Origin: Bacteroidia bacterium
GTDB lineage: Bacteria; Bacteroidota; Bacteroidia; Flavobacteriales_D; Cryomorphaceae
Assembly (NCBI GenBank): GCA_030427905.1
Contig: JAUICL010000010.1
Location: 1-64,000 of the forward strand
Direction: 5' to 3'
Length of the DNA stretch: 64,000 bases
The translations under genes were made by a program, and so were the position numbers. The notes below the pieces were generated by a model. The model saw nothing but the letters and a program-made list of their open reading frames with translations. It did no database searches and had not been told where the DNA came from. This document shows positions 1 to 64,000 of the stretch, piece after piece; within the stretch, counting starts at the first letter, position 1; each line of letters opens with the position of its first letter.

Positions 1-359
1 CTGATGGATTTGATGTTGACGGTATCGTAGCACTTCACAACTGTGAAGAGTCTGCTGACGGTGGTGAAGGAGTTGAAGATCTACTATCTGTAGACTCTCA
101 GAACCAATTGACATCATTCCCGAACCCGACGGATGGTCCATCGCAAGCTATTTTCGTGACGGCAAAAACCACAAGAACGGTTGTTGATGTATTCGATATG
201 AATGGAAGGTTAGTTGAGACCTTGTTTAATCAAGTTGCCGAAGCCGGCGTAGAGTACCGACTTGATTTCAATGGTACAAACCTTCCAAATGGAGTATACA
301 TTTATCGCATGACGACAGGTGGTGAAGTAATCATCGACAAGTTCATCATGAGTAAATAA
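1..359 (+). CDS. C-terminal end of a T9SS-secreted protein (partial)
   Basis: Open reading frame entering from the left edge (codons in phase with position 3), so the N-terminus and main domain are outside the window. The last 80 or so residues form a type A T9SS sorting domain: an FPNPTDG opening, a VDVFDMNGRLV strand, an LPNGVYIYRM strand and a short basic end. In this family the domain directs export across the outer membrane and is then removed by the sortase. The preceding visible residues are acidic and Gly-rich, a typical linker. A strong terminator follows 20 nt after the stop. The cargo function cannot be told. Confidence 0.9.
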   Translation, partial: DGFDVDGIVALHNCEESADGGEGVEDLLSVDSQNQLTSFPNPTDGPSQAIFVTAKTTRTVVDVFDMNGRLVETLFNQVAEAGVEYRLDFNGTNLPNGVYIYRMTTGGEVIIDKFIMSK

Positions 360-380
360 GAAGCTATAGTACAGATTGAG

Positions 381-413
381 AATCCTCTGGCCATCATTGG
401 TCAGGGGATTTTT
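381..413 (+). terminator. Intrinsic terminator after the T9SS protein
   Basis: A 30-nt hairpin starting AATCCTCTGG and closing TCAGGGGATT pairs over 13 bp with a TCAT loop and two G-T wobbles. It is followed by TTTTAG. It ends the plus-strand gene, and the convergent transporter gene ends 16 nt further on. Confidence 0.85.
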
Positions 414-428
414 AGTTTTAGATTACAT

Positions 429-1337
429 CTAAATATACTTTTCTACAATCCGGCCTAAGGGTTTAATGAACGGGAAGATTGCCAAGGTCATGATCAAGTT
501 GAATAATAGATGAGCTAGTGCTACCTGAAAGCTCAGCTCCAAATCAAAGCTGTTTATTAAAGCTTCGAAAAGACTTGCCGAAGGAAGGTATACCAAAAGG
601 CCGATCGAGTTGAACAAAAGATTTGCCCAAGCAGTTCGTCTAGCTACTTCGTTCAAACTGATAGATGCTAGGAAGGCAGTTACCGTTGAACCAAGATTTG
701 AACCGACCACTACAGGTATCGAACTTTCAAGCGACATAACACCTTGATCGCAAAGGATAATAGCCAGGCCAATTGTTACAGAGCTTGATTGACAAACTGC
801 AGTGATTAAAGCCCCAGCCAAAACTCCCAGAATGGGAAGGGAAGCATACTCTAGCAAGTTGACTAAGTAGTCACTTTCCTTAATTGGAGATAAATTCTGG
901 CTCAGTAAATCGAGGCTAAAAAGGATGAGACCCAAGTAGAAAATAGGTTTGGCGATGATATTCCACCTTCCCTTAAAATAGCTAAGAACAAATCCTATTG
1001 CAAGTAGGGTGTACCCCAATCCACTAATTTTGAAGGATACGAGCCATGCGGTAACGGTGGTTCCAAGATTACTTCCAAGGAGAATTGGTAAAGATTGGTT
1101 GAATTGAACAATACCAGCATCGATTAAAGAAACGAGAATAGCGAGCACTGCACTGCTTGATTGGATAATAGCTGTGGATGTGAACCCCAAAAAAAGCCCT
1201 TTAAACTTGGAGTCTGATGCTTTATTCAATAACAGTTTTAGGCTTTCTGATGCGGATTTCTTCAAATTTTCAGAAAGGCTATCTAGGCTATGTATAAATA
1301 GCCCTATAGCGGCGAGTATAGAAAAAAAGACCTCCAA
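429..1337 (-). CDS. Na+/phosphate cotransporter family protein (NptA/PNaS type)
   Basis: Inner-membrane transporter of the Na/Pi-cotransporter II family (PF02690). The two inverted family repeats are visible: QSSS at about residues 59-62 with GSNLGTTVTA at 88-97, and QSSS at 183-186 with GSNLGSTVTA at 212-221. These QSSS motifs form the substrate and sodium site in the family. At 302 residues it lacks the C-terminal PhoU-like domain found in many bacterial members (about 540 residues). The only available start is TTG at 1337, because an in-frame stop lies two codons upstream. It lies 62 nt downstream of hutI on the same strand. Phosphate as substrate is family knowledge, not shown here. Confidence 0.88.
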   Translation of the reverse strand: MEVFFSILAAIGLFIHSLDSLSENLKKSASESLKLLLNKASDSKFKGLFLGFTSTAIIQSSSAVLAILVSLIDAGIVQFNQSLPILLGSNLGTTVTAWLVSFKISGLGYTLLAIGFVLSYFKGRWNIIAKPIFYLGLILFSLDLLSQNLSPIKESDYLVNLLEYASLPILGVLAGALITAVCQSSSVTIGLAIILCDQGVMSLESSIPVVVGSNLGSTVTAFLASISLNEVARRTAWANLLFNSIGLLVYLPSASLFEALINSFDLELSFQVALAHLLFNLIMTLAIFPFIKPLGRIVEKYI

Positions 1338-1399
1338 AACTTATCATTCAAATCGGCAAAGGAGTCTCCAAAGTATGAAATCTCTCGTATCTAGTGTTA

Positions 1400-2656
1400 T
1401 TATTCAAACACTCGGATGATTTCACCGTTGAGAATAACCCCATCGATAGCCGGGGATCCAAAAGAATATGGAAGGTAGGAGAGGTGTTCGCACTTTTCTG
1501 TAATGATCACATTCGCAACTTTCCCTGGTGCAATGCTCCCATGCGTTTCGCTTATTTCCATCGCCGCAGCTCCGTTGATGGTAGCTGCATTAATAGCTTG
1601 ATTAGGCGTCATCTTCATTTTGATGCAAGCCAAGGAAACCGCCAGAGTCATATTACTAGATGGAGCCGATCCAGGGTTGAAATCTGTCGCAAGTGCCACA
1701 ACTGCATCTTGACTCATAAGATCTACAGCCGGAGTATACGGGATGCTCAAGAAAAGGCTGCAAAGCGGCAGTGCTGTAGCGATCGAGTTTGAAGAAGCGA
1801 GAGCTTCAACATCACCTTCACCCAGTACTTCTAGGTGATCGACTGATACTACGCCTCGTTCAACCAAAGCTGGTATAGCACCAAGGGCATTGAATTGATT
1901 GACGTGTATCTTACTTTTCATGCCGTGGTCGAGACCCGCATCTACAATGGCCAGCGTATCTTTTAAATCGAAGTAGCCATCCTCGCAAAACACATCCACA
2001 TAGTCGGCCAAGTTTTCAGCGGCAACTTGAGGGATCATCTCCTTAATAATCAGCTCAACATAGTCTGATTTTCTTCCAGCATATTCCTTGGGTAAAGCGT
2101 GAGCTCCAAGAAAAGTGGACTTGATTCGGATCGGGTATTCCTTCTGGAGTCGTTTAATAACACGAAGCATTTTTAATTCAGCGTCTGTACTCAAGCCATA
2201 ACCCGACTTGATCTCAATCGCTCCGGTACCATCGTTTATTACCTTCTCGATTCGCGGTCTTGCCCTCTCAAAAAGTTCATCTTCAGACATGTAGGCCAGC
2301 TTTGCGGCTGAGTTTAAGATTCCACCACCACGCTTGGCAATGTCTTCGTACGACATTCCCTTAATCCGATCTTCAAATTCTAGCTCTCTCGTGCCAGCAA
2401 AAACCAAATGAGTATGGGAGTCAACCCAGGAAGGTAGGACAAATCGTCCATCTGCGTCGATGATTTCGAGATTTCGCCAGTCAGTAATCCCCGATAAATC
2501 ATCCATTTTACCGTAATCAGCGATCACTCCATTCTCAATGGCCAAGTAGGCATTTTCAATCATCGGAAGGTTTTCCATCGAATTTCCACGGATAAAAAGT
2601 GGACTTTCTTCATAGGCTCCTGCGAGTCCTTTTATGTTCTTGATCAGAATTTTCAT
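1400..2656 (-). CDS. hutI: Imidazolonepropionase
   Basis: Third enzyme of histidine degradation: hydrolyses 4-imidazolone-5-propionate to N-formimidoyl-L-glutamate in the cytosol. It is an amidohydrolase-superfamily protein of 418 residues, the usual length. The metal-binding HTH motif (DSHTHLVFAG) is at about residues 79-88, and KSGYGLS, HVNQFNALG and ATDFNPGSAP motifs follow in the order typical of HutI. I chose the MKILIKNI start at 2656; ATG at 2662 is an alternative two codons earlier, and extending to 2719 adds residues with no family match. The next pathway enzyme, formiminotransferase-cyclodeaminase, lies alone 21 kb away, and hutH and hutU are not in the window. Confidence 0.95.
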   Translation of the reverse strand: MKILIKNIKGLAGAYEESPLFIRGNSMENLPMIENAYLAIENGVIADYGKMDDLSGITDWRNLEIIDADGRFVLPSWVDSHTHLVFAGTRELEFEDRIKGMSYEDIAKRGGGILNSAAKLAYMSEDELFERARPRIEKVINDGTGAIEIKSGYGLSTDAELKMLRVIKRLQKEYPIRIKSTFLGAHALPKEYAGRKSDYVELIIKEMIPQVAAENLADYVDVFCEDGYFDLKDTLAIVDAGLDHGMKSKIHVNQFNALGAIPALVERGVVSVDHLEVLGEGDVEALASSNSIATALPLCSLFLSIPYTPAVDLMSQDAVVALATDFNPGSAPSSNMTLAVSLACIKMKMTPNQAINAATINGAAAMEISETHGSIAPGKVANVIITEKCEHLSYLPYSFGSPAIDGVILNGEIIRVFE

Positions 2657-2726
2657 GGGCATAGTTGAGTTGTCAAAGGTGCAAAAACCAAACAAACAGA
2701 CCCCATTTCTCGCGGTCAAATAATAC

Positions 2727-2734
2727 TATCTTTG
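2727..2734 (+). promoter_or_regulatory. Bacteroidota -7 element before aroC
   Basis: TATCTTTG matches TAnnTTTG exactly. Only five bases separate it from the aroC ATG, so transcription would begin at or next to the start codon (leaderless). No clear -33 TTTG was seen. Confidence 0.5.
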
Positions 2735-2739
2735 GCCTG

Positions 2740-3810
2740 ATGGCAGGAAATTCCATTGGACAAATTTTTCGGCTTATCACCTTTGGCGAATCTCATGGAA
2801 AGGCCATTGGCGGTATAATTGACGGCTGTCCCGCTGGGCTCGAGTTGGATTTGGATTTAATCCAAAAAGACCTCGATCGAAGGAAACCGGGTCAGTCAAA
2901 TCTGACCACCGAGCGGAAGGAGTCCGATCAGGTTCAATGGCTTTCTGGAATATTTGAAGGTCAGACGCTCGGAACGCCTATTGCTTTCTCCATCCCCAAC
3001 CAAGATCAAAAGTCAAAAGACTACAGCAAGCTGAAGAATGTGTTCAGACCTTCGCACGCAGATTTTGTGTTTCAAGAAAAATATGGAATTCGAGACCACA
3101 GAGGGGGTGGACGATCAAGCGCCAGAGAAACAGCTTCTAGGGTAGTTGCAGGCGGAGTAGCCAAACAATTGCTGGCTACGGCAGGTGTCCAAATTAGGGC
3201 TTTTGTAACGGCTATTGGCCAAACAGAAGTGAGTTTAAATGACGACGCATTTGGCCAGCCAGAGAATGAATTGCGCTGTCCCGATGAATCAGCTTCTGAA
3301 ATAATGCGCCAAGATATTCTCAATGCCAAAGAAGAAGGGGATACCCTTGGCGGAGTGATTACCTGCGTCGTAAAGAACTGCCCCATTGGTCTCGGTGAAC
3401 CGGTTTTTGATAAACTACATGCTGATTTGGCTAAAGCCATGATGAGTATAAACGCGACCCGTGGTTTTGAGATTGGAAGCGGGTTTGATTCAATTAGAAT
3501 GAAAGGTAGCGAGCACAACGATACATTTCGCAATGAAGAAGGTCAAATAAAAACTGCTACCAATAACTCTGGGGGAATCCAAGGTGGTATTTCTAATGGA
3601 ATGCCAATTGAATTTAAGGTGGCTTTTAAGCCAGTGGCCAGTATCAAATCGAAGCAGGAAACTGTTGATGTTGATGGAATCCAAACATCGGTGAAGATCG
3701 AAGGACGGCACGACCCTTGTGTGGTTCCACGCGCGGTACCCATTGTAGAGGCAATGGCAGCTATCACGCTTGCCGACCATTATTTAAGAAATAGAATGAG
3801 TAGAATATGA
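2740..3810 (+). CDS. aroC: Chorismate synthase
   Basis: Catalyses the last shikimate step, 5-enolpyruvylshikimate-3-phosphate to chorismate, using reduced FMN; cytosolic. The 356-residue length is normal for the short bacterial form. Signatures: [11 protein letters not shown] at residues 15-25, a [14 protein letters not shown] stretch then [14 protein letters not shown] at about 115-130, and [12 protein letters not shown] near the C-terminus. I start at ATG 2740 because the protein then opens with [12 protein letters not shown], as in orthologues. A start at 2665 would overlap the divergent hutI and the promoter. The last four bases (ATGA) overlap the next gene's start, implying co-transcription with the symporter. 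Confidence 0.96.
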
Positions 3811-5204
3811 AGAAACTCCCGTTGCACTGGAAAATTATTATTGGACTGATAGCTGGTATTGTATGGGCACTCGCCGCAAGTTCATTGGGTTTTAATGATT
3901 TTACCAAAGACTGGATAAATCCTTTCGGCGTCATTTTCATCCGAATGCTCAAGTTCATTGCCGTCCCACTCGTCTTGTTTTCGATTATCGCTGGGATGTC
4001 TGAACTGAAGGATATCACGAAGCTTGGCCGTCTTGGAGCCAAAACCCTTGGCATGTATTTGATCACCACCGTAGCATCCATTGGTATTGGATTAATCCTA
4101 GTAAATACCATTAAACCAGGAGAGTTTGTAGATGATCAAACCCGAGTGAAGAACAGAATAGCCTATGAAACCTGGGCCGTACAAGAAGGTGTAGAGATTA
4201 AGGACGATAAGAACTTTAGAGAAGATCCCGCTTACAGCCACGTGAAAGGATCCTTAGGGTCTATGGAAGGAGCAGACACAGGGGTGGCTACTTCAAGAAT
4301 GGCTAGCGCTAAGAAGAGCCAGGATGGTGGGCCCTTGCAATTTATTGTAGATATGGTGCCAGAGAATATCATTCTTTCGGTTTCCAACAACGGGCTTATG
4401 CTGCAAGTCATATTCTTTGCCATTTTCTTCGGCATTTCTATGGCCTTGCTTCCCGAAGAAAAGGTGTCTTCTTTGAAGAGCTTTGTACATGGCACCAACG
4501 AAGTGTTCTTGCGAATGGTGGACATTATCATGAAAGGTGCCCCGTTTTTCGTGTTTGCTCTCATGGCCGGGGTTCTATCTAAAATGGCCGATTCACCAGC
4601 CGAGGTCATTGAGATTTTTAAAGGTCTGGGCTCCTATTCCATTGTGGTGGCGGTCGGACTCTTTGCCATGATTTTTATCGTCTACCCACTCCTTACAAAA
4701 TTGGTGGTGTCGAAGGTGTCGTACAGGGAATTTTTTAAACGAATCAGCCCAGCTCAGCTTATGGCATTTTCAACCAGCTCTAGCGCTGCCACACTGCCCG
4801 TAACCATGGAGTGTGTCGAAGAAAACATGGGCGTCTCTAGGAATATTACATCTTTCGTTTTGCCCATTGGAGCTACCGTCAATATGGATGGAACCAGCCT
4901 TTATCAAGCCGTAGCGGTTATTTTCTTGGCTCAGCTACACATGGTTGATTTGACCCTAGGACAACAACTTACAATTGTATTGACTGCCACACTAGCCTCT
5001 ATCGGATCGGCAGCCGTTCCAAGTGCCGGTTTGGTTATGCTTATTATCGTTTTACAAAGTGTTGGCCTAAATCCACTTTGGATCGCAATAATTTTCCCTG
5101 TCGACCGTATCTTAGACATGTGTAGGACCGTAGTAAACGTGACTGGCGATGCGACGGTGTCTACCATCATTGCTAAATCGGAAGGTGAATTAAACTATCA
5201 ATAA
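3807..5204 (+). CDS. Dicarboxylate/amino acid:cation symporter (DAACS family)
   Basis: Inner-membrane secondary transporter of the GltP/DctA family (PF00375), which imports glutamate, aspartate or C4-dicarboxylates with Na+ or H+. Family motifs are clear: the serine-rich re-entrant loop [12 protein letters not shown] at about residues 321-332 and NMDGTSLYQ at about 359-367, followed by a C-terminal [18 protein letters not shown]. There is a long hydrophilic insertion between the third and fourth membrane segments (about residues 110-175), longer than in E. coli GltP. It overlaps aroC by four bases. Exact substrate cannot be told from sequence alone. Confidence 0.93.
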
Positions 5205-5222
5205 ACAATTGAAAATCAGGCT

Positions 5223-8069
5223 ATGAAGAAATTTCTGAAAATTTTTGGAATCATTTTCATTCTGTTAATTGCGGCTATTGTCGTTCTGCCCATTGCATTT
5301 AAGGGCAAAATAATTGATCTCATAAAGACAGAAGCAAACAAGCAGCTCACGGCTACTTTAGATTTCGAAGACGTCTCTCTTTCCTTGATTTCAAATTTTC
5401 CTGATTTCACACTTGAGATCGAAGGTCTGTACATTGAAGGCGCAGAAGAGTTTAAAGGCGTTAAGCTAATTGATATTGATGAGCTCGGTGCAACTCTTGA
5501 TTTTATGAGCGTGGTGTCTGGTGATGAGATTGTTATCAAGAATGTCTGGATCAATAGCCCGGAGATTGATGTTCGGGTTTTAAAAGATGGTACCGCAAAC
5601 TATGATATTACCAAAGAATCTGAAGAATCAGAACCAGAAGTGAGCGGCGAAACAACAGAAAGCGCTCCGCTTTCACTGGCTATTGAGCGCTATTCTATTT
5701 CGAAAGGAAAGCTCATTTATGATGATCATTCATTGGCCACAAAACTTATTATAGAGGGTCTCGACCACAGCGGACAAGGCGATTACAAAGGCGATCTCTT
5801 TAACCTATCGACAAATACGGCCATTCAAGCACTTACTGTAGACTATGAAGGCATCGGGTATTTGAACAAATCGAAGATTAGCTGGAAAGCAGATTTGGCC
5901 ATGGATCTGGAAGGTGCGAAGTATTCCTTTCTCGAAAATGAGCTCTATTTGAATGATCTGGGCCTTCATTTTGATGGTTGGTTGGCTATGCCAAGTGATG
6001 ATATCGATATGGACATCACCTTCAACATGGTCAAAACAGATTTGAAATCGCTAATTTCTTTGATCCCTGCTGTCTATGCATCTGATATGGAAGGTTTGGA
6101 AGCTAGTGGAGATGTAGCGTTTGATGGTTTTGTGAAAGGAGTTTACAATGACGAGTCTATGCCGGGTTACGCCGTGAATCTTTTGGTGGGTAATGGCCGC
6201 GTACACTATACCGATCTTCCTGGGTCTATTCAGAATATTGCGATTGACGCTCATGTTAATAGCCCTGAAGGAAATGATATGGATGCCCTGGCGGTAATGG
6301 TCAACAAATTCTACTTGGAATGGGCTACACAAGCTGGGACGGCTAGTGTAATGGACGCATCTTTAAAACTGACCAACCCAATGACCAACCCGAATATCGA
6401 TACCCGAATAGATGCGGACGTGGATTTTGGAAGTTTGAAGGAAGTTATTCCGATGGAAGGCGATCTCAATATTTCCGGAACGATGTCGGCTCATGCCAAG
6501 GTGAAAGGAACGGTTGATGACATTACGAATAATAGGTTCAATAATTACAAAGCCGAAGGAAAAATCGGGCTCGATCAATTCGCTTATGCAGACTCTGCAA
6601 TGAAGGTGTCTGTTCCTGCAGCTAGAGTCGAGTTGACGCCTGCTAAACTTAACATCAACCAGTTTGATGTAGTCTACGACGAGATCGAAATGAGCTTGAC
6701 TGGATACATGGAGGACTACGTTTTGTACGCCCTTTCAGATACTACTTTGCGAGGCCGTTTTGACTTTGAAGCAAATGAAGTGAACCTGAACAACTACATG
6801 ACCGAAAGCGGTGAGGAGACTTTTGATGCAGACACAGCCGAAGACTCTAGCGCAGCTTCTGATACGGTGGCGATGGGGATTTTCTTGGTTCCTGAAAACC
6901 TTGATATCACCCTAAATGCGAAGGTGAGTAAAGTGATCTATGACAACCTTACATTAGATGACTTAAGCGGAAATTTCGTCATCGCCGATGAGATTGCCCA
7001 ACTCAAAAATGTCAAGATGAATGCCCTGGGTGGAAGCATCGGAATGGCAGGCTCTTACAATACGCAAGACCACGCTAAGCCTTGGGCCGATTTCACATAC
7101 GATATTCAAAATGTGGATGTAGCTCAGATGGTGAATACCTTTGCTACCGTAGAAAAAGTAGCCCCAATTGCGAAGCAGGCTAGTGGAGCGATTTCATCAA
7201 AAATGGAATTCAAAACGAGCCTTGACAGTGCCATGAACCCGATCTATGACGAGATAGATGCCAAAGGGAGTTTGACATCGAAGGAAATCGTGGTAGAAGG
7301 CGGAGAGTTCATGACCAAGCTTTCCAAAGAGCTCAAATCTTCAGCGCTTGCGAAGCAAAAGATCAAGAATTTGAATGTCGCCTTTGTCATCGAAGATGGA
7401 AAGATTACTACGACTCCATTTGATGTGAAAATGGACAACGATATCAGCGCAAACATCGGTGGATACAGTACTTTCGATAATAAGATTGAATACCTCATGA
7501 AAATGAAAGTGCCAACTGAAGCGTTGGGTGGTGATTTCAACAAAATGGCAGAGAGCTTGCTAGCTTCAGCCAACGCCTTTATTGGTGGTAATATGACGAT
7601 GGGTGAGTACATCAACGTTGATGTTAGAGTTCACGGTGCCCTTGACGATCCAAAAGTGAGCCCTTCGTTGGCGGGTATGGGAGAAGGTGAGTCTCTCGAA
7701 GACACCATTAAAGAAACCATCAATGACGCCATAGATAAGGAAAAGGAAGAGCTTGAGAGAAAGGCCCGCGAAGAAGCGGAGAAGCAAGCAGCAAAAATAT
7801 TGGCTGATGCTCAAAAACAAGCAGATGACCTAGTGAAGGAAGCCGAAAAGGCAGGAGATAAATTGCGTAAAGAAGCTGAAAAGCAAGCTAAAAAATTAGT
7901 GGACGATGCCAAGAACCCAATTGCTAAGCAAGCTGCAAAAATAGGTGGTGAGCAATTGGTTAAAGAAGCCGATAAGCAAGCAAAGAATTTGGTAGCCGAA
8001 GCTCAAAAACAAGGAGATGCGATTATGGCGGAAGCCAGAAAGCAGGCTGAGCGAATAAAGAACGAATAG
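5223..8069 (+). CDS. AsmA family protein with C-terminal coiled-coil tail
   Basis: Envelope protein of 948 residues with an N-terminal membrane anchor (about residues 4-24) followed by a long periplasmic beta-rich region. It opens as AsmA-like proteins do and carries repeated DLEGAKYSF/DFEANEVNLNNY-type strands. AsmA-like proteins are thought to carry phospholipids across the periplasm in a hydrophobic groove. Unusual is the last 130 residues (about 820-948): a charged Ala/Glu/Lys-rich helix with repeated AEKQAKKL-like units, predicted coiled coil, following a GEGESLEDTIKETI linker. It starts 18 nt after the symporter and is followed after 3 nt by the OmpA-type gene, so these three likely form one operon. 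Confidence 0.88.
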   Translation: MKKFLKIFGIIFILLIAAIVVLPIAFKGKIIDLIKTEANKQLTATLDFEDVSLSLISNFPDFTLEIEGLYIEGAEEFKGVKLIDIDELGATLDFMSVVSGDEIVIKNVWINSPEIDVRVLKDGTANYDITKESEESEPEVSGETTESAPLSLAIERYSISKGKLIYDDHSLATKLIIEGLDHSGQGDYKGDLFNLSTNTAIQALTVDYEGIGYLNKSKISWKADLAMDLEGAKYSFLENELYLNDLGLHFDGWLAMPSDDIDMDITFNMVKTDLKSLISLIPAVYASDMEGLEASGDVAFDGFVKGVYNDESMPGYAVNLLVGNGRVHYTDLPGSIQNIAIDAHVNSPEGNDMDALAVMVNKFYLEWATQAGTASVMDASLKLTNPMTNPNIDTRIDADVDFGSLKEVIPMEGDLNISGTMSAHAKVKGTVDDITNNRFNNYKAEGKIGLDQFAYADSAMKVSVPAARVELTPAKLNINQFDVVYDEIEMSLTGYMEDYVLYALSDTTLRGRFDFEANEVNLNNYMTESGEETFDADTAEDSSAASDTVAMGIFLVPENLDITLNAKVSKVIYDNLTLDDLSGNFVIADEIAQLKNVKMNALGGSIGMAGSYNTQDHAKPWADFTYDIQNVDVAQMVNTFATVEKVAPIAKQASGAISSKMEFKTSLDSAMNPIYDEIDAKGSLTSKEIVVEGGEFMTKLSKELKSSALAKQKIKNLNVAFVIEDGKITTTPFDVKMDNDISANIGGYSTFDNKIEYLMKMKVPTEALGGDFNKMAESLLASANAFIGGNMTMGEYINVDVRVHGALDDPKVSPSLAGMGEGESLEDTIKETINDAIDKEKEELERKAREEAEKQAAKILADAQKQADDLVKEAEKAGDKLRKEAEKQAKKLVDDAKNPIAKQAAKIGGEQLVKEADKQAKNLVAEAQKQGDAIMAEARKQAERIKNE

Positions 8070-8072
8070 GAG

Positions 8073-10106
8073 ATGAGGAAAACTGGTTTTAAACTGGCTT
8101 TGCTGGCAATAAGCTGGCTAAGTGTTTCGAGCCTTCAAGCCCAAGAATGCGAACCTTCTGACAACAAGAAGGCCATTAAATTATTGGATAAAGCGACATC
8201 GTCTGGATCGATGGAACTTGGCGAAAGACGAGCGCTGCTCAAAGATGCGCTCGCAGCGGATGAAAATTGTCTGGAATGTCGATTTGCTCTAGCTCGTTTG
8301 GAGTATCAAATGGCTTCTGAACAAAACAGGTCTTACGATCCGAGTTTGGCCAATTTTCAACAGGTGATTGACCAGTGTCCAACCTACCACGCCGATGCGT
8401 ATTATTATGTCGGTATCATTCACTACGGAAATCAAGAGTACAAAGAAGCGATGGAAGCGATGGAGGCTTTTATCAAGTTCGACGCTGACCTTGGTACCAT
8501 TTCACGCGATAACGAACGAAAAATAGAGGATATTGAATCCATTCTTCCCGAAGTGGCTTTCTACTCTAATTTCTACGATAATCCAGTGGCCTATTCGCCG
8601 GTAAGGCAAGATGGCGTGTCCGGGGCAGGCGATGAGTATCTACCTATGCTTTCTCCAGATAATGAGTTCATTTTCTTCACTCGGAAGGAGTCTGTTAAGG
8701 CTAAAGGTGATTTGTATTCCCGAGAAGTAGAGAATTTCATGCGGGGCTCGTTGAACAAGAGTTCAAATAACTATGAGAATCCAAAAGCTTTGGAACCGCC
8801 TTTTAATGTAGGGGACAATTACGGTGGGGTGAGTATTTCGCTTGATAACCGTGAATTGTTCATCACCGTGTGCAAACCAGTGGGAGGGAACCGAAAGAAT
8901 TGTGACATCTATCGGTCGGTGTATGAGTATTACACTGATGAAGCTGGAAATCAGAAAATGAGATGGAGCGGGCTCGAAAACTTAGGGCCAAATGTAAATA
9001 CCACTGATGGATGGGAAGCACAGCCAACCCTTTCGGCAGATGGTAACACGCTCTACTTCGCTACGGCGCGTGCCGAATCTACTCCAGATAAAGAAGGAAA
9101 CCCAACGATTGATATCTACGCTACCCAGCGACAAGCCGATGGTTCCTGGTCCCAGGCTAAGAGTTTAGGATCACCGATTAATACAGACGGAAATGACAAG
9201 AGTCCATTCCTTCACGTAGATAGTCGAACCATGTATTTTTCGAGCAATGGACACCTCGGTGCCGGTGGGTACGATATATTCTTTTGTAAACAGAACGAAG
9301 ACGGTACATGGAGTGACCCGAAAAACATTGGATATCCCATTAACTCACCCCAAGACGAGCATGGACTGATAGTGAGCACTGATGGAGCCAGAGCCTTTTT
9401 TGCTTCATCCAATATCCAGTCATCAAAAGGACTCGATATATACGCATTTGAGCTTCCACAAAAAGCAAAACCAGAAAAAGTACTCTTGCTAAAGGGGGAT
9501 GCAACTAATGAAACGGGCGGTGTGATAAGAGGGGCTCGAATTGAGCTTAAATATGCCAAGTCAAAGGAGGTTGAAGAAATTGAAGTCGACAAAGTTGATG
9601 GGTCTTATGCAGCAGTTGTCAATTTGCGTCCCGATGAAGAAGTGATGATGTCAGTAAAAAGCGATGAAGAAGAACTCGCCTTCAATACCCGTATGTTCAC
9701 CCTAGACGATACCCTAAACACAGTTCAAGATTTGGACATGAAAGTGGAGAAAGTAAAGGAGGGTAAGACATATCGAATAAATGATATTCGCTTTCCAACT
9801 GGATCAGCTGATATCAATGAATCTTCAAAACAAGTATTGCTCGAGTTTGCAGATTATCTCAACGAGAATAAGTCTTTAGCCATCGAGATTGGTGGTCATA
9901 CTGATGATGTTGGGAATGCGGAAAGTAACCTGGTTTTAAGTACTGAAAGGGCTTTTGAAGTGTTTGGATTTCTTCAGGAAGCTGGCGTAAGTGGTGGGCG
10001 GATGACGTACAAAGGTTATGGGCAAACCAAGCCCGTTGTACCAAATTCATCAGAAGAGAACCGAGCGAAGAACAGGAGAACAGAGTTTAAGATTAACAAA
10101 CTCTAA
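8073..10106 (+). CDS. OmpA-family protein with TPR and PD40 repeats
   Basis: Probable periplasmic or outer-membrane-associated protein of 677 residues. Order: signal peptide (1-23, ending LQAQ), tetratricopeptide-like helices (about 30-145), a WD40-like PD40 beta-propeller (about 180-440, with repeats such as PTLSADGNTLYFAT and YFSSNGHLGAGGYDIF), a carboxypeptidase-regulatory-like beta domain (about 470-540), and an OmpA peptidoglycan-binding domain (about 560-677, with GGHTDDVGNAESN and KNRRTEF). This architecture is common in Bacteroidota; the gliding/T9SS protein PorE/SprF neighbourhood uses it, but nothing here proves a T9SS role. It follows the AsmA gene by three bases. Confidence 0.93.
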   Translation: MRKTGFKLALLAISWLSVSSLQAQECEPSDNKKAIKLLDKATSSGSMELGERRALLKDALAADENCLECRFALARLEYQMASEQNRSYDPSLANFQQVIDQCPTYHADAYYYVGIIHYGNQEYKEAMEAMEAFIKFDADLGTISRDNERKIEDIESILPEVAFYSNFYDNPVAYSPVRQDGVSGAGDEYLPMLSPDNEFIFFTRKESVKAKGDLYSREVENFMRGSLNKSSNNYENPKALEPPFNVGDNYGGVSISLDNRELFITVCKPVGGNRKNCDIYRSVYEYYTDEAGNQKMRWSGLENLGPNVNTTDGWEAQPTLSADGNTLYFATARAESTPDKEGNPTIDIYATQRQADGSWSQAKSLGSPINTDGNDKSPFLHVDSRTMYFSSNGHLGAGGYDIFFCKQNEDGTWSDPKNIGYPINSPQDEHGLIVSTDGARAFFASSNIQSSKGLDIYAFELPQKAKPEKVLLLKGDATNETGGVIRGARIELKYAKSKEVEEIEVDKVDGSYAAVVNLRPDEEVMMSVKSDEEELAFNTRMFTLDDTLNTVQDLDMKVEKVKEGKTYRINDIRFPTGSADINESSKQVLLEFADYLNENKSLAIEIGGHTDDVGNAESNLVLSTERAFEVFGFLQEAGVSGGRMTYKGYGQTKPVVPNSSEENRAKNRRTEFKINKL

Positions 10107-10121
10107 TCTGGCCCAATACAT

Positions 10122-10129
10122 TACATTTG
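10122..10129 (+). promoter_or_regulatory. Bacteroidota -7 element before the DUF4920 gene
   Basis: TACATTTG matches TAnnTTTG exactly and lies 19 nt before the ATG. It lies in the 42-nt gap after the OmpA-type gene, so the lipoprotein can be transcribed independently. Confidence 0.55.
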
Positions 10130-10148
10130 CGTAAAATATCAAACCATC

Positions 10149-10655
10149 ATGAGAAAAATCTTTTTTTCAATTATTGCCACTGCTGGACTTGTAGCTTGTG
10201 GTCAAACCGAAGAAAAAGCAGTTGAAGCACAGGAAGTGCAAGTAGAAGAAGTAGAAGCCAGTATGTATTTCTACGGAGACACAATCACCGAAGAAAATGC
10301 CATGACAGTTGAGCAATTTCAGTCAGCTATGGAAGGAAAGGATAGCCTTTCTGTGAAAATGACGGCTAGCATCAATGAAACTTGCCAAGTGAAAGGCTGT
10401 TGGATGACCCTAGACATGGGAGAAGGAGAGGAGATGCGAGTTAAGTTTAAAGACTATGGCTTCTTTGTTCCTACAGAAGGAGTAGAAGGCAAAACAACAA
10501 TTATTGAAGGTTATGCTTTCACAGATACCATTTCGGTAGACATGCTAAAGCACTTAGCCGAAGACGGTGGAGCAACTGAAGAAGAAATTTTAGCGATTAC
10601 TGAACCAGAAATAGGTGTAAACTTTGAAGCTACTGGGGTGATCATAAAGGAGTAA
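10149..10655 (+). CDS. DUF4920 domain lipoprotein
   Basis: Small lipoprotein of 168 residues: the signal peptide ends in a lipobox LVAC with Cys17 as the lipidated residue, followed by an acidic linker. The rest matches the DUF4920 family, recognised by the CQVKGCWMTL segment (two cysteines) and the later FKDYGFFVP stretch. Function is unknown; some DUF4920 proteins sit near copper or heme proteins, but no such neighbour is present here. It has its own -7 element and terminator, so it appears monocistronic. Confidence 0.87.
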   Translation: MRKIFFSIIATAGLVACGQTEEKAVEAQEVQVEEVEASMYFYGDTITEENAMTVEQFQSAMEGKDSLSVKMTASINETCQVKGCWMTLDMGEGEEMRVKFKDYGFFVPTEGVEGKTTIIEGYAFTDTISVDMLKHLAEDGGATEEEILAITEPEIGVNFEATGVIIKE

Positions 10656-10676
10656 TTATCATTCTGTCAATGAGTT

Positions 10677-10706
10677 AATCCCTTCCAATTGGTAGGGATT
10701 TTTTTT
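10677..10706 (+). terminator. Intrinsic terminator after the DUF4920 gene
   Basis: AATCCCT pairs with AGGGATT around a self-complementary CCAATTGG core; an eight-T run follows. Confidence 0.85.
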
Positions 10707-10764
10707 GCTTTACACTAGCCGTCTTCGGCATTATTGCCTTAGAGCTTGCCAACTCGACAAATCC

Positions 10765-10796
10765 TTGTAATTCATCTATGAAAATAGTTAAATTTG
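10765..10796 (+). promoter_or_regulatory. Two-box Bacteroidota promoter before the T9SS cargo gene
   Basis: TTG at 10765-10767 and TAAATTTG at 10789-10796 are 21 bases apart, close to the -33/-7 spacing of the Bacteroidota housekeeping sigma factor. The predicted leader is about 25 nt. Confidence 0.6.
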
Positions 10797-10824
10797 GCAT
10801 GAATAGAACTAATCCGCGATCAAC

Positions 10825-13566
10825 ATGAAACAACGTTTTACGCTTCTGTCTGTGTTGTCTATACTAGGCTTGCTCTTCTCAGTGAGTATTAGTGCACAAT
10901 CGGGCAATAATTGCAATAATGCAATTCCCCTAACAGTAAATATTAATAACTGTTCATTTACCCAAGTTACCAATGAAGGGTTGACGAATAGTGGACAAGC
11001 TCCGACAGTTTGTACCGGTTTCGCTGGTGGTGACTTGTGGCTTTCTCTAGTAGCCCCACCTTCAGGCGAAGTCGCTATTTCATCACAGTTTATTTTTGGA
11101 ACATCAAATTTGTTGATGAACATAAACATGGCTGCCTACACAGGTACTTGTGGTTCGCTCACTCAGGTTGATTGCGATGAAGATAGCGGTCCTGGAAATT
11201 ACCCAGCAATGACTTTGTCTGGTCTTACACCTGGACAAACCGTATTCCTTCAGTTTTGGGATGTAGATAATAATCAACAATCTCCTTTCGAAGTTTGTGC
11301 GAATGGAACACCTGTGTGTACTTCTCCAACAGCTAGCTTCACACCAAGTTGTGCAGGCAATAACGAGTACGAAGTTGATGTAAATATTACGAGTCTCGGA
11401 GATGCAACTGAAGTTGCGATTACTGATGAAAATGGAGCTTTTGTATCGGGAATTACCACTACCGGTGTATACACAGTGGGACCTTTTGACTTAGGCAGTG
11501 AAGTTACTTTGACCGTAGAGCATGCAGAAGATATGTCGTGTAATGTATCAGAAACAGTAAGCGACATCGGGTTGGGTTGTGAAAATGTATTGACTTGCGG
11601 GTCGCCTTTGGCTCAATCGTACTGCTACGGCAATAATGAAAGTTTTGGGTTCTTGTATACGTCACCGTCTTTGAGCGATGTTACCATTACGTTCACCGAT
11701 GGTCTAATTACCCAAATTGGAGATGACCGACTTCGCATCAGAAACGGAAGCAATGCATCTGCTCCGGTTATTTACGATAGCAATAACCAACCAAACAACC
11801 CCGATCAGGAGGTAGACCTAGCTGGTCTTGTGCGCGTTGCTGATTCTGGATCTATGTATGTACAAATCACAACAGATGTTGGAGGTTCTTGCCAAGATGG
11901 AAGCCTTGGATTAGGTGGTGGCTGGAGCTGGACAGTGGATTGTTCTACCGATGGGGGATATTGTATTGGTATTCCAGAATTAGAATCTGAAGTGACATTC
12001 GCAGCTTCAAATGGCGTGTTTGATTTGGCAGAAGCAGGTTATTCAGGTCTTGCACAATGCGATGGCCCAGGAAGTAACCCAGATATGTTTTTCAAATTTA
12101 CGGCAGTAGGTTCTGTAACTTACTTTCAGGTAGATGCTTCTGGTGATTTCGACCCGGTAATTGAGATTTTCGACGCTTGTGGTGGATCGCAATTAGCTTG
12201 TGTGAACGATGATGGTCCTGGCCAAGATGAATTGACATGGCTTACTGGCTTGACAGTTGGCCAGGAATACGCTTATCGAGTTTACAATGCTGGTAGTGGT
12301 AACCCTGTATCTACAGTATTTACCACAGGAGTACGACATATACCACAAGTGCAGTTGCGAACATTTGATTGTGGTGCGACTGATTTAGTAGCCAATAGTA
12401 TAATCAGATCAAATTGGCCAGTTCCAAACACGATGGTTAGCGGCTTTGTATTTGAGTTCACAGAGCTCGAAGCTCCTTTCAATGTTTACGAAGTACCTTC
12501 ACCAAACGGAGCTAACCCTCAGTTTAGAATCTATTGGTTTGACGATTTTGAGTATGGTAGATCATACAGTGTTCGCACAAAAGTGAGAATGTACGAAGGA
12601 CCAAATGAAAGTGATTATGGCCCTGCTTGTACCATTACCATGGCTTCGGAAGCTGTTTCTGCTCTGCAGCCGCAATACGCTGATCAGTTCTACCAGTTCT
12701 GCGATGTGGTTCGTGCTGTGCCAGTATCTCAAGCTACCAATTACCGCTGGGTATTCGATGATGGTGTAGAAACTATCGAGTACAACTCAAACAGTGGAAA
12801 TTACTTTTGCTCTTTGCAAAATGTAAATGGTCTCGAAATGGCTACATCCTATACGGTTGAAGTTTTTGTGACGTCACAAGGGACAGAAAGTACTACGAGT
12901 ATACCGCGTACCATTAATATGTTGAATTCAGTACCAAATACTCAACTCAATCCAAATTTCGTGGCATGTGGGTCTACTGTTCCAATTTCATCTAATACAC
13001 AAGCATTCAATGTTTGTGCAGCCGATTACTATACATTCAGATTCACTAACACGGTGACACAAGAGCAGATTGAGAAAATCCGACCAAATCGTGTTATAGT
13101 TTTCAGTCAGGTAAATGGCCTTGAGGAAGGAGAGTCTTACAATGTGGCGGTTAAGGCATTTGCCGGAGGTATAGATGGTGATTACTCCACTGAGTGTGCC
13201 GTGTCATTTGCATTGCCACCAGGTTTTGCTGAAAATGATGATGAAATAGTTGGATTTACTGAAGAAACAGAGAATTCATCAAATGATGACTTGCTTGTGA
13301 AATCTGCATTGAATGTATATCCTAATCCAATTAGTGATGGAGAGACGTTAATTACGATTACAGATCTTCAAACATCTCAGCAAGATGTGATGATCCGCGT
13401 TATGGACTTGAGTGGACGTGTAGTTGCTACTGAGCGATTTGGCAATATGGGGTCTGATTTTAACGCCGTACTTCATCTCGACGACAAAGTGTCAACAGGT
13501 GTTTATATCCTAACAGCGACTGTTGATGGTGAATTGATTGAAACAACGAAACTTATAGTAGAATAA
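10825..13566 (+). CDS. Secreted multidomain T9SS cargo protein
   Basis: Extracellular or cell-surface protein of 913 residues with a signal peptide (1-24, ending ISAQ) and a type A T9SS sorting domain at about 830-913 (NVYPNPISDGETLITI, VMDLSGRVV, GVYILTATV). Between them are Cys-rich, beta-sandwich-like modules: an N-terminal segment with GGDLWLSLVAP, a CUB-like central part around residues 265-385, a segment with DMFFKFTAVGS resembling pre-peptidase C-terminal domains, and two fibronectin-like repeats around 520-800. No catalytic motif was recognised, so adhesion or matrix roles are guesses. It is flanked by its own promoter and terminator. Confidence 0.88.
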   Translation: MKQRFTLLSVLSILGLLFSVSISAQSGNNCNNAIPLTVNINNCSFTQVTNEGLTNSGQAPTVCTGFAGGDLWLSLVAPPSGEVAISSQFIFGTSNLLMNINMAAYTGTCGSLTQVDCDEDSGPGNYPAMTLSGLTPGQTVFLQFWDVDNNQQSPFEVCANGTPVCTSPTASFTPSCAGNNEYEVDVNITSLGDATEVAITDENGAFVSGITTTGVYTVGPFDLGSEVTLTVEHAEDMSCNVSETVSDIGLGCENVLTCGSPLAQSYCYGNNESFGFLYTSPSLSDVTITFTDGLITQIGDDRLRIRNGSNASAPVIYDSNNQPNNPDQEVDLAGLVRVADSGSMYVQITTDVGGSCQDGSLGLGGGWSWTVDCSTDGGYCIGIPELESEVTFAASNGVFDLAEAGYSGLAQCDGPGSNPDMFFKFTAVGSVTYFQVDASGDFDPVIEIFDACGGSQLACVNDDGPGQDELTWLTGLTVGQEYAYRVYNAGSGNPVSTVFTTGVRHIPQVQLRTFDCGATDLVANSIIRSNWPVPNTMVSGFVFEFTELEAPFNVYEVPSPNGANPQFRIYWFDDFEYGRSYSVRTKVRMYEGPNESDYGPACTITMASEAVSALQPQYADQFYQFCDVVRAVPVSQATNYRWVFDDGVETIEYNSNSGNYFCSLQNVNGLEMATSYTVEVFVTSQGTESTTSIPRTINMLNSVPNTQLNPNFVACGSTVPISSNTQAFNVCAADYYTFRFTNTVTQEQIEKIRPNRVIVFSQVNGLEEGESYNVAVKAFAGGIDGDYSTECAVSFALPPGFAENDDEIVGFTEETENSSNDDLLVKSALNVYPNPISDGETLITITDLQTSQQDVMIRVMDLSGRVVATERFGNMGSDFNAVLHLDDKVSTGVYILTATVDGELIETTKLIVE

Positions 13567-13585
13567 AACCAATCAGTCTACAATG

Positions 13586-13619
13586 AAAAATCCCCGACAT
13601 TGGTCGGGGATTTTTTTTT
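13586..13619 (+). terminator. Strong intrinsic terminator
   Basis: AATCCCCGAC pairs with GTCGGGGATT around an ATTG loop. Upstream adenines extend the stem and nine thymines follow. Confidence 0.92.
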
Positions 13620-13645
13620 GCTCGATTCGAATTTACATACATTTG
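13617..13645 (+). promoter_or_regulatory. Promoter of the fused E1 gene
   Basis: TACATTTG at 13638-13645 matches TAnnTTTG exactly. A TTTG at 13617-13620 lies 17 bases upstream, slightly closer than usual, at the end of the preceding terminator. Leader about 19 nt. Confidence 0.5.
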
Positions 13646-13664
13646 ATTCTCCAATACACAAGGA

Positions 13665-15665
13665 ATGATAACTGCTGAACAAAGGCAAACCACTTACGAG
13701 AGAAAAGGCTTAACAGACGATGAACTGATTGCGGTTTATCGCAATATTCTCAAGCCGAGGATGATTGAAGAAAAGATGCTTAGCCAGCTTCGTCAAGGAA
13801 AAATATCAAAGTGGTTTTCCGGTATTGGTCAGGAAGCGATCAGTGTGGGGGTAACAATGGCGCTCAACTCAGATGAGTACATCCTTCCTATGCACCGAAA
13901 CTTGGGTGTGTTCACAACTCGTGGAATTCCACTCGCGCGGCTTTTTTCGCAGTTTCAAGGAAAACTAAATGGGTTTACCAAAGGGCGAGATCGCTCTTTT
14001 CACTTTGGCGTAAAGGACTCAAAAATAGTTGGGATGATCTCTCACTTGGGGCCGCAACTTGGGATTGCCGATGGTATTGGTCTGGCGGATTTATTGGAAG
14101 GTAAGAATGGAGTTACAGCGGTTTTTACAGGTGATGGTGGAGCAAGTGAAGGTGACTTCCACGAGAGTTTGAATGTGGCTGCCGTCTGGAATCTCCCAGT
14201 AATGTTTGTGGTCGAAAACAATGGCTACGGACTCTCAACTCCTTCTAGCGAACAGTTCAAATTCGATTATTTTATCGACAAAGGACCCGGCTACGGCATG
14301 GAAACTCTTCAAATAGCGGGAAACAATGTCATCGAAGTTTACACGAAGCTAAGAGACCTGGCGGCTGACATCCGTAAGAATCCCCGTCCTGTGCTTGTTG
14401 AATGTCTCACTTTCAGAATGCGTGGCCATGAAGAAGCTTCTGGAACGAAGTACGTTCCTCAAGAGCTAATGGATGAATGGGGTAAAAAAGACCCAGTTGA
14501 AAACCTTGAATCTTTTCTTTTGGAAGATGGTGTGCTTACCGAAGCTTCGGTAGCAGAGATTCGACAGGAATTTAAGCAAGAGATAAATGATTCACTTAAG
14601 GCCGCGTTCGCTGAACCTGCCATCTCGGCTTCTTTAGAAACAGAAGTCAATGACCTCTACGCGCCGTTTGATTATACCGAAACTAAGCCAAGTGATACTA
14701 CCAAAGAACTAAGGTTAGTAGATGCCGTTTCTGAAGCGCTTAGTGAAGCTATGGTGAAGCATCCGAATCTCGTGCTGATGGGGCAGGACATAGGCGATTA
14801 TGGCGGAGTTTTTAAAGTGACTGAAGGTTTTGTCGAGAAATTTGGGCGCGATCGTGTGCGAAATACCCCGCTTTGCGAAGCGGCTATCCTTGGTGCTGGT
14901 CTAGGGCTCTCCATTCGAGGAATGAAGGCCATGGTTGAAATGCAGTTTGCCGATTTCGTTACCGAAGGCTTTAACCAAATAGTCAATAACTTGGCGAAGA
15001 TTCATTATCGATGGGGGCAAAATGCCGATGTAGTTGTGCGGATGCCAACGGGTGCTGGGGTTCAGGCCGGTCCATTCCATTCCCAAAGCAATGAAGCCTG
15101 GTTTACTCATACTCCTGGTTTAAGGGTAGTTTATCCAGCTTTTCCAGCTGATGCAAAAGGGCTTTTACTCACGGCTTTTGAAGACCCCAACCCTGTCATG
15201 TTCTTTGAGCATAAGGCGCTATACCGATCGTACAAAGGCGAAGTCCCCGAAGGGTACTACACCATTCCATTTGGAAAAGCTGCAACTATAAAAGAAGGAG
15301 CCGATTTGTCTATCATTACCTACGGAATGGGTGTACATTGGGCTTTGGATGTGGTGGATTCATTCCCAGATATTTCCATTGAAATAATAGACTTGCGAAC
15401 TCTATCTCCACTTGATACCGAAGCAATATACACGTCCGTTAAGAAAACGGGTAGAGCGGTGGTTTTGCATGAAGATTCGCTCACAGGTGGAATAGGAGCT
15501 GATATTTCAGCTCTGATACAGGAGAACTGTTTCGAATCACTCGACGCACCAGTTCAGCGGTGCGCAAGCCTCGATACACCAGTCCCATTTGCGGGTGTAT
15601 TAGAAGATCAGTTCTTAGCGAAAGGAAGACTGAAAGAAGCTATTGAGCGTCTTCTTTCTTACTAA
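13665..15665 (+). CDS. 2-oxoacid (branched-chain type) dehydrogenase E1, alpha and beta subunits fused
   Basis: Thiamine-diphosphate enzyme that oxidatively decarboxylates a 2-oxoacid and passes the acyl group to lipoyl-E2. The single 666-residue chain joins both E1 subunits. The alpha part (about 20-330) has GIGQEA, the TPP motif GDGGASEGDFHES at about 156 and the closing ENNGYGLSTP near 184. The beta part (about 345-666) has LMGQDIGDYGGVFKVTEG, QFADFV, and TGAGVQAGPFHSQ. Two-domain fusions of this kind are common in Bacteroidota and usually annotated as branched-chain 2-oxoacid dehydrogenase E1. E2 and E3 genes are not in the window. The 3' end overlaps the convergent methyltransferase gene by 26 bases. 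Confidence 0.93.
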   Translation: MITAEQRQTTYERKGLTDDELIAVYRNILKPRMIEEKMLSQLRQGKISKWFSGIGQEAISVGVTMALNSDEYILPMHRNLGVFTTRGIPLARLFSQFQGKLNGFTKGRDRSFHFGVKDSKIVGMISHLGPQLGIADGIGLADLLEGKNGVTAVFTGDGGASEGDFHESLNVAAVWNLPVMFVVENNGYGLSTPSSEQFKFDYFIDKGPGYGMETLQIAGNNVIEVYTKLRDLAADIRKNPRPVLVECLTFRMRGHEEASGTKYVPQELMDEWGKKDPVENLESFLLEDGVLTEASVAEIRQEFKQEINDSLKAAFAEPAISASLETEVNDLYAPFDYTETKPSDTTKELRLVDAVSEALSEAMVKHPNLVLMGQDIGDYGGVFKVTEGFVEKFGRDRVRNTPLCEAAILGAGLGLSIRGMKAMVEMQFADFVTEGFNQIVNNLAKIHYRWGQNADVVVRMPTGAGVQAGPFHSQSNEAWFTHTPGLRVVYPAFPADAKGLLLTAFEDPNPVMFFEHKALYRSYKGEVPEGYYTIPFGKAATIKEGADLSIITYGMGVHWALDVVDSFPDISIEIIDLRTLSPLDTEAIYTSVKKTGRAVVLHEDSLTGGIGADISALIQENCFESLDAPVQRCASLDTPVPFAGVLEDQFLAKGRLKEAIERLLSY

Positions 15666-16854
15666 CTTTTTTACCTGCATAGAGCCTGAACCCGACGTAT
15701 TTGCAATGGAGTTTTCCGTTCATTACATGATGGGTGTCGAAAGTTCTTAGTCCAATTGATTTTAACGCGTAGTCATCACTAGAAATAATCCAAGCCCAAT
15801 AGCCGGCAAAGTCTTTTTTAAGCTTGTCACCAATTTCCTTGTACATCTTGTCAATGTGTCTAACGGAAAGCCGTTCACCGTATGGCGGGTTCATGATCAA
15901 AAATGCCGGACCTTTCGGTGGCTTTATATCGAAGAAGTTACCCATGCTCAACTCGATGGCATCATCTAACTGTGCGGCCGCCGCAGCTTTACGCGCTATG
16001 TTGATGGCTTTAAAATCGTTGTCGTAGCCAATTATTCGAACAGAGTTTTCTCGGATGCGATTTACCGTAGCTTCTCGAATTACTTCGTACAGATCGGGGT
16101 CAAAGTCTTTCCAATGCATAAATGCGAAGCGAGGACGTAGCAGACCAGGGGCAATGCTGTTTGCGATCATTGCCGCTTCGATGCAAAGTGTTGCACTTCC
16201 ACACATTCCATCTATAAAGTCGGTTTTTCCATCGTACCCAGCAATCAGCAGCATTCCTGCAGCCAAGCATTCATTTAATGGAGCGGCAGAATCTTTCTGG
16301 CGATAGCCGCGCATATTTAACGGAGCTCCCGAGCTGTCTAGAGATATGGTGACTTGATCACCGTAAATTTTTAAGTGTACAACAATTTCGGGATCGTCTG
16401 AATCAATACTCGGTCGCTGGCCCGTAATGTTCCTGAATCGATCTACAATACCATCTTTACACCTTAAGGTGGTGTAGTGGCTATTGGTGAAATTTCCACC
16501 AGAAATGGTAGATCGAATTAGAAAAGTACGACGGACATCAAAAAGTGATTCCCATTCAATGTTCTTTACGGAATTGTAGAGCGCATCATCATCTTTTGCC
16601 TTGAAGTTTTTTATCGGCCGAAGAATACGCAGCGCTGTTCTCAGTCTGAGATTGGCTTTGTAAATCAGGTCCTTATCGGCTAAGAAACGCACAGCGCGCT
16701 TGCTAACTCTTACATCATTAGCTCCAATGTCGGTTAATTCTTTAGCGAGCACATCTTCCATGCCCATCAGCGTAGTGGCCACCACCGGAAACCGATTAGG
16801 ATCCCATTTCTTTCTTCCCTGTTGAGGTTTAGCCCCCCGCTTTCTTCGCTCCAT
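15640..16854 (-). CDS. THUMP-domain class I rRNA methyltransferase (RlmL-type)
   Basis: Probable 23S rRNA guanine-N2 methyltransferase of the RlmL/K N-terminal half family, 404 residues. A basic N-terminal tail precedes a ferredoxin-like and THUMP RNA-binding region (about 20-165), then a Rossmann methyltransferase domain with GSATLCIEAA (motif I area) and the catalytic NPPYGERL motif at about 320-327, the signature of N2-guanine or N6-adenine methylation. It is the last gene of a tightly packed minus-strand run; its start overlaps the SUI1-type gene by 26 bases. The specific target guanine cannot be assigned. Confidence 0.9.
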   Translation of the reverse strand: MERRKRGAKPQQGRKKWDPNRFPVVATTLMGMEDVLAKELTDIGANDVRVSKRAVRFLADKDLIYKANLRLRTALRILRPIKNFKAKDDDALYNSVKNIEWESLFDVRRTFLIRSTISGGNFTNSHYTTLRCKDGIVDRFRNITGQRPSIDSDDPEIVVHLKIYGDQVTISLDSSGAPLNMRGYRQKDSAAPLNECLAAGMLLIAGYDGKTDFIDGMCGSATLCIEAAMIANSIAPGLLRPRFAFMHWKDFDPDLYEVIREATVNRIRENSVRIIGYDNDFKAINIARKAAAAAQLDDAIELSMGNFFDIKPPKGPAFLIMNPPYGERLSVRHIDKMYKEIGDKLKKDFAGYWAWIISSDDYALKSIGLRTFDTHHVMNGKLHCKYVGFRLYAGKKVSKKEDAQ

Positions 16855-17164
16855 ATCCTTGTTTTGTCAAGTAGTTTAATATTTTATCTCGGTGATCTCC
16901 TTGTATTAGAATCTCTCCGTTTTTGGCACTTCCGCCAACCCCGCACAATTTTTTTAACTCTCCACCTAGTTCTTTGAGGTCATCTGCTGAACCGACGAAG
17001 TCTTTTACAACGCTCACCACTTTTCCCCCACCTTTTCTGTCCAACCAGATTTTTAGGTTTTGTTGGGAAGCATCGAGTGTTTCATCTTCACGATCTGATT
17101 CGTAATCATAACTATAATTAGGATTCGTGCTGTACACTACATTTACTTTCTTCTTCTTACTCAT
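16829..17164 (-). CDS. SUI1/eIF1-like translation factor (YciH family)
   Basis: Small basic protein of 111 residues. A variable N-terminus is followed by the SUI1 domain (about 30-108), identified by LDRKGGGKVVSVVKDFVG, the KKLCGVGGSAKNGEI stretch and the IQGDHRDKILNYL end. In eukaryotes eIF1 monitors start-codon choice; E. coli YciH has an analogous fidelity role in vitro. Its start overlaps the DinB gene stop by four bases (ATGA), indicating translational coupling. Confidence 0.92.
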   Translation of the reverse strand: MSKKKKVNVVYSTNPNYSYDYESDREDETLDASQQNLKIWLDRKGGGKVVSVVKDFVGSADDLKELGGELKKLCGVGGSAKNGEILIQGDHRDKILNYLTKQGYGAKKAGG

Positions 17165-17685
17165 GATGTTCTTTCCTTAATCTGTTCGGCGTGACGCTTA
17201 AAGTGAGCCACCAAAAAATCCATGGTTTGGTAAATCGTCAAGCGGCCTGCCAGGGGATGCCTGAAAAAAGCACGTTTCGCCGTGTCGGGTGTAAAAGTAC
17301 CTAGAACTGTTGCTAGCTCCGCTCGATTAGAAATTAAATCTAACTTCAATTTCCCATAGTCAATTTCACCTTTCACAGACCCAACTACTTTCGGGGCCTT
17401 GAATTTCTTTTGGTAGTTATTCAATGCTCTTTGAAGCATTTTACTCCGAAACCACGAGTTTAAGCCTCCTTTTTTGACAGTTTCAGCTGGGGCTTGACAC
17501 TTCTTCTCTAGGTACTTTGTTGTGCCCATTTCCGAAATGTACAGGTGGTTCAAGATTTCCAGGGCATTCCACTGATCGTTCAAATCTTTCGAAAGTACTT
17601 CTTCTGGAACGGTGTCCATATAGCTTATGGTGGATTTAAGCACCAGCTCTAACTCGTCGAATTTTTCTTGCAGACCTTTTATCAT
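17161..17685 (-). CDS. DinB-family protein
   Basis: Predicted four-helix bundle of 174 residues. DinB/YfiT family features are seen: an N-terminal helix followed by QWNALEILNHL, and a C-terminal helix with VAHFKRHAEQI whose histidines normally help bind a metal. Members act in thiol-transferase or DNA-damage-linked roles; the function here is unknown. I start at ATG 17685 because it forms an ATGA overlap with the DUF4105 stop, like the other junctions in this run. An ATG at 17724 would add 13 residues inside the previous gene. Confidence 0.82.
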   Translation of the reverse strand: MIKGLQEKFDELELVLKSTISYMDTVPEEVLSKDLNDQWNALEILNHLYISEMGTTKYLEKKCQAPAETVKKGGLNSWFRSKMLQRALNNYQKKFKAPKVVGSVKGEIDYGKLKLDLISNRAELATVLGTFTPDTAKRAFFRHPLAGRLTIYQTMDFLVAHFKRHAEQIKERTS

Positions 17686-18839
17686 GTCGATTTCGGTTTT
17701 AAGTGGAAGCGTTTTTTCTGCCAAGCCCAGCTTCTTACAGCTAAGGTAAGGATGATGGGCATAGCAGCTGCGTGAAAATCTTGAGGAATAAAAATCCAGA
17801 AAACCACAATCGAGAACATAAGGGTCGAATGGATTTTAAAGAATCTGCTGATAGGTCTATTTCTGATCAACAGCCACGCTCCATAAATCCATGTTGGGGT
17901 AGCCCAAAAAAGGTTGAAGTTCATTTTGGTTTCGGCGTGGGAGGTAACAAACCAAAGTAGTGCAATTAGGATCCCGATCACACCAACCGAAAGGAAGAAG
18001 GCGACATCAAACCATCTTAAGGCTTTTGCCGGAAGGAATAAAGACGCAATCATGGCTACGATAAAAACCGTCCAAAAAATCCAGTTGATCTTGTTTGGGG
18101 CTATAGAAGAGTGGGGTGAATCGCTGATGATATCTCCTTTGGTTTTTACGAGGGGACGTCCATCTAGGGTAGCTCCATCAACGTAATTCATGAGAAAATC
18201 AGGAAGAAACATGCGTTCGCGCTGATTTGGGATAGCATCACAAGGTTTGCCCAGGGCAATATCTATCCCTAGATCGCTCCAAGGGTGCCCAGTCAAGTAT
18301 AGATCGAGGATATGTCTATACGAAGCCGTATCGCCTTCATTTCTTGGATACACTAGTCTTTCGCCTAAAACTGATTCAAATACATCTCGCGGACGTGTGC
18401 TGCAATTGTCAGTCAAAAACCGATATCGATAAGATCGGTTATCGGGCTGGGAATTTGTTTCAAGATACTGGAAAATGGCATTTTTGTCTACTTGCTCCAG
18501 ATCGAGTAACTGATATTTGACCCATCGCTTTTCATATTGGTAAGACGCCACAAATCTCTCAGAAGATGTGACATTCAAGAAGTAGTCCAACTCACCTTGA
18601 CAAAACTTGAGATAGAAGTTTGGTGTATCAAAATCAAAAGTTCCGTAGTTGTATACTTTATCAATTCCGAGTTGCGGATCGCTTACCCAAATAGCCGTGT
18701 GCCCAAAAGTCGAATAAAGCTCATCACCTGGGCCGCAAGTAAGTAACAAAACCTGTCCCTGATCAGAAAGGCTTTGACCTATTGCAGAAAAATTAAAACC
18801 TAGAAGTAAGGTGACCAGAAAATTCCGAAACCAGCGCAT
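17682..18839 (-). CDS. DUF4105 / Lnb N-terminal periplasmic domain membrane protein
   Basis: 385-residue envelope protein: signal peptide (1-21, ending AIGQ), a periplasmic DUF4105 domain (about 25-240) with CGPGDELYSTFGHTAIWV, YNYGTFDF and DNCSTRPRDVFE, then four or so membrane helices (about 255-380). The same periplasmic domain occurs in Lnb, the lipoprotein N-acyltransferase of Bacteroides, where Cys and His act in acyl transfer; Cys and His are kept here (inference of shared chemistry). First gene of a four-gene minus-strand operon with DinB, SUI1 and the rRNA methyltransferase. A TATTTTCG box sits three bases before the ATG. Confidence 0.85.
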   Translation of the reverse strand: MRWFRNFLVTLLLGFNFSAIGQSLSDQGQVLLLTCGPGDELYSTFGHTAIWVSDPQLGIDKVYNYGTFDFDTPNFYLKFCQGELDYFLNVTSSERFVASYQYEKRWVKYQLLDLEQVDKNAIFQYLETNSQPDNRSYRYRFLTDNCSTRPRDVFESVLGERLVYPRNEGDTASYRHILDLYLTGHPWSDLGIDIALGKPCDAIPNQRERMFLPDFLMNYVDGATLDGRPLVKTKGDIISDSPHSSIAPNKINWIFWTVFIVAMIASLFLPAKALRWFDVAFFLSVGVIGILIALLWFVTSHAETKMNFNLFWATPTWIYGAWLLIRNRPISRFFKIHSTLMFSIVVFWIFIPQDFHAAAMPIILTLAVRSWAWQKKRFHLKPKST

Positions 18840-18842
18840 CCC

Positions 18843-18850
18843 GCGAAAAT
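18843..18850 (-). promoter_or_regulatory. Possible -7 element before the DUF4105 gene
   Basis: Reads TATTTTCG on the minus strand, one mismatch from TAnnTTTG, three bases from the ATG. The 207-nt divergent gap (18840-19046) shows no other feature beyond a second TATTTTCG at 18978-18985 on the plus strand, which could serve the glycosyltransferase genes. Confidence 0.35.
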
Positions 18851-19046
18851 AGGAATATTAGGAATGATCGCTGGAAATATCCGGCATCGTATCAAATGTA
18901 TCTTACCATCAATCTTTGATTTTGTAGAAAACCAAGTTATCGGAATTCTGGTGTTGCGTTGGTACGAACTTGATTCTTATTTTCGCCCACTTTAGATTTA
19001 GGAGATGTGTATCTCGTATATAGTTGTGAGCAATTGAAAGAACAAA

Positions 19047-20510
19047 TTGAAAGAGAGAGCTGAAAGAATTCTGTGGTTTTTAGTTTTGGTGGTTTTGATG
19101 TACCAGCCATTGTTTGGGCATTTAGATTCAATTCCTATTCAGTTATGGGATGAGTCTCGAGTTGCTGTGAATTCGGTTGAAATGCTTGAATCTGGGAGTT
19201 ACATCGTCACGACTTACGAGGGTAAACCAGAAATGTGTAATACAAAGCCACCTTTGCTCATTTGGTTTCAAGTGCTCTCCATGAAAATATTTGGTGTAGG
19301 CGAACTAGCCGTGAGGCTTCCATCCGCAATAGCTGGCTTACTTACCTGTATTTCTCTAGTTTTCTTTTCAGTTCGATATCTAAAGAATTACAGACTTGGA
19401 TGGATAGCTGTTTTAGTTTTGATTACTTCTCAGGGATTTGTTTCGCTGCACTTGACGAGAACTGGAGATTATGATGCCCTCCTCACACTTTTTACTACAG
19501 TAGCTGGTCTTCTATTTTTCGCTTTTTGTGAAACAAAGAGACTGAAGTATCTCTACTACTTTTTCCTGATGATGGCACTTGCTGTACTTACCAAAGGTAT
19601 AGTCGGATTCATGTTCGTGCCAGCATTTTTTATCTATACCTTGATAAGGAAGCAATTGGTTAATCTCTTAAAGAATGAGCATTTTTACTTTGGGCTTATT
19701 GGACTATTAGTTGTTGTATTTGGCTACTATGGTCTACGCGAGATGCTAAATCCGGGGTATATTGAAGCAGTATACATGAATGAACTCGGTGGCAGATATC
19801 TCAAGGTTATTGAATTTCATGACCACGGCTTTACATATTATTTGGATAATCTTTGGGACTCTAGATACACCTATTGGCTACCAATTGCATTATGTGGTAC
19901 AGTAGCTGGACTATCTATGCGCAATGAAAAAATAAACAGACTGACCCAGTTTTTGGCACTAATGGTGATCTGTTTCCTTCTAATTATCTCGTCGGCTCAA
20001 ACTAAACTGGAGTGGTACGACGTGCCATTATTCCCTTTTTTAGCAATGCTTTCGGCCATCATTGGCTGCTTTATTTTTGACTTATCCCGCAATTCGCGTT
20101 TAAACGAACAGTTTCGATATAGCGCATTCCCATTTTTATTCTTGTTTTTTCTCGGGGTATTACCAATGTCCGAAATAATTGAACAGACTTATAAACCAAG
20201 TTTGGGCGAAAATAAGGAGTTTTATGAACTAAGCTATTTCTTGCAGTCGGGTCTAGAAGGGAGAAGAGAATTAAATGGTTCCCTCGTATTATATGATGGT
20301 TATGATGCGCATATTAGATTCTACATTGAAGGGATGAAACAGGAAGGTATTTTCATTTCATTTGCTCAAAAGGAAAGTTTATTGTCTGGAGATCATGTTG
20401 TTGCACAGCAGAAACAAATAAAAGAATACATCCAAGGACACTATGAACATGTCGTTTTAAGCTCAGAAGGCAGTGTTATGGAGTATCGGATTATTAATCC
20501 GAAAGATTAA
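19047..20510 (+). CDS. Glycosyltransferase family 39 (ArnT/PMT-like) membrane protein
   Basis: Polytopic inner-membrane glycosyltransferase of 487 residues, using a polyprenyl-phosphate sugar donor. Early after the first membrane helix comes IQLWDESRVAV, matching the catalytic Asp/Glu loop of the GT39/GT83 family, then about ten further hydrophobic segments and a soluble C-terminal domain. The start must lie after an in-frame stop at 19035, and only TTG at 19047 keeps the first helix (ERILWFLVLVVLMY); an ATG 17 codons later would delete it. It lies three bases before a family 2 glycosyltransferase likely to make the polyprenyl-linked donor. Substrate unknown. Confidence 0.85.
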   Translation: MKERAERILWFLVLVVLMYQPLFGHLDSIPIQLWDESRVAVNSVEMLESGSYIVTTYEGKPEMCNTKPPLLIWFQVLSMKIFGVGELAVRLPSAIAGLLTCISLVFFSVRYLKNYRLGWIAVLVLITSQGFVSLHLTRTGDYDALLTLFTTVAGLLFFAFCETKRLKYLYYFFLMMALAVLTKGIVGFMFVPAFFIYTLIRKQLVNLLKNEHFYFGLIGLLVVVFGYYGLREMLNPGYIEAVYMNELGGRYLKVIEFHDHGFTYYLDNLWDSRYTYWLPIALCGTVAGLSMRNEKINRLTQFLALMVICFLLIISSAQTKLEWYDVPLFPFLAMLSAIIGCFIFDLSRNSRLNEQFRYSAFPFLFLFFLGVLPMSEIIEQTYKPSLGENKEFYELSYFLQSGLEGRRELNGSLVLYDGYDAHIRFYIEGMKQEGIFISFAQKESLLSGDHVVAQQKQIKEYIQGHYEHVVLSSEGSVMEYRIINPKD

Positions 20511-20513
20511 ACC

Positions 20514-21443
20514 ATGAAAGATATATCAGTTGTAGTTCCGATATTCAACGAAGAAGAGACGATCCCAGAACTGTACAGGCGGTTGAAAGAATCTGTATTG
20601 CAAGTCTCGGAAAGTCATGAGCTAATATTTGTCAATGATGGTAGCAAGGATAATTCTTTGCTCGAGCTCATTAAACTTACTGAAACAGATCCATCGGTTT
20701 TTTACATCAATTTTAGCCGAAATTTCGGCCATCAAATAGCAGTGACCGCTGGCCTAGATCATACCCATGGCAAAGCAGTAGTGATTATTGACGGTGATCT
20801 GCAGGATCCACCAGAGCTCATCCCTGAGCTCTACAGCAAACACAAAGAAGGTTTTGAAGTGGTCTACGCTCAGCGCGAGAAAAGGCTTGGTGAAAGTGCA
20901 TTCAAACGGTTTACGGCTAAGATGTTTTATAGAACCTTAAAGCGATTGACTTCCATTGATATACCAGTAGATACCGGAGACTTTAGGCTGATTGACCATA
21001 AAGTGGTTAAGTATTTAAGACAAATGCCCGAGAAGAATAAATTCATTCGGGGGCAAGTTGCTTGGTTGGGATTTCGGCAAACTGCTGTTACATTCAAAAG
21101 GGATAAAAGACAGTACGGAGAAACGGGATACCCATTCAGCAAGATGTTGAAATTTGCCATTGATGGAATTACAAGTTTCTCGGATAAGCCATTACAATAC
21201 GTGACAAGACTTGGTTTTATTTTTTCATTTATCTCCTTTTGCGTCATTATTTACGCCATATTCTCACATTTTGTTCTTGGCCAGACTATTACGGGGTGGA
21301 CTTCACTTATCATAAGCTCCATGTTTATTGGTGGAGTTCAGCTGATTTCCATTGGAGTTATTGGAGAGTACATTAGCCGAATTAACAACAATGTCAGAAA
21401 CCGCCCCCTGTACATTGTTGATCGAGACAATATTGAAGATTAG
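20514..21443 (+). CDS. Glycosyltransferase family 2 (dolichyl-phosphate-mannose-synthase/ArnC-like)
   Basis: 309 residues. The GT-A domain (about 5-220) has VPIFNEEETIPEL, FVNDGSKDNSL and the metal-binding IDGDLQDPPEL at about 90, followed by two membrane helices (about 228-285). This arrangement matches enzymes that charge polyprenyl phosphate with a sugar at the cytoplasmic face. It follows the GT39 gene after three bases, so the pair plausibly makes a lipid-linked sugar and transfers it to an envelope acceptor such as lipid A (inference). Convergent with the patatin gene, overlapping it by four bases. Confidence 0.92.
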   Translation: MKDISVVVPIFNEEETIPELYRRLKESVLQVSESHELIFVNDGSKDNSLLELIKLTETDPSVFYINFSRNFGHQIAVTAGLDHTHGKAVVIIDGDLQDPPELIPELYSKHKEGFEVVYAQREKRLGESAFKRFTAKMFYRTLKRLTSIDIPVDTGDFRLIDHKVVKYLRQMPEKNKFIRGQVAWLGFRQTAVTFKRDKRQYGETGYPFSKMLKFAIDGITSFSDKPLQYVTRLGFIFSFISFCVIIYAIFSHFVLGQTITGWTSLIISSMFIGGVQLISIGVIGEYISRINNNVRNRPLYIVDRDNIED

Positions 21444-23710
21444 TCTCCGTGTTCGGATTCTAAGAGCTCTTTGAGCATTTTAAGTGATTCTTGGTTCCAG
21501 GGTTTATCGATACTAGCAGTTACCCGTTTTTTATCCAAAGCGGTGAGGTGCCAGCTCAGGGCGATGTGATCTTCCGTTCCGAAGCGCAACTCAAAAGGTA
21601 CGCTGTGAACAGGAACGCTCAATGAAGCTTGGGTAAGTTCTAATACTTGATCCATATTATAGCTCTGGCCTTGGAAGAAGTTTCCATAAAACGAGCCAAT
21701 CGGGTTCGTGATTTTGTCGGCGATGGTACTCTTGCCCCCTTTTGGTTCTTTACCTTTCTCGGTATCTCTAATCTGTAAAAGGATCACCCCGCTCGTATTT
21801 TCTTCAATCCAATCCTTTAGGCTTAGAATGTACTCTGCGGTGACTTTCATTCCATAATTGTCTCTCAAACCAGCGTCGAGCACATGTGTCATAGGTTCGG
21901 TTGGAAGGCTGGCGTAGGGCAAGATGTATGGGAAGGTGGCATTCATTCTCAAAGCGCTTGACCAGAGTAAGCTGTCTGGATTATATTCCCGAAAGAATCG
22001 GCGAAACTCAATGTTCTCCACTCCGAGATGTAACTGTTCGAGTGATTTATCGTGCGATAGAAAGGCAAGATCTTGAGAAGAGATTAGCAAGCGACGCCCA
22101 TCGTTTATGATGGTTGGGGCAAGGATCATCATCGGGATTTTCCCCTTTTTTACGGCTTCATCATGATACGAAATGGGTTTGCTAAACACGAATCCAGTAT
22201 TTTGATTGAGCTGATCTTCAAAGGTCATACCGCGGTCTAAAGTGTATGAGTGGCCCGCAATTTCGCGCTTTCTAAAACGGATGAAAATATCGTTAGTGGC
22301 AAAACTGAAGAGCACTCTATTGAGCACATCCTTTGAAATGTCATTTAAGAATTTTTCTCCGATTCTTCCTTCCAGGTTCTCAGGGCTCCTAGCATACAAT
22401 TCGCGATAGTATGCCGCACCAATCATCCCTCCCGAAGACCCGGAAATAAGTCGAATGTCCTTGAATAGACTCTGATTCACAGCAGCTTCGCAAGACTGTA
22501 AAGTCTTCATGGTCCACAAGGCTGATCGCAGTCCGCCACCACTGGTATTAACCAGGATCAGTTTTGGTTTAAGCTCTTTGTTACCCTTTTGTTTTTCCTT
22601 CAACCAATTGTCGAGTATGGCGATTTGACTCTTGCGGTCCTTGTCTATTTCGCTGGCCGTTGGCCCTCTTTCATTGATGGATGCTATGGAGTACGGAATA
22701 GGTTCTTTCTCATAGTTTATCCCATAGCCAAAGTTGGGCTGATTCAGAAACAGATACTCGCCAGAAAGGATGTTGATGATCACAATGAGTCCGATCAATA
22801 CGGACAATGTCCATCCTTTCAGCCAACTCATGGTAATGGAAATAACCATCAGCATAACTGTTAAGACTAGGCATGCGCTCGCGGCGGCTGGAATCTCAAA
22901 GAAGGGAACGAATTGGAAAGCACCTATGATCAAAAAGATGGCTACAATAATCAACTCGAAAAGAGACGCGTTTACGTGGTTTTGATAGAATACTTGCAGC
23001 AGGGTGGCAGGATCGTAGTGTCTGCTGTCTCGAGCTAAGATTATTTTAAACGGGTGTGCGAGATAGGTTACTACTTTCCAACTTCTCACAGAAGAGCTTG
23101 CCGACTCAATATTTGGCATGCGGTGAAGGCCTTTTGCTCGCTTTTTTACAATTTCCTCGTATTCTTCCGCCGACTTGCCCGTCAATTTAAACAGGTTTTT
23201 ATTTGTGGGAAAGAAGTAAAGAATGGCGAGCAAAATGAACCCTGCATTTCCACCGATAAAAGCTAGCATGTTGAGAATGATAGCGGGATAGGGAAGGAGC
23301 TCAGTAGTTCGCAAGAATATGGACGAACAAACGATGTAAGTCAGAACAAAGCTGACTGGAATGATGAAATTGTTGATACAGTATTTTAGAAATGGTCTGG
23401 ATGTGGTACCGAGAAACGGGAATCGCTTGGCGTGTAAAATGTACGAGTAAATATTAAAGGCCATGATAAAGCTACCAAGGGTAAAACCCAACATGGCAAA
23501 GGATGCCAGTCCGACTTGCCCTTGATACTCAGGCCCGAGAAACAGGTCGGGAATTCCAAACTTGTCAGCGAAACTCCTCGTGGTGATTGCGAATAGGAAT
23601 AGCCAGAAAAAAAGAAGAAAGTGATTTCGCTTCAAATGGATAAGTACCAATTGAAAGGGAAAGAAATAACGTATACGTTCAAACTTTGGCTTCTTCGCTG
23701 CTTTCGTCAA
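21440..23710 (-). CDS. Patatin-like phospholipase with multi-span N-terminal membrane region
   Basis: 756 residues. The N-terminal 340 residues hold six to eight hydrophobic helices; the C-terminal part is a patatin-like lipase. Catalytic features: oxyanion hole NTSGGGLRSALW at about 390, nucleophile elbow ISGSSGGMIGAA with the Ser at about 423, and the dyad Asp in VLDAGLRDNYG at about 612. These predict lipid acyl hydrolysis at the membrane. The start is TTG at 23710; no ATG occurs before the second helix. It lies 28 nt downstream of the formiminotransferase gene on the same strand. The membrane-patatin fusion is less common than soluble or outer-membrane forms. Confidence 0.87.
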   Translation of the reverse strand: MTKAAKKPKFERIRYFFPFQLVLIHLKRNHFLLFFWLFLFAITTRSFADKFGIPDLFLGPEYQGQVGLASFAMLGFTLGSFIMAFNIYSYILHAKRFPFLGTTSRPFLKYCINNFIIPVSFVLTYIVCSSIFLRTTELLPYPAIILNMLAFIGGNAGFILLAILYFFPTNKNLFKLTGKSAEEYEEIVKKRAKGLHRMPNIESASSSVRSWKVVTYLAHPFKIILARDSRHYDPATLLQVFYQNHVNASLFELIIVAIFLIIGAFQFVPFFEIPAAASACLVLTVMLMVISITMSWLKGWTLSVLIGLIVIINILSGEYLFLNQPNFGYGINYEKEPIPYSIASINERGPTASEIDKDRKSQIAILDNWLKEKQKGNKELKPKLILVNTSGGGLRSALWTMKTLQSCEAAVNQSLFKDIRLISGSSGGMIGAAYYRELYARSPENLEGRIGEKFLNDISKDVLNRVLFSFATNDIFIRFRKREIAGHSYTLDRGMTFEDQLNQNTGFVFSKPISYHDEAVKKGKIPMMILAPTIINDGRRLLISSQDLAFLSHDKSLEQLHLGVENIEFRRFFREYNPDSLLWSSALRMNATFPYILPYASLPTEPMTHVLDAGLRDNYGMKVTAEYILSLKDWIEENTSGVILLQIRDTEKGKEPKGGKSTIADKITNPIGSFYGNFFQGQSYNMDQVLELTQASLSVPVHSVPFELRFGTEDHIALSWHLTALDKKRVTASIDKPWNQESLKMLKELLESEHGD

Positions 23711-23738
23711 TATTCTATTTGTTTACACTTATTTAGGC

Positions 23739-25433
23739 TTAAAGGCCTAGTCTTTGGTTAACCTTTGCTACTAACTCACGCTCTTTCTGGTCAGCTTGTT
23801 CATCTAGTATACGAGCTTTTTCCATGGTTGTTTTCACAAAGGCCTCGTCTTCAAATCCGTCAAGGTTAACCTTCACATTCATTATAGCTCCTTTTACCGC
23901 TGCCCGAGCGCACAAAGCACCAACTCCGGCATCGGTAATTGAATTTGGATTTCCAAGTTCGATCATCGCTTCGAGCAATTCAAATGCGGAGAACGAAACT
24001 TCGGCTACGGAGAGTGGTACTTCAGATGCGTATTTGGTAGCAGCTGCTATGGCACGAGCTCTGATTTCTTTTTCTTCATTCGTGTCTTTGGGTAAGCCAA
24101 AGGCTTCGAGAATTTTTTGAAACGATCGCGTGTCTTCATCTACTGCTTCTATGAGCTGATTCTTGATCCTTTGCCCTTTCACCGCCCATTCAGAAAACGT
24201 TTCCCAACGATCATCCCAACCGCGCTTATGCGCACTAAGATTAGCAACCATTGCGCCAAGTGAAGCGGCTAATGCGCCACAATAAGCCGAAACACTACCG
24301 CCACCTGGAGCGACCGATTCAGAAGCAGTTTCATCGGCAAAAGCAGTGATCGTCAAATCGGCTAGCGGGCTTCCACCATCGAGATCAATCATGTACTCGA
24401 TGATTTTTTTATTTGGCTCAAACGGTGTGAGATCATCGAGACCTAAAGATTTTACGGCAATCTTTACTTTTTCAGATTCCGACACCCCAAGCGATCGATT
24501 TTGCTTAGTCAGAAAATAATCGGCCGCATCGAGCATGCACTGGAGCGGTATGAGCCCAACCAATTCAGAACCGGTTACCCTGATACCTCTGTCGAGCGCC
24601 TTCCTACAGGCTTCGTCAAAAGCGATGTGAACCGGCGTTTGTCTGATATCTGTCAGATTTAAGGAAAGTTGAGCAATGCCATATTCTTCAATATACCACC
24701 CGATTCCCTTTACCGCCTTCAAGGTACCTGGTATGCGCACTGGTTCTCCATGCTCATCATTCACCACTTTTCCGGTTAGCGGATTCCCTTCTCTTTTTAC
24801 CCTTCCTGCTTCTCTAATGTCAAAGGCAATAGCATTTGCCCTCCGTGGCGATGTTGTGTTCAAATTAATGTTGTAGGCGATCAAGAAATCTCGCACGCCA
24901 ATAGCAGTTGCTCCGGATTGTTTAACCGATCCTTCAAACTTTGCTGGTCCAAAATCTGGAGCCATTTCGGTAGTTGCCAACTTGTCGAGACCTTCGTACT
25001 CGCCTTTACGGCAGTAGGCTAAGTTTTTTCTTTCGGGTTTAGTGGCAGCCGATTCATAAAAATATCCTGGAATACCGAGTTCATCGCCAACTCGTTTCCC
25101 CAAAGCATGGGCGTAGGGAATCAATTCTTCTTGAGTAATTCCAGAGATAGGAACTAGCGGACAGACATCTGTGGCACCCATTCTCGGATGTTCACCTTTT
25201 TGTCTGCTCATATCGATCAACTCACTGGCTTTTTTAATGAGCCGAAAGGCGGCTTCTATCACAGGGGCGGGTTCCCCAACAAATGTTATAACAGTGCGAT
25301 TTGTGCTTTTACCTGGATCAATATCCAATAATTTCACCCCTTCTACGGTTTCAACAACTCTGGCTATAGCTTGAATTTTCTGATTGTCAATTCCTTCAGA
25401 AATATTGGGTACACATTCGATTAACTGCTTCAT
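23739..25433 (-). CDS. Bifunctional glutamate formimidoyltransferase / formimidotetrahydrofolate cyclodeaminase
   Basis: 564 residues with two fused activities. The N-terminal formiminotransferase (about 1-300; starts ECVPNISEG, with HPRMGATDVCPLVPI) moves the formimino group from formiminoglutamate to tetrahydrofolate. The C-terminal cyclodeaminase (about 355-560; APGGGSVSAYCGALAASLGAMVANL) then forms 5,10-methenyl-THF and ammonia. It completes the route that hutI starts, though hutI lies 21 kb away. The order and size match mammalian FTCD and the fused form found in Bacteroidota. Confidence 0.95.
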   Translation of the reverse strand: MKQLIECVPNISEGIDNQKIQAIARVVETVEGVKLLDIDPGKSTNRTVITFVGEPAPVIEAAFRLIKKASELIDMSRQKGEHPRMGATDVCPLVPISGITQEELIPYAHALGKRVGDELGIPGYFYESAATKPERKNLAYCRKGEYEGLDKLATTEMAPDFGPAKFEGSVKQSGATAIGVRDFLIAYNINLNTTSPRRANAIAFDIREAGRVKREGNPLTGKVVNDEHGEPVRIPGTLKAVKGIGWYIEEYGIAQLSLNLTDIRQTPVHIAFDEACRKALDRGIRVTGSELVGLIPLQCMLDAADYFLTKQNRSLGVSESEKVKIAVKSLGLDDLTPFEPNKKIIEYMIDLDGGSPLADLTITAFADETASESVAPGGGSVSAYCGALAASLGAMVANLSAHKRGWDDRWETFSEWAVKGQRIKNQLIEAVDEDTRSFQKILEAFGLPKDTNEEKEIRARAIAAATKYASEVPLSVAEVSFSAFELLEAMIELGNPNSITDAGVGALCARAAVKGAIMNVKVNLDGFEDEAFVKTTMEKARILDEQADQKERELVAKVNQRLGL

Positions 25434-25540
25434 AATTTCGTTGAGATTTTGAATTCTGAAATTAGTAATTCATCCCAACCAAATCCATGAAATACCCGTG
25501 AATTTTCAAATGATTTTCACGGTCAATTTTGCTTTTGTGT

Positions 25541-25548
25541 AGCTTTGC
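25541..25548 (+). promoter_or_regulatory. -7 element before surE
   Basis: TAGCTTTG matches TAnnTTTG exactly and ends eight bases before the ATG at 25557, implying a leader of only a few bases. It overlaps a possible TTG start at 25545, which argues against that start. Confidence 0.5.
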
Positions 25549-25556
25549 TTCATTCT

Positions 25557-26333
25557 ATGGAAAACAAAAAGAGACCACTCATTCTGGTTACCAACGATGA
25601 CGGCATTTTTGCCGGTGGAATTCGATCTCTTGTAAAAGTAGCTCGAGAGTTTGGTGATGTAATTGTCGTAGCGCCAGATTCACCCCAAAGCGGAATGGGC
25701 CACGCCGTAACGCTCCACAACATCCTCCGGTCGCAGAAGGTCGATCCTTTTGATGGTGTTCGGGCCTACGCATGCTCAGGTACTCCAGTCGATTGCGTGA
25801 AATTGGCCTTGTTTCAAATCTTTAAGGGTAAGCCCGATTTGCTACTGTCGGGAATAAACCACGGAGCCAACAACAGTATAAATGTTATTTACTCTGGCAC
25901 CATGTCGGCGGCTGTTGAAGGCGCCATGGACGGTATCCCCTCTATCGGTTTTTCATTACTAGATCACAGTGCAGAAGCTGATTTTTCTGCTTCAGAGCAT
26001 ATTTGCCGAAAAGTAATTGCCAATGCGATCGAAAATGGAATCCCAAATGATACTTGTCTAAATGTCAACATTCCGAAACTTCCAATAGACCTTATCAAAG
26101 GAATCAAAGTATGCAGACAGGCTAGGGCTTCATGGGAAGAAGAGTTTGATGCCAGGAAAGATCCTTCGGGAAAGGAGTACTACTGGGTGACAGGCGAATT
26201 TGTAAATCATGACGAAGGAGAAGATACGGATGTGTGGGCACTAGAAAACAACTATGTTTCGTTAGTACCTGTACAGTACGACCTAACTGCACACCATGCC
26301 ATTGCAACGCTTAATAGCTGGAAGTATGAGTAA
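25557..26333 (+). CDS. surE: 5'/3'-nucleotidase SurE
   Basis: Metal-dependent nucleoside monophosphatase of 258 residues, acting in the cytosol. The family core is intact: LVTNDDGIFAGGI at the N-terminus (two metal-binding Asp), APDSPQSGMGHAVT, SGTPVDCVKLAL, and INHGANNSINVIYSGTM. I start at ATG 25557 (MENKKRP) because an upstream TTG falls inside the promoter element. Its last eight bases overlap the ATG of the following small membrane protein, and lpxB overlaps that in turn, so the three are translationally coupled. Confidence 0.95.
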   Translation: MENKKRPLILVTNDDGIFAGGIRSLVKVAREFGDVIVVAPDSPQSGMGHAVTLHNILRSQKVDPFDGVRAYACSGTPVDCVKLALFQIFKGKPDLLLSGINHGANNSINVIYSGTMSAAVEGAMDGIPSIGFSLLDHSAEADFSASEHICRKVIANAIENGIPNDTCLNVNIPKLPIDLIKGIKVCRQARASWEEEFDARKDPSGKEYYWVTGEFVNHDEGEDTDVWALENNYVSLVPVQYDLTAHHAIATLNSWKYE

Positions 26334-26634
26334 ACCTACTGGTGATTCCCTTTCTGTCGGATTCGTTATCGGGGTTTTGGCGCCGGTCCTTGGCTTTTTT
26401 GTTTATGGGCTCTTTTGGGCGCAAGACAACAATCGTAGCTTGGGGTATTTTATAAATGACCTATTTCTAGGTACACCTGAGTTTAGGTCGTCCATTATCG
26501 CATTGAGCTTAATTGCGAACCTGATTCCGTTCTATGTCTTCTTAAGAAAAGAACGCTATAAAACGGCGCGCGGTGTATTGCTTGCCGTCTTTTTGTACGT
26601 ACCGTTTGTGATATATTTCTGGCTAAATTCATGA
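26326..26634 (+). CDS. Small membrane protein between surE and lpxB
   Basis: 102 residues with three hydrophobic helices (about 10-30, 48-65 and 80-100) and no recognised domain. ATG at 26326 overlaps the surE stop by eight bases, and its own TGA overlaps the lpxB ATG (ATGA). The tight coupling to lpxB suggests a link to outer-membrane or lipid A biogenesis, but this is inference from position only. Confidence 0.75.
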   Translation: MSKPTGDSLSVGFVIGVLAPVLGFFVYGLFWAQDNNRSLGYFINDLFLGTPEFRSSIIALSLIANLIPFYVFLRKERYKTARGVLLAVFLYVPFVIYFWLNS

Positions 26635-27761
26635 AGTATTACATTATAGCAGGAGAAGCTTCTGGAGATTTGCATGGAAGCAATCTAGTGAAGCACATTG
26701 TACGGAAAGACACGAATGCCAGTGTGCGTGGATGGGGTGGCGACTTGATGCAAGAACAAGGAGCTGATGTGGTAAAGCACTACCGCGATTTGGCTTTTAT
26801 GGGCTTCACTGAAGTGATCATGAATCTACGAACGATTCTCAGAAACTTTGATATCTGTAAGCGTGATATTGAAGAGTTTCAGCCAGATGTTTTGATTTTG
26901 ATCGATTATCCTGGTTTCAATCTGCGGATGGCAAAATATGCTCATGAGAGAGGGCTCAAGGTTTTTTATTACATATCTCCACAGGTTTGGGCCTGGAAGC
27001 AGAATCGCGTAAAGCAAATTAAGGCTTTTGTAGATGAGATGTACGTGATCCTTCCATTCGAGAAGGAGTTCTTCAATAAGTTTGGAGTGGATGTACACTT
27101 TGTAGGGCATCCATTGATTGACGCCGTTACAAGTTTTAAAAAGGAAGAAACCAATCGAGAGGCGTTTCTAAGCGAGAACCAGCTCTCAGAAGAGCCCATT
27201 ATTGCCCTTTTGCCAGGTAGCCGAAAGCAAGAAATAAAGGCGATGTTGCCACTTATGTTGAAGGTGGCTCGCAAAATGGATGGATATCAGATTGTCATCG
27301 CTGGTGCACCATCTCAAGACGAAGCTTTTTACCGCTCCATGATCGAGCGGGAAGGCACGCGTATCATTTTCGGACAGACCTACCACATTCTCTCACATAG
27401 TCATTCGGCTATGGTAACAAGTGGAACGGCTACCCTTGAGACGGGCATTTTTAAAGTGCCCCAGGTGGTTTGCTATCGCGGCGGCTTTATTTCATATCTC
27501 ATTGCGAGAGCATTGGTGAAGATCAAATATATCTCTCTCGTTAATCTCATTATGGATCGGGAAATTGTAAAGGAGCTGATTCAAGGCGATTTTAATGAAA
27601 GGAATCTCGAGAATGAATTGAGAAAAATTTCGGAGCCAGGGGCATATCGCTCTGAGATGGAAGCAAATTACATCAAGCTTTACGAAAAGCTAGGTGGGGA
27701 AGGTGCTTCTGAACGTGTTGCCGATCTCATGTTAAAAACTTTGGGAGTCGCACATCAATAG
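26631..27761 (+). CDS. lpxB: Lipid-A-disaccharide synthase
   Basis: GT19 glycosyltransferase (376 residues) joining UDP-2,3-diacylglucosamine with lipid X to form the lipid A disaccharide at the inner face of the cytoplasmic membrane. Characteristic segments are IIAGEASGDLHG at the N-terminus, DYPGFNLRMAKYA, YYISPQVWAWKQNR, FVGHPLID, LLPGSRKQEI and SGTATLETG near the C-terminus. It shows this organism makes lipopolysaccharide or lipooligosaccharide. Start fixed by the ATGA overlap with the preceding membrane protein gene. Confidence 0.96.
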   Translation: MKYYIIAGEASGDLHGSNLVKHIVRKDTNASVRGWGGDLMQEQGADVVKHYRDLAFMGFTEVIMNLRTILRNFDICKRDIEEFQPDVLILIDYPGFNLRMAKYAHERGLKVFYYISPQVWAWKQNRVKQIKAFVDEMYVILPFEKEFFNKFGVDVHFVGHPLIDAVTSFKKEETNREAFLSENQLSEEPIIALLPGSRKQEIKAMLPLMLKVARKMDGYQIVIAGAPSQDEAFYRSMIEREGTRIIFGQTYHILSHSHSAMVTSGTATLETGIFKVPQVVCYRGGFISYLIARALVKIKYISLVNLIMDREIVKELIQGDFNERNLENELRKISEPGAYRSEMEANYIKLYEKLGGEGASERVADLMLKTLGVAHQ

Positions 27762-27776
27762 CCTACCCAACCCGTA

Positions 27777-27784
27777 TATTTTCG
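27777..27784 (+). promoter_or_regulatory. Possible -7 element before the SpoIID gene
   Basis: TATTTTCG, one mismatch from TAnnTTTG, ends five bases before the ATG. It sits in the 28-nt gap after lpxB. Confidence 0.35.
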
Positions 27785-27789
27785 CATCT

Positions 27790-28959
27790 ATGCGGTTCAG
27801 TTTTTTGGTGTTCGCCTTTTTTGTCTCTACGTGCCTATTCAGCGCCAGTTACGAAGCTGTTAAAATCGGTATCCTTAAGCCGCATAACCCGAGTTCCGTA
27901 CAGATTATTCCAGAACAAGGTATTTACGCCCTGGTAGTAGATGGGCAGGTGAAGGCTAAAGTACAGTCTGGTGAGCGAGTGACTTTTATTTCGCGTGGAA
28001 ATTTGGTGGAAGTTCGCCTGAGAAGTGCTGTGTTGGGTAAGTATAAGTCACCACGTCTGGAGGCAATTGAGTCAAATACTTTTATGCGTTTGTACGTCCT
28101 TCAACCAAGGAAAATGGAGCGCGTATACGATGACAATTTATGGGTAAGTTCTTCAGCATCCGGCTTAAAGCTTATAAACCATGTAGATCTGGAAAAGTAT
28201 GTGGCAGGTGTGGTTGAGTCGGAAACGGGAAAGGGCCAAACTGAAGAGTTTTACAAAGTACAAGCCGTCATTTCCAGAACGTATGCACTGAACAATTTGA
28301 GAAAGCACCTTTTCGAAGGATTTAACTTGAATGATCAAGTAGATTGTCAGGTCTACCATGGAAAAGGACGCTGGGAGCCGTTAATATTGGCGGCTGTTGA
28401 AGCCACGCGGGGCAAGGTGTTGGTCGACAGCGAAATGCGAATGATTACGGCAGCCTACCACAGCAATAGTGGGGGCGAGACCGTGAGTAGCGAATCGGTC
28501 TGGTCAGGTGCACTGCCTTACCTCCGGCCGCGACTCGATGAGTTTTCAGTGGGTGGTGATCACTACGCTTGGGAAAAGTCAGTGTCAAAAGAAGCGTGGT
28601 TGACCTATTTGGCTCGAGAATACCAATATGATGTAAGCGATAAGCTGCTACAGACAATGGCTTTGAACTTCGATCAGCCCAACCGTCATATTTACTTCCT
28701 TGATCCAGGATTCGGCATTCCGCTAAAGGAATTGCGAAAAGACTGGCAGCTTAAGTCTACCTATTTTAATATTGAGCCGTTAGGAGCAGACTCAGTTAAA
28801 TTTACGGGCCGAGGCTTTGGACATGGCATTGGTTTGAGTCAAGAGGGAGCTATGCGCATGAGCCGACTCGGATTCTCATATATCGACATTTTGCACTTTT
28901 ACTACAATGACGTCCATGTCATTGATCTCCATGCTATCGAGTTTTTTCAAAGCGATTGA
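27790..28959 (+). CDS. SpoIID/LytB domain protein
   Basis: Exported protein of 389 residues with a signal peptide (1-20). The SpoIID/LytB domain is at about 115-375. It is identified by VDLEKYVAGVVESETG, the alanine-rich EFYKVQAVISRTYAL, YHSNSGGETVSSESVW and the C-terminal GRGFGHGIGLSQEGAM. SpoIID is a lytic transglycosylase acting on stem-free peptidoglycan; Gram-negative members likely remodel the wall in cell division or envelope turnover. Convergent with rplS, separated by a shared hairpin. Confidence 0.92.
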   Translation: MRFSFLVFAFFVSTCLFSASYEAVKIGILKPHNPSSVQIIPEQGIYALVVDGQVKAKVQSGERVTFISRGNLVEVRLRSAVLGKYKSPRLEAIESNTFMRLYVLQPRKMERVYDDNLWVSSSASGLKLINHVDLEKYVAGVVESETGKGQTEEFYKVQAVISRTYALNNLRKHLFEGFNLNDQVDCQVYHGKGRWEPLILAAVEATRGKVLVDSEMRMITAAYHSNSGGETVSSESVWSGALPYLRPRLDEFSVGGDHYAWEKSVSKEAWLTYLAREYQYDVSDKLLQTMALNFDQPNRHIYFLDPGFGIPLKELRKDWQLKSTYFNIEPLGADSVKFTGRGFGHGIGLSQEGAMRMSRLGFSYIDILHFYYNDVHVIDLHAIEFFQSD

Positions 28960-28999
28960 GAAGGTTGAGAAGCTGAGAAGAAGTCCTAAAAAGTGCTCA

Positions 29000-29031
29000 T
29001 AAAAAAGCCCTTGACAAATATCAAAGGCTTC
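29000..29031 (-). terminator. Terminator of rplS (also faces the SpoIID gene)
   Basis: On the minus strand AAGCCTTTGA pairs with TCAAGGGCTT (one mismatch) and six T follow. The hairpin sits in the 93-nt gap between convergent genes and may stop both. Confidence 0.75.
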
Positions 29032-29052
29032 TCAATTACACTTATTGTACAA

Positions 29053-29409
29053 TTACTTCTTAACGTATCTTTTCTCTTTGATACGAGCTGCTTTTCCTTT
29101 CAATTCTCTCAAGTAGAAAATACGTGCTCTACGCACTTTACCTGACTTATTCACTTCGATTTTATCGATAAAAGGTGAATGAACTGGGATAATTCGCTCT
29201 ACGCCAATTCCGCTTGACATTTTGCGGATAGTGAAGGTTTCAGTGGTACCAGTTCCGCGGCGTTGAATTACAACCCCCTGGAATTGCTGGATACGTTCCT
29301 TGTTTCCTTCTTTAATCTTATAGTGAACTGTAATCGTATCTCCTGCGTGAAAATCAGGTCGTTCTACAGTTTCGTTCAATTGTTCTGTTATTTCTCTTAG
29401 AATATCCAT
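29053..29409 (-). CDS. rplS: 50S ribosomal protein L19
   Basis: 118 residues, the normal length; bL19 lies at the 30S-50S interface. Recognisable segments are [32 protein letters not shown] and [18 protein letters not shown]. Unusually for this phylum it has a good Shine-Dalgarno-like AAGGAG ending four bases before the ATG. It lies 85 nt downstream of trmD on the same strand, the conserved trmD-rplS order. A weak AT-rich inverted repeat (TATATG...CATATA) sits in that gap. Confidence 0.97.
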
Positions 29410-29494
29410 GGCGCTCCTTATAGATGTGCTCTCAAATTTCGGGCTGCAATATTACGAAGATTATATGATAAATCACATATAGTTGGTGAGATAT

Positions 29495-30193
29495 TTATTC
29501 ATCGTGATTTTGGTTAAATTTTTCCCAAAGGTCTGGTCTTCTGATTCGAGTTCTTTCCATGGCTTGTTCCATGCGCCAAAGCTCTATTGCCTTAAGGTTG
29601 CCAGATGTTAGGATTTCTGGAACTTCCCACCCGTTTATTTCTGGGGGACGGGTGTATACCGGGGGCGCTAAAAGATCGTCCTGAAAAGAGTCGGTCAGGG
29701 CAGAAGTCTCATCGTTCAATACACCTGGCACCAGTCTTATGACTGCATCAGCTACCACTGCAGCGGCCAGCTCACCACCACTCAATACGTAGTCTCCAAT
29801 CGATATTTCTTTGGTAATAATGTGTTGTCTAATGCGTTCATCCACCCCTTTATAGTGCCCGCAGAGAATGATGATGTTTTCCTTCAGTGAAAGCGCGTTG
29901 GCCATGGTTTGGTTAAAGGTTTCTCCATCGGGCGTCATATAGATCAGCTCATCGTATTGACGATCTTGCTGCAGCGATTCAATACACCGTAGAATAGGTT
30001 CTACAGCCATCACCATGCCGGCACCACCCCCATAGGCGTAATCATCTATGGTGCGACTTTTACTTGTACTGTAGTCTCGTAGGTCGTGAACTTCTACAGA
30101 AACATGCCCTTTGGTTTGCGCGCGCTTTACTATGCTGTCGTTCAGAGGGCTGTGAAGAAGGCTGGGAAGTGCTGTAATAATGTCTATCCGCAT
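29495..30193 (-). CDS. trmD: tRNA (guanosine(37)-N1)-methyltransferase
   Basis: SPOUT-class knotted methyltransferase of 232 residues that makes m1G37 next to the anticodon and prevents +1 frameshifting. Motifs: the N-terminal [27 protein letters not shown], the knot region [12 protein letters not shown] and [16 protein letters not shown], then VPGVL. It is upstream of rplS, as in many bacteria. A TACCTTTG element on the minus strand at 30274-30281 could be its promoter. Confidence 0.96.
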
Positions 30194-30260
30194 ATGCTGT
30201 TAATAAGCTGGGAGAAGTGCGAAAAATTGCCTTTTTTCGTGGTTCGCCGTATTTAGGTAC

Positions 30261-30268
30261 TATATTTG
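30261..30268 (+). promoter_or_regulatory. -7 element for the TPR gene at 30298
   Basis: TATATTTG matches TAnnTTTG exactly; the leader would be about 25 nt. It lies 5 nt from an opposing element at 30274-30281. Confidence 0.5.
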
Positions 30269-30273
30269 GAAGA

Positions 30274-30281
30274 CAAAGGTA
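30274..30281 (-). promoter_or_regulatory. Possible -7 element for trmD
   Basis: Reads TACCTTTG on the minus strand, an exact TAnnTTTG match, about 80 nt upstream of the trmD start and facing the plus-strand element at 30261-30268. Confidence 0.4.
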
Positions 30282-30297
30282 AATCAAACCGTACAAC

Positions 30298-31029
30298 ATG
30301 AAATTATTAATTAAAATCTCATTCGCTGCCGGTCTTGTACTGGCATCTATTTATTCGAAAGCCCAGGAAGATTTCGACGATCTCCGCGTTCTCTATATGG
30401 ATGAAAAATATGAGAAACTGATTAGTAAAGCAGAAAGATATGCAGATGATGATGATTTGCGTAAGAGCCCTGAGCCATATCTCTATCTCTCTAAGGCTTA
30501 TTATGAGATCAGTCAACTCGAAGAATACAACGAAAAATATCCGCCAGAAAAGGCATTTAGAAATGCCTTGAAATGGGCCGCAAAGTATCGTAGAAAAGAT
30601 CCGGAGGGAGCTTTGTTCGAAGAAAATGATCTGTACTTCACAGAACTCAAAAAGTCAGCAATTACCGAAGCGGGGGGCTTGATGTCGGATCAAAAGTACT
30701 CAAGAGCAAAAAGGTACTATGATTCGATATGTGATTTCGACCCAGAAGATGCTGGAGCATGGATGATGCTCGGGTACTGTAAAGTGGAAATGCGTAATGT
30801 TAGAGAAGCCGACATGGACTTCAAAGAAGCGGGAAAAGTGCTTCATACAAGAGATATGGCATCTCTAAATAGCACTGAGCGCAAACTGCTGAGAGAAGGA
30901 GTTTTGACTTACTCTGATTATCTTGTAGAACAAGGAAAGAAAGACTCAGCTAGAACGACACTCGACCTGGCCAAGCCAACGCTAGAAGGAGATGCTGAGT
31001 TTATGATGTACTATAACAAATTGAACTAG
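30298..31029 (+). CDS. Exported TPR-like protein
   Basis: 243 residues with a signal peptide (1-22, ending YSKAQ) and helical tetratricopeptide-like repeats. The repeats include YLYLSKAYYEISQL and a CDFDPEDAGAWMMLGYCKVEM unit. No enzyme motif. Probably a periplasmic or outer-membrane scaffold; role unknown. It has its own promoter and terminator, and a WG-repeat protein follows in the same orientation. Confidence 0.85.
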   Translation: MKLLIKISFAAGLVLASIYSKAQEDFDDLRVLYMDEKYEKLISKAERYADDDDLRKSPEPYLYLSKAYYEISQLEEYNEKYPPEKAFRNALKWAAKYRRKDPEGALFEENDLYFTELKKSAITEAGGLMSDQKYSRAKRYYDSICDFDPEDAGAWMMLGYCKVEMRNVREADMDFKEAGKVLHTRDMASLNSTERKLLREGVLTYSDYLVEQGKKDSARTTLDLAKPTLEGDAEFMMYYNKLN

Positions 31030-31049
31030 TATATTTGCATTCAATATTC

Positions 31050-31073
31050 AAAGGAGCTTAGGCTCCTTTTTTT
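31050..31073 (+). terminator. Intrinsic terminator after the TPR gene
   Basis: AAAGGAGC pairs with GCTCCTTT around a TTAG loop, followed by seven T. A TATATTTG at 31030-31037 sits just before it over the stop codon and is probably a chance match. Confidence 0.85.
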
Positions 31074-31092
31074 GTGCCCAATAGTGTAGTGT

Positions 31093-33213
31093 ATGTCTGG
31101 AAAAAGATTGAGTCTTGCTCTTATAGCCGTTTTTCTGATGAGCTTTAGTATAAAGCCTTCGGGGAAATTAGTGAAGGCATTTAGCGCGCTTCAGATCTAC
31201 AATTACTTTGCAGCCAAAGACTTGTTCGAAAAGTCGATGAAGAAAGATTCAGTGGCCGCTTCATATGGGTTGAGCTTGATTTATGGTCGAGATGATAATC
31301 CTTTTCACAACTTGGATTCTGCATTTAAATTCATTGGCATATCGGAGCAACTCTTTCCAAAACTGGATGAGAAAAAGCGTGATGATTATGCTAGTTTATC
31401 TGTAGATTCTGCTTCAATCGTCGTTCAGCGCGAGGCGATCGACTCGGTCATGTTTCAGGAAGTGTTGTCGCAACCTTCTATTTTGGCGTGGGAAGCGTAC
31501 CATTCAGCTCACAAGACCCCCTATTATCGAGAGCTCGCCTTGGTTTACCGAGATTCACTAGCATTTAAGGCTGCACTCGACACCAATACGTCTGCGTCTT
31601 TCAAGCAGTTTTTGGATCAATATCCCGATGCGAACCAATATCCTGAAGCGATCGAACTCTATGAGTGGCTGCTTTTTGAAGAAGTGGTGGGACCAGGTGA
31701 AGTTGAAAATTACCAGACATTTATAAATCAGTACCCAGACAATCCGCATATCGATCGAGCACAGGAAGAGCTATACGATAAGTATACGGCAGATGGTCGG
31801 ATAGAGTCATACTTAGAATTTGTTCGCGAGAATGCGAGTAGTCCCTATGTTGGTCGTGCTTGGAAACAGGTGTTCGCATTGGAAATAGACCAGCTCACAG
31901 CTAGTACTTTGGCGGCTTTTAGTCTGAGATATCCGGATTACCCGTTTATGGACGAGCTAAAAGCTGAGTTTGAAGCAACTGTTACGCGGTATTATCCTAT
32001 AGAGGTCAGTGGTTCGTGGGGATTTATGACCGAAGCCGGTGAAATTGCCATTCCGCCGGTTTATGATTGGGTAGAGCAGTACGCTGAAAACTTGGCGCTG
32101 GTAGGAGTAGGTGATGAGGTAAAGTACATCAATAAGAATGGTGCAGTTATCGCTGATTTAGGTTTGACCGATGGAAGTCGTTTTCAGAAGGGCCACGCCA
32201 TTGTTGAGAAAGGTGAGTTCTGGGGAATCATAGACCGATTTGGCCAATGGACCGTGGAGCCCCAATACGAAGAACTTGGAGAATATGGCTCGGGAAAGTA
32301 CTACGCTCACAACGGCACGGCCTACGGATACATTGATGCCAGCGGAAATATTGCTATTCCCTTTGTGTACGACAACGCCGCAGATTTTAATGGTGGATTT
32401 GCTGTGGTAGAGCGAAATGGCTTTTTCGGAGTGATAGATTCACTGGGCAACCCAGCGTCGGAGTTTAAGTATGATTGGGTGGAACAACCAAATTTTGAAT
32501 CATTGCCATCTAGAACGCGACGTGGTCAGAAATTTGGACTTATCGATGAGAATGGGACTTTGGCAGATAGCCTGTTCGATCGGTTGGGCGATTTTAACGA
32601 AGGACTAGCTTTTGCCGCTTTTGGTAAAAAGTACGGGTTTATCAATACAAAAGCCGATACCGTAATTCCTTTCAAATACGAGTACAGTGATATCGCTTTC
32701 AAGGAATCTAAGTTTGTCAATGGACACGCAAAGGTATTTCAGAAAGAAGGCGTTGGAATTATCGATACGACGGGTGAAAAGGTTTTTCCCGCCATATTTC
32801 AGGACGTGGGCGTTTTCGACTCTACCTTGACAGCAGTGAAGAAGCGCGGAAAGTGGGGATATGCCAATTCAGAAGTAAAGCTCCTCATAGATTACCAATA
32901 TGAGAAGGTAGGTGATTTTCGCGATACTACGGCCATTGTGGTCCTGAACGGAAACTATGGCGTGATAGGTCTGACTGGTGAGTATATTCTTCAGCCGGAG
33001 TATCAATTAGTTGAACGGCTCGGGTCATCATTTTTGGTGAAAGACTCATTGGTTATGTTGCTCAATACCCGGGGCGATACCTTGGTGAGTCCAGCTTATG
33101 TAGAAAGTGAAGTATTAGATCACCGCATTATCAAACTTCAGAGCGAAGATGGCCGATGGGACTATTACGATTACCAGGCAAGTCGATTCATTTGGCGCTC
33201 AAAAAATGACTGA
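31093..33213 (+). CDS. WG-repeat protein with helical N-terminal domain
   Basis: 706 residues. An N-terminal signal-like segment (about 1-22) is followed by a helical, TPR-like region (about 25-300). Then come eight or so WG repeats (about 305-690), each near 45-50 residues, around a core like WGFMTEAGEIAIPPVYDWV, WGIIDRFGQWTVEPQYEEL or YGYIDASGNIAIPFVYDNA. WG repeats form beta-structured protein-binding surfaces, and such proteins are abundant in Bacteroidota with unknown partners. Probably exported to the periplasm. Confidence 0.9.
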   Translation: MSGKRLSLALIAVFLMSFSIKPSGKLVKAFSALQIYNYFAAKDLFEKSMKKDSVAASYGLSLIYGRDDNPFHNLDSAFKFIGISEQLFPKLDEKKRDDYASLSVDSASIVVQREAIDSVMFQEVLSQPSILAWEAYHSAHKTPYYRELALVYRDSLAFKAALDTNTSASFKQFLDQYPDANQYPEAIELYEWLLFEEVVGPGEVENYQTFINQYPDNPHIDRAQEELYDKYTADGRIESYLEFVRENASSPYVGRAWKQVFALEIDQLTASTLAAFSLRYPDYPFMDELKAEFEATVTRYYPIEVSGSWGFMTEAGEIAIPPVYDWVEQYAENLALVGVGDEVKYINKNGAVIADLGLTDGSRFQKGHAIVEKGEFWGIIDRFGQWTVEPQYEELGEYGSGKYYAHNGTAYGYIDASGNIAIPFVYDNAADFNGGFAVVERNGFFGVIDSLGNPASEFKYDWVEQPNFESLPSRTRRGQKFGLIDENGTLADSLFDRLGDFNEGLAFAAFGKKYGFINTKADTVIPFKYEYSDIAFKESKFVNGHAKVFQKEGVGIIDTTGEKVFPAIFQDVGVFDSTLTAVKKRGKWGYANSEVKLLIDYQYEKVGDFRDTTAIVVLNGNYGVIGLTGEYILQPEYQLVERLGSSFLVKDSLVMLLNTRGDTLVSPAYVESEVLDHRIIKLQSEDGRWDYYDYQASRFIWRSKND

Positions 33214-33228
33214 GCAAATAAAGTATCG

Positions 33229-33236
33229 TAGCTTTG
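33229..33236 (+). promoter_or_regulatory. -7 element before the PLP decarboxylase gene
   Basis: TAGCTTTG is an exact TAnnTTTG match, 30 nt before the ATG. Confidence 0.5.
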
Positions 33237-33266
33237 TACGCGAAAATTTGCATTCAACCTTAAGGA

Positions 33267-34697
33267 ATGGAATTGAATCAGGAGGGAAAAGTGCTCCAGG
33301 ATATATTTGAATTAATCCAAGATTGGGTTAAAGAAGGCCGTAACCCGGAGGCTAAAGTGATCGATTACCACAAACCAGAAGAATTGAGAGAGAAGCTCAA
33401 TTTGGGTTTAGGAAGTGAAGGCTCTGACGGCGAGATGCTCGTCCAAGTAAGAGAGTATCTGAAATACGCCGTACGAACCAATCACTCGTCATACCTGAAT
33501 CAACTTTTTGGAGGGTTCAACTTCCCAGCATTTATAGGTGAAGTGATCACATCGCTCACCAATACTTCGATGTATACCTATGAAGTAGCTCCGGTAGCTA
33601 CGCTCATGGAAAAGGAAATCATCCAAAAAATGATCTCTTACACTGGGTGGAAAACAGGTGAAGGTGCTTTGATGACAGGCGGAAGCAATACCAATCTGGT
33701 AGCCATGTTGGTTGCGCGGAATACTAAGTTTCCAGAAGCTAAGCTCGAAGGTTTGAGTGCTTTGCCCAAACTCGCCATTTTCGTTTCGGAAAGGAGTCAT
33801 TTTTCCATGCTCAAAGGGGCGAATACTATTGGTGTTGGTCAAAATGGCGTATTCAAAGTGGCACTGGATGCAAATGGGAGAATGCGCGGTGATGCTCTGG
33901 AAAACGCCATTCAAAAAGCGCTTTCAGAAGGATTTACACCCTTGATGATTTGTTGCACATCGGGAACGACCGAAACTGGTTCATTCGATGCTATAGATGA
34001 AGCAGCCGACGTAGCTCAAAGGCACAATATTTGGCTTCACGTGGATGGAAGCTGGGGAGGGAGTGCAATTCTCAGTGCAAAAAGGCAATATTTGTTTGAT
34101 GGGCTTGATCGAGCTGATTCGTTCTCGTGGAACCCTCACAAGTTGATGAATATTCCTTTGGTCTGTTCGGCACTCTTGATCAAGAGCGAAGGCACTATGG
34201 GAGAGTCGATTCGCACACACGCTGCCGATTACATTTACCACGAAAACGATACGTCTGAGTATGATTTTGGGCCAAACTCTCTCCAATGTGGTAGAAGAGT
34301 AGATTCTTTAAAACTCTGGCTAGCTTGGAAATACTTTGGCGACAATGGCTATGCGAGTCGTATTGAACACTTGTTCGATTTGGCCAGTCGAGCTACTCAG
34401 ATTGTTGAAGAGTCTCCTGAATTGGAACTCATGTTCACTACAGAATCGCTCAATGTGAATTTCCGTTTCATCACGCCTGAAGGAATTGACTCCGATCGTT
34501 TCAATGAATCTTTGCGCTACCGCCTTCTCAAGAATGGTAAGGCGATGGTCAACTATTGCCGTCTGGATTCTGGCTTGAGTATTCGATTGATTTTGCTCAA
34601 TCCCGATCTCACTTCTGCCGATATAAAACAGTTTTTTAATCTATTTATCGAGGAAGGAAAGGCGCTTCTAAAAGAGCATCGCTCACTGACGGCATAG
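33267..34697 (+). CDS. Group II pyridoxal-phosphate-dependent decarboxylase (glutamate/aromatic type)
   Basis: 476 residues of the fold-type I PLP family (PF00282). The cofactor lysine is in SFSWNPHKLMNIP at about 291-303, the PLP-contacting Asp in WLHVDGSWGGS, and the phosphate-binding region in LMTGGSNTN. This family includes glutamate, sulfinoalanine and aromatic-L-amino-acid decarboxylases; the substrate cannot be decided by eye. It starts with its own -7 element and has a Dps gene 100 nt downstream with a separate promoter. Confidence 0.88.
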   Translation: MELNQEGKVLQDIFELIQDWVKEGRNPEAKVIDYHKPEELREKLNLGLGSEGSDGEMLVQVREYLKYAVRTNHSSYLNQLFGGFNFPAFIGEVITSLTNTSMYTYEVAPVATLMEKEIIQKMISYTGWKTGEGALMTGGSNTNLVAMLVARNTKFPEAKLEGLSALPKLAIFVSERSHFSMLKGANTIGVGQNGVFKVALDANGRMRGDALENAIQKALSEGFTPLMICCTSGTTETGSFDAIDEAADVAQRHNIWLHVDGSWGGSAILSAKRQYLFDGLDRADSFSWNPHKLMNIPLVCSALLIKSEGTMGESIRTHAADYIYHENDTSEYDFGPNSLQCGRRVDSLKLWLAWKYFGDNGYASRIEHLFDLASRATQIVEESPELELMFTTESLNVNFRFITPEGIDSDRFNESLRYRLLKNGKAMVNYCRLDSGLSIRLILLNPDLTSADIKQFFNLFIEEGKALLKEHRSLTA

Positions 34698-34757
34698 CCA
34701 TCATTTTTTCCAAATTTAAGATAGGGTACTTCTATCTGTTTTCTCGCTCTTGGGCTG

Positions 34758-34765
34758 TATCTTTG
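34758..34765 (+). promoter_or_regulatory. -7 element before dps
   Basis: TATCTTTG is an exact TAnnTTTG match, 32 nt before the ATG at 34798. Confidence 0.5.
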
Positions 34766-34797
34766 AAGTATCAACCTTTGATAAAAAAAACAGAGTT

Positions 34798-35292
34798 ATG
34801 GAAAATCAAGTTAAAGAGAAAACATTCGATAAATTGGGCTTCAATCAAGAGGAAGCTGGAGAAATTGTAGGGGCTTTAAACCTGCTTTTGGCTAACTACG
34901 CTATTGTTTACCAAAAGATCAGAAACTACCACTGGAATGTAGTAGGGGATGATTTCTTTGAAATTCACGAAAAGCTCGAAGAAGAGTACACTGCCGCTTC
35001 TGAAGCGATTGATCAAATTGCAGAGCGCGTGCGCATTCTAGGGTTCAGACCACTGAGCACTTACGCCGAATTCTTGGAGCATGCCGACATTGAAGAACCA
35101 AAAGGCGCTGTGAAATCAAGTGACATGATGCCCGATGTGGTCAGCGATTTTCAAACCCTTCTTTCTTTTATGATCGATGTAGCCGATGTGGCTACCGAGT
35201 TTGGCGACTTGGGTACCGAAACATTGATGAGATCAATGGTAACCGATCTCGAAAAGAAAAATTGGATGTATTCTGCTTACCTCCAGGGATAA
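34798..35292 (+). CDS. dps: Dps-family ferritin-like DNA-protection protein
   Basis: 164 residues; a four-helix ferritin-like dodecamer subunit that oxidises and stores iron and shields DNA. The first-helix ferroxidase motif NYHWNVVGDDFFEIHEKLEEEY (His, Asp, Glu) is visible at about 42-63, followed by the ASEAIDQIAERVRILG helix. Start taken as ATG 34798 (MENQVKEK); the reading frame extends upstream to 34750 but that lies over the promoter. Followed by a 540-nt non-coding region with two RNA-like elements. Confidence 0.93.
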   Translation: MENQVKEKTFDKLGFNQEEAGEIVGALNLLLANYAIVYQKIRNYHWNVVGDDFFEIHEKLEEEYTAASEAIDQIAERVRILGFRPLSTYAEFLEHADIEEPKGAVKSSDMMPDVVSDFQTLLSFMIDVADVATEFGDLGTETLMRSMVTDLEKKNWMYSAYLQG

Positions 35293-35379
35293 AAGTTTCC
35301 CTTTGTTGAAAAACTTTCATTAAAAAGGCTTGACTTTTTGTGAAAAACTACATGTTTTTTGATGCCTAAATTCGTAATA

Positions 35380-35567
35380 CGCTGATAATCAGCGGTTAGT
35401 TTTCGACGATGAAAAGTCAATAAGTCTTGTTTCCAAAGGTCTTTTGGTATGAAAGTTGAAGTATACTTGTAATGTAAGCATCTTATTTCATTATGTGTCG
35501 TTCGACACGATTGGAACAAAATGATTGGTTAAACAGAAAACCCGCCAAACGAGGCGGGTTTTTTGTT
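35380..35567 (+). ncRNA. Candidate small RNA, element A
   Basis: Proposed order: hairpin CGCTGA-TAA-TCAGCG (35380-35394); hairpin TTTTC-GACGAT-GAAAA (35400-35415); a hairpin around CCAAAG...TTTTGG; conserved block GTAAGCATCTTATTTCATT (35474-35492); variable hairpin GTGTC-GTTC-GACAC (35495-35508); GATTGG (35509-35514) and GATTGGTT (35523-35530); terminator (35537-35567). A TAAATTCG at 35367-35374, one mismatch from the -7 consensus, would give a start near 35380. The 5' boundary is an estimate. I do not recognise the family. Confidence 0.65.
35537..35567 (+). terminator. Terminator of element A
   Basis: AAAACCCGCC pairs with GGCGGGTTTT around loop AAACGA, followed by TTGTTTTT. Confidence 0.9.
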
Positions 35568-35641
35568 TTTAAGAAAGGGGGGGAGAATTTAATGTTGATT
35601 GTATATAGTATGAGAATTGCGTCAGCGTGAAAATTTTAAGA

Positions 35642-35810
35642 TTCTTTCGCATTGCGAAGGAAAATTCAAAAAAAATCACAAAGCGTGAAACTTAAAACGT
35701 TTATTCCCGTTTAAGGGAGTGTAAGCATCTTATTTCATTCAGAACTGGTTATTCTGATTGGTTAAAATGATTGGTTGAAAAAGCCCCGCAAACGAGCGGG
35801 GCTTTTTTTT
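35642..35810 (+). ncRNA. Candidate small RNA, element B
   Basis: Same order as A: strong hairpin TTCTTTCGC-ATT-GCGAAGGAA (35642-35662); a TCCC-GTTTAA-GGGA hairpin; the same 19-base block GTAAGCATCTTATTTCATT (35721-35739); variable hairpin CAGAA-loop-TTCTG (35740-35756); two GATTGGTT boxes (35756-35763, 35769-35776); terminator (35779-35810). Block-to-second-box spacing is 29 nt, against 30 in A, although the hairpin between them differs in sequence. The 5' boundary is an estimate. Confidence 0.65.
35779..35810 (+). terminator. Terminator of element B
   Basis: AAAAGCCCCGC pairs with GCGGGGCTTTT around loop AAACGA, the same loop as in element A though the stem differs; at least eight T follow. 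Confidence 0.92.
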
Positions 35811-35834
35811 ATACTTCAATATGTTGTTTCAATC

Positions 35835-36689
35835 TTACTTTGTAATCACTACAAGATACTTACTCGCACTCCAGAATTTGAATGGATCAGTGATTTTTAA
35901 TGTCTTCTCTTCTTCACCTTCCAGTACATAAGATCCTTCCGGGTGAGTAGTCGCAAATTCTACTTTTGCTGCATTTAGAGGAATACTCATAGCTTGTGTG
36001 ATATCAACTTCGGCAAAGAAATCCGAGTTAAAATCTTCCTTAAGTTGCTTCGATCCACCCATTCCGATGATTGATCCATCTTTTTCAAGAACGCCATTGT
36101 CTTTCAAATCCTTGAAAGTACCAATTGCGAAATAAGCTCTATTGAGCTCGTCGGCCTGAATTTGAATAATATCTGCTTGGATCTCGTTTCTGAATTCCGC
36201 TGAATCCAACATTTCATTCAAGATTTCGATGGTGAAATTCGCAGCGGTCAAATTCTCCTTCAAATAGGCAATCTCTTCCTCTTTGCTTTCAATGTCTTCA
36301 GACAATTGGTTGAGCATGTTCTTCATGCTTTCCGACTCTGTACCGTAGGCTTTGAGCTGTCGGTCCATTTTTTCAATTGTAGACTTGTTGTCAGCCAATA
36401 AGTTATTGATCGCCTGAATGTCCTTAGTGATGGCTTCTCGTGTATCGGTTCCTTCTTTGAGGTCTCCCATGCTCACTTCTATATTGTCTTCTCGTTGGCT
36501 GATAAGAGCAAGATTTTGCTGGATACTCGCAAAACTCTCTTCGAAAAGCGTGAGTGTTGAGTCCTTAACATCCAATTCGCTTTGAAGCGCTTGGTTTTCT
36601 TCTTGAAGTCTATTGATTTCCTCTTTTTTGCTTGTGCCACAGCTAGCCAAAATAACTGCAGAGATGAACATTAGAGCAATTTTTTTCAT
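35835..36689 (-). CDS. Coiled-coil lipoprotein
   Basis: 284 residues: a lipoprotein signal (MKKIALMFISAVILASCG, lipidated Cys17) followed by a long charged coiled coil (about 20-175). A smaller globular C-terminal part (about 180-284) contains AYFAIGTFKDLKDNGVL. No known enzyme motif. The long helix could span part of the periplasm. I start at ATG 36689 because the lipobox follows at the right distance; the frame extends upstream without signal-like sequence. Convergent with element B, whose terminator lies about 25 nt away. Function unknown. Confidence 0.85.
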   Translation of the reverse strand: MKKIALMFISAVILASCGTSKKEEINRLQEENQALQSELDVKDSTLTLFEESFASIQQNLALISQREDNIEVSMGDLKEGTDTREAITKDIQAINNLLADNKSTIEKMDRQLKAYGTESESMKNMLNQLSEDIESKEEEIAYLKENLTAANFTIEILNEMLDSAEFRNEIQADIIQIQADELNRAYFAIGTFKDLKDNGVLEKDGSIIGMGGSKQLKEDFNSDFFAEVDITQAMSIPLNAAKVEFATTHPEGSYVLEGEEEKTLKITDPFKFWSASKYLVVITK

Positions 36690-36732
36690 GTCTTGGTTTT
36701 TAGATATGGGGTCAAATATAAGGTTAAGTTGA

Positions 36733-37230
36733 TTAATCAAGGTCGTATTCTGAGTGTCCATGACTTTCAATAGGTAAGTCAAACCCATCTCTAATTTCTG
36801 GGTGTCTAATTTCTCCCCCCGATTTTGCAGCAATCAACATATATCCCGTGCTGCCTAGAGAGCCTAACATGACAAGTATGGTGAGTAAATGGGCAAACGA
36901 TCGCTTTTTGACATTTGCCCAAAGCGCCACGACTGCCAGTAATCCAAGAAAAAGGGCAAATGTACGGGCACCTTCTCCTTTTTCTTCATGTTCATGTATC
37001 ATGTCGTGAAGCCTAACTTCATGTAGCATTTTCTCGACGATTTCTTCGGCATCTTCCCCAGTACTAACCACAGGTATAGCTGTAGCTCCGGCGAGAATCA
37101 AAAAGACAAAACCCAAATTCTTGATTCCATGGCTTCTGAAGATCAAGCCGATTGAGATACTGATTAATGCAAAAAATGTGGCGAAAACCGGAAGGTGATT
37201 CAATGCCAAATGGGCCTGTGCAGCGTTCAT
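36733..37230 (-). CDS. Four-helix membrane protein (DUF2231-like)
   Basis: 165 residues starting MNAAQAHLALNHLPVFATFF. Four hydrophobic helices (about 14-32, 40-58, 93-112 and 120-140) are separated by a His/Glu-rich loop (HEVRLHDMIHEHEEKGEG). The early HLPVF motif and helix arrangement resemble small cytochrome-like or DUF2231-type membrane proteins of Bacteroidota, and the several histidines could bind heme or metal; this is inference. ATG at 37230 chosen; an upstream in-frame start at 37299 adds 23 polar residues before the family-like opening. Confidence 0.72.
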   Translation of the reverse strand: MNAAQAHLALNHLPVFATFFALISISIGLIFRSHGIKNLGFVFLILAGATAIPVVSTGEDAEEIVEKMLHEVRLHDMIHEHEEKGEGARTFALFLGLLAVVALWANVKKRSFAHLLTILVMLGSLGSTGYMLIAAKSGGEIRHPEIRDGFDLPIESHGHSEYDLD

Positions 37231-37378
37231 ATCCTGAGATTTTGCACTAACATACGATTTGTCATGCAGAACACGTGAATAAAGCGATTTATGAGACACT
37301 CCATACTTCTCTCTTTGCTTGAGATACCGTGAAAGGGGTATAATGGAACCGTCGCTTTGTCGATTCCCAATTCTCTTG

Positions 37379-37386
37379 TATTTTCG
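37379..37386 (+). promoter_or_regulatory. Possible -7 element of the feo operon
   Basis: TATTTTCG, one mismatch from TAnnTTTG, 41 nt before the feoA ATG in the 197-nt divergent gap. No convincing Fur or DtxR palindrome could be made out by eye. Confidence 0.3.
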
Positions 37387-37427
37387 CGTTTGTTTAGACT
37401 CATTTTAAATAGAATCATTCAGTTTAT

Positions 37428-37652
37428 ATGACGGCTGATCGCATTTTGCTCAAAGAAGTAGTAGAGATTCTTCAAGTTGACTCATCGGAAATGGGAAGAA
37501 GACTTGGTGAAATGGGGTTTCTTCCCGGAAAGTCTATTCAATTGCTCTTGAAAGCTCCATTTGGAGATCCCATGGCGTTTCAGATTGACAACACCGTTAT
37601 CGCACTCCGAAAAGACGAAGCACAATCCATACGAGTTAAAGTTAACTCCTAG
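37428..37652 (+). CDS. feoA: Ferrous iron transport protein A
   Basis: 74-residue SH3-like FeoA domain protein thought to interact with FeoB and modulate Fe2+ uptake. The pattern RRLGEMGFLPGKSIQLLLKAPFGDP followed by IALRKDEAQSIRV is the usual FeoA core. It is followed after 15 nt by feoB, and the operon ends with a small FeoB-associated peptide. Confidence 0.93.
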   Translation: MTADRILLKEVVEILQVDSSEMGRRLGEMGFLPGKSIQLLLKAPFGDPMAFQIDNTVIALRKDEAQSIRVKVNS

Positions 37653-37667
37653 AGAGTGTGTATTACT

Positions 37668-39767
37668 ATGGGAGAAGCATTTACCCCAACTACAATCGCC
37701 CTTGCCGGTGTTCCTAATGTTGGAAAGACCACTATATTTAATAGCCTGACTGGGCTCAACCAGAAAATCGGGAATTACCCAGGAGTTACCGTCGATAAGA
37801 AAACGGGCGTATTCAAGCACGAAGGTCATGCCCTGAGAATCGTTGATCTACCCGGTACGTACAATATTTTTCCCCGCTCCGAAGATGAGCGCGTTGTATT
37901 TAGAGTCCTGAGTGGGCTTGAGAAGAATACAAAAGTAGATGCCATATTGGCTGTTGTCGATATGTCCAACTTGGAGCGCGGTTTGTTTCTGATCACCCAA
38001 CTTATTGATCTGGGCTACCCGCTTGCTGTGATTCTCAATATGGCCGATCAAGCAGACCGTCAGCAGATTTCGCTGAATAAAAACATGCTCGAAAGGCTTC
38101 TTGGAGTCCCTGTTTTTATAGCTGCAGCCGATAAAGGTCAGGGCATTGAAGAGATCAAGTCGGCTTTGGTTCGTGGTGAGTTTAAGGTGGGCAGGTCGGT
38201 TCTTGACCACAATGATTTGGGAAGTGAAGAGCTCCTGCTCAAAGTGGCTGGTATTACCAACCAGCCAAATGCATTTCGCGCCCTTCAAGTTTTAAAATTC
38301 CGCTCCAAAGAGACAGAACACAAGGAAAGACTTGATGAACTTGCTCGAGAGTTTGAATTCGATGCCGATACCGCTCAGTCAGTCGAAACAGAGTTGCGGT
38401 ACAAGAAGGTGGATGAAATCATTGCGAAATGCGTTAAGAAACCGCTCAAACCGATTCCTGAAATCAGTCGGAAATTGGATGCTGTTTTTCTACACAAGTT
38501 TTGGGGTGCTTTCATCTTTGCGGCCATTATGTTTTTACTGTTCCAATCTATTTTTACATGGGCTGAAGCACCAATGGATTGGATCGACAATGGCTTTGCC
38601 TTTTTGGGACACTGGGTTGAAAATGCCTTGCCCTCTGGCGTTTTAACCGACTTGTTGACAGAGGGAATCATTCCCGGTTTGGGTGGCATTGTCATATTCG
38701 TACCGCAAATCGCTCTTCTATTTGCTTTCCTGGCTATTTTGGAAGGAACTGGCTACATGGCTAGAGCGGTTTTCATTACCGATAGGTTGATGCGTCCCTT
38801 TGGCTTGAATGGCCGAAGCGTGGTTCCGCTCATCTCAGGTTTTGCCTGTGCCATCCCAGGTATTATGGCTACCCGTACCATTTCAAATACAAAGGACAGG
38901 CTCATCACCATTTTCGTCACGCCGTTTATGAGTTGTGCAGCTCGGCTTCCCGTCTACATCATTCTCATCGGGCTGCTATTTCCCGATTCTGATGGAGGAA
39001 TCTTTGATTCTCGTGGTTTGGCCATGTTTTTCTTATACCTGTTGGGAATAGTTGCTGCCTTGGCTTCGGCATTTGTCATGAAGCTGTTTATGAAAACGTA
39101 TCGCAATGGTGGACTTGTACTGGAGCTTCCGCGATACCAGTACCCGAACGTGAAGACCGTTTTGCTAACTGTTTACGAGAAGTCAAAGACATTTGTATTT
39201 GAAGCGGGTAAGATCATCCTAGCCATTTCGATCGTCCTTTGGGTAATGGCTTCTTATGGACCTACTCAACAAATGGAAGCTGCGCGAAACTCGGTTCCCC
39301 AACCTGTGGAGCAATCTGAGATAGCCGAGGAAGAATACCAGCAAAAGTTGGCATCTGCTGAGCTCGAAGCTTCGTATGCTGGAATAGTTGGGAAATGGAT
39401 CGAGCCGGTTATCAAGCCGCTGGGTTATGATTGGAAAATTGGAATTGCCCTTGTTTGTAGTTTCGCAGCTCGCGAAGTTTTCGTTTCAACCATGGCCACA
39501 CTTTACAGTATAGGCGATAGCGACGAAGATATTGAGTCGCTCCAGGACTTACTAAAAGGAGAGAAGCGGCCTGACGGGACACCAGTTTTTACCTTGGCTA
39601 TGGTTTGGTCTCTTTTGATATTCTACGCCTTTGCCATGCAGTGCATGAGTACGGTGGCTGTGGTGTATCGCGAGACCAAGTCTATAAAATGGCCGGCTAT
39701 TCAAACGGTTTATATGACTGTTCTGGCCTATGTTTCTGCATTTTTGACTTATCATTTCTTATCTTGA
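37668..39767 (+). CDS. feoB: Ferrous iron transporter FeoB
   Basis: Inner-membrane Fe2+ transporter of 699 residues with an N-terminal G domain: G1 GVPNVGKTTIFNSLTG at about 14-29, G3 DLPGTYN at about 60, G4 NMAD at about 125. A helical guanine-dissociation-inhibitor-like spacer follows, then the membrane domain (about 285-699) with two Gate motifs (FACAIPGIMATR and the SFAAREVFVSTMATLYSIG segment). I start at ATG 37668; a GTG at 37656 is possible. Anaerobic or microaerobic ferrous iron uptake is the known role. Confidence 0.96.
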   Translation: MGEAFTPTTIALAGVPNVGKTTIFNSLTGLNQKIGNYPGVTVDKKTGVFKHEGHALRIVDLPGTYNIFPRSEDERVVFRVLSGLEKNTKVDAILAVVDMSNLERGLFLITQLIDLGYPLAVILNMADQADRQQISLNKNMLERLLGVPVFIAAADKGQGIEEIKSALVRGEFKVGRSVLDHNDLGSEELLLKVAGITNQPNAFRALQVLKFRSKETEHKERLDELAREFEFDADTAQSVETELRYKKVDEIIAKCVKKPLKPIPEISRKLDAVFLHKFWGAFIFAAIMFLLFQSIFTWAEAPMDWIDNGFAFLGHWVENALPSGVLTDLLTEGIIPGLGGIVIFVPQIALLFAFLAILEGTGYMARAVFITDRLMRPFGLNGRSVVPLISGFACAIPGIMATRTISNTKDRLITIFVTPFMSCAARLPVYIILIGLLFPDSDGGIFDSRGLAMFFLYLLGIVAALASAFVMKLFMKTYRNGGLVLELPRYQYPNVKTVLLTVYEKSKTFVFEAGKIILAISIVLWVMASYGPTQQMEAARNSVPQPVEQSEIAEEEYQQKLASAELEASYAGIVGKWIEPVIKPLGYDWKIGIALVCSFAAREVFVSTMATLYSIGDSDEDIESLQDLLKGEKRPDGTPVFTLAMVWSLLIFYAFAMQCMSTVAVVYRETKSIKWPAIQTVYMTVLAYVSAFLTYHFLS

Positions 39768-39771
39768 TTGA

Positions 39772-39906
39772 ATGAACTTTGATTGGCAAGAAATAGTCGT
39801 TTTGACACTTTTCGCAGTAGTCGTGATCTTCGGGGTTCGGAAGGTGATTTTGTCGAGGCGAAGCAAGGGGTGTGCAAGTTGTGATTTCAATAAAGAAGCC
39901 AAGTAA
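39772..39906 (+). CDS. FeoB-associated Cys-rich membrane protein
   Basis: A 44-residue gene beginning four bases after the feoB stop. It has one membrane helix (about 8-27, ending FGVRKVILSRRSKG), then a CASCDF motif and a short charged tail. This matches the small FeoB-associated Cys-rich membrane family (PF12669) found downstream of feoB in many bacteria, where the cysteines may bind iron. Position, size and motif all agree, though the sequence is too short for certainty by eye. Confidence 0.85.
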   Translation: MNFDWQEIVVLTLFAVVVIFGVRKVILSRRSKGCASCDFNKEAK

Positions 39907-40026
39907 ACAAAGGGTTTTTGGGTTTTGCTGTCCGGGAAATAAACTCCGGTTTTCACTTTGTTTTTGTCCTTTTCCAGAATCATTTTATCTATCATTGCGG
40001 GCTTAAATTTTTTGGATCAACCCCAT

Positions 40027-42000
40027 ATGAATTTTAAGCAAAAAGTAATTCTCGGTATTTCATTTTTAGTCGGTACTCCAGCTTCCTTCGCCCAAGAATC
40101 TACAGAGCTTGGCGAAGTAGTCGTTTCTACAGCAAGAACTGAAGTGGGTATATCTGATGCGGCTAGAACCATACATGTGATCAGTCGTCAGGAGATTGAA
40201 GATGCGCCAGTTGAATCGATTCCCGAGTTGCTTGAGTTTGTGACGAGTTTAGATATTCGCCAGCGGAGCCCAAACGGTGTGCAAGCCGATGTGAGTTTGC
40301 GCGGTTCGAGTTTCGAGCAAGTAGCCATTTTGCTCAATGGTGTGAAAATGTCCGATCCACAGACGGGGCACCATCAGCTCAATCTGCCCATAGAATTGAT
40401 GGACATTGAGCGAATCGAAGTAGTTTATGGTGGCGCATCTCGAGTGTTTGGACCTGGAGCATTCGCTGGTGCGATCAATATCATTACAAAGAATCCAACC
40501 GAGAGCAGAATCCGTGCAAACCTTGAAGCAGGCGATTATGGATACCTTCAGGGCGGGGCATCGGCTGTGCTAGCCTATGAAAAACACGCGCACAGTTTTA
40601 GCTTGGTACGCCGACAAGCAGATGGCCCGGAGCGAAACCAAGATTTCCAACTAACAAACTTCTTTTGGCAATCTGATTTGAACCTGGAAGACTCAAAATG
40701 GTTCTTCAACTTCGGGCAGAACGAAAAGGAATTTGGTGCTCAAAACTTCTATTCCACTCGATTCCCCGACCAGTATGAAGCCACCAAAGCGCAGTTTGTG
40801 TCGGCAGGTGGGCATAAAGATTTTGGTTCGCTTCGGATTTCCCCAAAGGCCTATTATCGCGTTCACAATGATCGGTTTGAGCTATTCAGAGAAGGAGACG
40901 GGTATTACCACAGGCTGCCTTCAGGTGGGTTTGCCAACAATGAAGGGGACACCATCACTTGGTACAATGGACACAATTACCACCAATCTGATGTGTTTGG
41001 GGCAGAGATAAACGCTAGCTATGAATGGAAATTGGGGACCACCAGCCTTGGCTACGATTACCGCGAAGAGCGCATCAAGAGCAATGTGCTAGGGGAGCCA
41101 CTGGATCATGCTGAAGAAGTAAGTGGCGAACATCCATCGGCATTATACACCAATGGAGCTGATCGCCAAAATCAAAGTGTGTACATCGAGCACAACTACG
41201 CCGGAAAGAACCTGTTTATTTCGGCTGGAGCCATGTTCAATACTAACAGCGACTACGGTGATGAGATTTTTCCCGGGGCCGACATCGCGTATCAGGTGTC
41301 TGAAACATTCCGTCCGTACGTCTCTGCCAATAGGGCGTTCCGCGTCCCTTCTTACACCGAGCTCTACTATAACCTTGGTGGCGCAGTTGGAAGCCAGGAT
41401 TTGAGTCCAGAGTCTTCGATAAATCTTGAAGTCGGTGTACACATTGATCGGAATTGGGCAAAGGGGCACCTAGCTGTGTTTAATCGTCAGGGTGAAAACT
41501 TGATTGATTGGATTCGTTTCGTTCCGGATGGTGATTTGATTGCATCGAACATTTCAGAATTGGACATGTCGGGAGTGGAAACGGCGTGGCGATTTGACGT
41601 TTCAAAGATGAACGAAAACTCGGCCTTGAAAACCATAAGCGCTAATTACACCTATCTCACCGCCGATTATGATCCGGTTGGGATCGAGTCCATCTACGTT
41701 TTGGACTACCTCGAATCCAAATTTGATCTAGGCTTCCATTTTACCTTTTGGAAAACGGTGGAACTGGATTTGAACATGTCATACCAGGATCGAGTAGGGG
41801 AGTTCACCCAAGTTGATGGTAGTTTGAAAGCGTACGATCCGGTGTTTTTAACCGATCTTCGAATTAGTCCGCGCATTGGAAAAGCCCGCTTGTTTGTTCA
41901 GGTTTCCAATTTGTTTAACCAGCATTACTTCGATTTGGGAGGAGTGCAGCAACCGGGAAGATGGATGAGAGCTGGGGTTACCTTCGATTTTGGAATCTAA
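40027..42000 (+). CDS. TonB-dependent outer-membrane receptor (BtuB-like)
   Basis: 657-residue outer-membrane barrel with a signal peptide (MNFKQKVILGISFLVGTPASFAQ). A TonB box-like stretch (GEVVVSTA) is followed by a plug domain (about 30-150; SLRGSSFEQVAILLNGVKMSDPQTG, VYGGASRVFGPGAFAGAINIITK) and a C-terminal beta-barrel ending in VTFDFGI with a terminal aromatic strand. Size and plug are like the BtuB/vitamin and metal group. It lies 120 nt downstream of the feo operon, so an iron or heme substrate is plausible but unproven. ATG 40027 chosen because it begins the signal peptide. Confidence 0.92.
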   Translation: MNFKQKVILGISFLVGTPASFAQESTELGEVVVSTARTEVGISDAARTIHVISRQEIEDAPVESIPELLEFVTSLDIRQRSPNGVQADVSLRGSSFEQVAILLNGVKMSDPQTGHHQLNLPIELMDIERIEVVYGGASRVFGPGAFAGAINIITKNPTESRIRANLEAGDYGYLQGGASAVLAYEKHAHSFSLVRRQADGPERNQDFQLTNFFWQSDLNLEDSKWFFNFGQNEKEFGAQNFYSTRFPDQYEATKAQFVSAGGHKDFGSLRISPKAYYRVHNDRFELFREGDGYYHRLPSGGFANNEGDTITWYNGHNYHQSDVFGAEINASYEWKLGTTSLGYDYREERIKSNVLGEPLDHAEEVSGEHPSALYTNGADRQNQSVYIEHNYAGKNLFISAGAMFNTNSDYGDEIFPGADIAYQVSETFRPYVSANRAFRVPSYTELYYNLGGAVGSQDLSPESSINLEVGVHIDRNWAKGHLAVFNRQGENLIDWIRFVPDGDLIASNISELDMSGVETAWRFDVSKMNENSALKTISANYTYLTADYDPVGIESIYVLDYLESKFDLGFHFTFWKTVELDLNMSYQDRVGEFTQVDGSLKAYDPVFLTDLRISPRIGKARLFVQVSNLFNQHYFDLGGVQQPGRWMRAGVTFDFGI

Positions 42001-42133
42001 GTTCGTGCATAATTTAACCGATCAAGGATAATTAGCCACATCTTTTTTCCGTTTCTTTGCAACTGAAACTCGAAAGTGCTGTTTTGCGACGGCATTTTTT
42101 AAGCCTTCGGGCTATTATTTTTAAGTAGCAAGG

Positions 42134-43252
42134 ATGAATACGAAATCGATCAAGTTCAATCTCCAAGATCAACCCGAATTCTTTAAGGAGCTCCGCTCTA
42201 GGGTTAACGCATATTTCAAAGACAACGGAATTTCTAAATACGGAAACTGGAATATGAAGCTGAAAACAGTTTTCATGTTGTCACTGTACTTTGTCCCCTT
42301 AATCATGATGCTCACGGGTGTTGTTTCTTCCGTGTGGTTGTCCATGATTATGTGGTCGCTAATGGGCTTTGGAATGGCGGGAATTGGCTTGTCGGTTATG
42401 CATGATGCCATTCACGGATCGTACTCCAAGAACAAGACGGTTAATAAATGGATGGGAAACTGTATTCAGCTGATCGGTGGATACCGTGAAAATTGGAGAA
42501 TCCAGCACAATGTTCTCCACCATTCGTATACTAATGTACCTGGATTGGATGAAGATATCGAGTTGAGCGTAATCCGACTAAGCCCTGAGCAAGACCGATG
42601 GTTTATCCACAAATTTCAGGCCTTCTACGCGCCACTTCTTTATGGATTGATGACGGTTTACTGGTCGCTCGGAAAGGACTTTGATCAAATCATTCGCTAC
42701 AAGCGCAAAGACCTTTTGAAAGGAAATGGCTTGACCTTCAAATCGGCAATGACAGAGATCATCATTCATAAAATCTGGTATTTCGCCTTGCTTTTGGCAC
42801 TTCCTATCTGGTTGTCAGAAATTACGTGGTGGCAAGTTGTTCTCGGCTACCTATTGATGCATTTTATTTGTGGTCTCACCTTGGCCTTGATTTTCCAAGC
42901 AGCACACGTCGTAGAAGAAACAGAGTACATGATTCCTGATGAGAATGGCTCGATGGAGAACAACTGGGCTATTCACCAAATGAAAACCACAGCTAATTTT
43001 GCTAACGGTGCTCGCCTGTTCTCTTGGTTTATCGGTGGATTGAACTACCAAATTGAGCACCATCTATTCCCAAACATCTGCCACGTTCACTATCGAAATA
43101 TTTCGAAGATTGTGCGCGAAACAGCACGGGAATTCAATGTTCCTTACAACTCTCACAAGACCTTTGCAAGAGCGCTAAAGAGCCATTTCACTCTTTTACA
43201 CGAGCTTGGAACTGGTGCCTACGACAAGCGCTTGGCTCCGGTTAAGAACTAA
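42134..43252 (+). CDS. Fatty acid desaturase (acyl-lipid/acyl-CoA type)
   Basis: 372-residue membrane di-iron enzyme that inserts a double bond into acyl chains. The three histidine boxes are present: HDAIHG at about 90, HNVLHH at about 124, and QIEHHLFP at about 306. Four or more membrane helices are arranged around them. The N-terminus (FKELRSRVNAYFKDN) matches the delta-6/linoleoyl-CoA-like group common in Bacteroidota, without a cytochrome b5 domain. A small UUCG-loop hairpin (AGCC-TTCG-GGCT) followed by T-rich sequence lies at about 42101-42122. Confidence 0.92.
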   Translation: MNTKSIKFNLQDQPEFFKELRSRVNAYFKDNGISKYGNWNMKLKTVFMLSLYFVPLIMMLTGVVSSVWLSMIMWSLMGFGMAGIGLSVMHDAIHGSYSKNKTVNKWMGNCIQLIGGYRENWRIQHNVLHHSYTNVPGLDEDIELSVIRLSPEQDRWFIHKFQAFYAPLLYGLMTVYWSLGKDFDQIIRYKRKDLLKGNGLTFKSAMTEIIIHKIWYFALLLALPIWLSEITWWQVVLGYLLMHFICGLTLALIFQAAHVVEETEYMIPDENGSMENNWAIHQMKTTANFANGARLFSWFIGGLNYQIEHHLFPNICHVHYRNISKIVRETAREFNVPYNSHKTFARALKSHFTLLHELGTGAYDKRLAPVKN

Positions 43253-43336
43253 GGATACTCTTTTAATTTTTTTTGGGTTTGGTGCACCTTGTTTTGGCTC
43301 GTATATTCATGGCTTAAAACAAACCATCAACCAATA

Positions 43337-46300
43337 ATGAAGTTTTCTTATCTGCTCGCTGCGGCCCTGATCTGGGCTTCGGCAGGTTTTGCCCAAAAGA
43401 AGGGTGACAAATCGGAAAAGCCGCGATTTGAATCATCGACGTTCAGTGGGCTTCAATTGCGCAATATCGGGCCAGCCCTGACTTCAGGACGGATATCTGA
43501 CATAGCGGTAAATCCAACTAAGCACTCTGAATATTACCTGGCCATCGCCAGTGGTGGTGTTTGGAAAACGTCGAATAATGGAACCACCTTCGAACCAATA
43601 TTCGATGGCCAAGGTTCTTATTCCATAGGGTGCATCTCGATGTCTCCGACAAATTCAAATGTACTTTGGGTCGGAACGGGTGAGAATAATAATCAACGTT
43701 CTGTTGCTTACGGCGATGGAGTTTACAAATCAGTAGACGGTGGAAAGTCGTGGAAGAATATGGGGCTCAAAGAATCGGAGCACATAGGGATGTTCGCTAT
43801 TCACCCCGAAAATGACGACATCGTGTACGTAGCTGCCTACGGACCCCTGTGGAGTGCGGGAGGAGACCGTGGGATCTACAAAACTACAGACGGAGGAGAA
43901 AACTGGGAAAAAGTTCTCGAAGTCTCCGAGAATACCGGATTCAACGAGATTCACATGGATCCAAGAGATCCGAATGTACTTTACGCCACAGCTCATCAGC
44001 GCCGCCGACATGTTTGGACTTACATCGATGGTGGTCCGGAAACGGCCATTTACAAATCGGTAGATGGCGGTGCCAATTGGAATAAGCTTTCGAATGGGTT
44101 ACCTAGCGGTGATTTGGGCCGAATCGGTATGGATATTTCACCTGCTAATCCAGATGTGGTCTACGCTATCATAAAAGCTACCGAAGGTGGTGGCTTTTTC
44201 AGAAGTACAGATCGCGGAGCGAGCTGGACGAAAATGTCTGACCACCAAACCAGTGGAAACTACTACCAGGAGATCATTTGTGATCTGACTGATGTTGACA
44301 AAGTCTTTTCCATGGATACTTGGCTCCACCACACCGAAGATGGTGGGAAAACCTTCGTACAAACCGGAGAGAAAAGCAAACACGTCGATAACCACTGCAT
44401 TTGGATCAATCCAAACGACCCCGACCACTGGCGTGTAGGCTGTGATGGCGGATTGTATGAAACTTGGAACGCAGCCGTAGATTGGAAATACTTCGACAAT
44501 CTTCCTGTTACACAGTTTTATAAAGTAGCGGTTGACAACGACAAGCCGTTTTATAATGTATATGGTGGTACGCAAGACAACAATACCCAAGGTGGTCCTT
44601 CGAGAACCACGAGCAACCACGGGATTATGAATAGTGATTGGATCATCACCAACGGGGGAGACGGCTTTGAGCCGCAAATAGACCCAACAGATCCGAACAT
44701 TGTATACGGACAAGCCCAGTATGGTTGGCTGGTACGATACGACAAAGCCAGCGGCGAGCGCGTTGCTATCCAGCCCCAACCGAAGAAGGGAGAGAAGGCG
44801 TATAGGTGGAACTGGGATGCCCCATTGCTGATCAGCCCGCATAATCCAAAACGACTCTACTTTGCCGCAAATGTGCTTTTCAAAAGTGATGATCGCGGAA
44901 ATTCGTGGAAAGCCATTAGTCCAGATCTGACGCGTCAGCTCGACCGCAACCAGCTCGAAGTGATGGGCCGTGTTTGGGAGCCAGAAGCGGTTATGAAAAA
45001 CAAATCAACTTCGATTTACGGAAACATCGTCGCTCTCGATGAATCGCCTGTCAAGCAAGGCTTGCTCTATGTAGGAACGGACGATGGTTTGATTCAGGTC
45101 TCAGAAGATGATGGAGCAAACTGGACTAAAGTAGATGGCGTATCAGGAGTTCCAGCCAAAACTTATGTCAATAGTTTGATCGCTTCGCAGCATGATGAGA
45201 ATGTGGTTTATGCTGCGTTCAACAACCACAAGAACGGTGATTTTAAGCCTTATGTGTTGAAGAGTACAAACAAGGGTAAGTCTTGGACATCAATTAGCTC
45301 AGATTTACCAGTACGTGGTTCGGTGTACACCATTGCCGAAGATCATATCGATCCTGACCTTCTCTTTGTGGGAACCGAGTTTGGACTGTTTTTCACTTCG
45401 GATGGAGGGCAGCACTGGACACAGTTGAAAGCGGGGATTCCAACTATCGCCGTTCGCGACATTGCGATTCAAAGACGCGAAAATGACTTGGTTCTGGCTA
45501 GTTTTGGTCGCGGTTTCTACGTACTCGATGATTATTCTTGTTTGCGAGATTTTGATGAGCAGACTATGAAAATGGATGGAAAGATATTCTCTCCACGCGA
45601 AGCATTGCTCTACGTCGAATCAAATCGTATGGGCCTGACTGGAAAAGGAAGTCAAGGTGAAAACCTTTATACAGCTCCCAATCCCGAATATGGAGCCGTG
45701 TTTACTTACTACATTGGTGATACCACGATTACCACAGCAAAAAGCAAGCGTCTCAAAGAGCAAAAGGCCAAGCGTAAATCTGGGGAGAAGATAGACTATC
45801 CGAGTATCGAGACATTGAGAGAAGAAGATCGGGAAGACGATCCATACATTTTGTTTGAGATAGCCGATGCCAATGGTAAAATTGTTCGTCGCTTGAAAAC
45901 TTCGGCGAGCAAGGGGATAAATCGAATTGCTTGGAACCTAAGGCATGCAACCACATCGCCTATCAAATTATCGCAAGGTAAGCGCGGTAGGTATTCTTCG
46001 CCAGACGAAGGAATGCTAGCTCTACCGGGTATTTATAGCGTCCGCGCATTGAAATACGTTGATGGTGAGTTTTCGGAGCTCTGTCCGTCTGTTGCATTTA
46101 CAGTTGTTCCACTCGATAATCAAACCCTTCTAGCTCAAGACAAATCGAGCGTGATGGCCTTTCAGGCCGATGTGGCAGAGTTGAAGCGTTCTCTGTCTGG
46201 GATTCAGAAAATCCACGGCGAGAATGGAAACCGTTTGGATCACATCAAAGCAGCCATTGAGCAATATCCATCGGCACCAATTAATCTTATGAGCGAAGTG

Positions 46301-46612
46301 AATCAGCTACGCGATGCGCATGCCGATATTAGTGTGGCTCTCTATGGTGATGGTTCCAAATCAAGCCGCGATATCGAAACACTTCCAGGCATTAGCGGCA
46401 GGTTGGGCTTTGCTTCTTACTCATCTTGGTGGAACACCGCCGAGCCGACTCAAACAGCGAGAGAGCAATACGAGCTAGCGCAGAATGAGTACGAGGTGGT
46501 CTACATTCAAGTCAAAGAAATGCTGTCGAGCATTGAGATCATTGAGAAGAAACTAGTCGATAATAAAGTGCCTTTTACTCCCGGGCAGGGTAGTGATTGG
46601 CGCGAAGACTAG
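43337..46612 (+). CDS. Sortilin/VPS10-like BNR beta-propeller protein
   Basis: 1091 residues with a signal peptide (1-19, ending SAGFAQ). Two BNR/Asp-box beta-propellers follow (about 25-700), showing repeated SxDGGxxW-type boxes such as SVDGGKSW, TTDGGENW, STDRGASW and SEDDGANW. A beta domain (about 790-880) follows, then a helical C-terminal part (about 940-1085). Bacteroidota homologues are annotated as glycosyl hydrolase or VPS10 proteins; no catalytic residues are evident. No T9SS sorting domain, so probably periplasmic. Start at ATG 43337 chosen for the signal peptide. Confidence 0.9.
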   Translation: MKFSYLLAAALIWASAGFAQKKGDKSEKPRFESSTFSGLQLRNIGPALTSGRISDIAVNPTKHSEYYLAIASGGVWKTSNNGTTFEPIFDGQGSYSIGCISMSPTNSNVLWVGTGENNNQRSVAYGDGVYKSVDGGKSWKNMGLKESEHIGMFAIHPENDDIVYVAAYGPLWSAGGDRGIYKTTDGGENWEKVLEVSENTGFNEIHMDPRDPNVLYATAHQRRRHVWTYIDGGPETAIYKSVDGGANWNKLSNGLPSGDLGRIGMDISPANPDVVYAIIKATEGGGFFRSTDRGASWTKMSDHQTSGNYYQEIICDLTDVDKVFSMDTWLHHTEDGGKTFVQTGEKSKHVDNHCIWINPNDPDHWRVGCDGGLYETWNAAVDWKYFDNLPVTQFYKVAVDNDKPFYNVYGGTQDNNTQGGPSRTTSNHGIMNSDWIITNGGDGFEPQIDPTDPNIVYGQAQYGWLVRYDKASGERVAIQPQPKKGEKAYRWNWDAPLLISPHNPKRLYFAANVLFKSDDRGNSWKAISPDLTRQLDRNQLEVMGRVWEPEAVMKNKSTSIYGNIVALDESPVKQGLLYVGTDDGLIQVSEDDGANWTKVDGVSGVPAKTYVNSLIASQHDENVVYAAFNNHKNGDFKPYVLKSTNKGKSWTSISSDLPVRGSVYTIAEDHIDPDLLFVGTEFGLFFTSDGGQHWTQLKAGIPTIAVRDIAIQRRENDLVLASFGRGFYVLDDYSCLRDFDEQTMKMDGKIFSPREALLYVESNRMGLTGKGSQGENLYTAPNPEYGAVFTYYIGDTTITTAKSKRLKEQKAKRKSGEKIDYPSIETLREEDREDDPYILFEIADANGKIVRRLKTSASKGINRIAWNLRHATTSPIKLSQGKRGRYSSPDEGMLALPGIYSVRALKYVDGEFSELCPSVAFTVVPLDNQTLLAQDKSSVMAFQADVAELKRSLSGIQKIHGENGNRLDHIKAAIEQYPSAPINLMSEVNQLRDAHADISVALYGDGSKSSRDIETLPGISGRLGFASYSSWWNTAEPTQTAREQYELAQNEYEVVYIQVKEMLSSIEIIEKKLVDNKVPFTPGQGSDWRED

Positions 46613-46633
46613 AACTTAGAATAGAATACATTG

Positions 46634-46667
46634 AAAATCGCCTCGGAGAAATTTGGGGCGATTTTTT
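46634..46667 (+). terminator. Intrinsic terminator after the BNR gene
   Basis: AAAATCGCC pairs with GGCGATTTT, followed by further T. The next gene's start region begins only about 20 nt downstream. Confidence 0.85.
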
Positions 46668-46690
46668 GTTATCTTGCGGCCGAACCAATC

Positions 46691-47983
46691 ATGTTTGGAA
46701 TGAGACTTTTCACGACACTTGTAGTGCTTTTTGCAGTTCAATTTCTTTCTGCGCAAGACCTTAATGACGGACTTTTATTACATTATCCCATGTCGGGTAA
46801 TGCAAATGATATCAGTGGAAATGGCTTCCATGGAGTGGTCAATGCAACACTAACAGAAGATCGATTTGGTAACCCGAATGAAGCTTACCACTTTAATGGA
46901 ATGAACGAGTTCATCGATTTCCCAAACATGGATGAACTTAAGCCTCCACTCCCATTGACAATTTCTTTCTGGATTAAGTATGATGATTTTCCCAGTACTG
47001 ATAGGGCTGTTTTTAATACTTCGCTTGAGGAAGATGTAAATTCAGGTGTGTTTCTCACATCTGAATCCGCAACAGGAAAGTATGCTATTGGTTATGGAGA
47101 TGGAGATCCTGCTTATAATACGGGCTCAATTCGCAAGTATGTGAGTAACTCTATTATTGAAATGGAAGATTGGCATCACTTAACCCTTGTATACACGTCT
47201 GCTACAGATATGAAGATATACGTGGATTGCATCGAGGCTGGAGGGACTTATGGTGGACTTGGTGGTGCTCTTGAATATTCACCTGCACCAGGTTCAATAG
47301 GCCGTCACGATCAGACTGTTGGGGTACCTTCATATTATTTTCAAGGCGCAATTGACGATTTTAGGTATTGGGATCGAGCTCTGACAATAGAAGAGATAGA
47401 TATAGTATGTAATAGCGAGCCTTTTGATTGCCCTGAGTTGGAAGTGAATTTTGGAGATGAATGTGATGATGGAAATGTTTTCACTGTAGAAGATGTAATT
47501 AATTCCGATTGTGAATGCTTAGGAGTTCCTGCTGTTGCGAGTTTGGGTGGAGCTGTTGAAGGCTTTAGTGAATGTGGTTCAAAGGAAATCTCTGTGAGTT
47601 TTTATGAGCCTGGAACAGTCAATTTGGTCGCGGAATACACTACAGTTTTAGCAGAAAATGGATCATACGAAATACCTACGGTTCCTGTTGGTATTTATGA
47701 TGTTTTCATTAAACTGGAAGGTGCTTTGCAAATTGGGTTCTTCAATTATGAGATAGTTAATGATTCCAATGTGATTGACCTAGAAGATGTTGTTTTGGGT
47801 GATCTGAATGGAGATAATGCAGTCAATATTGTTGATGTTTCCGTTTTGTGTGCGTCCTTTGGAAGTCTTGAAGGTGAGCCTAATTTTGATGGTTTATCTG
47901 ACTTTAATTGTGATGGCTGGGTAAATATTGTAGATGTCTCATTCTTGAATTTGAGTTTTGGACAAACAGGAGACTCTCCTTGA
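46691..47983 (+). CDS. LamG-domain protein with dockerin-like C-terminus
   Basis: 430 residues: signal peptide (about 1-22, ending LSAQ) and a concanavalin/LamG-like fold (about 25-225; YHFNGMNEFIDFPN, ISFWIKYDD, WHHLTLVY, DDFRYWDRAL). A Cys-rich joint and a carboxypeptidase-regulatory-like beta domain (about 275-365) follow. The C-terminus has two EF-hand-like dockerin repeats (GDLNGDNAVNIVDVSVLCASFG and a DFNCDGWVNIVDVSFLNLSFG copy). There is no T9SS sorting domain. The start at 46691 avoids the upstream terminator; AACCAATC directly precedes the ATG. Confidence 0.83.
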   Translation: MFGMRLFTTLVVLFAVQFLSAQDLNDGLLLHYPMSGNANDISGNGFHGVVNATLTEDRFGNPNEAYHFNGMNEFIDFPNMDELKPPLPLTISFWIKYDDFPSTDRAVFNTSLEEDVNSGVFLTSESATGKYAIGYGDGDPAYNTGSIRKYVSNSIIEMEDWHHLTLVYTSATDMKIYVDCIEAGGTYGGLGGALEYSPAPGSIGRHDQTVGVPSYYFQGAIDDFRYWDRALTIEEIDIVCNSEPFDCPELEVNFGDECDDGNVFTVEDVINSDCECLGVPAVASLGGAVEGFSECGSKEISVSFYEPGTVNLVAEYTTVLAENGSYEIPTVPVGIYDVFIKLEGALQIGFFNYEIVNDSNVIDLEDVVLGDLNGDNAVNIVDVSVLCASFGSLEGEPNFDGLSDFNCDGWVNIVDVSFLNLSFGQTGDSP

Positions 47984-47999
47984 TAAGTGAATGTAAAAA

Positions 48000-48081
48000 G
48001 GGGAAATCTACTTCCTATATGTGCTTTCTTCTAGGTGGCGTAAATAGAATCAAAAACTCTCTAGTGAGATTTCGAATCCCC
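48000..48081. repeat. Imperfect inverted repeat in the gap after the LamG gene
   Basis: GGGGAAATCT (48000-48009) can pair with AGATTT plus CCCC of 48067-48081, with a five-base bulge. The loop is about 57 nt. No T-run follows, so a terminator is doubtful; the rest of the 182-nt gap shows nothing clear. Confidence 0.35.
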
Positions 48082-48165
48082 AACATTCTCCAAGGATTGT
48101 TAATGAAATCATAATTAGTTGTGTGCTAAAATCTTTTTCTAGAGATTTCGGTCAAACAATCATTT

Positions 48166-48690
48166 ATGAAGCTAACCGTTCTCAGTTTTTCTCTTTTAGG
48201 CGTTCTGATCATTGCGAGTTGTACCAACCAGGAGCAAGAAGTGGAGCAAAAGCCAAAATACCTTCGCTGGGTAGGCGATAGTGTTTACGATCCCGAAATA
48301 GACGACCCAACATTTGCTGTGTGCCACGGTGAAGGAATGGTCAAACAATATTTCAACTTTAGCCAAGGATTCAAATACAACGGCGAACGCAGTACCTTGC
48401 TCGAAAAAATTTACTCAAGATACGAACCGGTAGATGTCGATGAAAGCGGCTGGATTAGAATCAGGTTTGTGGTAAACTGTAAGGGACAGGCCGGTCGTTT
48501 TCGGCTTACCCAGTCAGATGAGAATTACAAGGAACGAGCTTTCGATCAGCGGATTTCGTCGCAGTTGATGTCCATAGTTCAATCGCTTTCAGGGTGGGCG
48601 CTTATGCCTTCGGCTGAAAAACCTGAAGACTATTACCTATACCTGTTGTTTAAAATTGAGAACGGAAATATAACGGAGGTCTTACCATGA
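48166..48690 (+). CDS. Small lipoprotein of unknown function
   Basis: 174 residues with a lipobox (VLIIASC, lipidated Cys19). The mature part has two further cysteines (FAVCHG and FVVNCKGQAG) and a WIRIRFVVNCKGQAGRFRL strand followed by LYLLFKIENG. This is faintly like the C-terminal domain of TonB-type proteins, where a similar strand pattern is found; I would not assign it. Its stop overlaps the next gene's ATG by four bases. Confidence 0.78.
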   Translation: MKLTVLSFSLLGVLIIASCTNQEQEVEQKPKYLRWVGDSVYDPEIDDPTFAVCHGEGMVKQYFNFSQGFKYNGERSTLLEKIYSRYEPVDVDESGWIRIRFVVNCKGQAGRFRLTQSDENYKERAFDQRISSQLMSIVQSLSGWALMPSAEKPEDYYLYLLFKIENGNITEVLP

Positions 48691-49514
48691 AGCATTTATT
48701 CGGAATTATCGCTGTGCTGTCGGGCATGATGGCCACTGCCCAGCCCAATTGCAATGTGTTTTTGTACGAAGGAGATACGGTTAAGTACAATGCGTGTCAG
48801 GTCTTGGACGAGCGCGCTGGGCACTACCAGTTTAGTAGGGAGTATCAGGAAGCCTGCGACAGATCGCTCGCCATAGACTCTACATTTGGTTACCCGTACA
48901 AAATCAAATCAACGGCTTACTTAAAAAGCGGTGATATGATAACTTGGATGGAGTTGATGAACAAGGCTGTTGAGTTGAACCCCAAGGAATACCTGAGCTA
49001 CCGCGGATGGTGTCGGTATCAGTTTTTTAGAGATTACGAAGGAGCTATTGCCGATATTGAAGAACTAGACCGACTGGTGGACTACGATATCGGCGGTTCG
49101 GTAAACGGAGATTACCACCTCGAGATAGCTAGAGCACTTTGCTACAAAGCTCTTGATGAAAAAGAAAAGGCTGCGTCGATCATTGAAGAGCACATCAGTT
49201 CCGAGGACTACTATCAGGGTCTCTTTGACTATTTGCATCTAGGAGTGCTTTATTTCGATCTCGGGGAGTACGATAAAGCTCAAGCCGCATTCACCGCCCA
49301 AAACGACCACAACCCACTTGCCGAAACTGACTTCTACAGAGCTCTCTGTTACGAAGCTCAAGGCAATTTAGATCAAGCTCAAGAGTGGATGAATTCGGCA
49401 TATGACAAGTATCAAAGCCAAACTCGCATGCTTGAGTCCTACACCCACCACGAAGACAAAATCTATCTGGCGGATATCGAACGGGAGTTGGAGCGAATTC
49501 AAGGCCAGAACTAA
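48687..49514 (+). CDS. Exported TPR protein
   Basis: 275 residues with a signal peptide (1-18, ending MATAQ) and tetratricopeptide repeats over most of its length. These include NKAVELNPKEYLSYRGWCRY, LHLGVLYFDLGEYDKAQAAF and FYRALCYEAQGNLDQAQEWM. Translationally coupled to the preceding lipoprotein gene, suggesting the two work together in the periplasm or outer membrane. No enzymatic motif. Confidence 0.87.
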   Translation: MKHLFGIIAVLSGMMATAQPNCNVFLYEGDTVKYNACQVLDERAGHYQFSREYQEACDRSLAIDSTFGYPYKIKSTAYLKSGDMITWMELMNKAVELNPKEYLSYRGWCRYQFFRDYEGAIADIEELDRLVDYDIGGSVNGDYHLEIARALCYKALDEKEKAASIIEEHISSEDYYQGLFDYLHLGVLYFDLGEYDKAQAAFTAQNDHNPLAETDFYRALCYEAQGNLDQAQEWMNSAYDKYQSQTRMLESYTHHEDKIYLADIERELERIQGQN

Positions 49515-49524
49515 TTGTTTTTAC

Positions 49525-49558
49525 CAAAAAAAGCCCTCCGAACTACTTCGAAGGGCTT
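49525..49558 (-). terminator. Terminator between the TPR gene and icd
   Basis: On the minus strand AAGCCCTTCGAA pairs with TTCGGAGGGCTT (one mismatch), followed by a run of seven T, ending icd transcription. It may also act on the plus-strand gene, though only weakly T-rich there. Confidence 0.82.
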
Positions 49559-49591
49559 CTTGATTCTTTGTACTTAATACATTGTACGGAC

Positions 49592-51820
<2,229 letters not shown>

Positions 51821-51919
51821 CTAGTCTTTTATAGTTACTATTTGTTCTTCGATTGCAGTTTATGCCAGCTTCAGGAGAATGGCATAATTGAGTCGGCGAA
51901 GATACTAAACTGAATGATA

Positions 51920-51950
51920 AAGAATCGGCCATCCGAGATGGATGGCCGAA
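51920..51950 (-). terminator. Terminator after the subtilase gene
   Basis: On the minus strand TCGGCCATCC pairs with GGATGGCCGA around ATCTC. The following sequence (TTCTTTATC) is only moderately T-rich. Confidence 0.65.
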
Positions 51951-51955
51951 TGTTT

Positions 51956-54900
51956 TTAATGCTGAACGATAAGCTTCGATTTATCAATCAAGCTCTGATT
52001 TTGATAGACTTCTATGAGGTAAATCCCCGAAGCGAATTCTTGAACATTCACATCTACAAAATATGAGTTGGAATGTGTCTGGTGCACAACTCGTCCTTGC
52101 AGGTCTCTGATAACTAGATCGAAGGCATCGTCCAGATCTACTGAGACGCGAGTTGCTGAACTCGAAGGGTTGGGGAAGACTTGAAGCACAGCAGCACCTT
52201 CTGGCTCATTCCCGTATTGCACAACAAGATTTTGGGTGCCGATATCATTAGTTTGCGGAACGCAATCTCCAGTTTCATAGACTTGTACATCTCTAAAGCT
52301 CGAATTGTCACCGCTTCCAGCATCGTTGTCGCTAACAAAGCAAAGCCTATTGAAAGTACCCGTGTAAAAACTACCAACTGGTATGGTGTAATGGGTCCAT
52401 CCTGAGACATAGTTATCGTAGTTGGTAATTCCCCAGTTTTGGGTTCCATGCACCTTAAAAGTGTAGGTTGTAGAAATGCTATTGTTGTTGTCAAATCCGA
52501 TGCCGTGAATCTCTCCCTGAGACGTGCTTCGGAAATCAAAGCTAATCACAGTGTTCGGCGTAACTACATAATTCAAAGGGATTGACTTCCAAGCATTATT
52601 GGCAATATTGAGTTGAGCTCCGCCATTTTCAATCGAGAAGCTCCCTTCATCTTGGGTTCCACCGTAGCTATCTACTCCGGTAGAATTAAAATCTATGGTA
52701 GGGCAGTCGTTCGAACTGGTTTCACCAGCGCAAAGTGCTTGATACTCAAAATTAGGAAAGGCTCCTCCATCGTGAAGGATATTGTCTTGGCTATCGATAA
52801 TCTGATAAGATCCATTTCCATTTGCGCAACAGAGACCGTTATTACCACTATCGAAAATGCTAAAGGTGAAACACGTAGTCTCAAGACAAACTGACTCTAC
52901 AAAGGTTGAATTAGCGAGATTGCTATCATAGGATGAACTTATCGCTGCGATCTGATTGTTGTCGTCATAGATGATCCAAGAAATCTCGGAAGGATTTCCG
53001 TCAAAATTGAATACAATATCGATCTCTTCGCCTGAGCAATCTGATCCTGATGATTCAAAAATCGATACATCGTCTATGGCCATGTCACTCCTGAAGCCAT
53101 TACCCGTGGTACCTTCAAATCGAAATTTCACACCAGTTTCACCGTCGAACTGGTCAAGCGAGACTTCTGTAGTCTTCCAGGCATTTCCCTGATTACCCGA
53201 AAGGCTCCAAAGCGAAACCCAATTACCACCTTCTGTTTGTGCAAGGAGTTCCAAGGACCCCATACTTGAGCCGTACATATGATAGTCGAAGGAGATCACC
53301 ATGTTGCTACTGTTTGAGAAATCAAAACAAGATGATTCGATGATCGCATTTTTAGATGGGTAGTTTGGGCTCGATGCTTCAATGTAGAGGTAATAATTGC
53401 CTTCACTGGCCGTAGCAGGGCCAGTAGAGCTAGAAGGGGTGCCACTCGCATCGCGTGTCCAATCGAGTTGATCACTCACTAATTGACTCCATTCAAAACT
53501 AGCCGACTCGAACCCTTCTGAATAAGGGAATTCATCAATCAATTGCTGGCAATAGGTCTCTGGAACAGCTTCTCCGAGACTCAATCCATCTACCGCGATA
53601 TCGCTTGTATATCCAGTACCCGTGGTCCCAACAAGGCGAAGCCTGAGCTCGGTATTGTTCGAGTAGCTTGAAAGGTCTACCACTGCTGGAAACCAAGAAC
53701 TTCCTTGATTTCCCGACATGGTCCATACTTCTTCCCAGACAACTCCATCAGCACTAGCTTCCACGCTCAAAGAGCCCATGGACGTGCCGTACATGTGGTA
53801 ATCAAACATCAAGGCTGGATCACTCAAAGACGTCAGGTCGAAACATGGTGATACTAGACGGGCTATTTTGCTTGGGTAATTGGGTGATGAAGCTTCGACG
53901 TAGATGTAGTCGTTTCCTTCACTGGCACCAGATGGGCCCGTATTGCTCGATGGTGTCGTTCCTGTTCTCGAAATCCAATCAAGGTCATCGAGCGGATCTT
54001 GCGTCCAGGCGCCAAAGCCATTTTCAAAGTTTTCGCTGTAAGGAAGGGTACCGATACTTGATGTACATTCATTAGTAGGGATGCTCAAGGTGCTCAATGC
54101 ATCGTAGGCGCTCACGCGGCCGTGACCAAAGGTGTTGTCGAAACCCGTAGCTCCCATATCGGTGGCATTGTCTTCGATCAACTCCCTGACTTCATTTTCT
54201 TCTAAACTTGGATCAACTGATAGAATGAGAGCGGCCACCCCTGAAACGACGGGACAAGCAGCTGATGTTCCCCCAAAACCGCTGGTGTAAGAGCCCGAAG
54301 AGTAGCCAGCGCTACCCGTGCGATCGATGGTGTACACGCCGGCTCCAGCTTGCCCAGGGGCCGAGTTTGAAGGCGCTACCACGTCCAATGCAGGGCCTTC
54401 ATTCGAGTAGTTTGATTTGGATCCCATATTTGTCACAGCACCTACTGCCATTACGTAGGATAGATCAGCGGGGTAGTCTACACAGGTTTTGTAGCCATTA
54501 CCCGAAGCGAAGATCACGACAGACCCTAAACCACTTCGCCCATTGTTTCGGGCATTGTTTATGGCATTGTTGAGTGCAGAAAGCGACAGGTTGCACGAGG
54601 TGTAGCCCCAGCTATTGCTCATAACGTCGGCGCCATTGGTTCGTGCCCAGTTGAATGCGGCAGCCAAGTCAGCCGTTGTTTCGCTTCCTTGAAAGATGTT
54701 TACACTCAAGAGATTGACTCCCGGCGCCACTCCACGAACACCAATGGTATTGTGACTAGCTCCAATAATTCCGGCGCAGGCTGTTCCGTGGCCATCATTG
54801 CTTGCTATGGGATCTCCATTGCCGTTGTTTGCAGGTGTGTGTCCGTCTACTACTTTCGAAGCTCCAGAGCTGTTCTCCAAGTCGGGGTGGCTGGCTTGAA

Positions 54901-55597
54901 CCCCATCGTCTATTACCGCTACGGTTATGGATGAGCTCCCAGTTGTGATGTCCCAAGCCTCGGGAGCATCACAATCCACATCTGCTTGGCCGGTATACCC
55001 CTGTATCGTCTGTCCCGTGTTGTTCATCTGGAACTGATTAGGGTAGTTCGGATCCGAAAATTTGGTGTGATTGGCATAAAAATTTGGGTGAGCCCAGTTC
55101 ACATCACCGCTTTCTACTAGTTGATTTGAAATGTGAAGTGTATGGTGTGGGTGCTGCGCGGTTCCGATATAGCTGCCGTATTGATCTCGACGTACATCTA
55201 CATCTAGATCCTTGAGATCTTGAAGGACTCGCTGTTCCATGCCTGGTTTGGGTTCGAAGAGTAATTCGTAACCGAGCCACATGTCAAAACCATCATCCAG
55301 TTCATAAACAGGAACGATACTTTTAATATCAAGACTGCTCACCAAAGGGTTGGATTCCAGGTTCTCATTCGTTTCAACGATCACCATGTTATATTTTGCA
55401 ATAGACTTGATGATTGTGAATGAATTGGATACCCGATCAAAGGCATTGTAGTCTTCAATTGTTTCAAAATGAACGATGTGGGTGTCGTTTCGGGGGGAGA
55501 GCTCCTGAGCGCCGTTGTCGCCGTAAAAGTAGTTTTGAGAGTATAGGAAAGGGGCGGCCATGACAAAGGCCAGTGTAAGCAGTATTAGTCTTTTCAT
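51956..55597 (-). CDS. T9SS-secreted subtilisin-like (S8) protease with two MAM-like domains
   Basis: 1213 residues. Order: signal peptide (1-20); propeptide-like region (about 25-170); peptidase S8 domain with the triad Asp in VAVIDDGVQ (about 229), His in NDGHGTACAG (about 268) and Ser in GGTSAACPVV (about 443); two tandem MAM-like modules (about 515-685 and 690-860) each containing FDYHMYG and an SPNYPSK; a Cys-rich beta module (about 860-965); a carbohydrate-binding-like module (about 970-1120); a type A T9SS sorting domain (about 1135-1213, VFPNPSSSATRV). Secreted or surface protease. Transcribed away from the LuxR-type gene's 3' end by about 70 nt. Confidence 0.95.
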   Translation of the reverse strand: MKRLILLTLAFVMAAPFLYSQNYFYGDNGAQELSPRNDTHIVHFETIEDYNAFDRVSNSFTIIKSIAKYNMVIVETNENLESNPLVSSLDIKSIVPVYELDDGFDMWLGYELLFEPKPGMEQRVLQDLKDLDVDVRRDQYGSYIGTAQHPHHTLHISNQLVESGDVNWAHPNFYANHTKFSDPNYPNQFQMNNTGQTIQGYTGQADVDCDAPEAWDITTGSSSITVAVIDDGVQASHPDLENSSGASKVVDGHTPANNGNGDPIASNDGHGTACAGIIGASHNTIGVRGVAPGVNLLSVNIFQGSETTADLAAAFNWARTNGADVMSNSWGYTSCNLSLSALNNAINNARNNGRSGLGSVVIFASGNGYKTCVDYPADLSYVMAVGAVTNMGSKSNYSNEGPALDVVAPSNSAPGQAGAGVYTIDRTGSAGYSSGSYTSGFGGTSAACPVVSGVAALILSVDPSLEENEVRELIEDNATDMGATGFDNTFGHGRVSAYDALSTLSIPTNECTSSIGTLPYSENFENGFGAWTQDPLDDLDWISRTGTTPSSNTGPSGASEGNDYIYVEASSPNYPSKIARLVSPCFDLTSLSDPALMFDYHMYGTSMGSLSVEASADGVVWEEVWTMSGNQGSSWFPAVVDLSSYSNNTELRLRLVGTTGTGYTSDIAVDGLSLGEAVPETYCQQLIDEFPYSEGFESASFEWSQLVSDQLDWTRDASGTPSSSTGPATASEGNYYLYIEASSPNYPSKNAIIESSCFDFSNSSNMVISFDYHMYGSSMGSLELLAQTEGGNWVSLWSLSGNQGNAWKTTEVSLDQFDGETGVKFRFEGTTGNGFRSDMAIDDVSIFESSGSDCSGEEIDIVFNFDGNPSEISWIIYDDNNQIAAISSSYDSNLANSTFVESVCLETTCFTFSIFDSGNNGLCCANGNGSYQIIDSQDNILHDGGAFPNFEYQALCAGETSSNDCPTIDFNSTGVDSYGGTQDEGSFSIENGGAQLNIANNAWKSIPLNYVVTPNTVISFDFRSTSQGEIHGIGFDNNNSISTTYTFKVHGTQNWGITNYDNYVSGWTHYTIPVGSFYTGTFNRLCFVSDNDAGSGDNSSFRDVQVYETGDCVPQTNDIGTQNLVVQYGNEPEGAAVLQVFPNPSSSATRVSVDLDDAFDLVIRDLQGRVVHQTHSNSYFVDVNVQEFASGIYLIEVYQNQSLIDKSKLIVQH

Positions 55598-55665
55598 ACG
55601 AAAACAGAACTTGGTTAAAAACTTCGACAGCTAAATCTAACCAATTGATCCTTAAAACCGAAGAA

Positions 55666-56406
55666 CTAATCTGTGTTATAGAGGGATCCCATCTCAAACA
55701 TCTGCAAAAGTTCAAAGGTGTTTCGACAGCTGGTTTTGTGGAGCATGTTTTTTCGGTACCCAATGATTGTGTGGTAGGAGAGACCCAATGTTTCAGCAAT
55801 GGTCTTACTATCCAAGCCGTTCTTTAAAAGTTCAAAAACTTCCAGTTCTCTTTTGGAGAAAAGATCGACGGGTGATACGTCTATGAATTTTCGATATCCC
55901 GAAAGGTCGGCCGTGGGGCTGTCCCAATACCAACGTACGGCATTTGATAATCCCAGATACGAAATGTCTTGAACCACTGAGTAGTGCGAGCGCAGCGTTC
56001 TGTTGGAGTTCAAACGACAAACCCCGGATGTACGTTGAACTTTGATATATGAACCGTCTTTTTTCTTGTATCTACAGGATATTCGAAATGTAGAGTCTGT
56101 GGTGATTCCATGCTTTTGACTAAACTCAAGAGTAGACATCAGCACTTTACGGACCACGGGAAGATCATCGGGATGGACTATGTTAAATGGGGTGTCGTAA
56201 TCAAACTCTTCTTCTTCATAGCCCAACAAATCTTTGATCCCTCTCTGATAGATCACTTTATTGTCTTTGAGATCTAAGACGTACAAGGCCTCGTTGTGAA
56301 GCAAGGGGTATGTGGTATAGCTAAACTTTTTATAATCTGCTTTTCCTTTATCGACATTTAAACCTCTTGAAATGTCGTTGAGCTCGGTTTGAAATTCCTC
56401 ATGCAT
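55666..56406 (-). CDS. PAS-LuxR transcriptional regulator
   Basis: 246-residue cytosolic regulator. A PAS-like sensor (about 30-145; ALYVLDLKDNKVIYQRGIKDLLGYEEEEF then a FRISCRYKKKDGSYIKVQRT strand) precedes a LuxR-type helix-turn-helix at about 180-240 (FSKRELEVFELLKNGLDSKTIAETLGLSYHTIIGYRKNML). No receiver domain or transmembrane segment. Its target is unknown; the neighbouring subtilase gene downstream and the RNA-like elements upstream are candidates by position. Confidence 0.9.
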   Translation of the reverse strand: MHEEFQTELNDISRGLNVDKGKADYKKFSYTTYPLLHNEALYVLDLKDNKVIYQRGIKDLLGYEEEEFDYDTPFNIVHPDDLPVVRKVLMSTLEFSQKHGITTDSTFRISCRYKKKDGSYIKVQRTSGVCRLNSNRTLRSHYSVVQDISYLGLSNAVRWYWDSPTADLSGYRKFIDVSPVDLFSKRELEVFELLKNGLDSKTIAETLGLSYHTIIGYRKNMLHKTSCRNTFELLQMFEMGSLYNTD

Positions 56407-56594
56407 GTTTTACAATTTGTCTCATAATAATTTGGCTTCTAAGCTCTAGCAGATCAATTATTCATCGTCGGTCATAAATATCTTAATTTTTACCTTTTTT
56501 TCAAAAAATTATACGCTTTACATGGACAGGTGAAAGCCCGATTCAATTTTCGATGAGAAAATGAATCTTTTTCGCAACCTTAAATGCGGGTGCT

Positions 56595-56645
56595 GCGTAC
56601 ACCGAGATGTAAGCATTTTATTCTATAGATATTTGATTGGTTGAA
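56595..56645 (+). repeat. 50-bp direct repeat, copy 1 (element C)
   Basis: Starts GCGTACACCGAGATG and runs through the conserved block and GATTGGTT to the terminator. Identical to 56752-56802 except for one extra G there. Confidence 0.9.
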
Positions 56646-56679
56646 TGATCCCGGAGCACATCTGGGATCATTTTTTTTT
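56646..56679 (+). terminator. Terminator of element C
   Basis: TGATCCCGGA pairs with TCTGGGATCA (one G-T) around loop GCACA, followed by nine T. Confidence 0.92.
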
Positions 56680-56751
56680 ACCCTTTTTCCAAGGGGATTG
56701 GACTAAACTTTAAAAAAGGTGAACTTTTTTGAAACCTTCTTTGAGAAGGTC

Positions 56752-56802
56752 GCGTACACCGAGATGTAAGCATTTTATTCTATAGATATTTGGATTGGTT
56801 GA
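56752..56802 (+). repeat. 50-bp direct repeat, copy 2 (element D)
   Basis: Matches 56595-56645 with a single inserted G before GATTGGTT. Confidence 0.9.
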
Positions 56803-56835
56803 GCGATCCCAGAGAAAACTGGGATCGCTTTTTTT
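56802..56835 (+). terminator. Terminator of element D
   Basis: AGCGATCCCAG pairs perfectly with CTGGGATCGCT around loop AGAAAA, followed by seven T. Confidence 0.93.
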
Positions 56836-56904
56836 ATGCTTTCACTTGTTTGCGATGCGGCATCATTTTGGGTGATCCAAAACACCTATAATTCTTCAAA
56901 ATCT

Positions 56905-56912
56905 TATCTTCG
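56905..56912 (+). promoter_or_regulatory. Possible -7 element before the SDR gene
   Basis: TATCTTCG, one mismatch from TAnnTTTG, ends seven bases before the ATG at 56920. Confidence 0.4.
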
Positions 56913-56919
56913 TCGCTTT

Positions 56920-57732
56920 ATGAGCCACTTCAAAAATAAGGTTGTCTGGATAACTGGGGCTAGTTCTGGAATCGGAAAAGAAACAGCCGTTCAGCTTAAT
57001 GAATTGGGAGCGAAGCTAATCCTGTCGGCACGAAACGTCGAAGAGCTCGAAAAATTGAAAGACCAGTTTGCCAGACCAAATGATGTATTGGTTATTCCTA
57101 TTGATCTAGGAAGCGGTTCAGACTTCAAAATTGAAGTGGAACAGGCCTGTGCAACCTTTGGCCGTATTGATGTCCTTTTCAATAACGCTGGTGTAAGCCA
57201 ACGTTCGTATTTAATGGAAACTTCACTTGAAACGGATCGCAAAATCATGGAAATCAACTATTTTGGTACTATCGCTTTGACCAAAGCTGTGCTACCTAAA
57301 ATGTTGGAAGCTGGAGAAGGGCACATTGCCGTAACTAGTAGCGTGGTAGGCCGATTCGGATACGGAGTACGATCGGCATATTCAGCAGCAAAGCATGCCC
57401 TACATGGTTTTTTTGAGTCGCTATACGTCGAGCTCAACGATCGTGGAATAGGAATAACCATAGTAGCTGCCGGGCCCACTCAGACTGATATTTCAAAGCA
57501 CGCTTTTGATGGTGCTGGTAATCAGACTGGCGAAATGGATGAAATGCAGGAAAAAGGAATGCCTGTAGATCAAGTGGCTCGTATAATCATAGACTCTATT
57601 GCCAAGAAGAAGCGAGAAGTCATTATTGGCGACTTCAAGACGAAACTTGGCGTGACTATCAATAATTTGTTTCCGAGCTTGTTTTTCAAGATCGCCAAGA
57701 AGCAAAACCCGCGCGGTGATGCGAAATTTTAG
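56920..57732 (+). CDS. SDR-family oxidoreductase (DHRS7-like)
   Basis: 270-residue classical short-chain dehydrogenase. The cofactor motif TGASSGIGK is at about 13-21, NNAG at about 91, the catalytic Ser in VTSSVVG, and the Tyr-Lys pair in YSAAKHALHG at about 156-160. The C-terminal part resembles the DHRS7-type group. Substrate unknown. I start at ATG 56920 (MSHFKNKVVWITG); the frame extends upstream into the terminator of element D. The VOC protein gene follows after three bases. Confidence 0.92.
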   Translation: MSHFKNKVVWITGASSGIGKETAVQLNELGAKLILSARNVEELEKLKDQFARPNDVLVIPIDLGSGSDFKIEVEQACATFGRIDVLFNNAGVSQRSYLMETSLETDRKIMEINYFGTIALTKAVLPKMLEAGEGHIAVTSSVVGRFGYGVRSAYSAAKHALHGFFESLYVELNDRGIGITIVAAGPTQTDISKHAFDGAGNQTGEMDEMQEKGMPVDQVARIIIDSIAKKKREVIIGDFKTKLGVTINNLFPSLFFKIAKKQNPRGDAKF

Positions 57733-57735
57733 AAA

Positions 57736-58794
57736 ATGGGAAAATTCATTTGTGGAATACAGCAGGTAGGTATCGGTACGGATAACTTACACAGAGATTG
57801 GGAATGGTATCGCAAAGCTTTCGGTATGGATATCCGAATTTTTGAAGATGCTGCCGAAGCACCGTTGATGATTAACTACACAGGTGGAAAAGTCCAAAAT
57901 CGCGTGGCAGCCCTAGCCATGAATATGCGCGGTGGCGGAGGATTTGAAATCTGGCAATATAAAAGCAGAACGCCCGTACCTGCTGATTTTAATATTGAGC
58001 TCGGAGATCTTGGATTCCTTGCCGTGAAAATGAAGACCCCAAATGCAGCCGCTGCGCGAAAGCACATGGTAGATATGGGAGCCAATGTATTGACTGAAGT
58101 CAGCGAGAACCCGGCGGGAGCTAAGCACTTCTACGTAGCCGATAATAACGGTTACTGGTTTGATATTGTCGAAAGCGACAACTGGTTCAAGCAAACCAAA
58201 AGCGTAACGGGTGGAGTATACGGAACGGTCATTGGCGTGAGCGACATGGACAAGTCCATCAAGTTTTACCGCGAGATGCTCGGGTACGATGTGGTTCTAT
58301 CTGATTCAACCGACACTTTTGATGATTTGAATGGTATAGGTGGGTCAAATCGGAAAATGCGTCGTGTGATTATGAAGCAAACGCAAAGAGCCGTAGGTCC
58401 TTTTAACCCACTTCTGGGAACATCTCAAGTCGAATTGTTACAGCTTGTAGATGAGCCGGGCCGAAAAATATTCAAAGACCGATTTTGGGGCGATTTAGGA
58501 TTTATCCATCAGTGCTTTGATGTGCGCAATATGGATGGACTAAAAGAGATGGCTGCCGAGTTGGGACATCCGTTTACGGTAGATAGTGCTGACTCATTCG
58601 ACATGGGAAAAGCCGCTGGCCGATTCTCTTACATCGAAGATCCCGATGGAACGCTCATTGAATTTGTAGAAACACACAAACTCCCAATCGTTGAGAAGTG
58701 GGGGTGGTATATCGATTTGACAAAAAGAAGCGATGCCAAATCTTTGCCAAACTGGCTGCTCAAGTGCTTTCAGTTCAATCGGGTCAAGTCTTAA
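57736..58794 (+). CDS. Two-domain VOC (glyoxalase/dioxygenase superfamily) protein
   Basis: 352 residues with two vicinal-oxygen-chelate modules, about 5-145 and 160-325. Each starts with a GVGxxNL/VSDMDKSIKFY-like strand (QVGIGTDNLHRDWEWYRKAF and GVSDMDKSIKFYREML) and ends with FDIVES or GTLIEFVETH, whose Glu is the usual metal ligand. It differs from true 4-hydroxyphenylpyruvate dioxygenase, so the reaction is open. Lies three bases after the SDR gene, suggesting a two-gene operon; overlaps the convergent nth by four bases. Confidence 0.85.
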   Translation: MGKFICGIQQVGIGTDNLHRDWEWYRKAFGMDIRIFEDAAEAPLMINYTGGKVQNRVAALAMNMRGGGGFEIWQYKSRTPVPADFNIELGDLGFLAVKMKTPNAAAARKHMVDMGANVLTEVSENPAGAKHFYVADNNGYWFDIVESDNWFKQTKSVTGGVYGTVIGVSDMDKSIKFYREMLGYDVVLSDSTDTFDDLNGIGGSNRKMRRVIMKQTQRAVGPFNPLLGTSQVELLQLVDEPGRKIFKDRFWGDLGFIHQCFDVRNMDGLKEMAAELGHPFTVDSADSFDMGKAAGRFSYIEDPDGTLIEFVETHKLPIVEKWGWYIDLTKRSDAKSLPNWLLKCFQFNRVKS

Positions 58795-59468
58795 TCTGCG
58801 ATCAGAACTTTCGTTGGGTTGGCTTTTAGCCACTCATTGATCACCGATTTTCTTCCAATTTTTCGCGTGATAAAATCCTTGTTCAGGTCCAAACCACGTG
58901 CTGGTGAATATTCTCTTCCGTAGTAAATGATTTGAAGGTGGAGCTTATTCCACGTTTCCTTAGGGAAGTATTTTTTGGCGTCCTTCTCAGTCTGTTCCAC
59001 ATTTTTGCCATTGGTCATCCCCCACCGGTACATGAGTCGGTGAATGTGCGTGTCGACAGGGAATGCTGGGTGGCCAAATGCCTGCGAGATAACCACCGAA
59101 GCCGTTTTGTGTCCAACTCCGGGAAGTGTCTCAAGGTAGTCCATATCGTCTGGCACCAAACCAGAATGCTCGGCAATCAGCCGTTCTGAAAGCTGGTAAA
59201 TAGCTTTGCTTTTTCTTGGTGAAAGCCCGCATGGCTTGATGATTTCTCTGATCTCATCCACTTCCAACTTCACCATATCTTCTGGCGTTTTGGCTCGCTT
59301 AAATAGAGTAGGTGTCACGGTATTGACGCGAGCATCTGTACACTGAGCCGATAGAAGGACGGCTATAAGCAAGGTGTAGGCGTCATCGTGATTTAGCGGA
59401 ATGGGTGTTTCCGGATACAGCGCTTCAAGGGACTTAATAATGAACTCAGATTTTTCGGCTCGGGTCAT
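58791..59468 (-). CDS. nth: Endonuclease III-like DNA glycosylase lacking the iron-sulfur cluster
   Basis: Base-excision-repair DNA glycosylase/AP lyase, 225 residues. The helix-hairpin-helix is clear: LPGVGHKTASVV with catalytic Lys at about 122, and the catalytic Asp in FPVDTHIHRL. The four cysteines of the [4Fe-4S] cluster that follow in E. coli Nth are missing: the equivalent region reads YYGREYSPARGLDLNKDF with no Cys. Otherwise it is full length. It may be a natural cluster-less subgroup. Confidence 0.92.
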   Translation of the reverse strand: MTRAEKSEFIIKSLEALYPETPIPLNHDDAYTLLIAVLLSAQCTDARVNTVTPTLFKRAKTPEDMVKLEVDEIREIIKPCGLSPRKSKAIYQLSERLIAEHSGLVPDDMDYLETLPGVGHKTASVVISQAFGHPAFPVDTHIHRLMYRWGMTNGKNVEQTEKDAKKYFPKETWNKLHLQIIYYGREYSPARGLDLNKDFITRKIGRKSVINEWLKANPTKVLIAD

Positions 59469-59594
59469 ATTATTTCAATTATTCGAAGGGGCAAATTTAA
59501 GCTTCCCATTTTACATGAAATCCACGGAGACTTTGTGAAAAGTATCGTTGATGTTCTCTGCGAGCACATCGATAATTCCCAACCTTTGGGAGCT

Positions 59595-60173
59595 ATGGAT
59601 TCATTTGGGATGTATTTCGAGATCGGACTTCGGCATATGGTCGATTTCCATCAAATTGGTCATATGCTCTTCATCTTTGCCTTGGTGAGTGTTTACCAAT
59701 TGATAGAACTTAAGCGCGTTGCTAGCTTGGTGCTGGCTTTTGTGCTAGGCCAAACGGTTTCCTTGGCTATTGCATCGTATGATGTCTTGCAGGTTGATCC
59801 CGCCTATCTCAGTATTTCGATACCAATTACCATACTTCTTGTAGCATTTTATCACCTTGCCCAAGGGCGAAGCGCTTCCAAAAAATCATGGGGAATCCCA
59901 GTTGTGATGGTGACCATCTTCGGATTAATTCATGGCCTTAAGTTTGGCGATTACTTCAAATCTGTTAAGTCGGCAAAAGACGATGTGTTAATCCCCCTTC
60001 TAGGCTTCGATCTGGGGCTGATAGTCAGTCTTATCGGGGTGGTAGTTGTGGTATTTGTACTGGCAAATCTGCTATTTCAAATATTTCGCTTTAAGCGGAG
60101 AGATTGGATTTTAGTCGTGTCAGGTTTTACAATTGGCGCTGCAGCTATCCTGTTGAAGGCGGCCATTATCTAG
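59595..60173 (+). CDS. HupE/UreJ-like membrane protein
   Basis: 192-residue integral membrane protein with about six helices. It starts MDSFGMYFEIGLRHMVDFHQIGHMLFIFAL, with His residues as in the HupE/UreJ family, and later has GLIHGLKFGDYF and LLGFDLGLIVSL, the second conserved half. Family members are linked with nickel or other metal transport; no hydrogenase or urease genes are near. ATG 59595 preferred as family proteins open this way; GTG at 59535 would add 20 residues. Confidence 0.75.
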   Translation: MDSFGMYFEIGLRHMVDFHQIGHMLFIFALVSVYQLIELKRVASLVLAFVLGQTVSLAIASYDVLQVDPAYLSISIPITILLVAFYHLAQGRSASKKSWGIPVVMVTIFGLIHGLKFGDYFKSVKSAKDDVLIPLLGFDLGLIVSLIGVVVVVFVLANLLFQIFRFKRRDWILVVSGFTIGAAAILLKAAII

Positions 60174-60362
60174 CGAAATTTTGTAACCCAATTCTCCGTA
60201 AGTGCACGCTTCTGTGGATTTATCTCTTTAAAAGTGTTTAAATGACGTTCACCTTTTCTTCCTATCTCGATATATGGGAAATGAAGGCAAGGTGTTAAAA
60301 TTGGCATTTGAACTAAAATAGTTTCATCTTTAGTTCTGGAAACCAAGCCAATTGCAAATATC

Positions 60363-60941
60363 TTGAGCTCGAGCAATTCAAACCCCAACAAGTCTGTCGA
60401 CCTGGTCGAGGGTTTTAGGACAAATAAGCGCGATAGCCTTCACAAAATTTACAGCATGTACTACGGAAATGTTGAGGCTTTCATTTGCAAAAATAGCGGA
60501 ACCACAGCCGATGCACGCGATGTTTTTCAGGAGGCTATGATTGCTGCCTGGCTCAATGTCAAAGAAGAGCGATTTAGACCCAAGAGTGAAGAATCTTTAG
60601 GTGGTTATATTTTTCAAATAGCTAAGTATAAGTGGCTAGATGTTTTAAAATCAAAGGGGTACAAGTCTAGTGTCAGATTGGTGCGAGACGATCTTGTAGA
60701 AGATGATCGTGATGATTTCCAACAAGAAGAAACTGATAAACGGCTCCAAATGCTGAGATCCATTTATGCCAAACTTGACGAGAAGTGTAAGGCAATTTTA
60801 GACCGGTTTTACTTCCAAAAACTGAGTCTGGATGCAATTGGAGCGGAATTGGAGCACGATGCAAGTACTGTGAAGACATTGAAATACCGGTGTATGCAAA
60901 AATTGCGATCGGCACATTTATCAAACAAACAAAATGGATAG
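60363..60941 (+). CDS. ECF-type RNA polymerase sigma factor
   Basis: 192 residues. Sigma-70 region 2 is at about 30-100 (VEAFICKNSGTTADARDVFQEAMIAAWLN) and region 4 at about 125-190 (ILDRFYFQKLSLDAIGAELEHDASTVKTLKYRCMQKL), with the helix-turn-helix in the latter. Region 1 and 3 are absent, as in ECF factors. Start is TTG at 60363; the first ATG lies inside region 2, so a non-ATG start is needed. It overlaps the following anti-sigma-like gene by eight bases. Confidence 0.9.
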   Translation: MSSSNSNPNKSVDLVEGFRTNKRDSLHKIYSMYYGNVEAFICKNSGTTADARDVFQEAMIAAWLNVKEERFRPKSEESLGGYIFQIAKYKWLDVLKSKGYKSSVRLVRDDLVEDDRDDFQQEETDKRLQMLRSIYAKLDEKCKAILDRFYFQKLSLDAIGAELEHDASTVKTLKYRCMQKLRSAHLSNKQNG

Positions 60942-61638
60942 GAGAGAAGCTCTTTTCAATCAAATAGAATCGTACTTAAGAGATGAACTGACTGCCGATG
61001 AGCGCAGTGCTTTTGAGCGAGAAATGGCCGCTAACACCGACTTGCAGCGCGAAGTCCGTGTGCAGCGTGACTTGCAGCATGCCATTGAGTTGAATGGTGT
61101 GGAAAGTACTATTGCAGATGTTGATCGAGCGTATCATTCCCCAAAAATTAAAAGCCTAACCTGGGTAAAAATTGCAGCGGGCCTAGCCATTCTGATCAGT
61201 GTGGGTATTTGGGCCATGACTCGGGCTAGCCATACCGATAAGCTTTTTGCTGAGCACGTCACCGAAGAACCCGGGTTACCGGTACCAATGAGCTCCGAAG
61301 CATCGTTTGAATTTTATGATGCCATGGTCGATTTTAAAATGGGAAAATATGATTTGGCAATTGAGAAATGGTCATTGCTTGAATCGTCAGGCCGCTTTAA
61401 CGATACACTTGACTACTTCATTGGCGTATCGCATTTTGAGCTTGGCGAATATCCTTCAGCAGTAGAGCGATTTGAACTTGTAAACGCGGATTCCGAAAAG
61501 TTTGGAGCCAAAGCTCAGTGGTATAGTGTGTTGGCGTATTTGAAATTGCAGGAACTTGACAAAATTCGGGAGGTGAAAGTAATTCCCGACTCTCCATATG
61601 CCGAGCGTATTGCCGAAATCAGAAATGCGCTGGATTGA
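60934..61638 (+). CDS. Membrane anti-sigma-like protein with periplasmic TPR-like domain
   Basis: 234 residues. The cytoplasmic N-terminus (about 1-60) has IESYLRDELTADERSAFERE and a QREVRVQRDLQ helix, the pattern of Bacteroidota anti-sigma factors. One membrane helix follows (about 77-95), then a periplasmic part (about 100-234) with TPR-like helices (YDAMVDFKMGKYDLAIEKW, YFIGVSHFELGEYPSAVERF). It probably holds the ECF sigma factor at the membrane. It starts eight bases inside the sigma gene and ends one base into the CHAT gene (TGATG). Confidence 0.87.
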   Translation: MDRREALFNQIESYLRDELTADERSAFEREMAANTDLQREVRVQRDLQHAIELNGVESTIADVDRAYHSPKIKSLTWVKIAAGLAILISVGIWAMTRASHTDKLFAEHVTEEPGLPVPMSSEASFEFYDAMVDFKMGKYDLAIEKWSLLESSGRFNDTLDYFIGVSHFELGEYPSAVERFELVNADSEKFGAKAQWYSVLAYLKLQELDKIREVKVIPDSPYAERIAEIRNALD

Positions 61639-64000
61639 TGCGTTCATTGTGGCTGGGCATATTGTTGATCATAGCATCGCATCTCTCCGGTCAAGATGTT
61701 GAGAGGTATTTTGAAAATGATTCGTTGATCGACCATCACGCCTCAGCTGAGAATTTCGACTCTCTGATGATGGCTCTCAATGTCCAATTTGAGTTTTTAA
61801 GACAAAATGGACATGAAGACAGCCTTTTCCAGTATACATACAAGTACGGACGAGCACGAACGGAGCTGGCCGGTACGAGGCAAGGAATGCTGGATGCTGA
61901 AGCATTTGTAGAAAAAGTTTTGGCTGTTGACCCGAATAAGAGTCATCAATTGAACGCCTTGAACGACCTGTCTTGGATTTATATTGAAGCCGGCGAAGAC
62001 AGCCTTTGTTTTGTAACTGATCTCAGGTATCTCAACATATGCCAGTCTTATCCTGAAGCTTCGATCGATGAGCAGTACATGTCTCATTATTCACTTGGTT
62101 TCGACTACGAGTTGATGGGAATGTCCGCTCAGGCTATCCACCATTTTCGAGAAGCCTTGAAACCCGTTCTGACCGATAGTCTGAACTACCTAGATCAGGT
62201 AATGGATGCGTATAATGGTCTTGGTGCTGCGCAATGGCGGGGTGGAAACCTTGGTGACGCTAAAAGGTCTTTTCAAAGGAGTATTGACTATAGCCGATAT
62301 GATAAGGACAGCTTGAATGCTTTTATGTATCAAGCCAATGCATTGGGAAACATTTCGTTGGTTTATGAAGACGAGGGTGATTTAGTTAAGAGCAAGGAAT
62401 GTCTTGAGAAGTCTCTGGCCATTCGGCAAACAGCGCTAGAAAGTATTGATGAACTTTACCAGAGAGATCAGCAAACGCGTCATTTGATCCGCAACTATCA
62501 CAATCTTTCAGCTCTTTATTTGACCTTGGGAGATTTAGAGCGCTCAAAGCAAGCCCAAGATTATTGCGTCGAGCTACGGCGAAGGCAATTTGACGAAAAT
62601 CATCCCGATCACGCTAAGTCGAGTGAAGCCTATGGAAGCATAGCTTTTGCTCGGGGTGATTACCAAGAAGCCTTGGGCTACTACCAGCAGAGTTTGAAGG
62701 AGATGGAGATCGGCTTTGGGGCAGAATCGCCTTATGCCATAGTAGCTCATGAGCGCTTGGCCAAGACGTATCGGCTTACAGGAAAGCTCGATGAAGCTTT
62801 AGATGAATCTACCAAAGCTATCGAATTGAGAAAGCGTGTTGGAGATAAAAGTCAAGAGCTCGCAAAAGATTACCTCGAAAGAGCCCGAATTTATCAGGCT
62901 GATGGACGGATTAAGGATGCCCTTCGAGATTTGGCTAAGGCGGAGCGCATTTTTATCCATACACGCCGAGAATTCGACCCCGTTTTTGGTTTGGTTTATT
63001 TCCAAAAGGGAGAGCTTCTAAGAAGTGAAAACATCGATTCCGCTTTGCACTATCTCAATCGATCTATTGAAATTGGTGAAGCGGCTACAAAAGAGTTGGG
63101 CATAAAGCACAGCCGGATTATGTCCTTTTTACCACAGGCTTACGCCTTATCTGCGAGAATTATAGCTGATAGGGGAGAGCTCCATCAAGCAATGGATTTT
63201 GGAAAAAAGGCAACGGAACTGCTAAAGAAAGCCCGACGTACCTATCAAGACGACGTTTCAAAGCTCGCCTTGTTTGAAGGTGAGCAATTCGTTTTTGATA
63301 CCTGTATTGATATCGCTTTTGAGCTCTATTTCCTTACAGCCGATCACAAAATGCTTGAGCAGGCTTTTAAGCTCCAGGAAGAGCGAAAAACTATTTTGCT
63401 TAGAGATCAGCTCAATAAGTTTTCTTCGATCAGATTTAGTTCGGTGCCAGATAGTTTACTCATAACAGAATACCAGCTTATGGACATTTTGTCGGGTAAA
63501 AATGAAGATGTAACGCCAGATGAAATTTTAAAAGCTGAGAAAGAGTATGAAGGGCTTATGGAGCTTTATCAAGCAAGCTTTCCTGCCTATTACTCCTTGC
63601 GGTATGAAGATGAGGTAGTGGAATTGGATGCTGTGCGGGCCTATGCATTAGAAAATAAGCTCAACATTGTTGAGTATGTCATCACAGACCAGCACGCCTA
63701 TGGTATGCTTATTTCAGCTGATACAATTCTGGTTCTAAATCTTGAGATCGGTAGTTTGATTCCTTCCTTGAAACAGTATAATCAATTGATAACTGGGATG
63801 AATGACTCCTTGTTTCAGGTCTCTCATCGCATTTACACCCACTTATTTCATCCGTTTGAAAGAGCTCTTACTGGTAACCGGGTTGTCATCGTACCAGATA
63901 GAAACTTGTTCAATTTAAATTTTGAGACACTGGTTCAGGATTTGAAGATGCCAGCCAAGAGCTATTTGATCTATGACTATCAGCTATCTTACGCGCTTTC
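61638..64000 (+). CDS. Exported TPR-CHAT caspase-like protease (partial, runs off the right edge)
   Basis: 787 codons are visible with no stop. A signal peptide (MRSLWLGILLIIASHLSGQD) is followed by many TPR units (about 60-480; for example FQRSIDYSRYDKDS and YYQQSLKEMEIGFG), a helical linker, and the start of a CHAT peptidase domain (from about 650) with the typical NRVVIVPDRNLFNLNFETL and a YLIYDYQLSYALS strand at the edge. The catalytic His and Cys lie beyond the window. CHAT is a caspase-fold protease. Its ATG overlaps the anti-sigma stop by one base, so sigma, anti-sigma and protease form one unit. Confidence 0.9.
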   Translation, partial: MRSLWLGILLIIASHLSGQDVERYFENDSLIDHHASAENFDSLMMALNVQFEFLRQNGHEDSLFQYTYKYGRARTELAGTRQGMLDAEAFVEKVLAVDPNKSHQLNALNDLSWIYIEAGEDSLCFVTDLRYLNICQSYPEASIDEQYMSHYSLGFDYELMGMSAQAIHHFREALKPVLTDSLNYLDQVMDAYNGLGAAQWRGGNLGDAKRSFQRSIDYSRYDKDSLNAFMYQANALGNISLVYEDEGDLVKSKECLEKSLAIRQTALESIDELYQRDQQTRHLIRNYHNLSALYLTLGDLERSKQAQDYCVELRRRQFDENHPDHAKSSEAYGSIAFARGDYQEALGYYQQSLKEMEIGFGAESPYAIVAHERLAKTYRLTGKLDEALDESTKAIELRKRVGDKSQELAKDYLERARIYQADGRIKDALRDLAKAERIFIHTRREFDPVFGLVYFQKGELLRSENIDSALHYLNRSIEIGEAATKELGIKHSRIMSFLPQAYALSARIIADRGELHQAMDFGKKATELLKKARRTYQDDVSKLALFEGEQFVFDTCIDIAFELYFLTADHKMLEQAFKLQEERKTILLRDQLNKFSSIRFSSVPDSLLITEYQLMDILSGKNEDVTPDEILKAEKEYEGLMELYQASFPAYYSLRYEDEVVELDAVRAYALENKLNIVEYVITDQHAYGMLISADTILVLNLEIGSLIPSLKQYNQLITGMNDSLFQVSHRIYTHLFHPFERALTGNRVVIVPDRNLFNLNFETLVQDLKMPAKSYLIYDYQLSYAL

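Follow-up and report, generated by a model that had tools for sequence, protein, structure and literature searches.

A multicopy family of candidate small RNAs and a candidate complementary RNA with distinct ECF-like promoters in the Cryomorphaceae

ECF-driven sRNAs are exemplified by RybB and MicA of the sigmaE regulon, and SroC is an sRNA sponge (anti-sRNA), as the antagonist of PinT reportedly is. Among the multicopy systems compared here is the LhrC family of Listeria monocytogenes (LhrC1-5), characterized in its published description by CU-rich motifs and the two-component system LisRK (PMC4132741). In the phylum of the DNA described below, the FopS/GibS sRNAs of Bacteroides are likewise multicopy, with a terminator placed after a single-stranded seed at the 5' end, and FopS is reported to bind the RRM protein RbpB (PMC11697453). 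For Flavobacterium psychrophilum, Rfp11 is placed among the promoters with a CGT box in the -10 element, which are ascribed to ECF sigma factors, and that study also reports a sigma54 regulon whose functions concern envelope stress (PMC9723704). The RNA family reported here, RNA1, shares with Rfp11 a CGT-box promoter of ECF-like type, a likeness drawn from the promoter description, and the published passages on Rfp11 mention neither tandem copies nor an antagonist RNA. Unlike LhrC as described in that source, to which no sequence relation is claimed, RNA1 has UUGGUU boxes, a separate 5' block, ECF- or sigma54-like promoters, and a complementary RNA.

The window, a stretch of 64,000 nucleotides of contig JAUICL010000010.1 from a member of the Cryomorphaceae, contains four plus-strand elements that an earlier note had placed at 35380-35567 (A), 35642-35810 (B), 56540-56679 (C), and 56712-56835 (D). 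All four were recovered at these places, each with a 5' block, a GATTGGTT box and, as the note had also claimed, a terminator of its own (hairpin plus T-run). The block, GTAAGCAT(C/T)TTATT, starts at 35474, 35721, 56609, and 56766, respectively, and the conserved RNA hairpin is a short one 3' of the block in A and B, absent from C and D. The predicted transcripts should be about 93 (A), 89 (B), 71 (C), and 69 nt (D) long:

35474-35566, plus strand: RNA1 copy A, of type I, comprising the 5' block, a variant hairpin, the GATTGGTT box, and the terminator
35721-35809, plus strand: RNA1 copy B, of type I, comprising the block, a hairpin whose loop reads CUGGUUA, two GATTGGTT boxes, and the terminator
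56609-56679, plus strand: RNA1 copy C, type II; block, GATTGGTT box, terminator, without the hairpin
56766-56834, plus strand: RNA1 copy D, type II

With up to two mismatches allowed, the window holds exactly four block sites, namely A-D, against a mean of 1.5 in shuffled sequences, of which 4 in 100 had at least four; the count is by itself unremarkable, and what is striking is that all four are exact. In the whole genome the exact block occurs five times, at A-D and once on another contig (C1), where it lies on the strand opposite to a further candidate RNA, termed RNA2.

An ECF-sigma-like box, AAC-N15-17-CGT, stands at a fixed distance from a start placed at the block in 21 of the 27 RNA1 copies catalogued in eight genomes of the family (mean 0.26, maximum 2 in 200 shuffled sets). 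Four further copies have a sigma54-like box, bringing the total with either box to 25 of 27, with two near misses. In the window these boxes are as follows:

35444-35460, plus strand: sigma54-like box of copy A (TTGGTATGAAAGTTGAA), 13-14 nt 5' of the block; a weak match
35685-35714, plus strand: ECF-like promoter of copy B, GTGAAAC-N16-CGTTTAA
56573-56602, plus strand: ECF-like promoter of copy C, GCAAC-N17-CGTAC
56730-56759, plus strand: ECF-like promoter of copy D, GAAAC-N17-CGTAC
35380-35473, 35642-35720, 56540-56608, and 56712-56765: previously claimed 5' hairpins, overlapping promoter boxes

The layout of copy A recurs in G004_a (TTGGCACGAAACTTGCC), G003_a, and G001_c. By sequence, RNA1 copies therefore possess the own promoter and intrinsic terminator expected of trans-acting sRNAs. 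Because the ECF-like box sets the start at the block, the RNAs would be about 90 nt (A, B) or 70 nt (C, D) long, and the 5' hairpins, which had been taken as part of the RNA, would lie outside it and be mostly promoter, since they are upstream of the inferred start and overlap the ECF-like or sigma54-like boxes; the transcript lengths of 124-188 nt given previously accordingly shrink to about 69-93 nt. The strict RNA1 promoter pattern gave two matches against three control matches in this genome alone, and a looser one gave 14 against 12 in 11 genomes. Of these 14, 5 were RNA1 copies, 2 were RNAs of another family that lack the block, 1 was an additional RNA with the box, and 6 were sites of other kinds; the sigma gene of RNA1 itself was not revealed. 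The ECF gene of the window (60363-60941) lacks an RNA1-like promoter.

The two loci are conserved, type I (A/B-type) arrays lying 3' of a Dps gene in seven of the eight genomes and type II (C/D-type) copies directly 5' of an SDR gene in four. Their neighbours in the window are:

34750-35292, plus strand: Dps/ferritin-like gene (Pfam Ferritin; NCBIfam Dps models score under the cut-off), conserved on the 5' side of type I arrays
35835-36833, minus strand: gene for a coiled-coil-like protein, in convergent orientation to the A/B array
56920-57732, plus strand: SDR oxidoreductase gene, conserved on the 3' side of type II copies; start set by comparison with relatives (mechanical start, 56836)

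The recurrent position before the same gene in four genomes would suit C and D as leaders or attenuators acting in cis on the SDR operon. We consider this very improbable, because each of them has its own ECF-like box and terminator, and their relatives A and B face a convergent gene, of which they cannot be leaders.

RNA1 was found in all eight family genomes examined, with up to six copies per genome; the catalogue of 27 leaves out a coding match (L019, four mismatches), a minus-strand match (L097, two mismatches), the RNA2 sites, and a block-less RNA (L171). Among 60 genomes scanned for block plus box, six gave matches, the present one included, against none for the reversed pattern, and all six belong to one family, which includes the named species Cryomorpha ignava. 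The patterns were written after the sequences had been seen, and the strict one used to scan named genomes overlooks true members, G003, G006, and G007 being absent from its matches. Both sides had changed in 11 of 18 pairs, a covariation measure reached by none of 500 shuffles, clear in the terminator and less strong in the hairpin. An RNAalifold consensus pairing the block with the hairpin loop was set aside, as pair counts favour a local hairpin plus terminator. Homologues with a conserved single-stranded seed, as trans-acting sRNAs have, are thus present.

In the other 191 genomes of the order, the RNA model gave weak matches in six. Four of them look like block-less relatives: G118, G163, and G181 are ECF-promoted RNAs with doubled UUUGGUUAA boxes, and G149 resembles these but stands behind a sigma54-like box. 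The matches in G075 and G191 were taken as chance, as was a Firmicutes match (L026, Thermincola) with neither terminator nor ECF box; viral contigs gave no RNA1 match. The earlier view of a conserved small-RNA family hence stands as regards homologues in relatives, covarying stems, and own terminators, but block-bearing copies were found only in the family of the window.

Nor does it match a named Rfam family: no match reached the gathering score in the window or at 17 loci. At E values up to 10 the two regions gave 86 and 15 sub-threshold matches, many over a terminator and including GibS and rteR (E 0.38-4.5). The best was BjrC68 on D (E 1.1e-4; 26.2 bits against a gathering score of 39). 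It was rejected together with BSnc120, on the minus strand of D (E 4.7e-4), and rnk_pseudo, on B (E 0.0015; 32 bits against 55), since all of them fall short of the gathering score and come from other phyla. No closed frame suggestive of a type I toxin-antitoxin system is shared among the 27 RNA1 and eight RNA2 sequences, in which frames of at least 8 aa mostly stay open past the terminator end. Searches of open-licence literature brought up no paper recognized as describing this family, which does not in itself establish absence from print.

RNA2, which with the promoters and the two conserved loci goes beyond the earlier note, occurs in all eight family genomes, one copy in each, and carries the complement of the RNA1 block and, in seven, also that of the box (mean 1.97, maximum 6 in 1000 shuffles). 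A pattern search returned it once each in seven of these genomes (four matches against 11 for the reversed pattern in the other 191), the eighth copy (G003) being found by promoter search, and its promoter type also precedes an ECF sigma gene in 8/8. Since the block sits at the inferred start in nearly every RNA1 copy, it might instead be a regulator-bound DNA operator rather than an RNA seed; however, in all eight RNA2 it has the opposite orientation and lies between a hairpin or structured stretch and the terminator, with the second complementary box also present in seven, which makes an operator highly improbable.

The RNA1-RNA2 duplexes gave a mean z of -2.97 (27 pairs), versus +0.45 for RNA1 with RNA3. 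In this genome, a double change in RNA2 is matched by one in copies C and D (AAAAUGC with GCAUUUU), giving 15 perfect pairs. It is the only clear compensating change in favour of coevolution; A and B are without it, and the RNA2 changes in G003, G004, and G005 are uncompensated. Within the first 22 nt, the longest perfect complement reaches only 8 nt in A, B, and all three copies of G003, and 9 nt in both copies of G005, and five of the 27 duplexes were equalled by at least 7 of 200 shuffles (G000_B, 17; G002_IIa, 9; G003_a, 14; G003_c, 7; G007_II, 21). A complementary partner encoded elsewhere, as in a sponge pair, is therefore present, the match being weak for some copies.

From these sequence features, we hold with moderate confidence that RNA1 is a multicopy family of base-pairing sRNAs, antagonized by RNA2 as an anti-sRNA of another ECF regulon. 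A-D would be trans-acting members of it, each a short transcription unit of its own running from the block to the intrinsic terminator, transcribed from an ECF-sigma-like promoter, which at the first copy of certain arrays is replaced by a sigma54-like promoter. Pairing would be seeded by the single-stranded block at the 5' end, GUAAGCAUCUUAUUUCAU in most copies of type I, and the UUGGUU boxes 5' of the terminator would be a second contact or a protein site. RNA2, presumably made from the promoter type that also precedes the ECF sigma gene, would offer the complements of both. RNA1 is ordered block-hairpin-box-terminator, and RNA2, in genomes with a 5' anti-box, anti-box-hairpin-anti-block-terminator; there the order is antiparallel, so that both contacts could form together. 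RNA2 would then most likely act as a sponge by which one ECF regulon cancels the output of others. The complementarity is symmetric, and the roles might be reversed, RNA2 regulating its ECF regulon and the RNA1 copies being decoys that soak it up under other stresses, in keeping with the single copy and strongly conserved promoter of RNA2 and the high dosage of RNA1. Such a reversal appears unlikely, though it merits serious attention: RNA2 has little unpaired sequence beyond the RNA1 complements, whereas RNA1 has further conserved parts (the repeated UUGGUU and the hairpin loop), and the exact block is found nowhere else in this genome than at A-D and the RNA2 site itself, leaving no other perfect target for RNA2.

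Sequestration of an RNA-binding protein by repeated UUGGUUA boxes, in the manner of CsrB, is improbable. There are up to three boxes per RNA, in the loop and in single strands, and the block-less RNAs of another family in the order retain the doubled boxes; against this, the number falls to one in C and D, some loops (A, G002_a) have none, the conserved block is left unexplained, and no RRM_1 match, as for an RbpB-type partner, was obtained in any of the eight genomes, a Bacteroides control being positive. Against the FopS R1 seed as published (PMC11697453), none of 1000 shuffles aligned as well as the type II copy G002_IIa. A further four copies of type II were weaker (9, 30, 69, and 203 of 1000 shuffles equally good), and the four copies of type I compared had no similarity; type II thus appears partly similar to that seed.

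As to the mRNAs that RNA1 might pair with, a search of eight genomes for near-perfect complements gave 54 sites against 30 reversed-pattern matches and established no target. The 54 comprise 26 RNA1 copies, 6 RNA2, and 22 others, of which ten were inspected; among the ten, a site in G000 falls on a possible start codon. When copies A, B, and C were scanned against the mechanical start sites of 43 genes in the window, the 129 tests likewise yielded no convincing target. Its best gene, a T9SS subtilase (51956-55597; 0, 5, and 7 of 100 shuffles equally good), is not convincing after that many tests.

We propose, by analogy, that RNA1 and RNA2 may work like LhrC of Listeria plus a sponge. RNA2 would resemble the PinT antagonist and SroC in being a separate RNA that base-pairs with an sRNA and would differ from them as a stand-alone gene with two matching segments and another ECF-type promoter, opposing a multicopy family. 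More tentatively, two ECF-sigma regulons may here be opposed by RNA alone, tandem multicopy sRNAs against a single-copy anti-sRNA with two separated contacts, without a Bacteroides-type RRM chaperone. The sRNA networks of Flavobacteriales are little charted, and the present work offers a testable circuit, conserved across the family, in which multicopy sRNAs and their promoters are set beside a complementary antagonist and a sigma gene that has the same promoter type as this antagonist. If this circuit is real, then in a group in which no RRM protein was found, stress regulons would cross-talk by RNA titration.

All four elements described in the earlier note were found where it had placed them, and they correspond to copies of RNA1, a multicopy small-RNA-like family composed of a 5' block, a UUGGUU box and a terminator:

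A, 35474..35566, plus strand, type I (with hairpin)
B, 35721..35809, plus strand, type I
C, 56609..56679, plus strand, type II (without hairpin)
D, 56766..56834, plus strand, type II

These are the only block sites in the window at up to two mismatches, and all are exact. The genome to which the window belongs (G000) has five exact blocks, namely A–D and one on contig C1, which is the opposite strand of RNA2, a single-copy element carrying complements of the RNA1 block and box. Transcription of RNA1 would start at or adjoining the block, as judged from sequence, and the 5' hairpins that the earlier note had counted as part of the RNA are therefore placed outside it. A and B oppose a convergent gene, and thus cannot be leaders of that neighbor. 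The family had not been recognized in the earlier note, and an Rfam check on the window gave no match at gathering score.

In type I (21 of 27 copies, including A and B) the block is followed by a hairpin, whose loop is usually UGGUUA, then by UUGGUU boxes and the terminator; type II (C, D and four more) is without the hairpin. In the hairpin plus terminator of 17 copies, 94.1% of the cells are paired, and both sides have changed in 11 of the 18 pairs (eight in the terminator, three in the hairpin), the structure having been derived from the same sequences on which covariation was scored; in the hairpin alone, 84.3% of the cells are paired. The values for paired cells, both-side changes and covariation score were reached by 0 of 500 shuffles, and that for further pair types (21 vs 19.4) by 105 of 500, with slid versions of the structure scoring far lower.

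In a pattern search of 60 genomes, block and box occurred together in six, one of them G000; all six are from the family of the window, and the reversed pattern matched in none of the 60. The covariance model built from 17 copies matched 13 of 199 genomes of the order, comprising seven of the eight family genomes G000–G007 (best E-value 8.6e-18) and six weak matches elsewhere; the eighth, G007, has a type II copy recovered by pattern. The eight genomes have at least 27 copies (catalogued: G000, 4; G001, 5; G002, 4; G003, 3; G004, 6; G005, 2; G006, 2; G007, 1). Among named genomes, the strict pattern hit five contigs, from Cryomorpha ignava, one Cryomorphaceae MAG, two Flavobacteriales MAGs and one Thermincola, the last taken as chance. 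Block-less RNAs occur in another family of the order (loci L038, L039, L040, L051 and L181 in G163, G118 and G181; L041 in G149); those of the first three genomes, with two copies each in G118 and G163, have an ECF-like promoter, doubled UUUGGUUAA boxes and a terminator, and the G149 RNA has a sigma54-like promoter instead, with the same boxes and terminator. At L171 (G002 C316:13-135), another RNA1-type promoter stands ahead of an RNA that has no block but does have an AATTGG-type box and a terminator.

The AAC/CGT pair is the usual ECF promoter form. AAC-N15-17-CGT lies 5' of 21 of the 27 RNA1 copies, its CGT 10–14 nt ahead of the block (200 shuffled upstream sets: mean 0.26, max 2), and two further copies are near misses; the promoter expressions were composed after the sequences had been viewed. 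The CGT box also appears as a sign of ECF promoters in PMC9723704. In four more copies (A, G004_a, G003_a and G001_c), a GG element is separated from TTG by the sigma54 distance (0.0002 per copy in shuffles), best in G004_a (TTGGCACGAAACTTGCC) and weak in A, and the region upstream of G006_a matches both forms. Type I arrays lie 3' of the Dps gene in G000–G006 (in G001 the Dps-side array is on C19, and the C131 pair is located elsewhere), and in G000, G001, G002 and G007 the SDR and glyoxalase-like genes have type II copies on their 5' side.

RNA2 was discovered by a block-complement search of the eight family genomes, followed by reading of contexts. It consists of a GCAAC-N15/16-CGTCT promoter, a hairpin or structured stretch, the block complement and a terminator, and its pattern has a single match in each of seven family genomes and 4 matches in the other 191 genomes, vs 11 for the reversed pattern; the G003 RNA2, with an altered block complement, was recovered by promoter search. 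An anti-box (ACCAA, GACCA or UAACCA, complementary to UUGGUU) is present in seven of the eight genomes and absent in G004, located either at the 5' terminus or within the loop of the terminator (1000 shuffles: mean 1.97, max 6, with the motif set picked after viewing). Duplex energies between the first 60 nt of RNA1 and RNA2 gave a mean z of -2.97 (-5.04 to -1.44, 27 pairs), vs +0.45 (-1.74 to 1.84) for the RNA3 control. The longest perfect complement within the first 22 nt is 17 nt in G002, 15–16 in G004, 15 in C and D, 11–14 in G001, 12 in G007, 11 in G006, 9 in G005, and 8 in A, B and G003. A matching double change in G000 is common to RNA2 and C/D and absent from A and B; RNA2 changes are uncompensated in G003, G004 and G005 and therefore count against strict coevolution. 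A YceI-like lipoprotein gene lies 3' of RNA2 in six genomes (L092, L094, L101, L109, L116, L144; Pfam-tested in L092 only), and at L092 DUF2141, MscS and CorA-like genes flank RNA2 on its opposite side; RNA2 precedes an HlyD-type gene in G000 and a DUF6252 gene in G004.

The pattern GGCAAC-N15-17-CGTCT has 46 sites in the family genomes, vs 32 for its reverse, the G002 RNA2 (AGCAAC) falling outside the 46. Among 43 inspected, it precedes an ECF sigma gene at eight (one per genome), RNA2 at seven, an RNA3-like element at 12, and a DUF5684-like membrane protein at seven, the remaining nine sites being of other kinds and mostly coding; one ECF (G004) and one DUF5684 (G000) protein were family-tested, and the remaining assignments are by resemblance.

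ECF sigma gene with the RNA2/RNA3 promoter: G000 C3:535719 (L140 and L157); L125, L129, L130, L131, L134, L143, L152
RNA3: G000 C5:961528-961600 (L156); L133, L136, L141, L142, L145-L147, L151

The sigma gene, apparently leaderless, is probably autoregulated, because this promoter precedes it in all eight genomes. The membrane protein gene after it plausibly encodes the anti-sigma, and its product carries a PKD domain in the one copy tested, from G004. A presumed malate dehydrogenase gene lies next to the sigma gene in the four neighborhoods read. In the window (60363-61638), an ECF sigma gene lies 5' of the gene for a membrane protein that resembles its anti-sigma and has no Pfam match; no RNA1-like promoter was found 5' of this sigma gene. 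RNA3 is a third small-RNA-like element, whose GGTTTCAAAATTTTCCTTGCAGGTT core hardly varies and which ends in a terminator. Five or more of the eight genomes have it in close pairs. It is present in 40 of 199 Flavobacteriales genomes (reversed pattern, 0) and has no Rfam gathering match (best sub-threshold, sau-6072, E 0.0067).

By its sequence, RNA1 is a conserved sRNA-like family with a conserved complementary partner and without an Rfam 15 gathering match. In the predicted scheme, ECF- and sigma54-type signals would drive RNA1, whose 5' block may, by analogy, pair with putative target mRNAs near start codons, and RNA2, from another ECF regulon, would capture RNA1 through block and box. We somewhat favor this assignment, a multicopy base-pairing sRNA with an RNA2 antagonist, with confidence slightly lowered by the control matches of the promoter and complement searches; an exchange of the two roles seems unlikely. 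A candidate target is L098 (G000 C5:1019554), where AAGAAGATGCTTAC, which differs from the block complement at one position, stands at what may be the start codon of a 283-aa frame.

RNA1 would work like LhrC, which is likewise multicopy, with a repeated motif and a link to envelope stress (PMC4132741); the RNA1 system would add a sponge. Four type I copies tested against FopS showed no similarity, and a FopS-type RRM protein was not found in the eight family genomes (Bacteroides control positive). In one of the nine tests made, the match of the type II copy G002_IIa to the FopS seed was equalled by 0 of 1000 shuffles; it serves as a lead, and FopS membership is not claimed. There is perhaps an even chance that two ECF regulons in this family are opposed by RNA alone, a multicopy sRNA against a single-copy anti-sRNA, through two contacts and with no RRM chaperone.

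Follow-up and report, generated by a model that had tools for sequence, protein, structure and literature searches.

Predicted structured small RNAs in several copies and a complementary partner RNA, mostly with ECF-type promoters, in Cryomorphaceae

Two elements with one 5′ block and different stems

In the genome of a bacterium of the Cryomorphaceae (Bacteroidota; assembly GCA_030427905.1, contig JAUICL010000010.1, positions 1 to 64,000 of the forward strand; this whole stretch of 64,000 nucleotides is called the window), two neighbouring short elements, A and B, start with the same sequence and then diverge, and still seem to fold in the same way. This raises the question whether the fold is under selection at the RNA level, as an earlier note on this DNA had suggested, and what such RNAs would be for.

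Both elements lie on the plus strand, A from 35474 to 35565 (from the block to the end of the terminator) and B from 35721 to 35808. The features described for them were all found when the sequence was read directly: the 19-base block GTAAGCATCTTATTTCATT is identical in A (35474-35492) and B (35721-35739), and the identity runs one base further 5′ (TGTAAGC). With up to three mismatches allowed the block occurs twice in the window, with 0.03 occurrences expected. It is followed in A by the hairpin GTGTC-GTTC-GACAC (35495-35508; arms at 35495-35499 and 35504-35508) and in B, at the same place and from unrelated sequence, by CAGAA-CTGGTTA-TTCTG (35740-35756; arms at 35740-35744 and 35752-35756). 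A has one GATTGGTT motif (35523-35530) and B has two (35756-35763 and 35769-35776, together spanning 35756-35776); the distance from the block to the last of them is 30 nt in A and 29 nt in B. The terminator hairpins (35537-35562 in A, 35778-35807 in B) have different stems, AAAACCCGCC/GGCGGGTTTT in A and AAAAAGCCCCGC/GCGGGGCTTTTT in B, and the identical loop AAACGA. Of the 44 terminators identified across 0.86 Mb of the host genome (G000), only these two have this loop.

Folding agreed with the proposed structures: none of 200 dinucleotide shuffles folded as well as A (z -5.1) or B (z -4.7), mostly owing to the terminators. The small hairpin alone, in a 26-nt region compared with shuffles, was not significant in either copy (p 0.06 for A and 0.10 for B), and the evidence for it therefore had to come from relatives.

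Covariation in the full-length copies

We searched related genomes with a covariance model of the family (R1; the RNAs are called sRNA1 below) and aligned 21 full-length copies from the fetched Cryomorphaceae loci (alignment A4), to which a pair-count covariation test was applied in place of R-scape. Standard pairs fill 96.6% of the pair cells and in 11 of the 17 pairs both positions have changed, three of five in the variable hairpin and eight of twelve in the terminator. The covariation score is 0.452, compared with 0.215 for column shuffles (0/500 reach the score) and at most 0.163 when the pairing is slid by one to three columns; because A4 was built to fit the model and has recent duplicates among its rows, these figures lean upward, towards structure. 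The exchanged stems can be read in the raw sequences and in MAFFT alignments too: CAGAA/UUCUG, CAGAG/CUCUG, CGGGG/CCCCG, CGGAG/CUUCG and GUGUC/GACAC. Pairing is thus kept while the sequence changes, in both the hairpin and the terminator, which supports the proposed selection on RNA structure.

A multicopy gene family with conserved neighbours

In a search of 60 related genomes the block was present in all eight Cryomorphaceae, with scattered imperfect matches elsewhere. R1 likewise found sRNA1 in 8/8 Cryomorphaceae genomes with E values down to 4e-18, many of the matched copies being those that built the model; A matched with 78.4 and B with 102.5 bits. With two to six copies per genome and a conserved 5′ block, sRNA1 resembles multicopy sRNAs with a 5′ seed of the FopS type, and by sequence A and B are paralogous copies of one small-RNA gene family.

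The window holds two further, shorter copies on the plus strand, which the earlier note had missed: C (56609-56673) and D (56766-56831). This short form has a variant block, GTAAGCATTTTATTCTAT, a single GATTGGTT and a terminator, and no middle hairpin. Neither the hairpin nor the terminator loop is hence universal: the short copies at 56609 and 56766, as well as those of two other genomes (G002 and G007), lack the hairpin and have other loops. Of the idea that pairing at the hairpin position is retained in relatives, the part on full-length copies stands, since these covary, and it does not extend to the short form. The suggestion that the terminator loop itself matters fares similarly: [AU]AACG[AU] is found in most full-length copies, the short copies differ, and we found no role for the loop. 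The loop of the middle hairpin contains UGGUUA in most copies, A being the exception, and the linker holds one or two further copies of this sequence.

The loci are conserved. The full-length array, usually tandem, immediately follows dps in 7/7 genomes in which the locus is assembled; in the window the dps-type ferritin-like gene is at 34798-35292 on the plus strand. On the other side, most of the dps-linked loci have a convergent gene for a Cbp1-family coiled-coil lipoprotein (35835-36788, minus strand). A weak antisense match to R1 (35777-35863, minus strand, E 0.0015) covers the terminator of B and faces this lipoprotein gene; it probably reflects merely the symmetry of the terminator. Copies C and D precede an SDR gene, behind which comes a VOC-type dioxygenase-like gene, and this arrangement, short copies included, recurs in G002 and G007. 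Because of these conserved loci we regard the sRNA1 elements as syntenic genes and not as scattered repeats.

Outside of the family the signal fades. A class-wide search for paired GATTGGTT gave matches at chance level only. Order-wide, R1 found weak, plausible relatives in the families f2 and f9, which lack the block and keep GGUUAA repeats, and many other weak matches that resemble bare terminators. The former, in part arranged in tandem, are short RNAs that combine an ECF-type promoter with GGUUAA repeats and a terminator (genus g40 of f9: L105-L108 and L111; g37 of f9: L119 and L120; f2: L112); they are possible diverged relatives of sRNA1.

Rfam had nothing above the gathering cut-off in the window, the lax threshold giving sub-threshold matches only, and no account of sRNA1, or of the partner RNA introduced below, in Cryomorphaceae came up in the literature searched. 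Two other explanations were rejected. A phage or mobile origin was dismissed as there was no phage match and no viral contig, and plasmid matches were confined to a short segment at the terminator of A. Peptide coding was considered because many full-length copies contain AUG-AUU-GGU-UAA; this is absent from copies 3-5 of G004 and from the short forms, and there is therefore no conserved open reading frame.

An ECF-type promoter before most copies

A pattern [GTA]AAC-N14..17-CGT, ending 8-12 nt before the block, precedes 20 of the 27 sRNA1 copies, compared with 0.34% of shuffled upstream regions. When the promoters are aligned, AAC and CGT are 16-17 nt apart and CGT is 8-11 nt from the block, and this includes copy C, which the strict rule had missed. 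AAC-N16/17-CGT is the layout of ECF sigma promoters. In Flavobacterium psychrophilum a CGT-box motif has been ascribed to ECF sigma factors (PMC9723704). Judged by this pattern, most sRNA1 copies have an ECF-sigma-type promoter directly before their 5′ end. All three such promoters in the window are on the plus strand: that of B at 35689-35710 (AAC 35689-35691, 16 nt, CGT 35708-35710, 10 nt before the block), that of C at 56576-56598 (AAC 56576-56578, 17 nt, CGT 56596-56598) and that of D at 56733-56755 (AAC 56733-56735, 17 nt, CGT 56753-56755). No ECF-type promoter was found in the region upstream of A, which has only a weak likeness to a primary-sigma -7 box; the paralogues may thus be controlled differently.

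The promoters also bear on another reading of the array, in which the elements are no more than terminators in tandem, or a 3′ part processed from the transcript of dps. They have the same direction as dps, lie directly downstream of it and end in strong terminators, as this would predict. However, most copies have ECF-type promoters of their own, the conserved block is far from the terminator, a second hairpin covaries and the short copies are at an unrelated locus, and we consider this explanation highly improbable.

A second RNA complementary to the block

Some matches to the block were found in the opposite orientation, with a terminator next to them. Taken in the reverse sense, these belong to a second RNA, sRNA2, with the order: promoter of the type GGCAAC-N15-CGTCT, short 5′ part often with ACCA, hairpin, reverse complement of the block, terminator. 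A covariance model (R2) found sRNA2 in 8/8 Cryomorphaceae genomes, five of which had trained the model, and in none of 28 genomes of other families, the f2 and f9 relatives included. There is a single sRNA2 per genome. In the host genome it lies at G000:C1:579001-579117 on the minus strand, next to an HlyD gene; in seven genomes it adjoins a YceI-domain gene, a DUF2141 gene or both. Rfam searches of the sRNA2 contigs returned only a tRNA and a DUF805b motif.

The predicted duplexes between sRNA1 and sRNA2 of the same genome are 3.9-6.3 standard deviations more stable than those with shuffled sRNA2, with at most one in 200 shuffles better: sRNA2 has complementarity to the conserved pairing region beyond chance, as expected for a sponge. 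In two genomes (G003 and G006) the 5′ part of sRNA2 is predicted to pair with the GATTGGTTAAAATGATTGGTT linker as well. The length of the pairing varies, with only eight consecutive pairs in G003, and in a cross-genome energy matrix the pairs from one genome were not uniformly the strongest. When the eight genomes were searched for the complement of the 16-nt core of the block with at most one mismatch, all sites belonged to sRNA1 or sRNA2, with one exception in G006:C67.

In the host genome, C and D each form 19 consecutive pairs with sRNA2, 17 of them Watson-Crick and two G-U (z -6.6 and -6.8, 0/1000 shuffles), while A and B are interrupted by one C-A mismatch. The host sRNA2 departs from the common form just where C and D depart from A and B, and this shared change is, at the level of sequence, the best evidence that the two RNAs are evolving together. 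sRNA1 and sRNA2 probably pair with one another in the cell, with Hfq apparently missing.

The block could also be a DNA operator, bound by a repressor at the transcription start: its core is nearly dyad (the imperfect palindrome TAAG-CAT-CTTA) and has a fixed position after the CGT box. Against this, the conservation extends asymmetrically (TATTTCA), and in sRNA2 the stretch, with its asymmetric extension, is inverted and lies far 3′ of the promoter, right in front of the terminator. Moreover, the change common to C, D and the host sRNA2 keeps the RNA pairing, though it would keep a double-stranded DNA site too. We give the operator very little credence.

Other genes with the sRNA2-type promoter

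In six of the eight genomes, GGCAAC-N15-CGTCT also precedes the gene of an ECF sigma factor (Sigma70 regions 2 and 4), a pattern consistent with autoregulation. The two groups of promoters differ: those of sRNA1 carry CGTT or CGTA, those of the type of sRNA2 and the ECF sigma gene carry CGTC, and they may or may not share one sigma factor. In several genomes the likely start codon of the sigma gene (G000:C3:535719, L169) is a few bases past the promoter, and the transcript would be near-leaderless.

Six genomes have the same pattern before a gene for a small multi-spanning membrane protein of about 145-155 amino acids with the motif IVPIWNFIVFLRIVGRPA (G000:C5:35054, which is L177, and L164, L167, L170, L173 and L174). 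A third short RNA, with a GGCAAC-N15-CGTCTT promoter, the conserved core GGUUUCAAAUUUUCCUUGCAGGUUU and a terminator, is present in 8/8 Cryomorphaceae (G000:C5:961528, plus strand; L181, L157, L162, L163, L166, L168, L172 and L175), and when up to three mismatches are allowed its core turns up in 39 of 199 genomes from the order, spread over families f1, f2, f7, f9 and f10. In G002:C411 (L163/L171) a further, sequence-divergent RNA, TTTCGCAGGTTTAAATCGCTCC, with the same promoter pattern lies 133 nt from the third RNA.

RNA-binding proteins and possible targets

Hfq (PF17209) was detected in none of the eight Cryomorphaceae genomes, with the control search positive in 5/14 genomes, E. coli included, and RRM proteins of the RbpB type (PF00076) were equally undetected in all eight, the control Bacteroides genome being positive. 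Pairing between the RNAs would therefore need another chaperone or none.

The same searches bear on the possibility that sRNA1 titrates an RNA-binding protein with its UUGGUUA repeats, as a CsrB-like sponge, with the block as a mere handle for turnover. Two or three UGGUU motifs, in the loop and the single-stranded linker, are indeed present in 16 of the 18 copies listed, and it is the GGUUAA repeats and not the block that the weak f2 and f9 relatives have kept. Yet no candidate protein was found, a single full motif is all that the short copies and copy A have, and the best-conserved part of the RNA is the block; a protein sponge seems improbable to us.

For mRNA targets, duplexes of the block, the C/D block and the linker were scanned against translation starts, middles and 3′ regions of 684 genes, with no excess over shuffled queries, and among these genes block and linker complementarity was not enriched for secreted proteins. 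The sample is about a quarter of the host genome, with simple start calls, and its outcome speaks neither for nor against mRNA regulation, that of envelope proteins included. AACCAAT at the start marks single candidates: a TolC-like gene, a ferritin gene and the HlyD neighbour of sRNA2.

The strongest rival explanation reverses the roles: sRNA2 regulates mRNAs, and the sRNA1 copies are decoys that titrate it through their 5′ block. The excess of sRNA1 copies over the single sRNA2 would fit, as would a block with no mRNA target signal and, apart from one site, no other near-complete complement in the genomes. Still, the conserved stretch of sRNA1 coincides with the predicted start of the transcript, where sRNA seeds usually lie, and its complement in sRNA2 sits just before the terminator, while the UGGUU repeats of sRNA1 would be left unexplained in some genomes. 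We think this reversal unlikely, even if it is the best of the alternatives.

A model for sRNA1 and sRNA2

The explanation that we favour, and consider probable, is that sRNA1 are stress-induced, trans-acting base-pairing sRNAs with an antisense antagonist, sRNA2. A, B, C and D would encode regulatory RNAs about 65-95 nt long, each made from a promoter of its own, mostly by an ECF sigma factor, and ending at the intrinsic terminator. The 5′ end UGUAAGCAUCUUAUUUCA would be the pairing site (35474-35492 in A), and the middle hairpin and the terminator stem would lend the RNA structural support, shielding it and keeping the UUGGUU motifs open in the loop and in the single-stranded linker. The strongest partner would be the ECF-driven sRNA2, the 3′ part of which may pair with the 5′ block and the 5′ part, in some genomes, with the UUGGUU linker. 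Once bound by sRNA2, the 5′ block would no longer be available, and sRNA2 is therefore most likely an antagonist (sponge) dedicated to the multicopy sRNAs, which when free would pair with mRNAs and act on them. The presumed transcription, the duplex formation in the cell, the direction of the antagonism and the putative mRNA targets are thereby set upon what can be read in the DNA itself: the family, the covariation, the promoter pattern, the synteny and the complementarity. A more radical version is possible, if rather doubtful: an Hfq-free, RNA-only ECF circuit in which sRNA1 and sRNA2, both made from ECF-type promoters, keep their complementarity throughout the family by two-sided change and are each other's main partners, in place of mRNAs.

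Comparison with known systems

Like sRNA1, FopS of Bacteroides thetaiotaomicron (compared by description) is a group of multicopy paralogous Bacteroidota sRNAs with a conserved 5′ seed that is apparently Hfq-free; it has 14 separate gene copies under the housekeeping sigma factor, is bound by the RRM protein RbpB and represses susC-like mRNAs (PMC11697453). sRNA1 differs in being tandem and mostly ECF-driven, with no RRM protein and no target class found. LhrC1-5 of Listeria monocytogenes are multicopy too and carry short motifs redundantly, both in a hairpin loop and in the single-stranded stretch that precedes the terminator; they are induced by envelope stress and bind Hfq, and their CU-rich UCCC motif is also in the terminator loop (PMC4132741). 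In contrast, the motif of sRNA1 is UGGUU and is absent from the terminator loop, the UCCC motif was not found, and neither was Hfq.

The sigma-E sRNAs of E. coli, such as RybB, with the sponges RbsZ and FtsO, offer a parallel to such a pair of RNAs: the sRNAs belong to an ECF envelope-stress response, keep a conserved region for pairing and are themselves bound by other, separate RNAs. They work with Hfq and down-regulate outer-membrane-protein mRNAs, and FtsO is internal to an mRNA (PMC7815308). Unlike the RybB sponges, sRNA2 has an ECF-type promoter of its own, and no Hfq was found. Within the Flavobacteriales, Rfp11 and Rfp18 of F. psychrophilum are conserved sRNAs, compared here by description: Rfp11 is listed under the CGT-box, the ECF-type promoter motif, and Rfp18 is tied to metalloprotease mRNAs via its third stem-loop (PMC9723704), a layout different from that of sRNA1. 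There are precedents for multicopy sRNAs, for ECF-driven sRNAs and for sponges; their combination without apparent Hfq and with a two-sided change of the pairing is new.

Few cases of base-pairing regulation are known from Hfq-less Bacteroidota. sRNA1 and sRNA2 offer a conserved, compact pair linked to ECF-type promoters, with a defined predicted pairing site and natural changes in both partners, and there is a culturable host, Cryomorpha ignava. Two questions would thus become testable: how sRNA pairs meet without Hfq, and whether ECF responses of Bacteroidota have sRNA arms like that of E. coli sigma-E.
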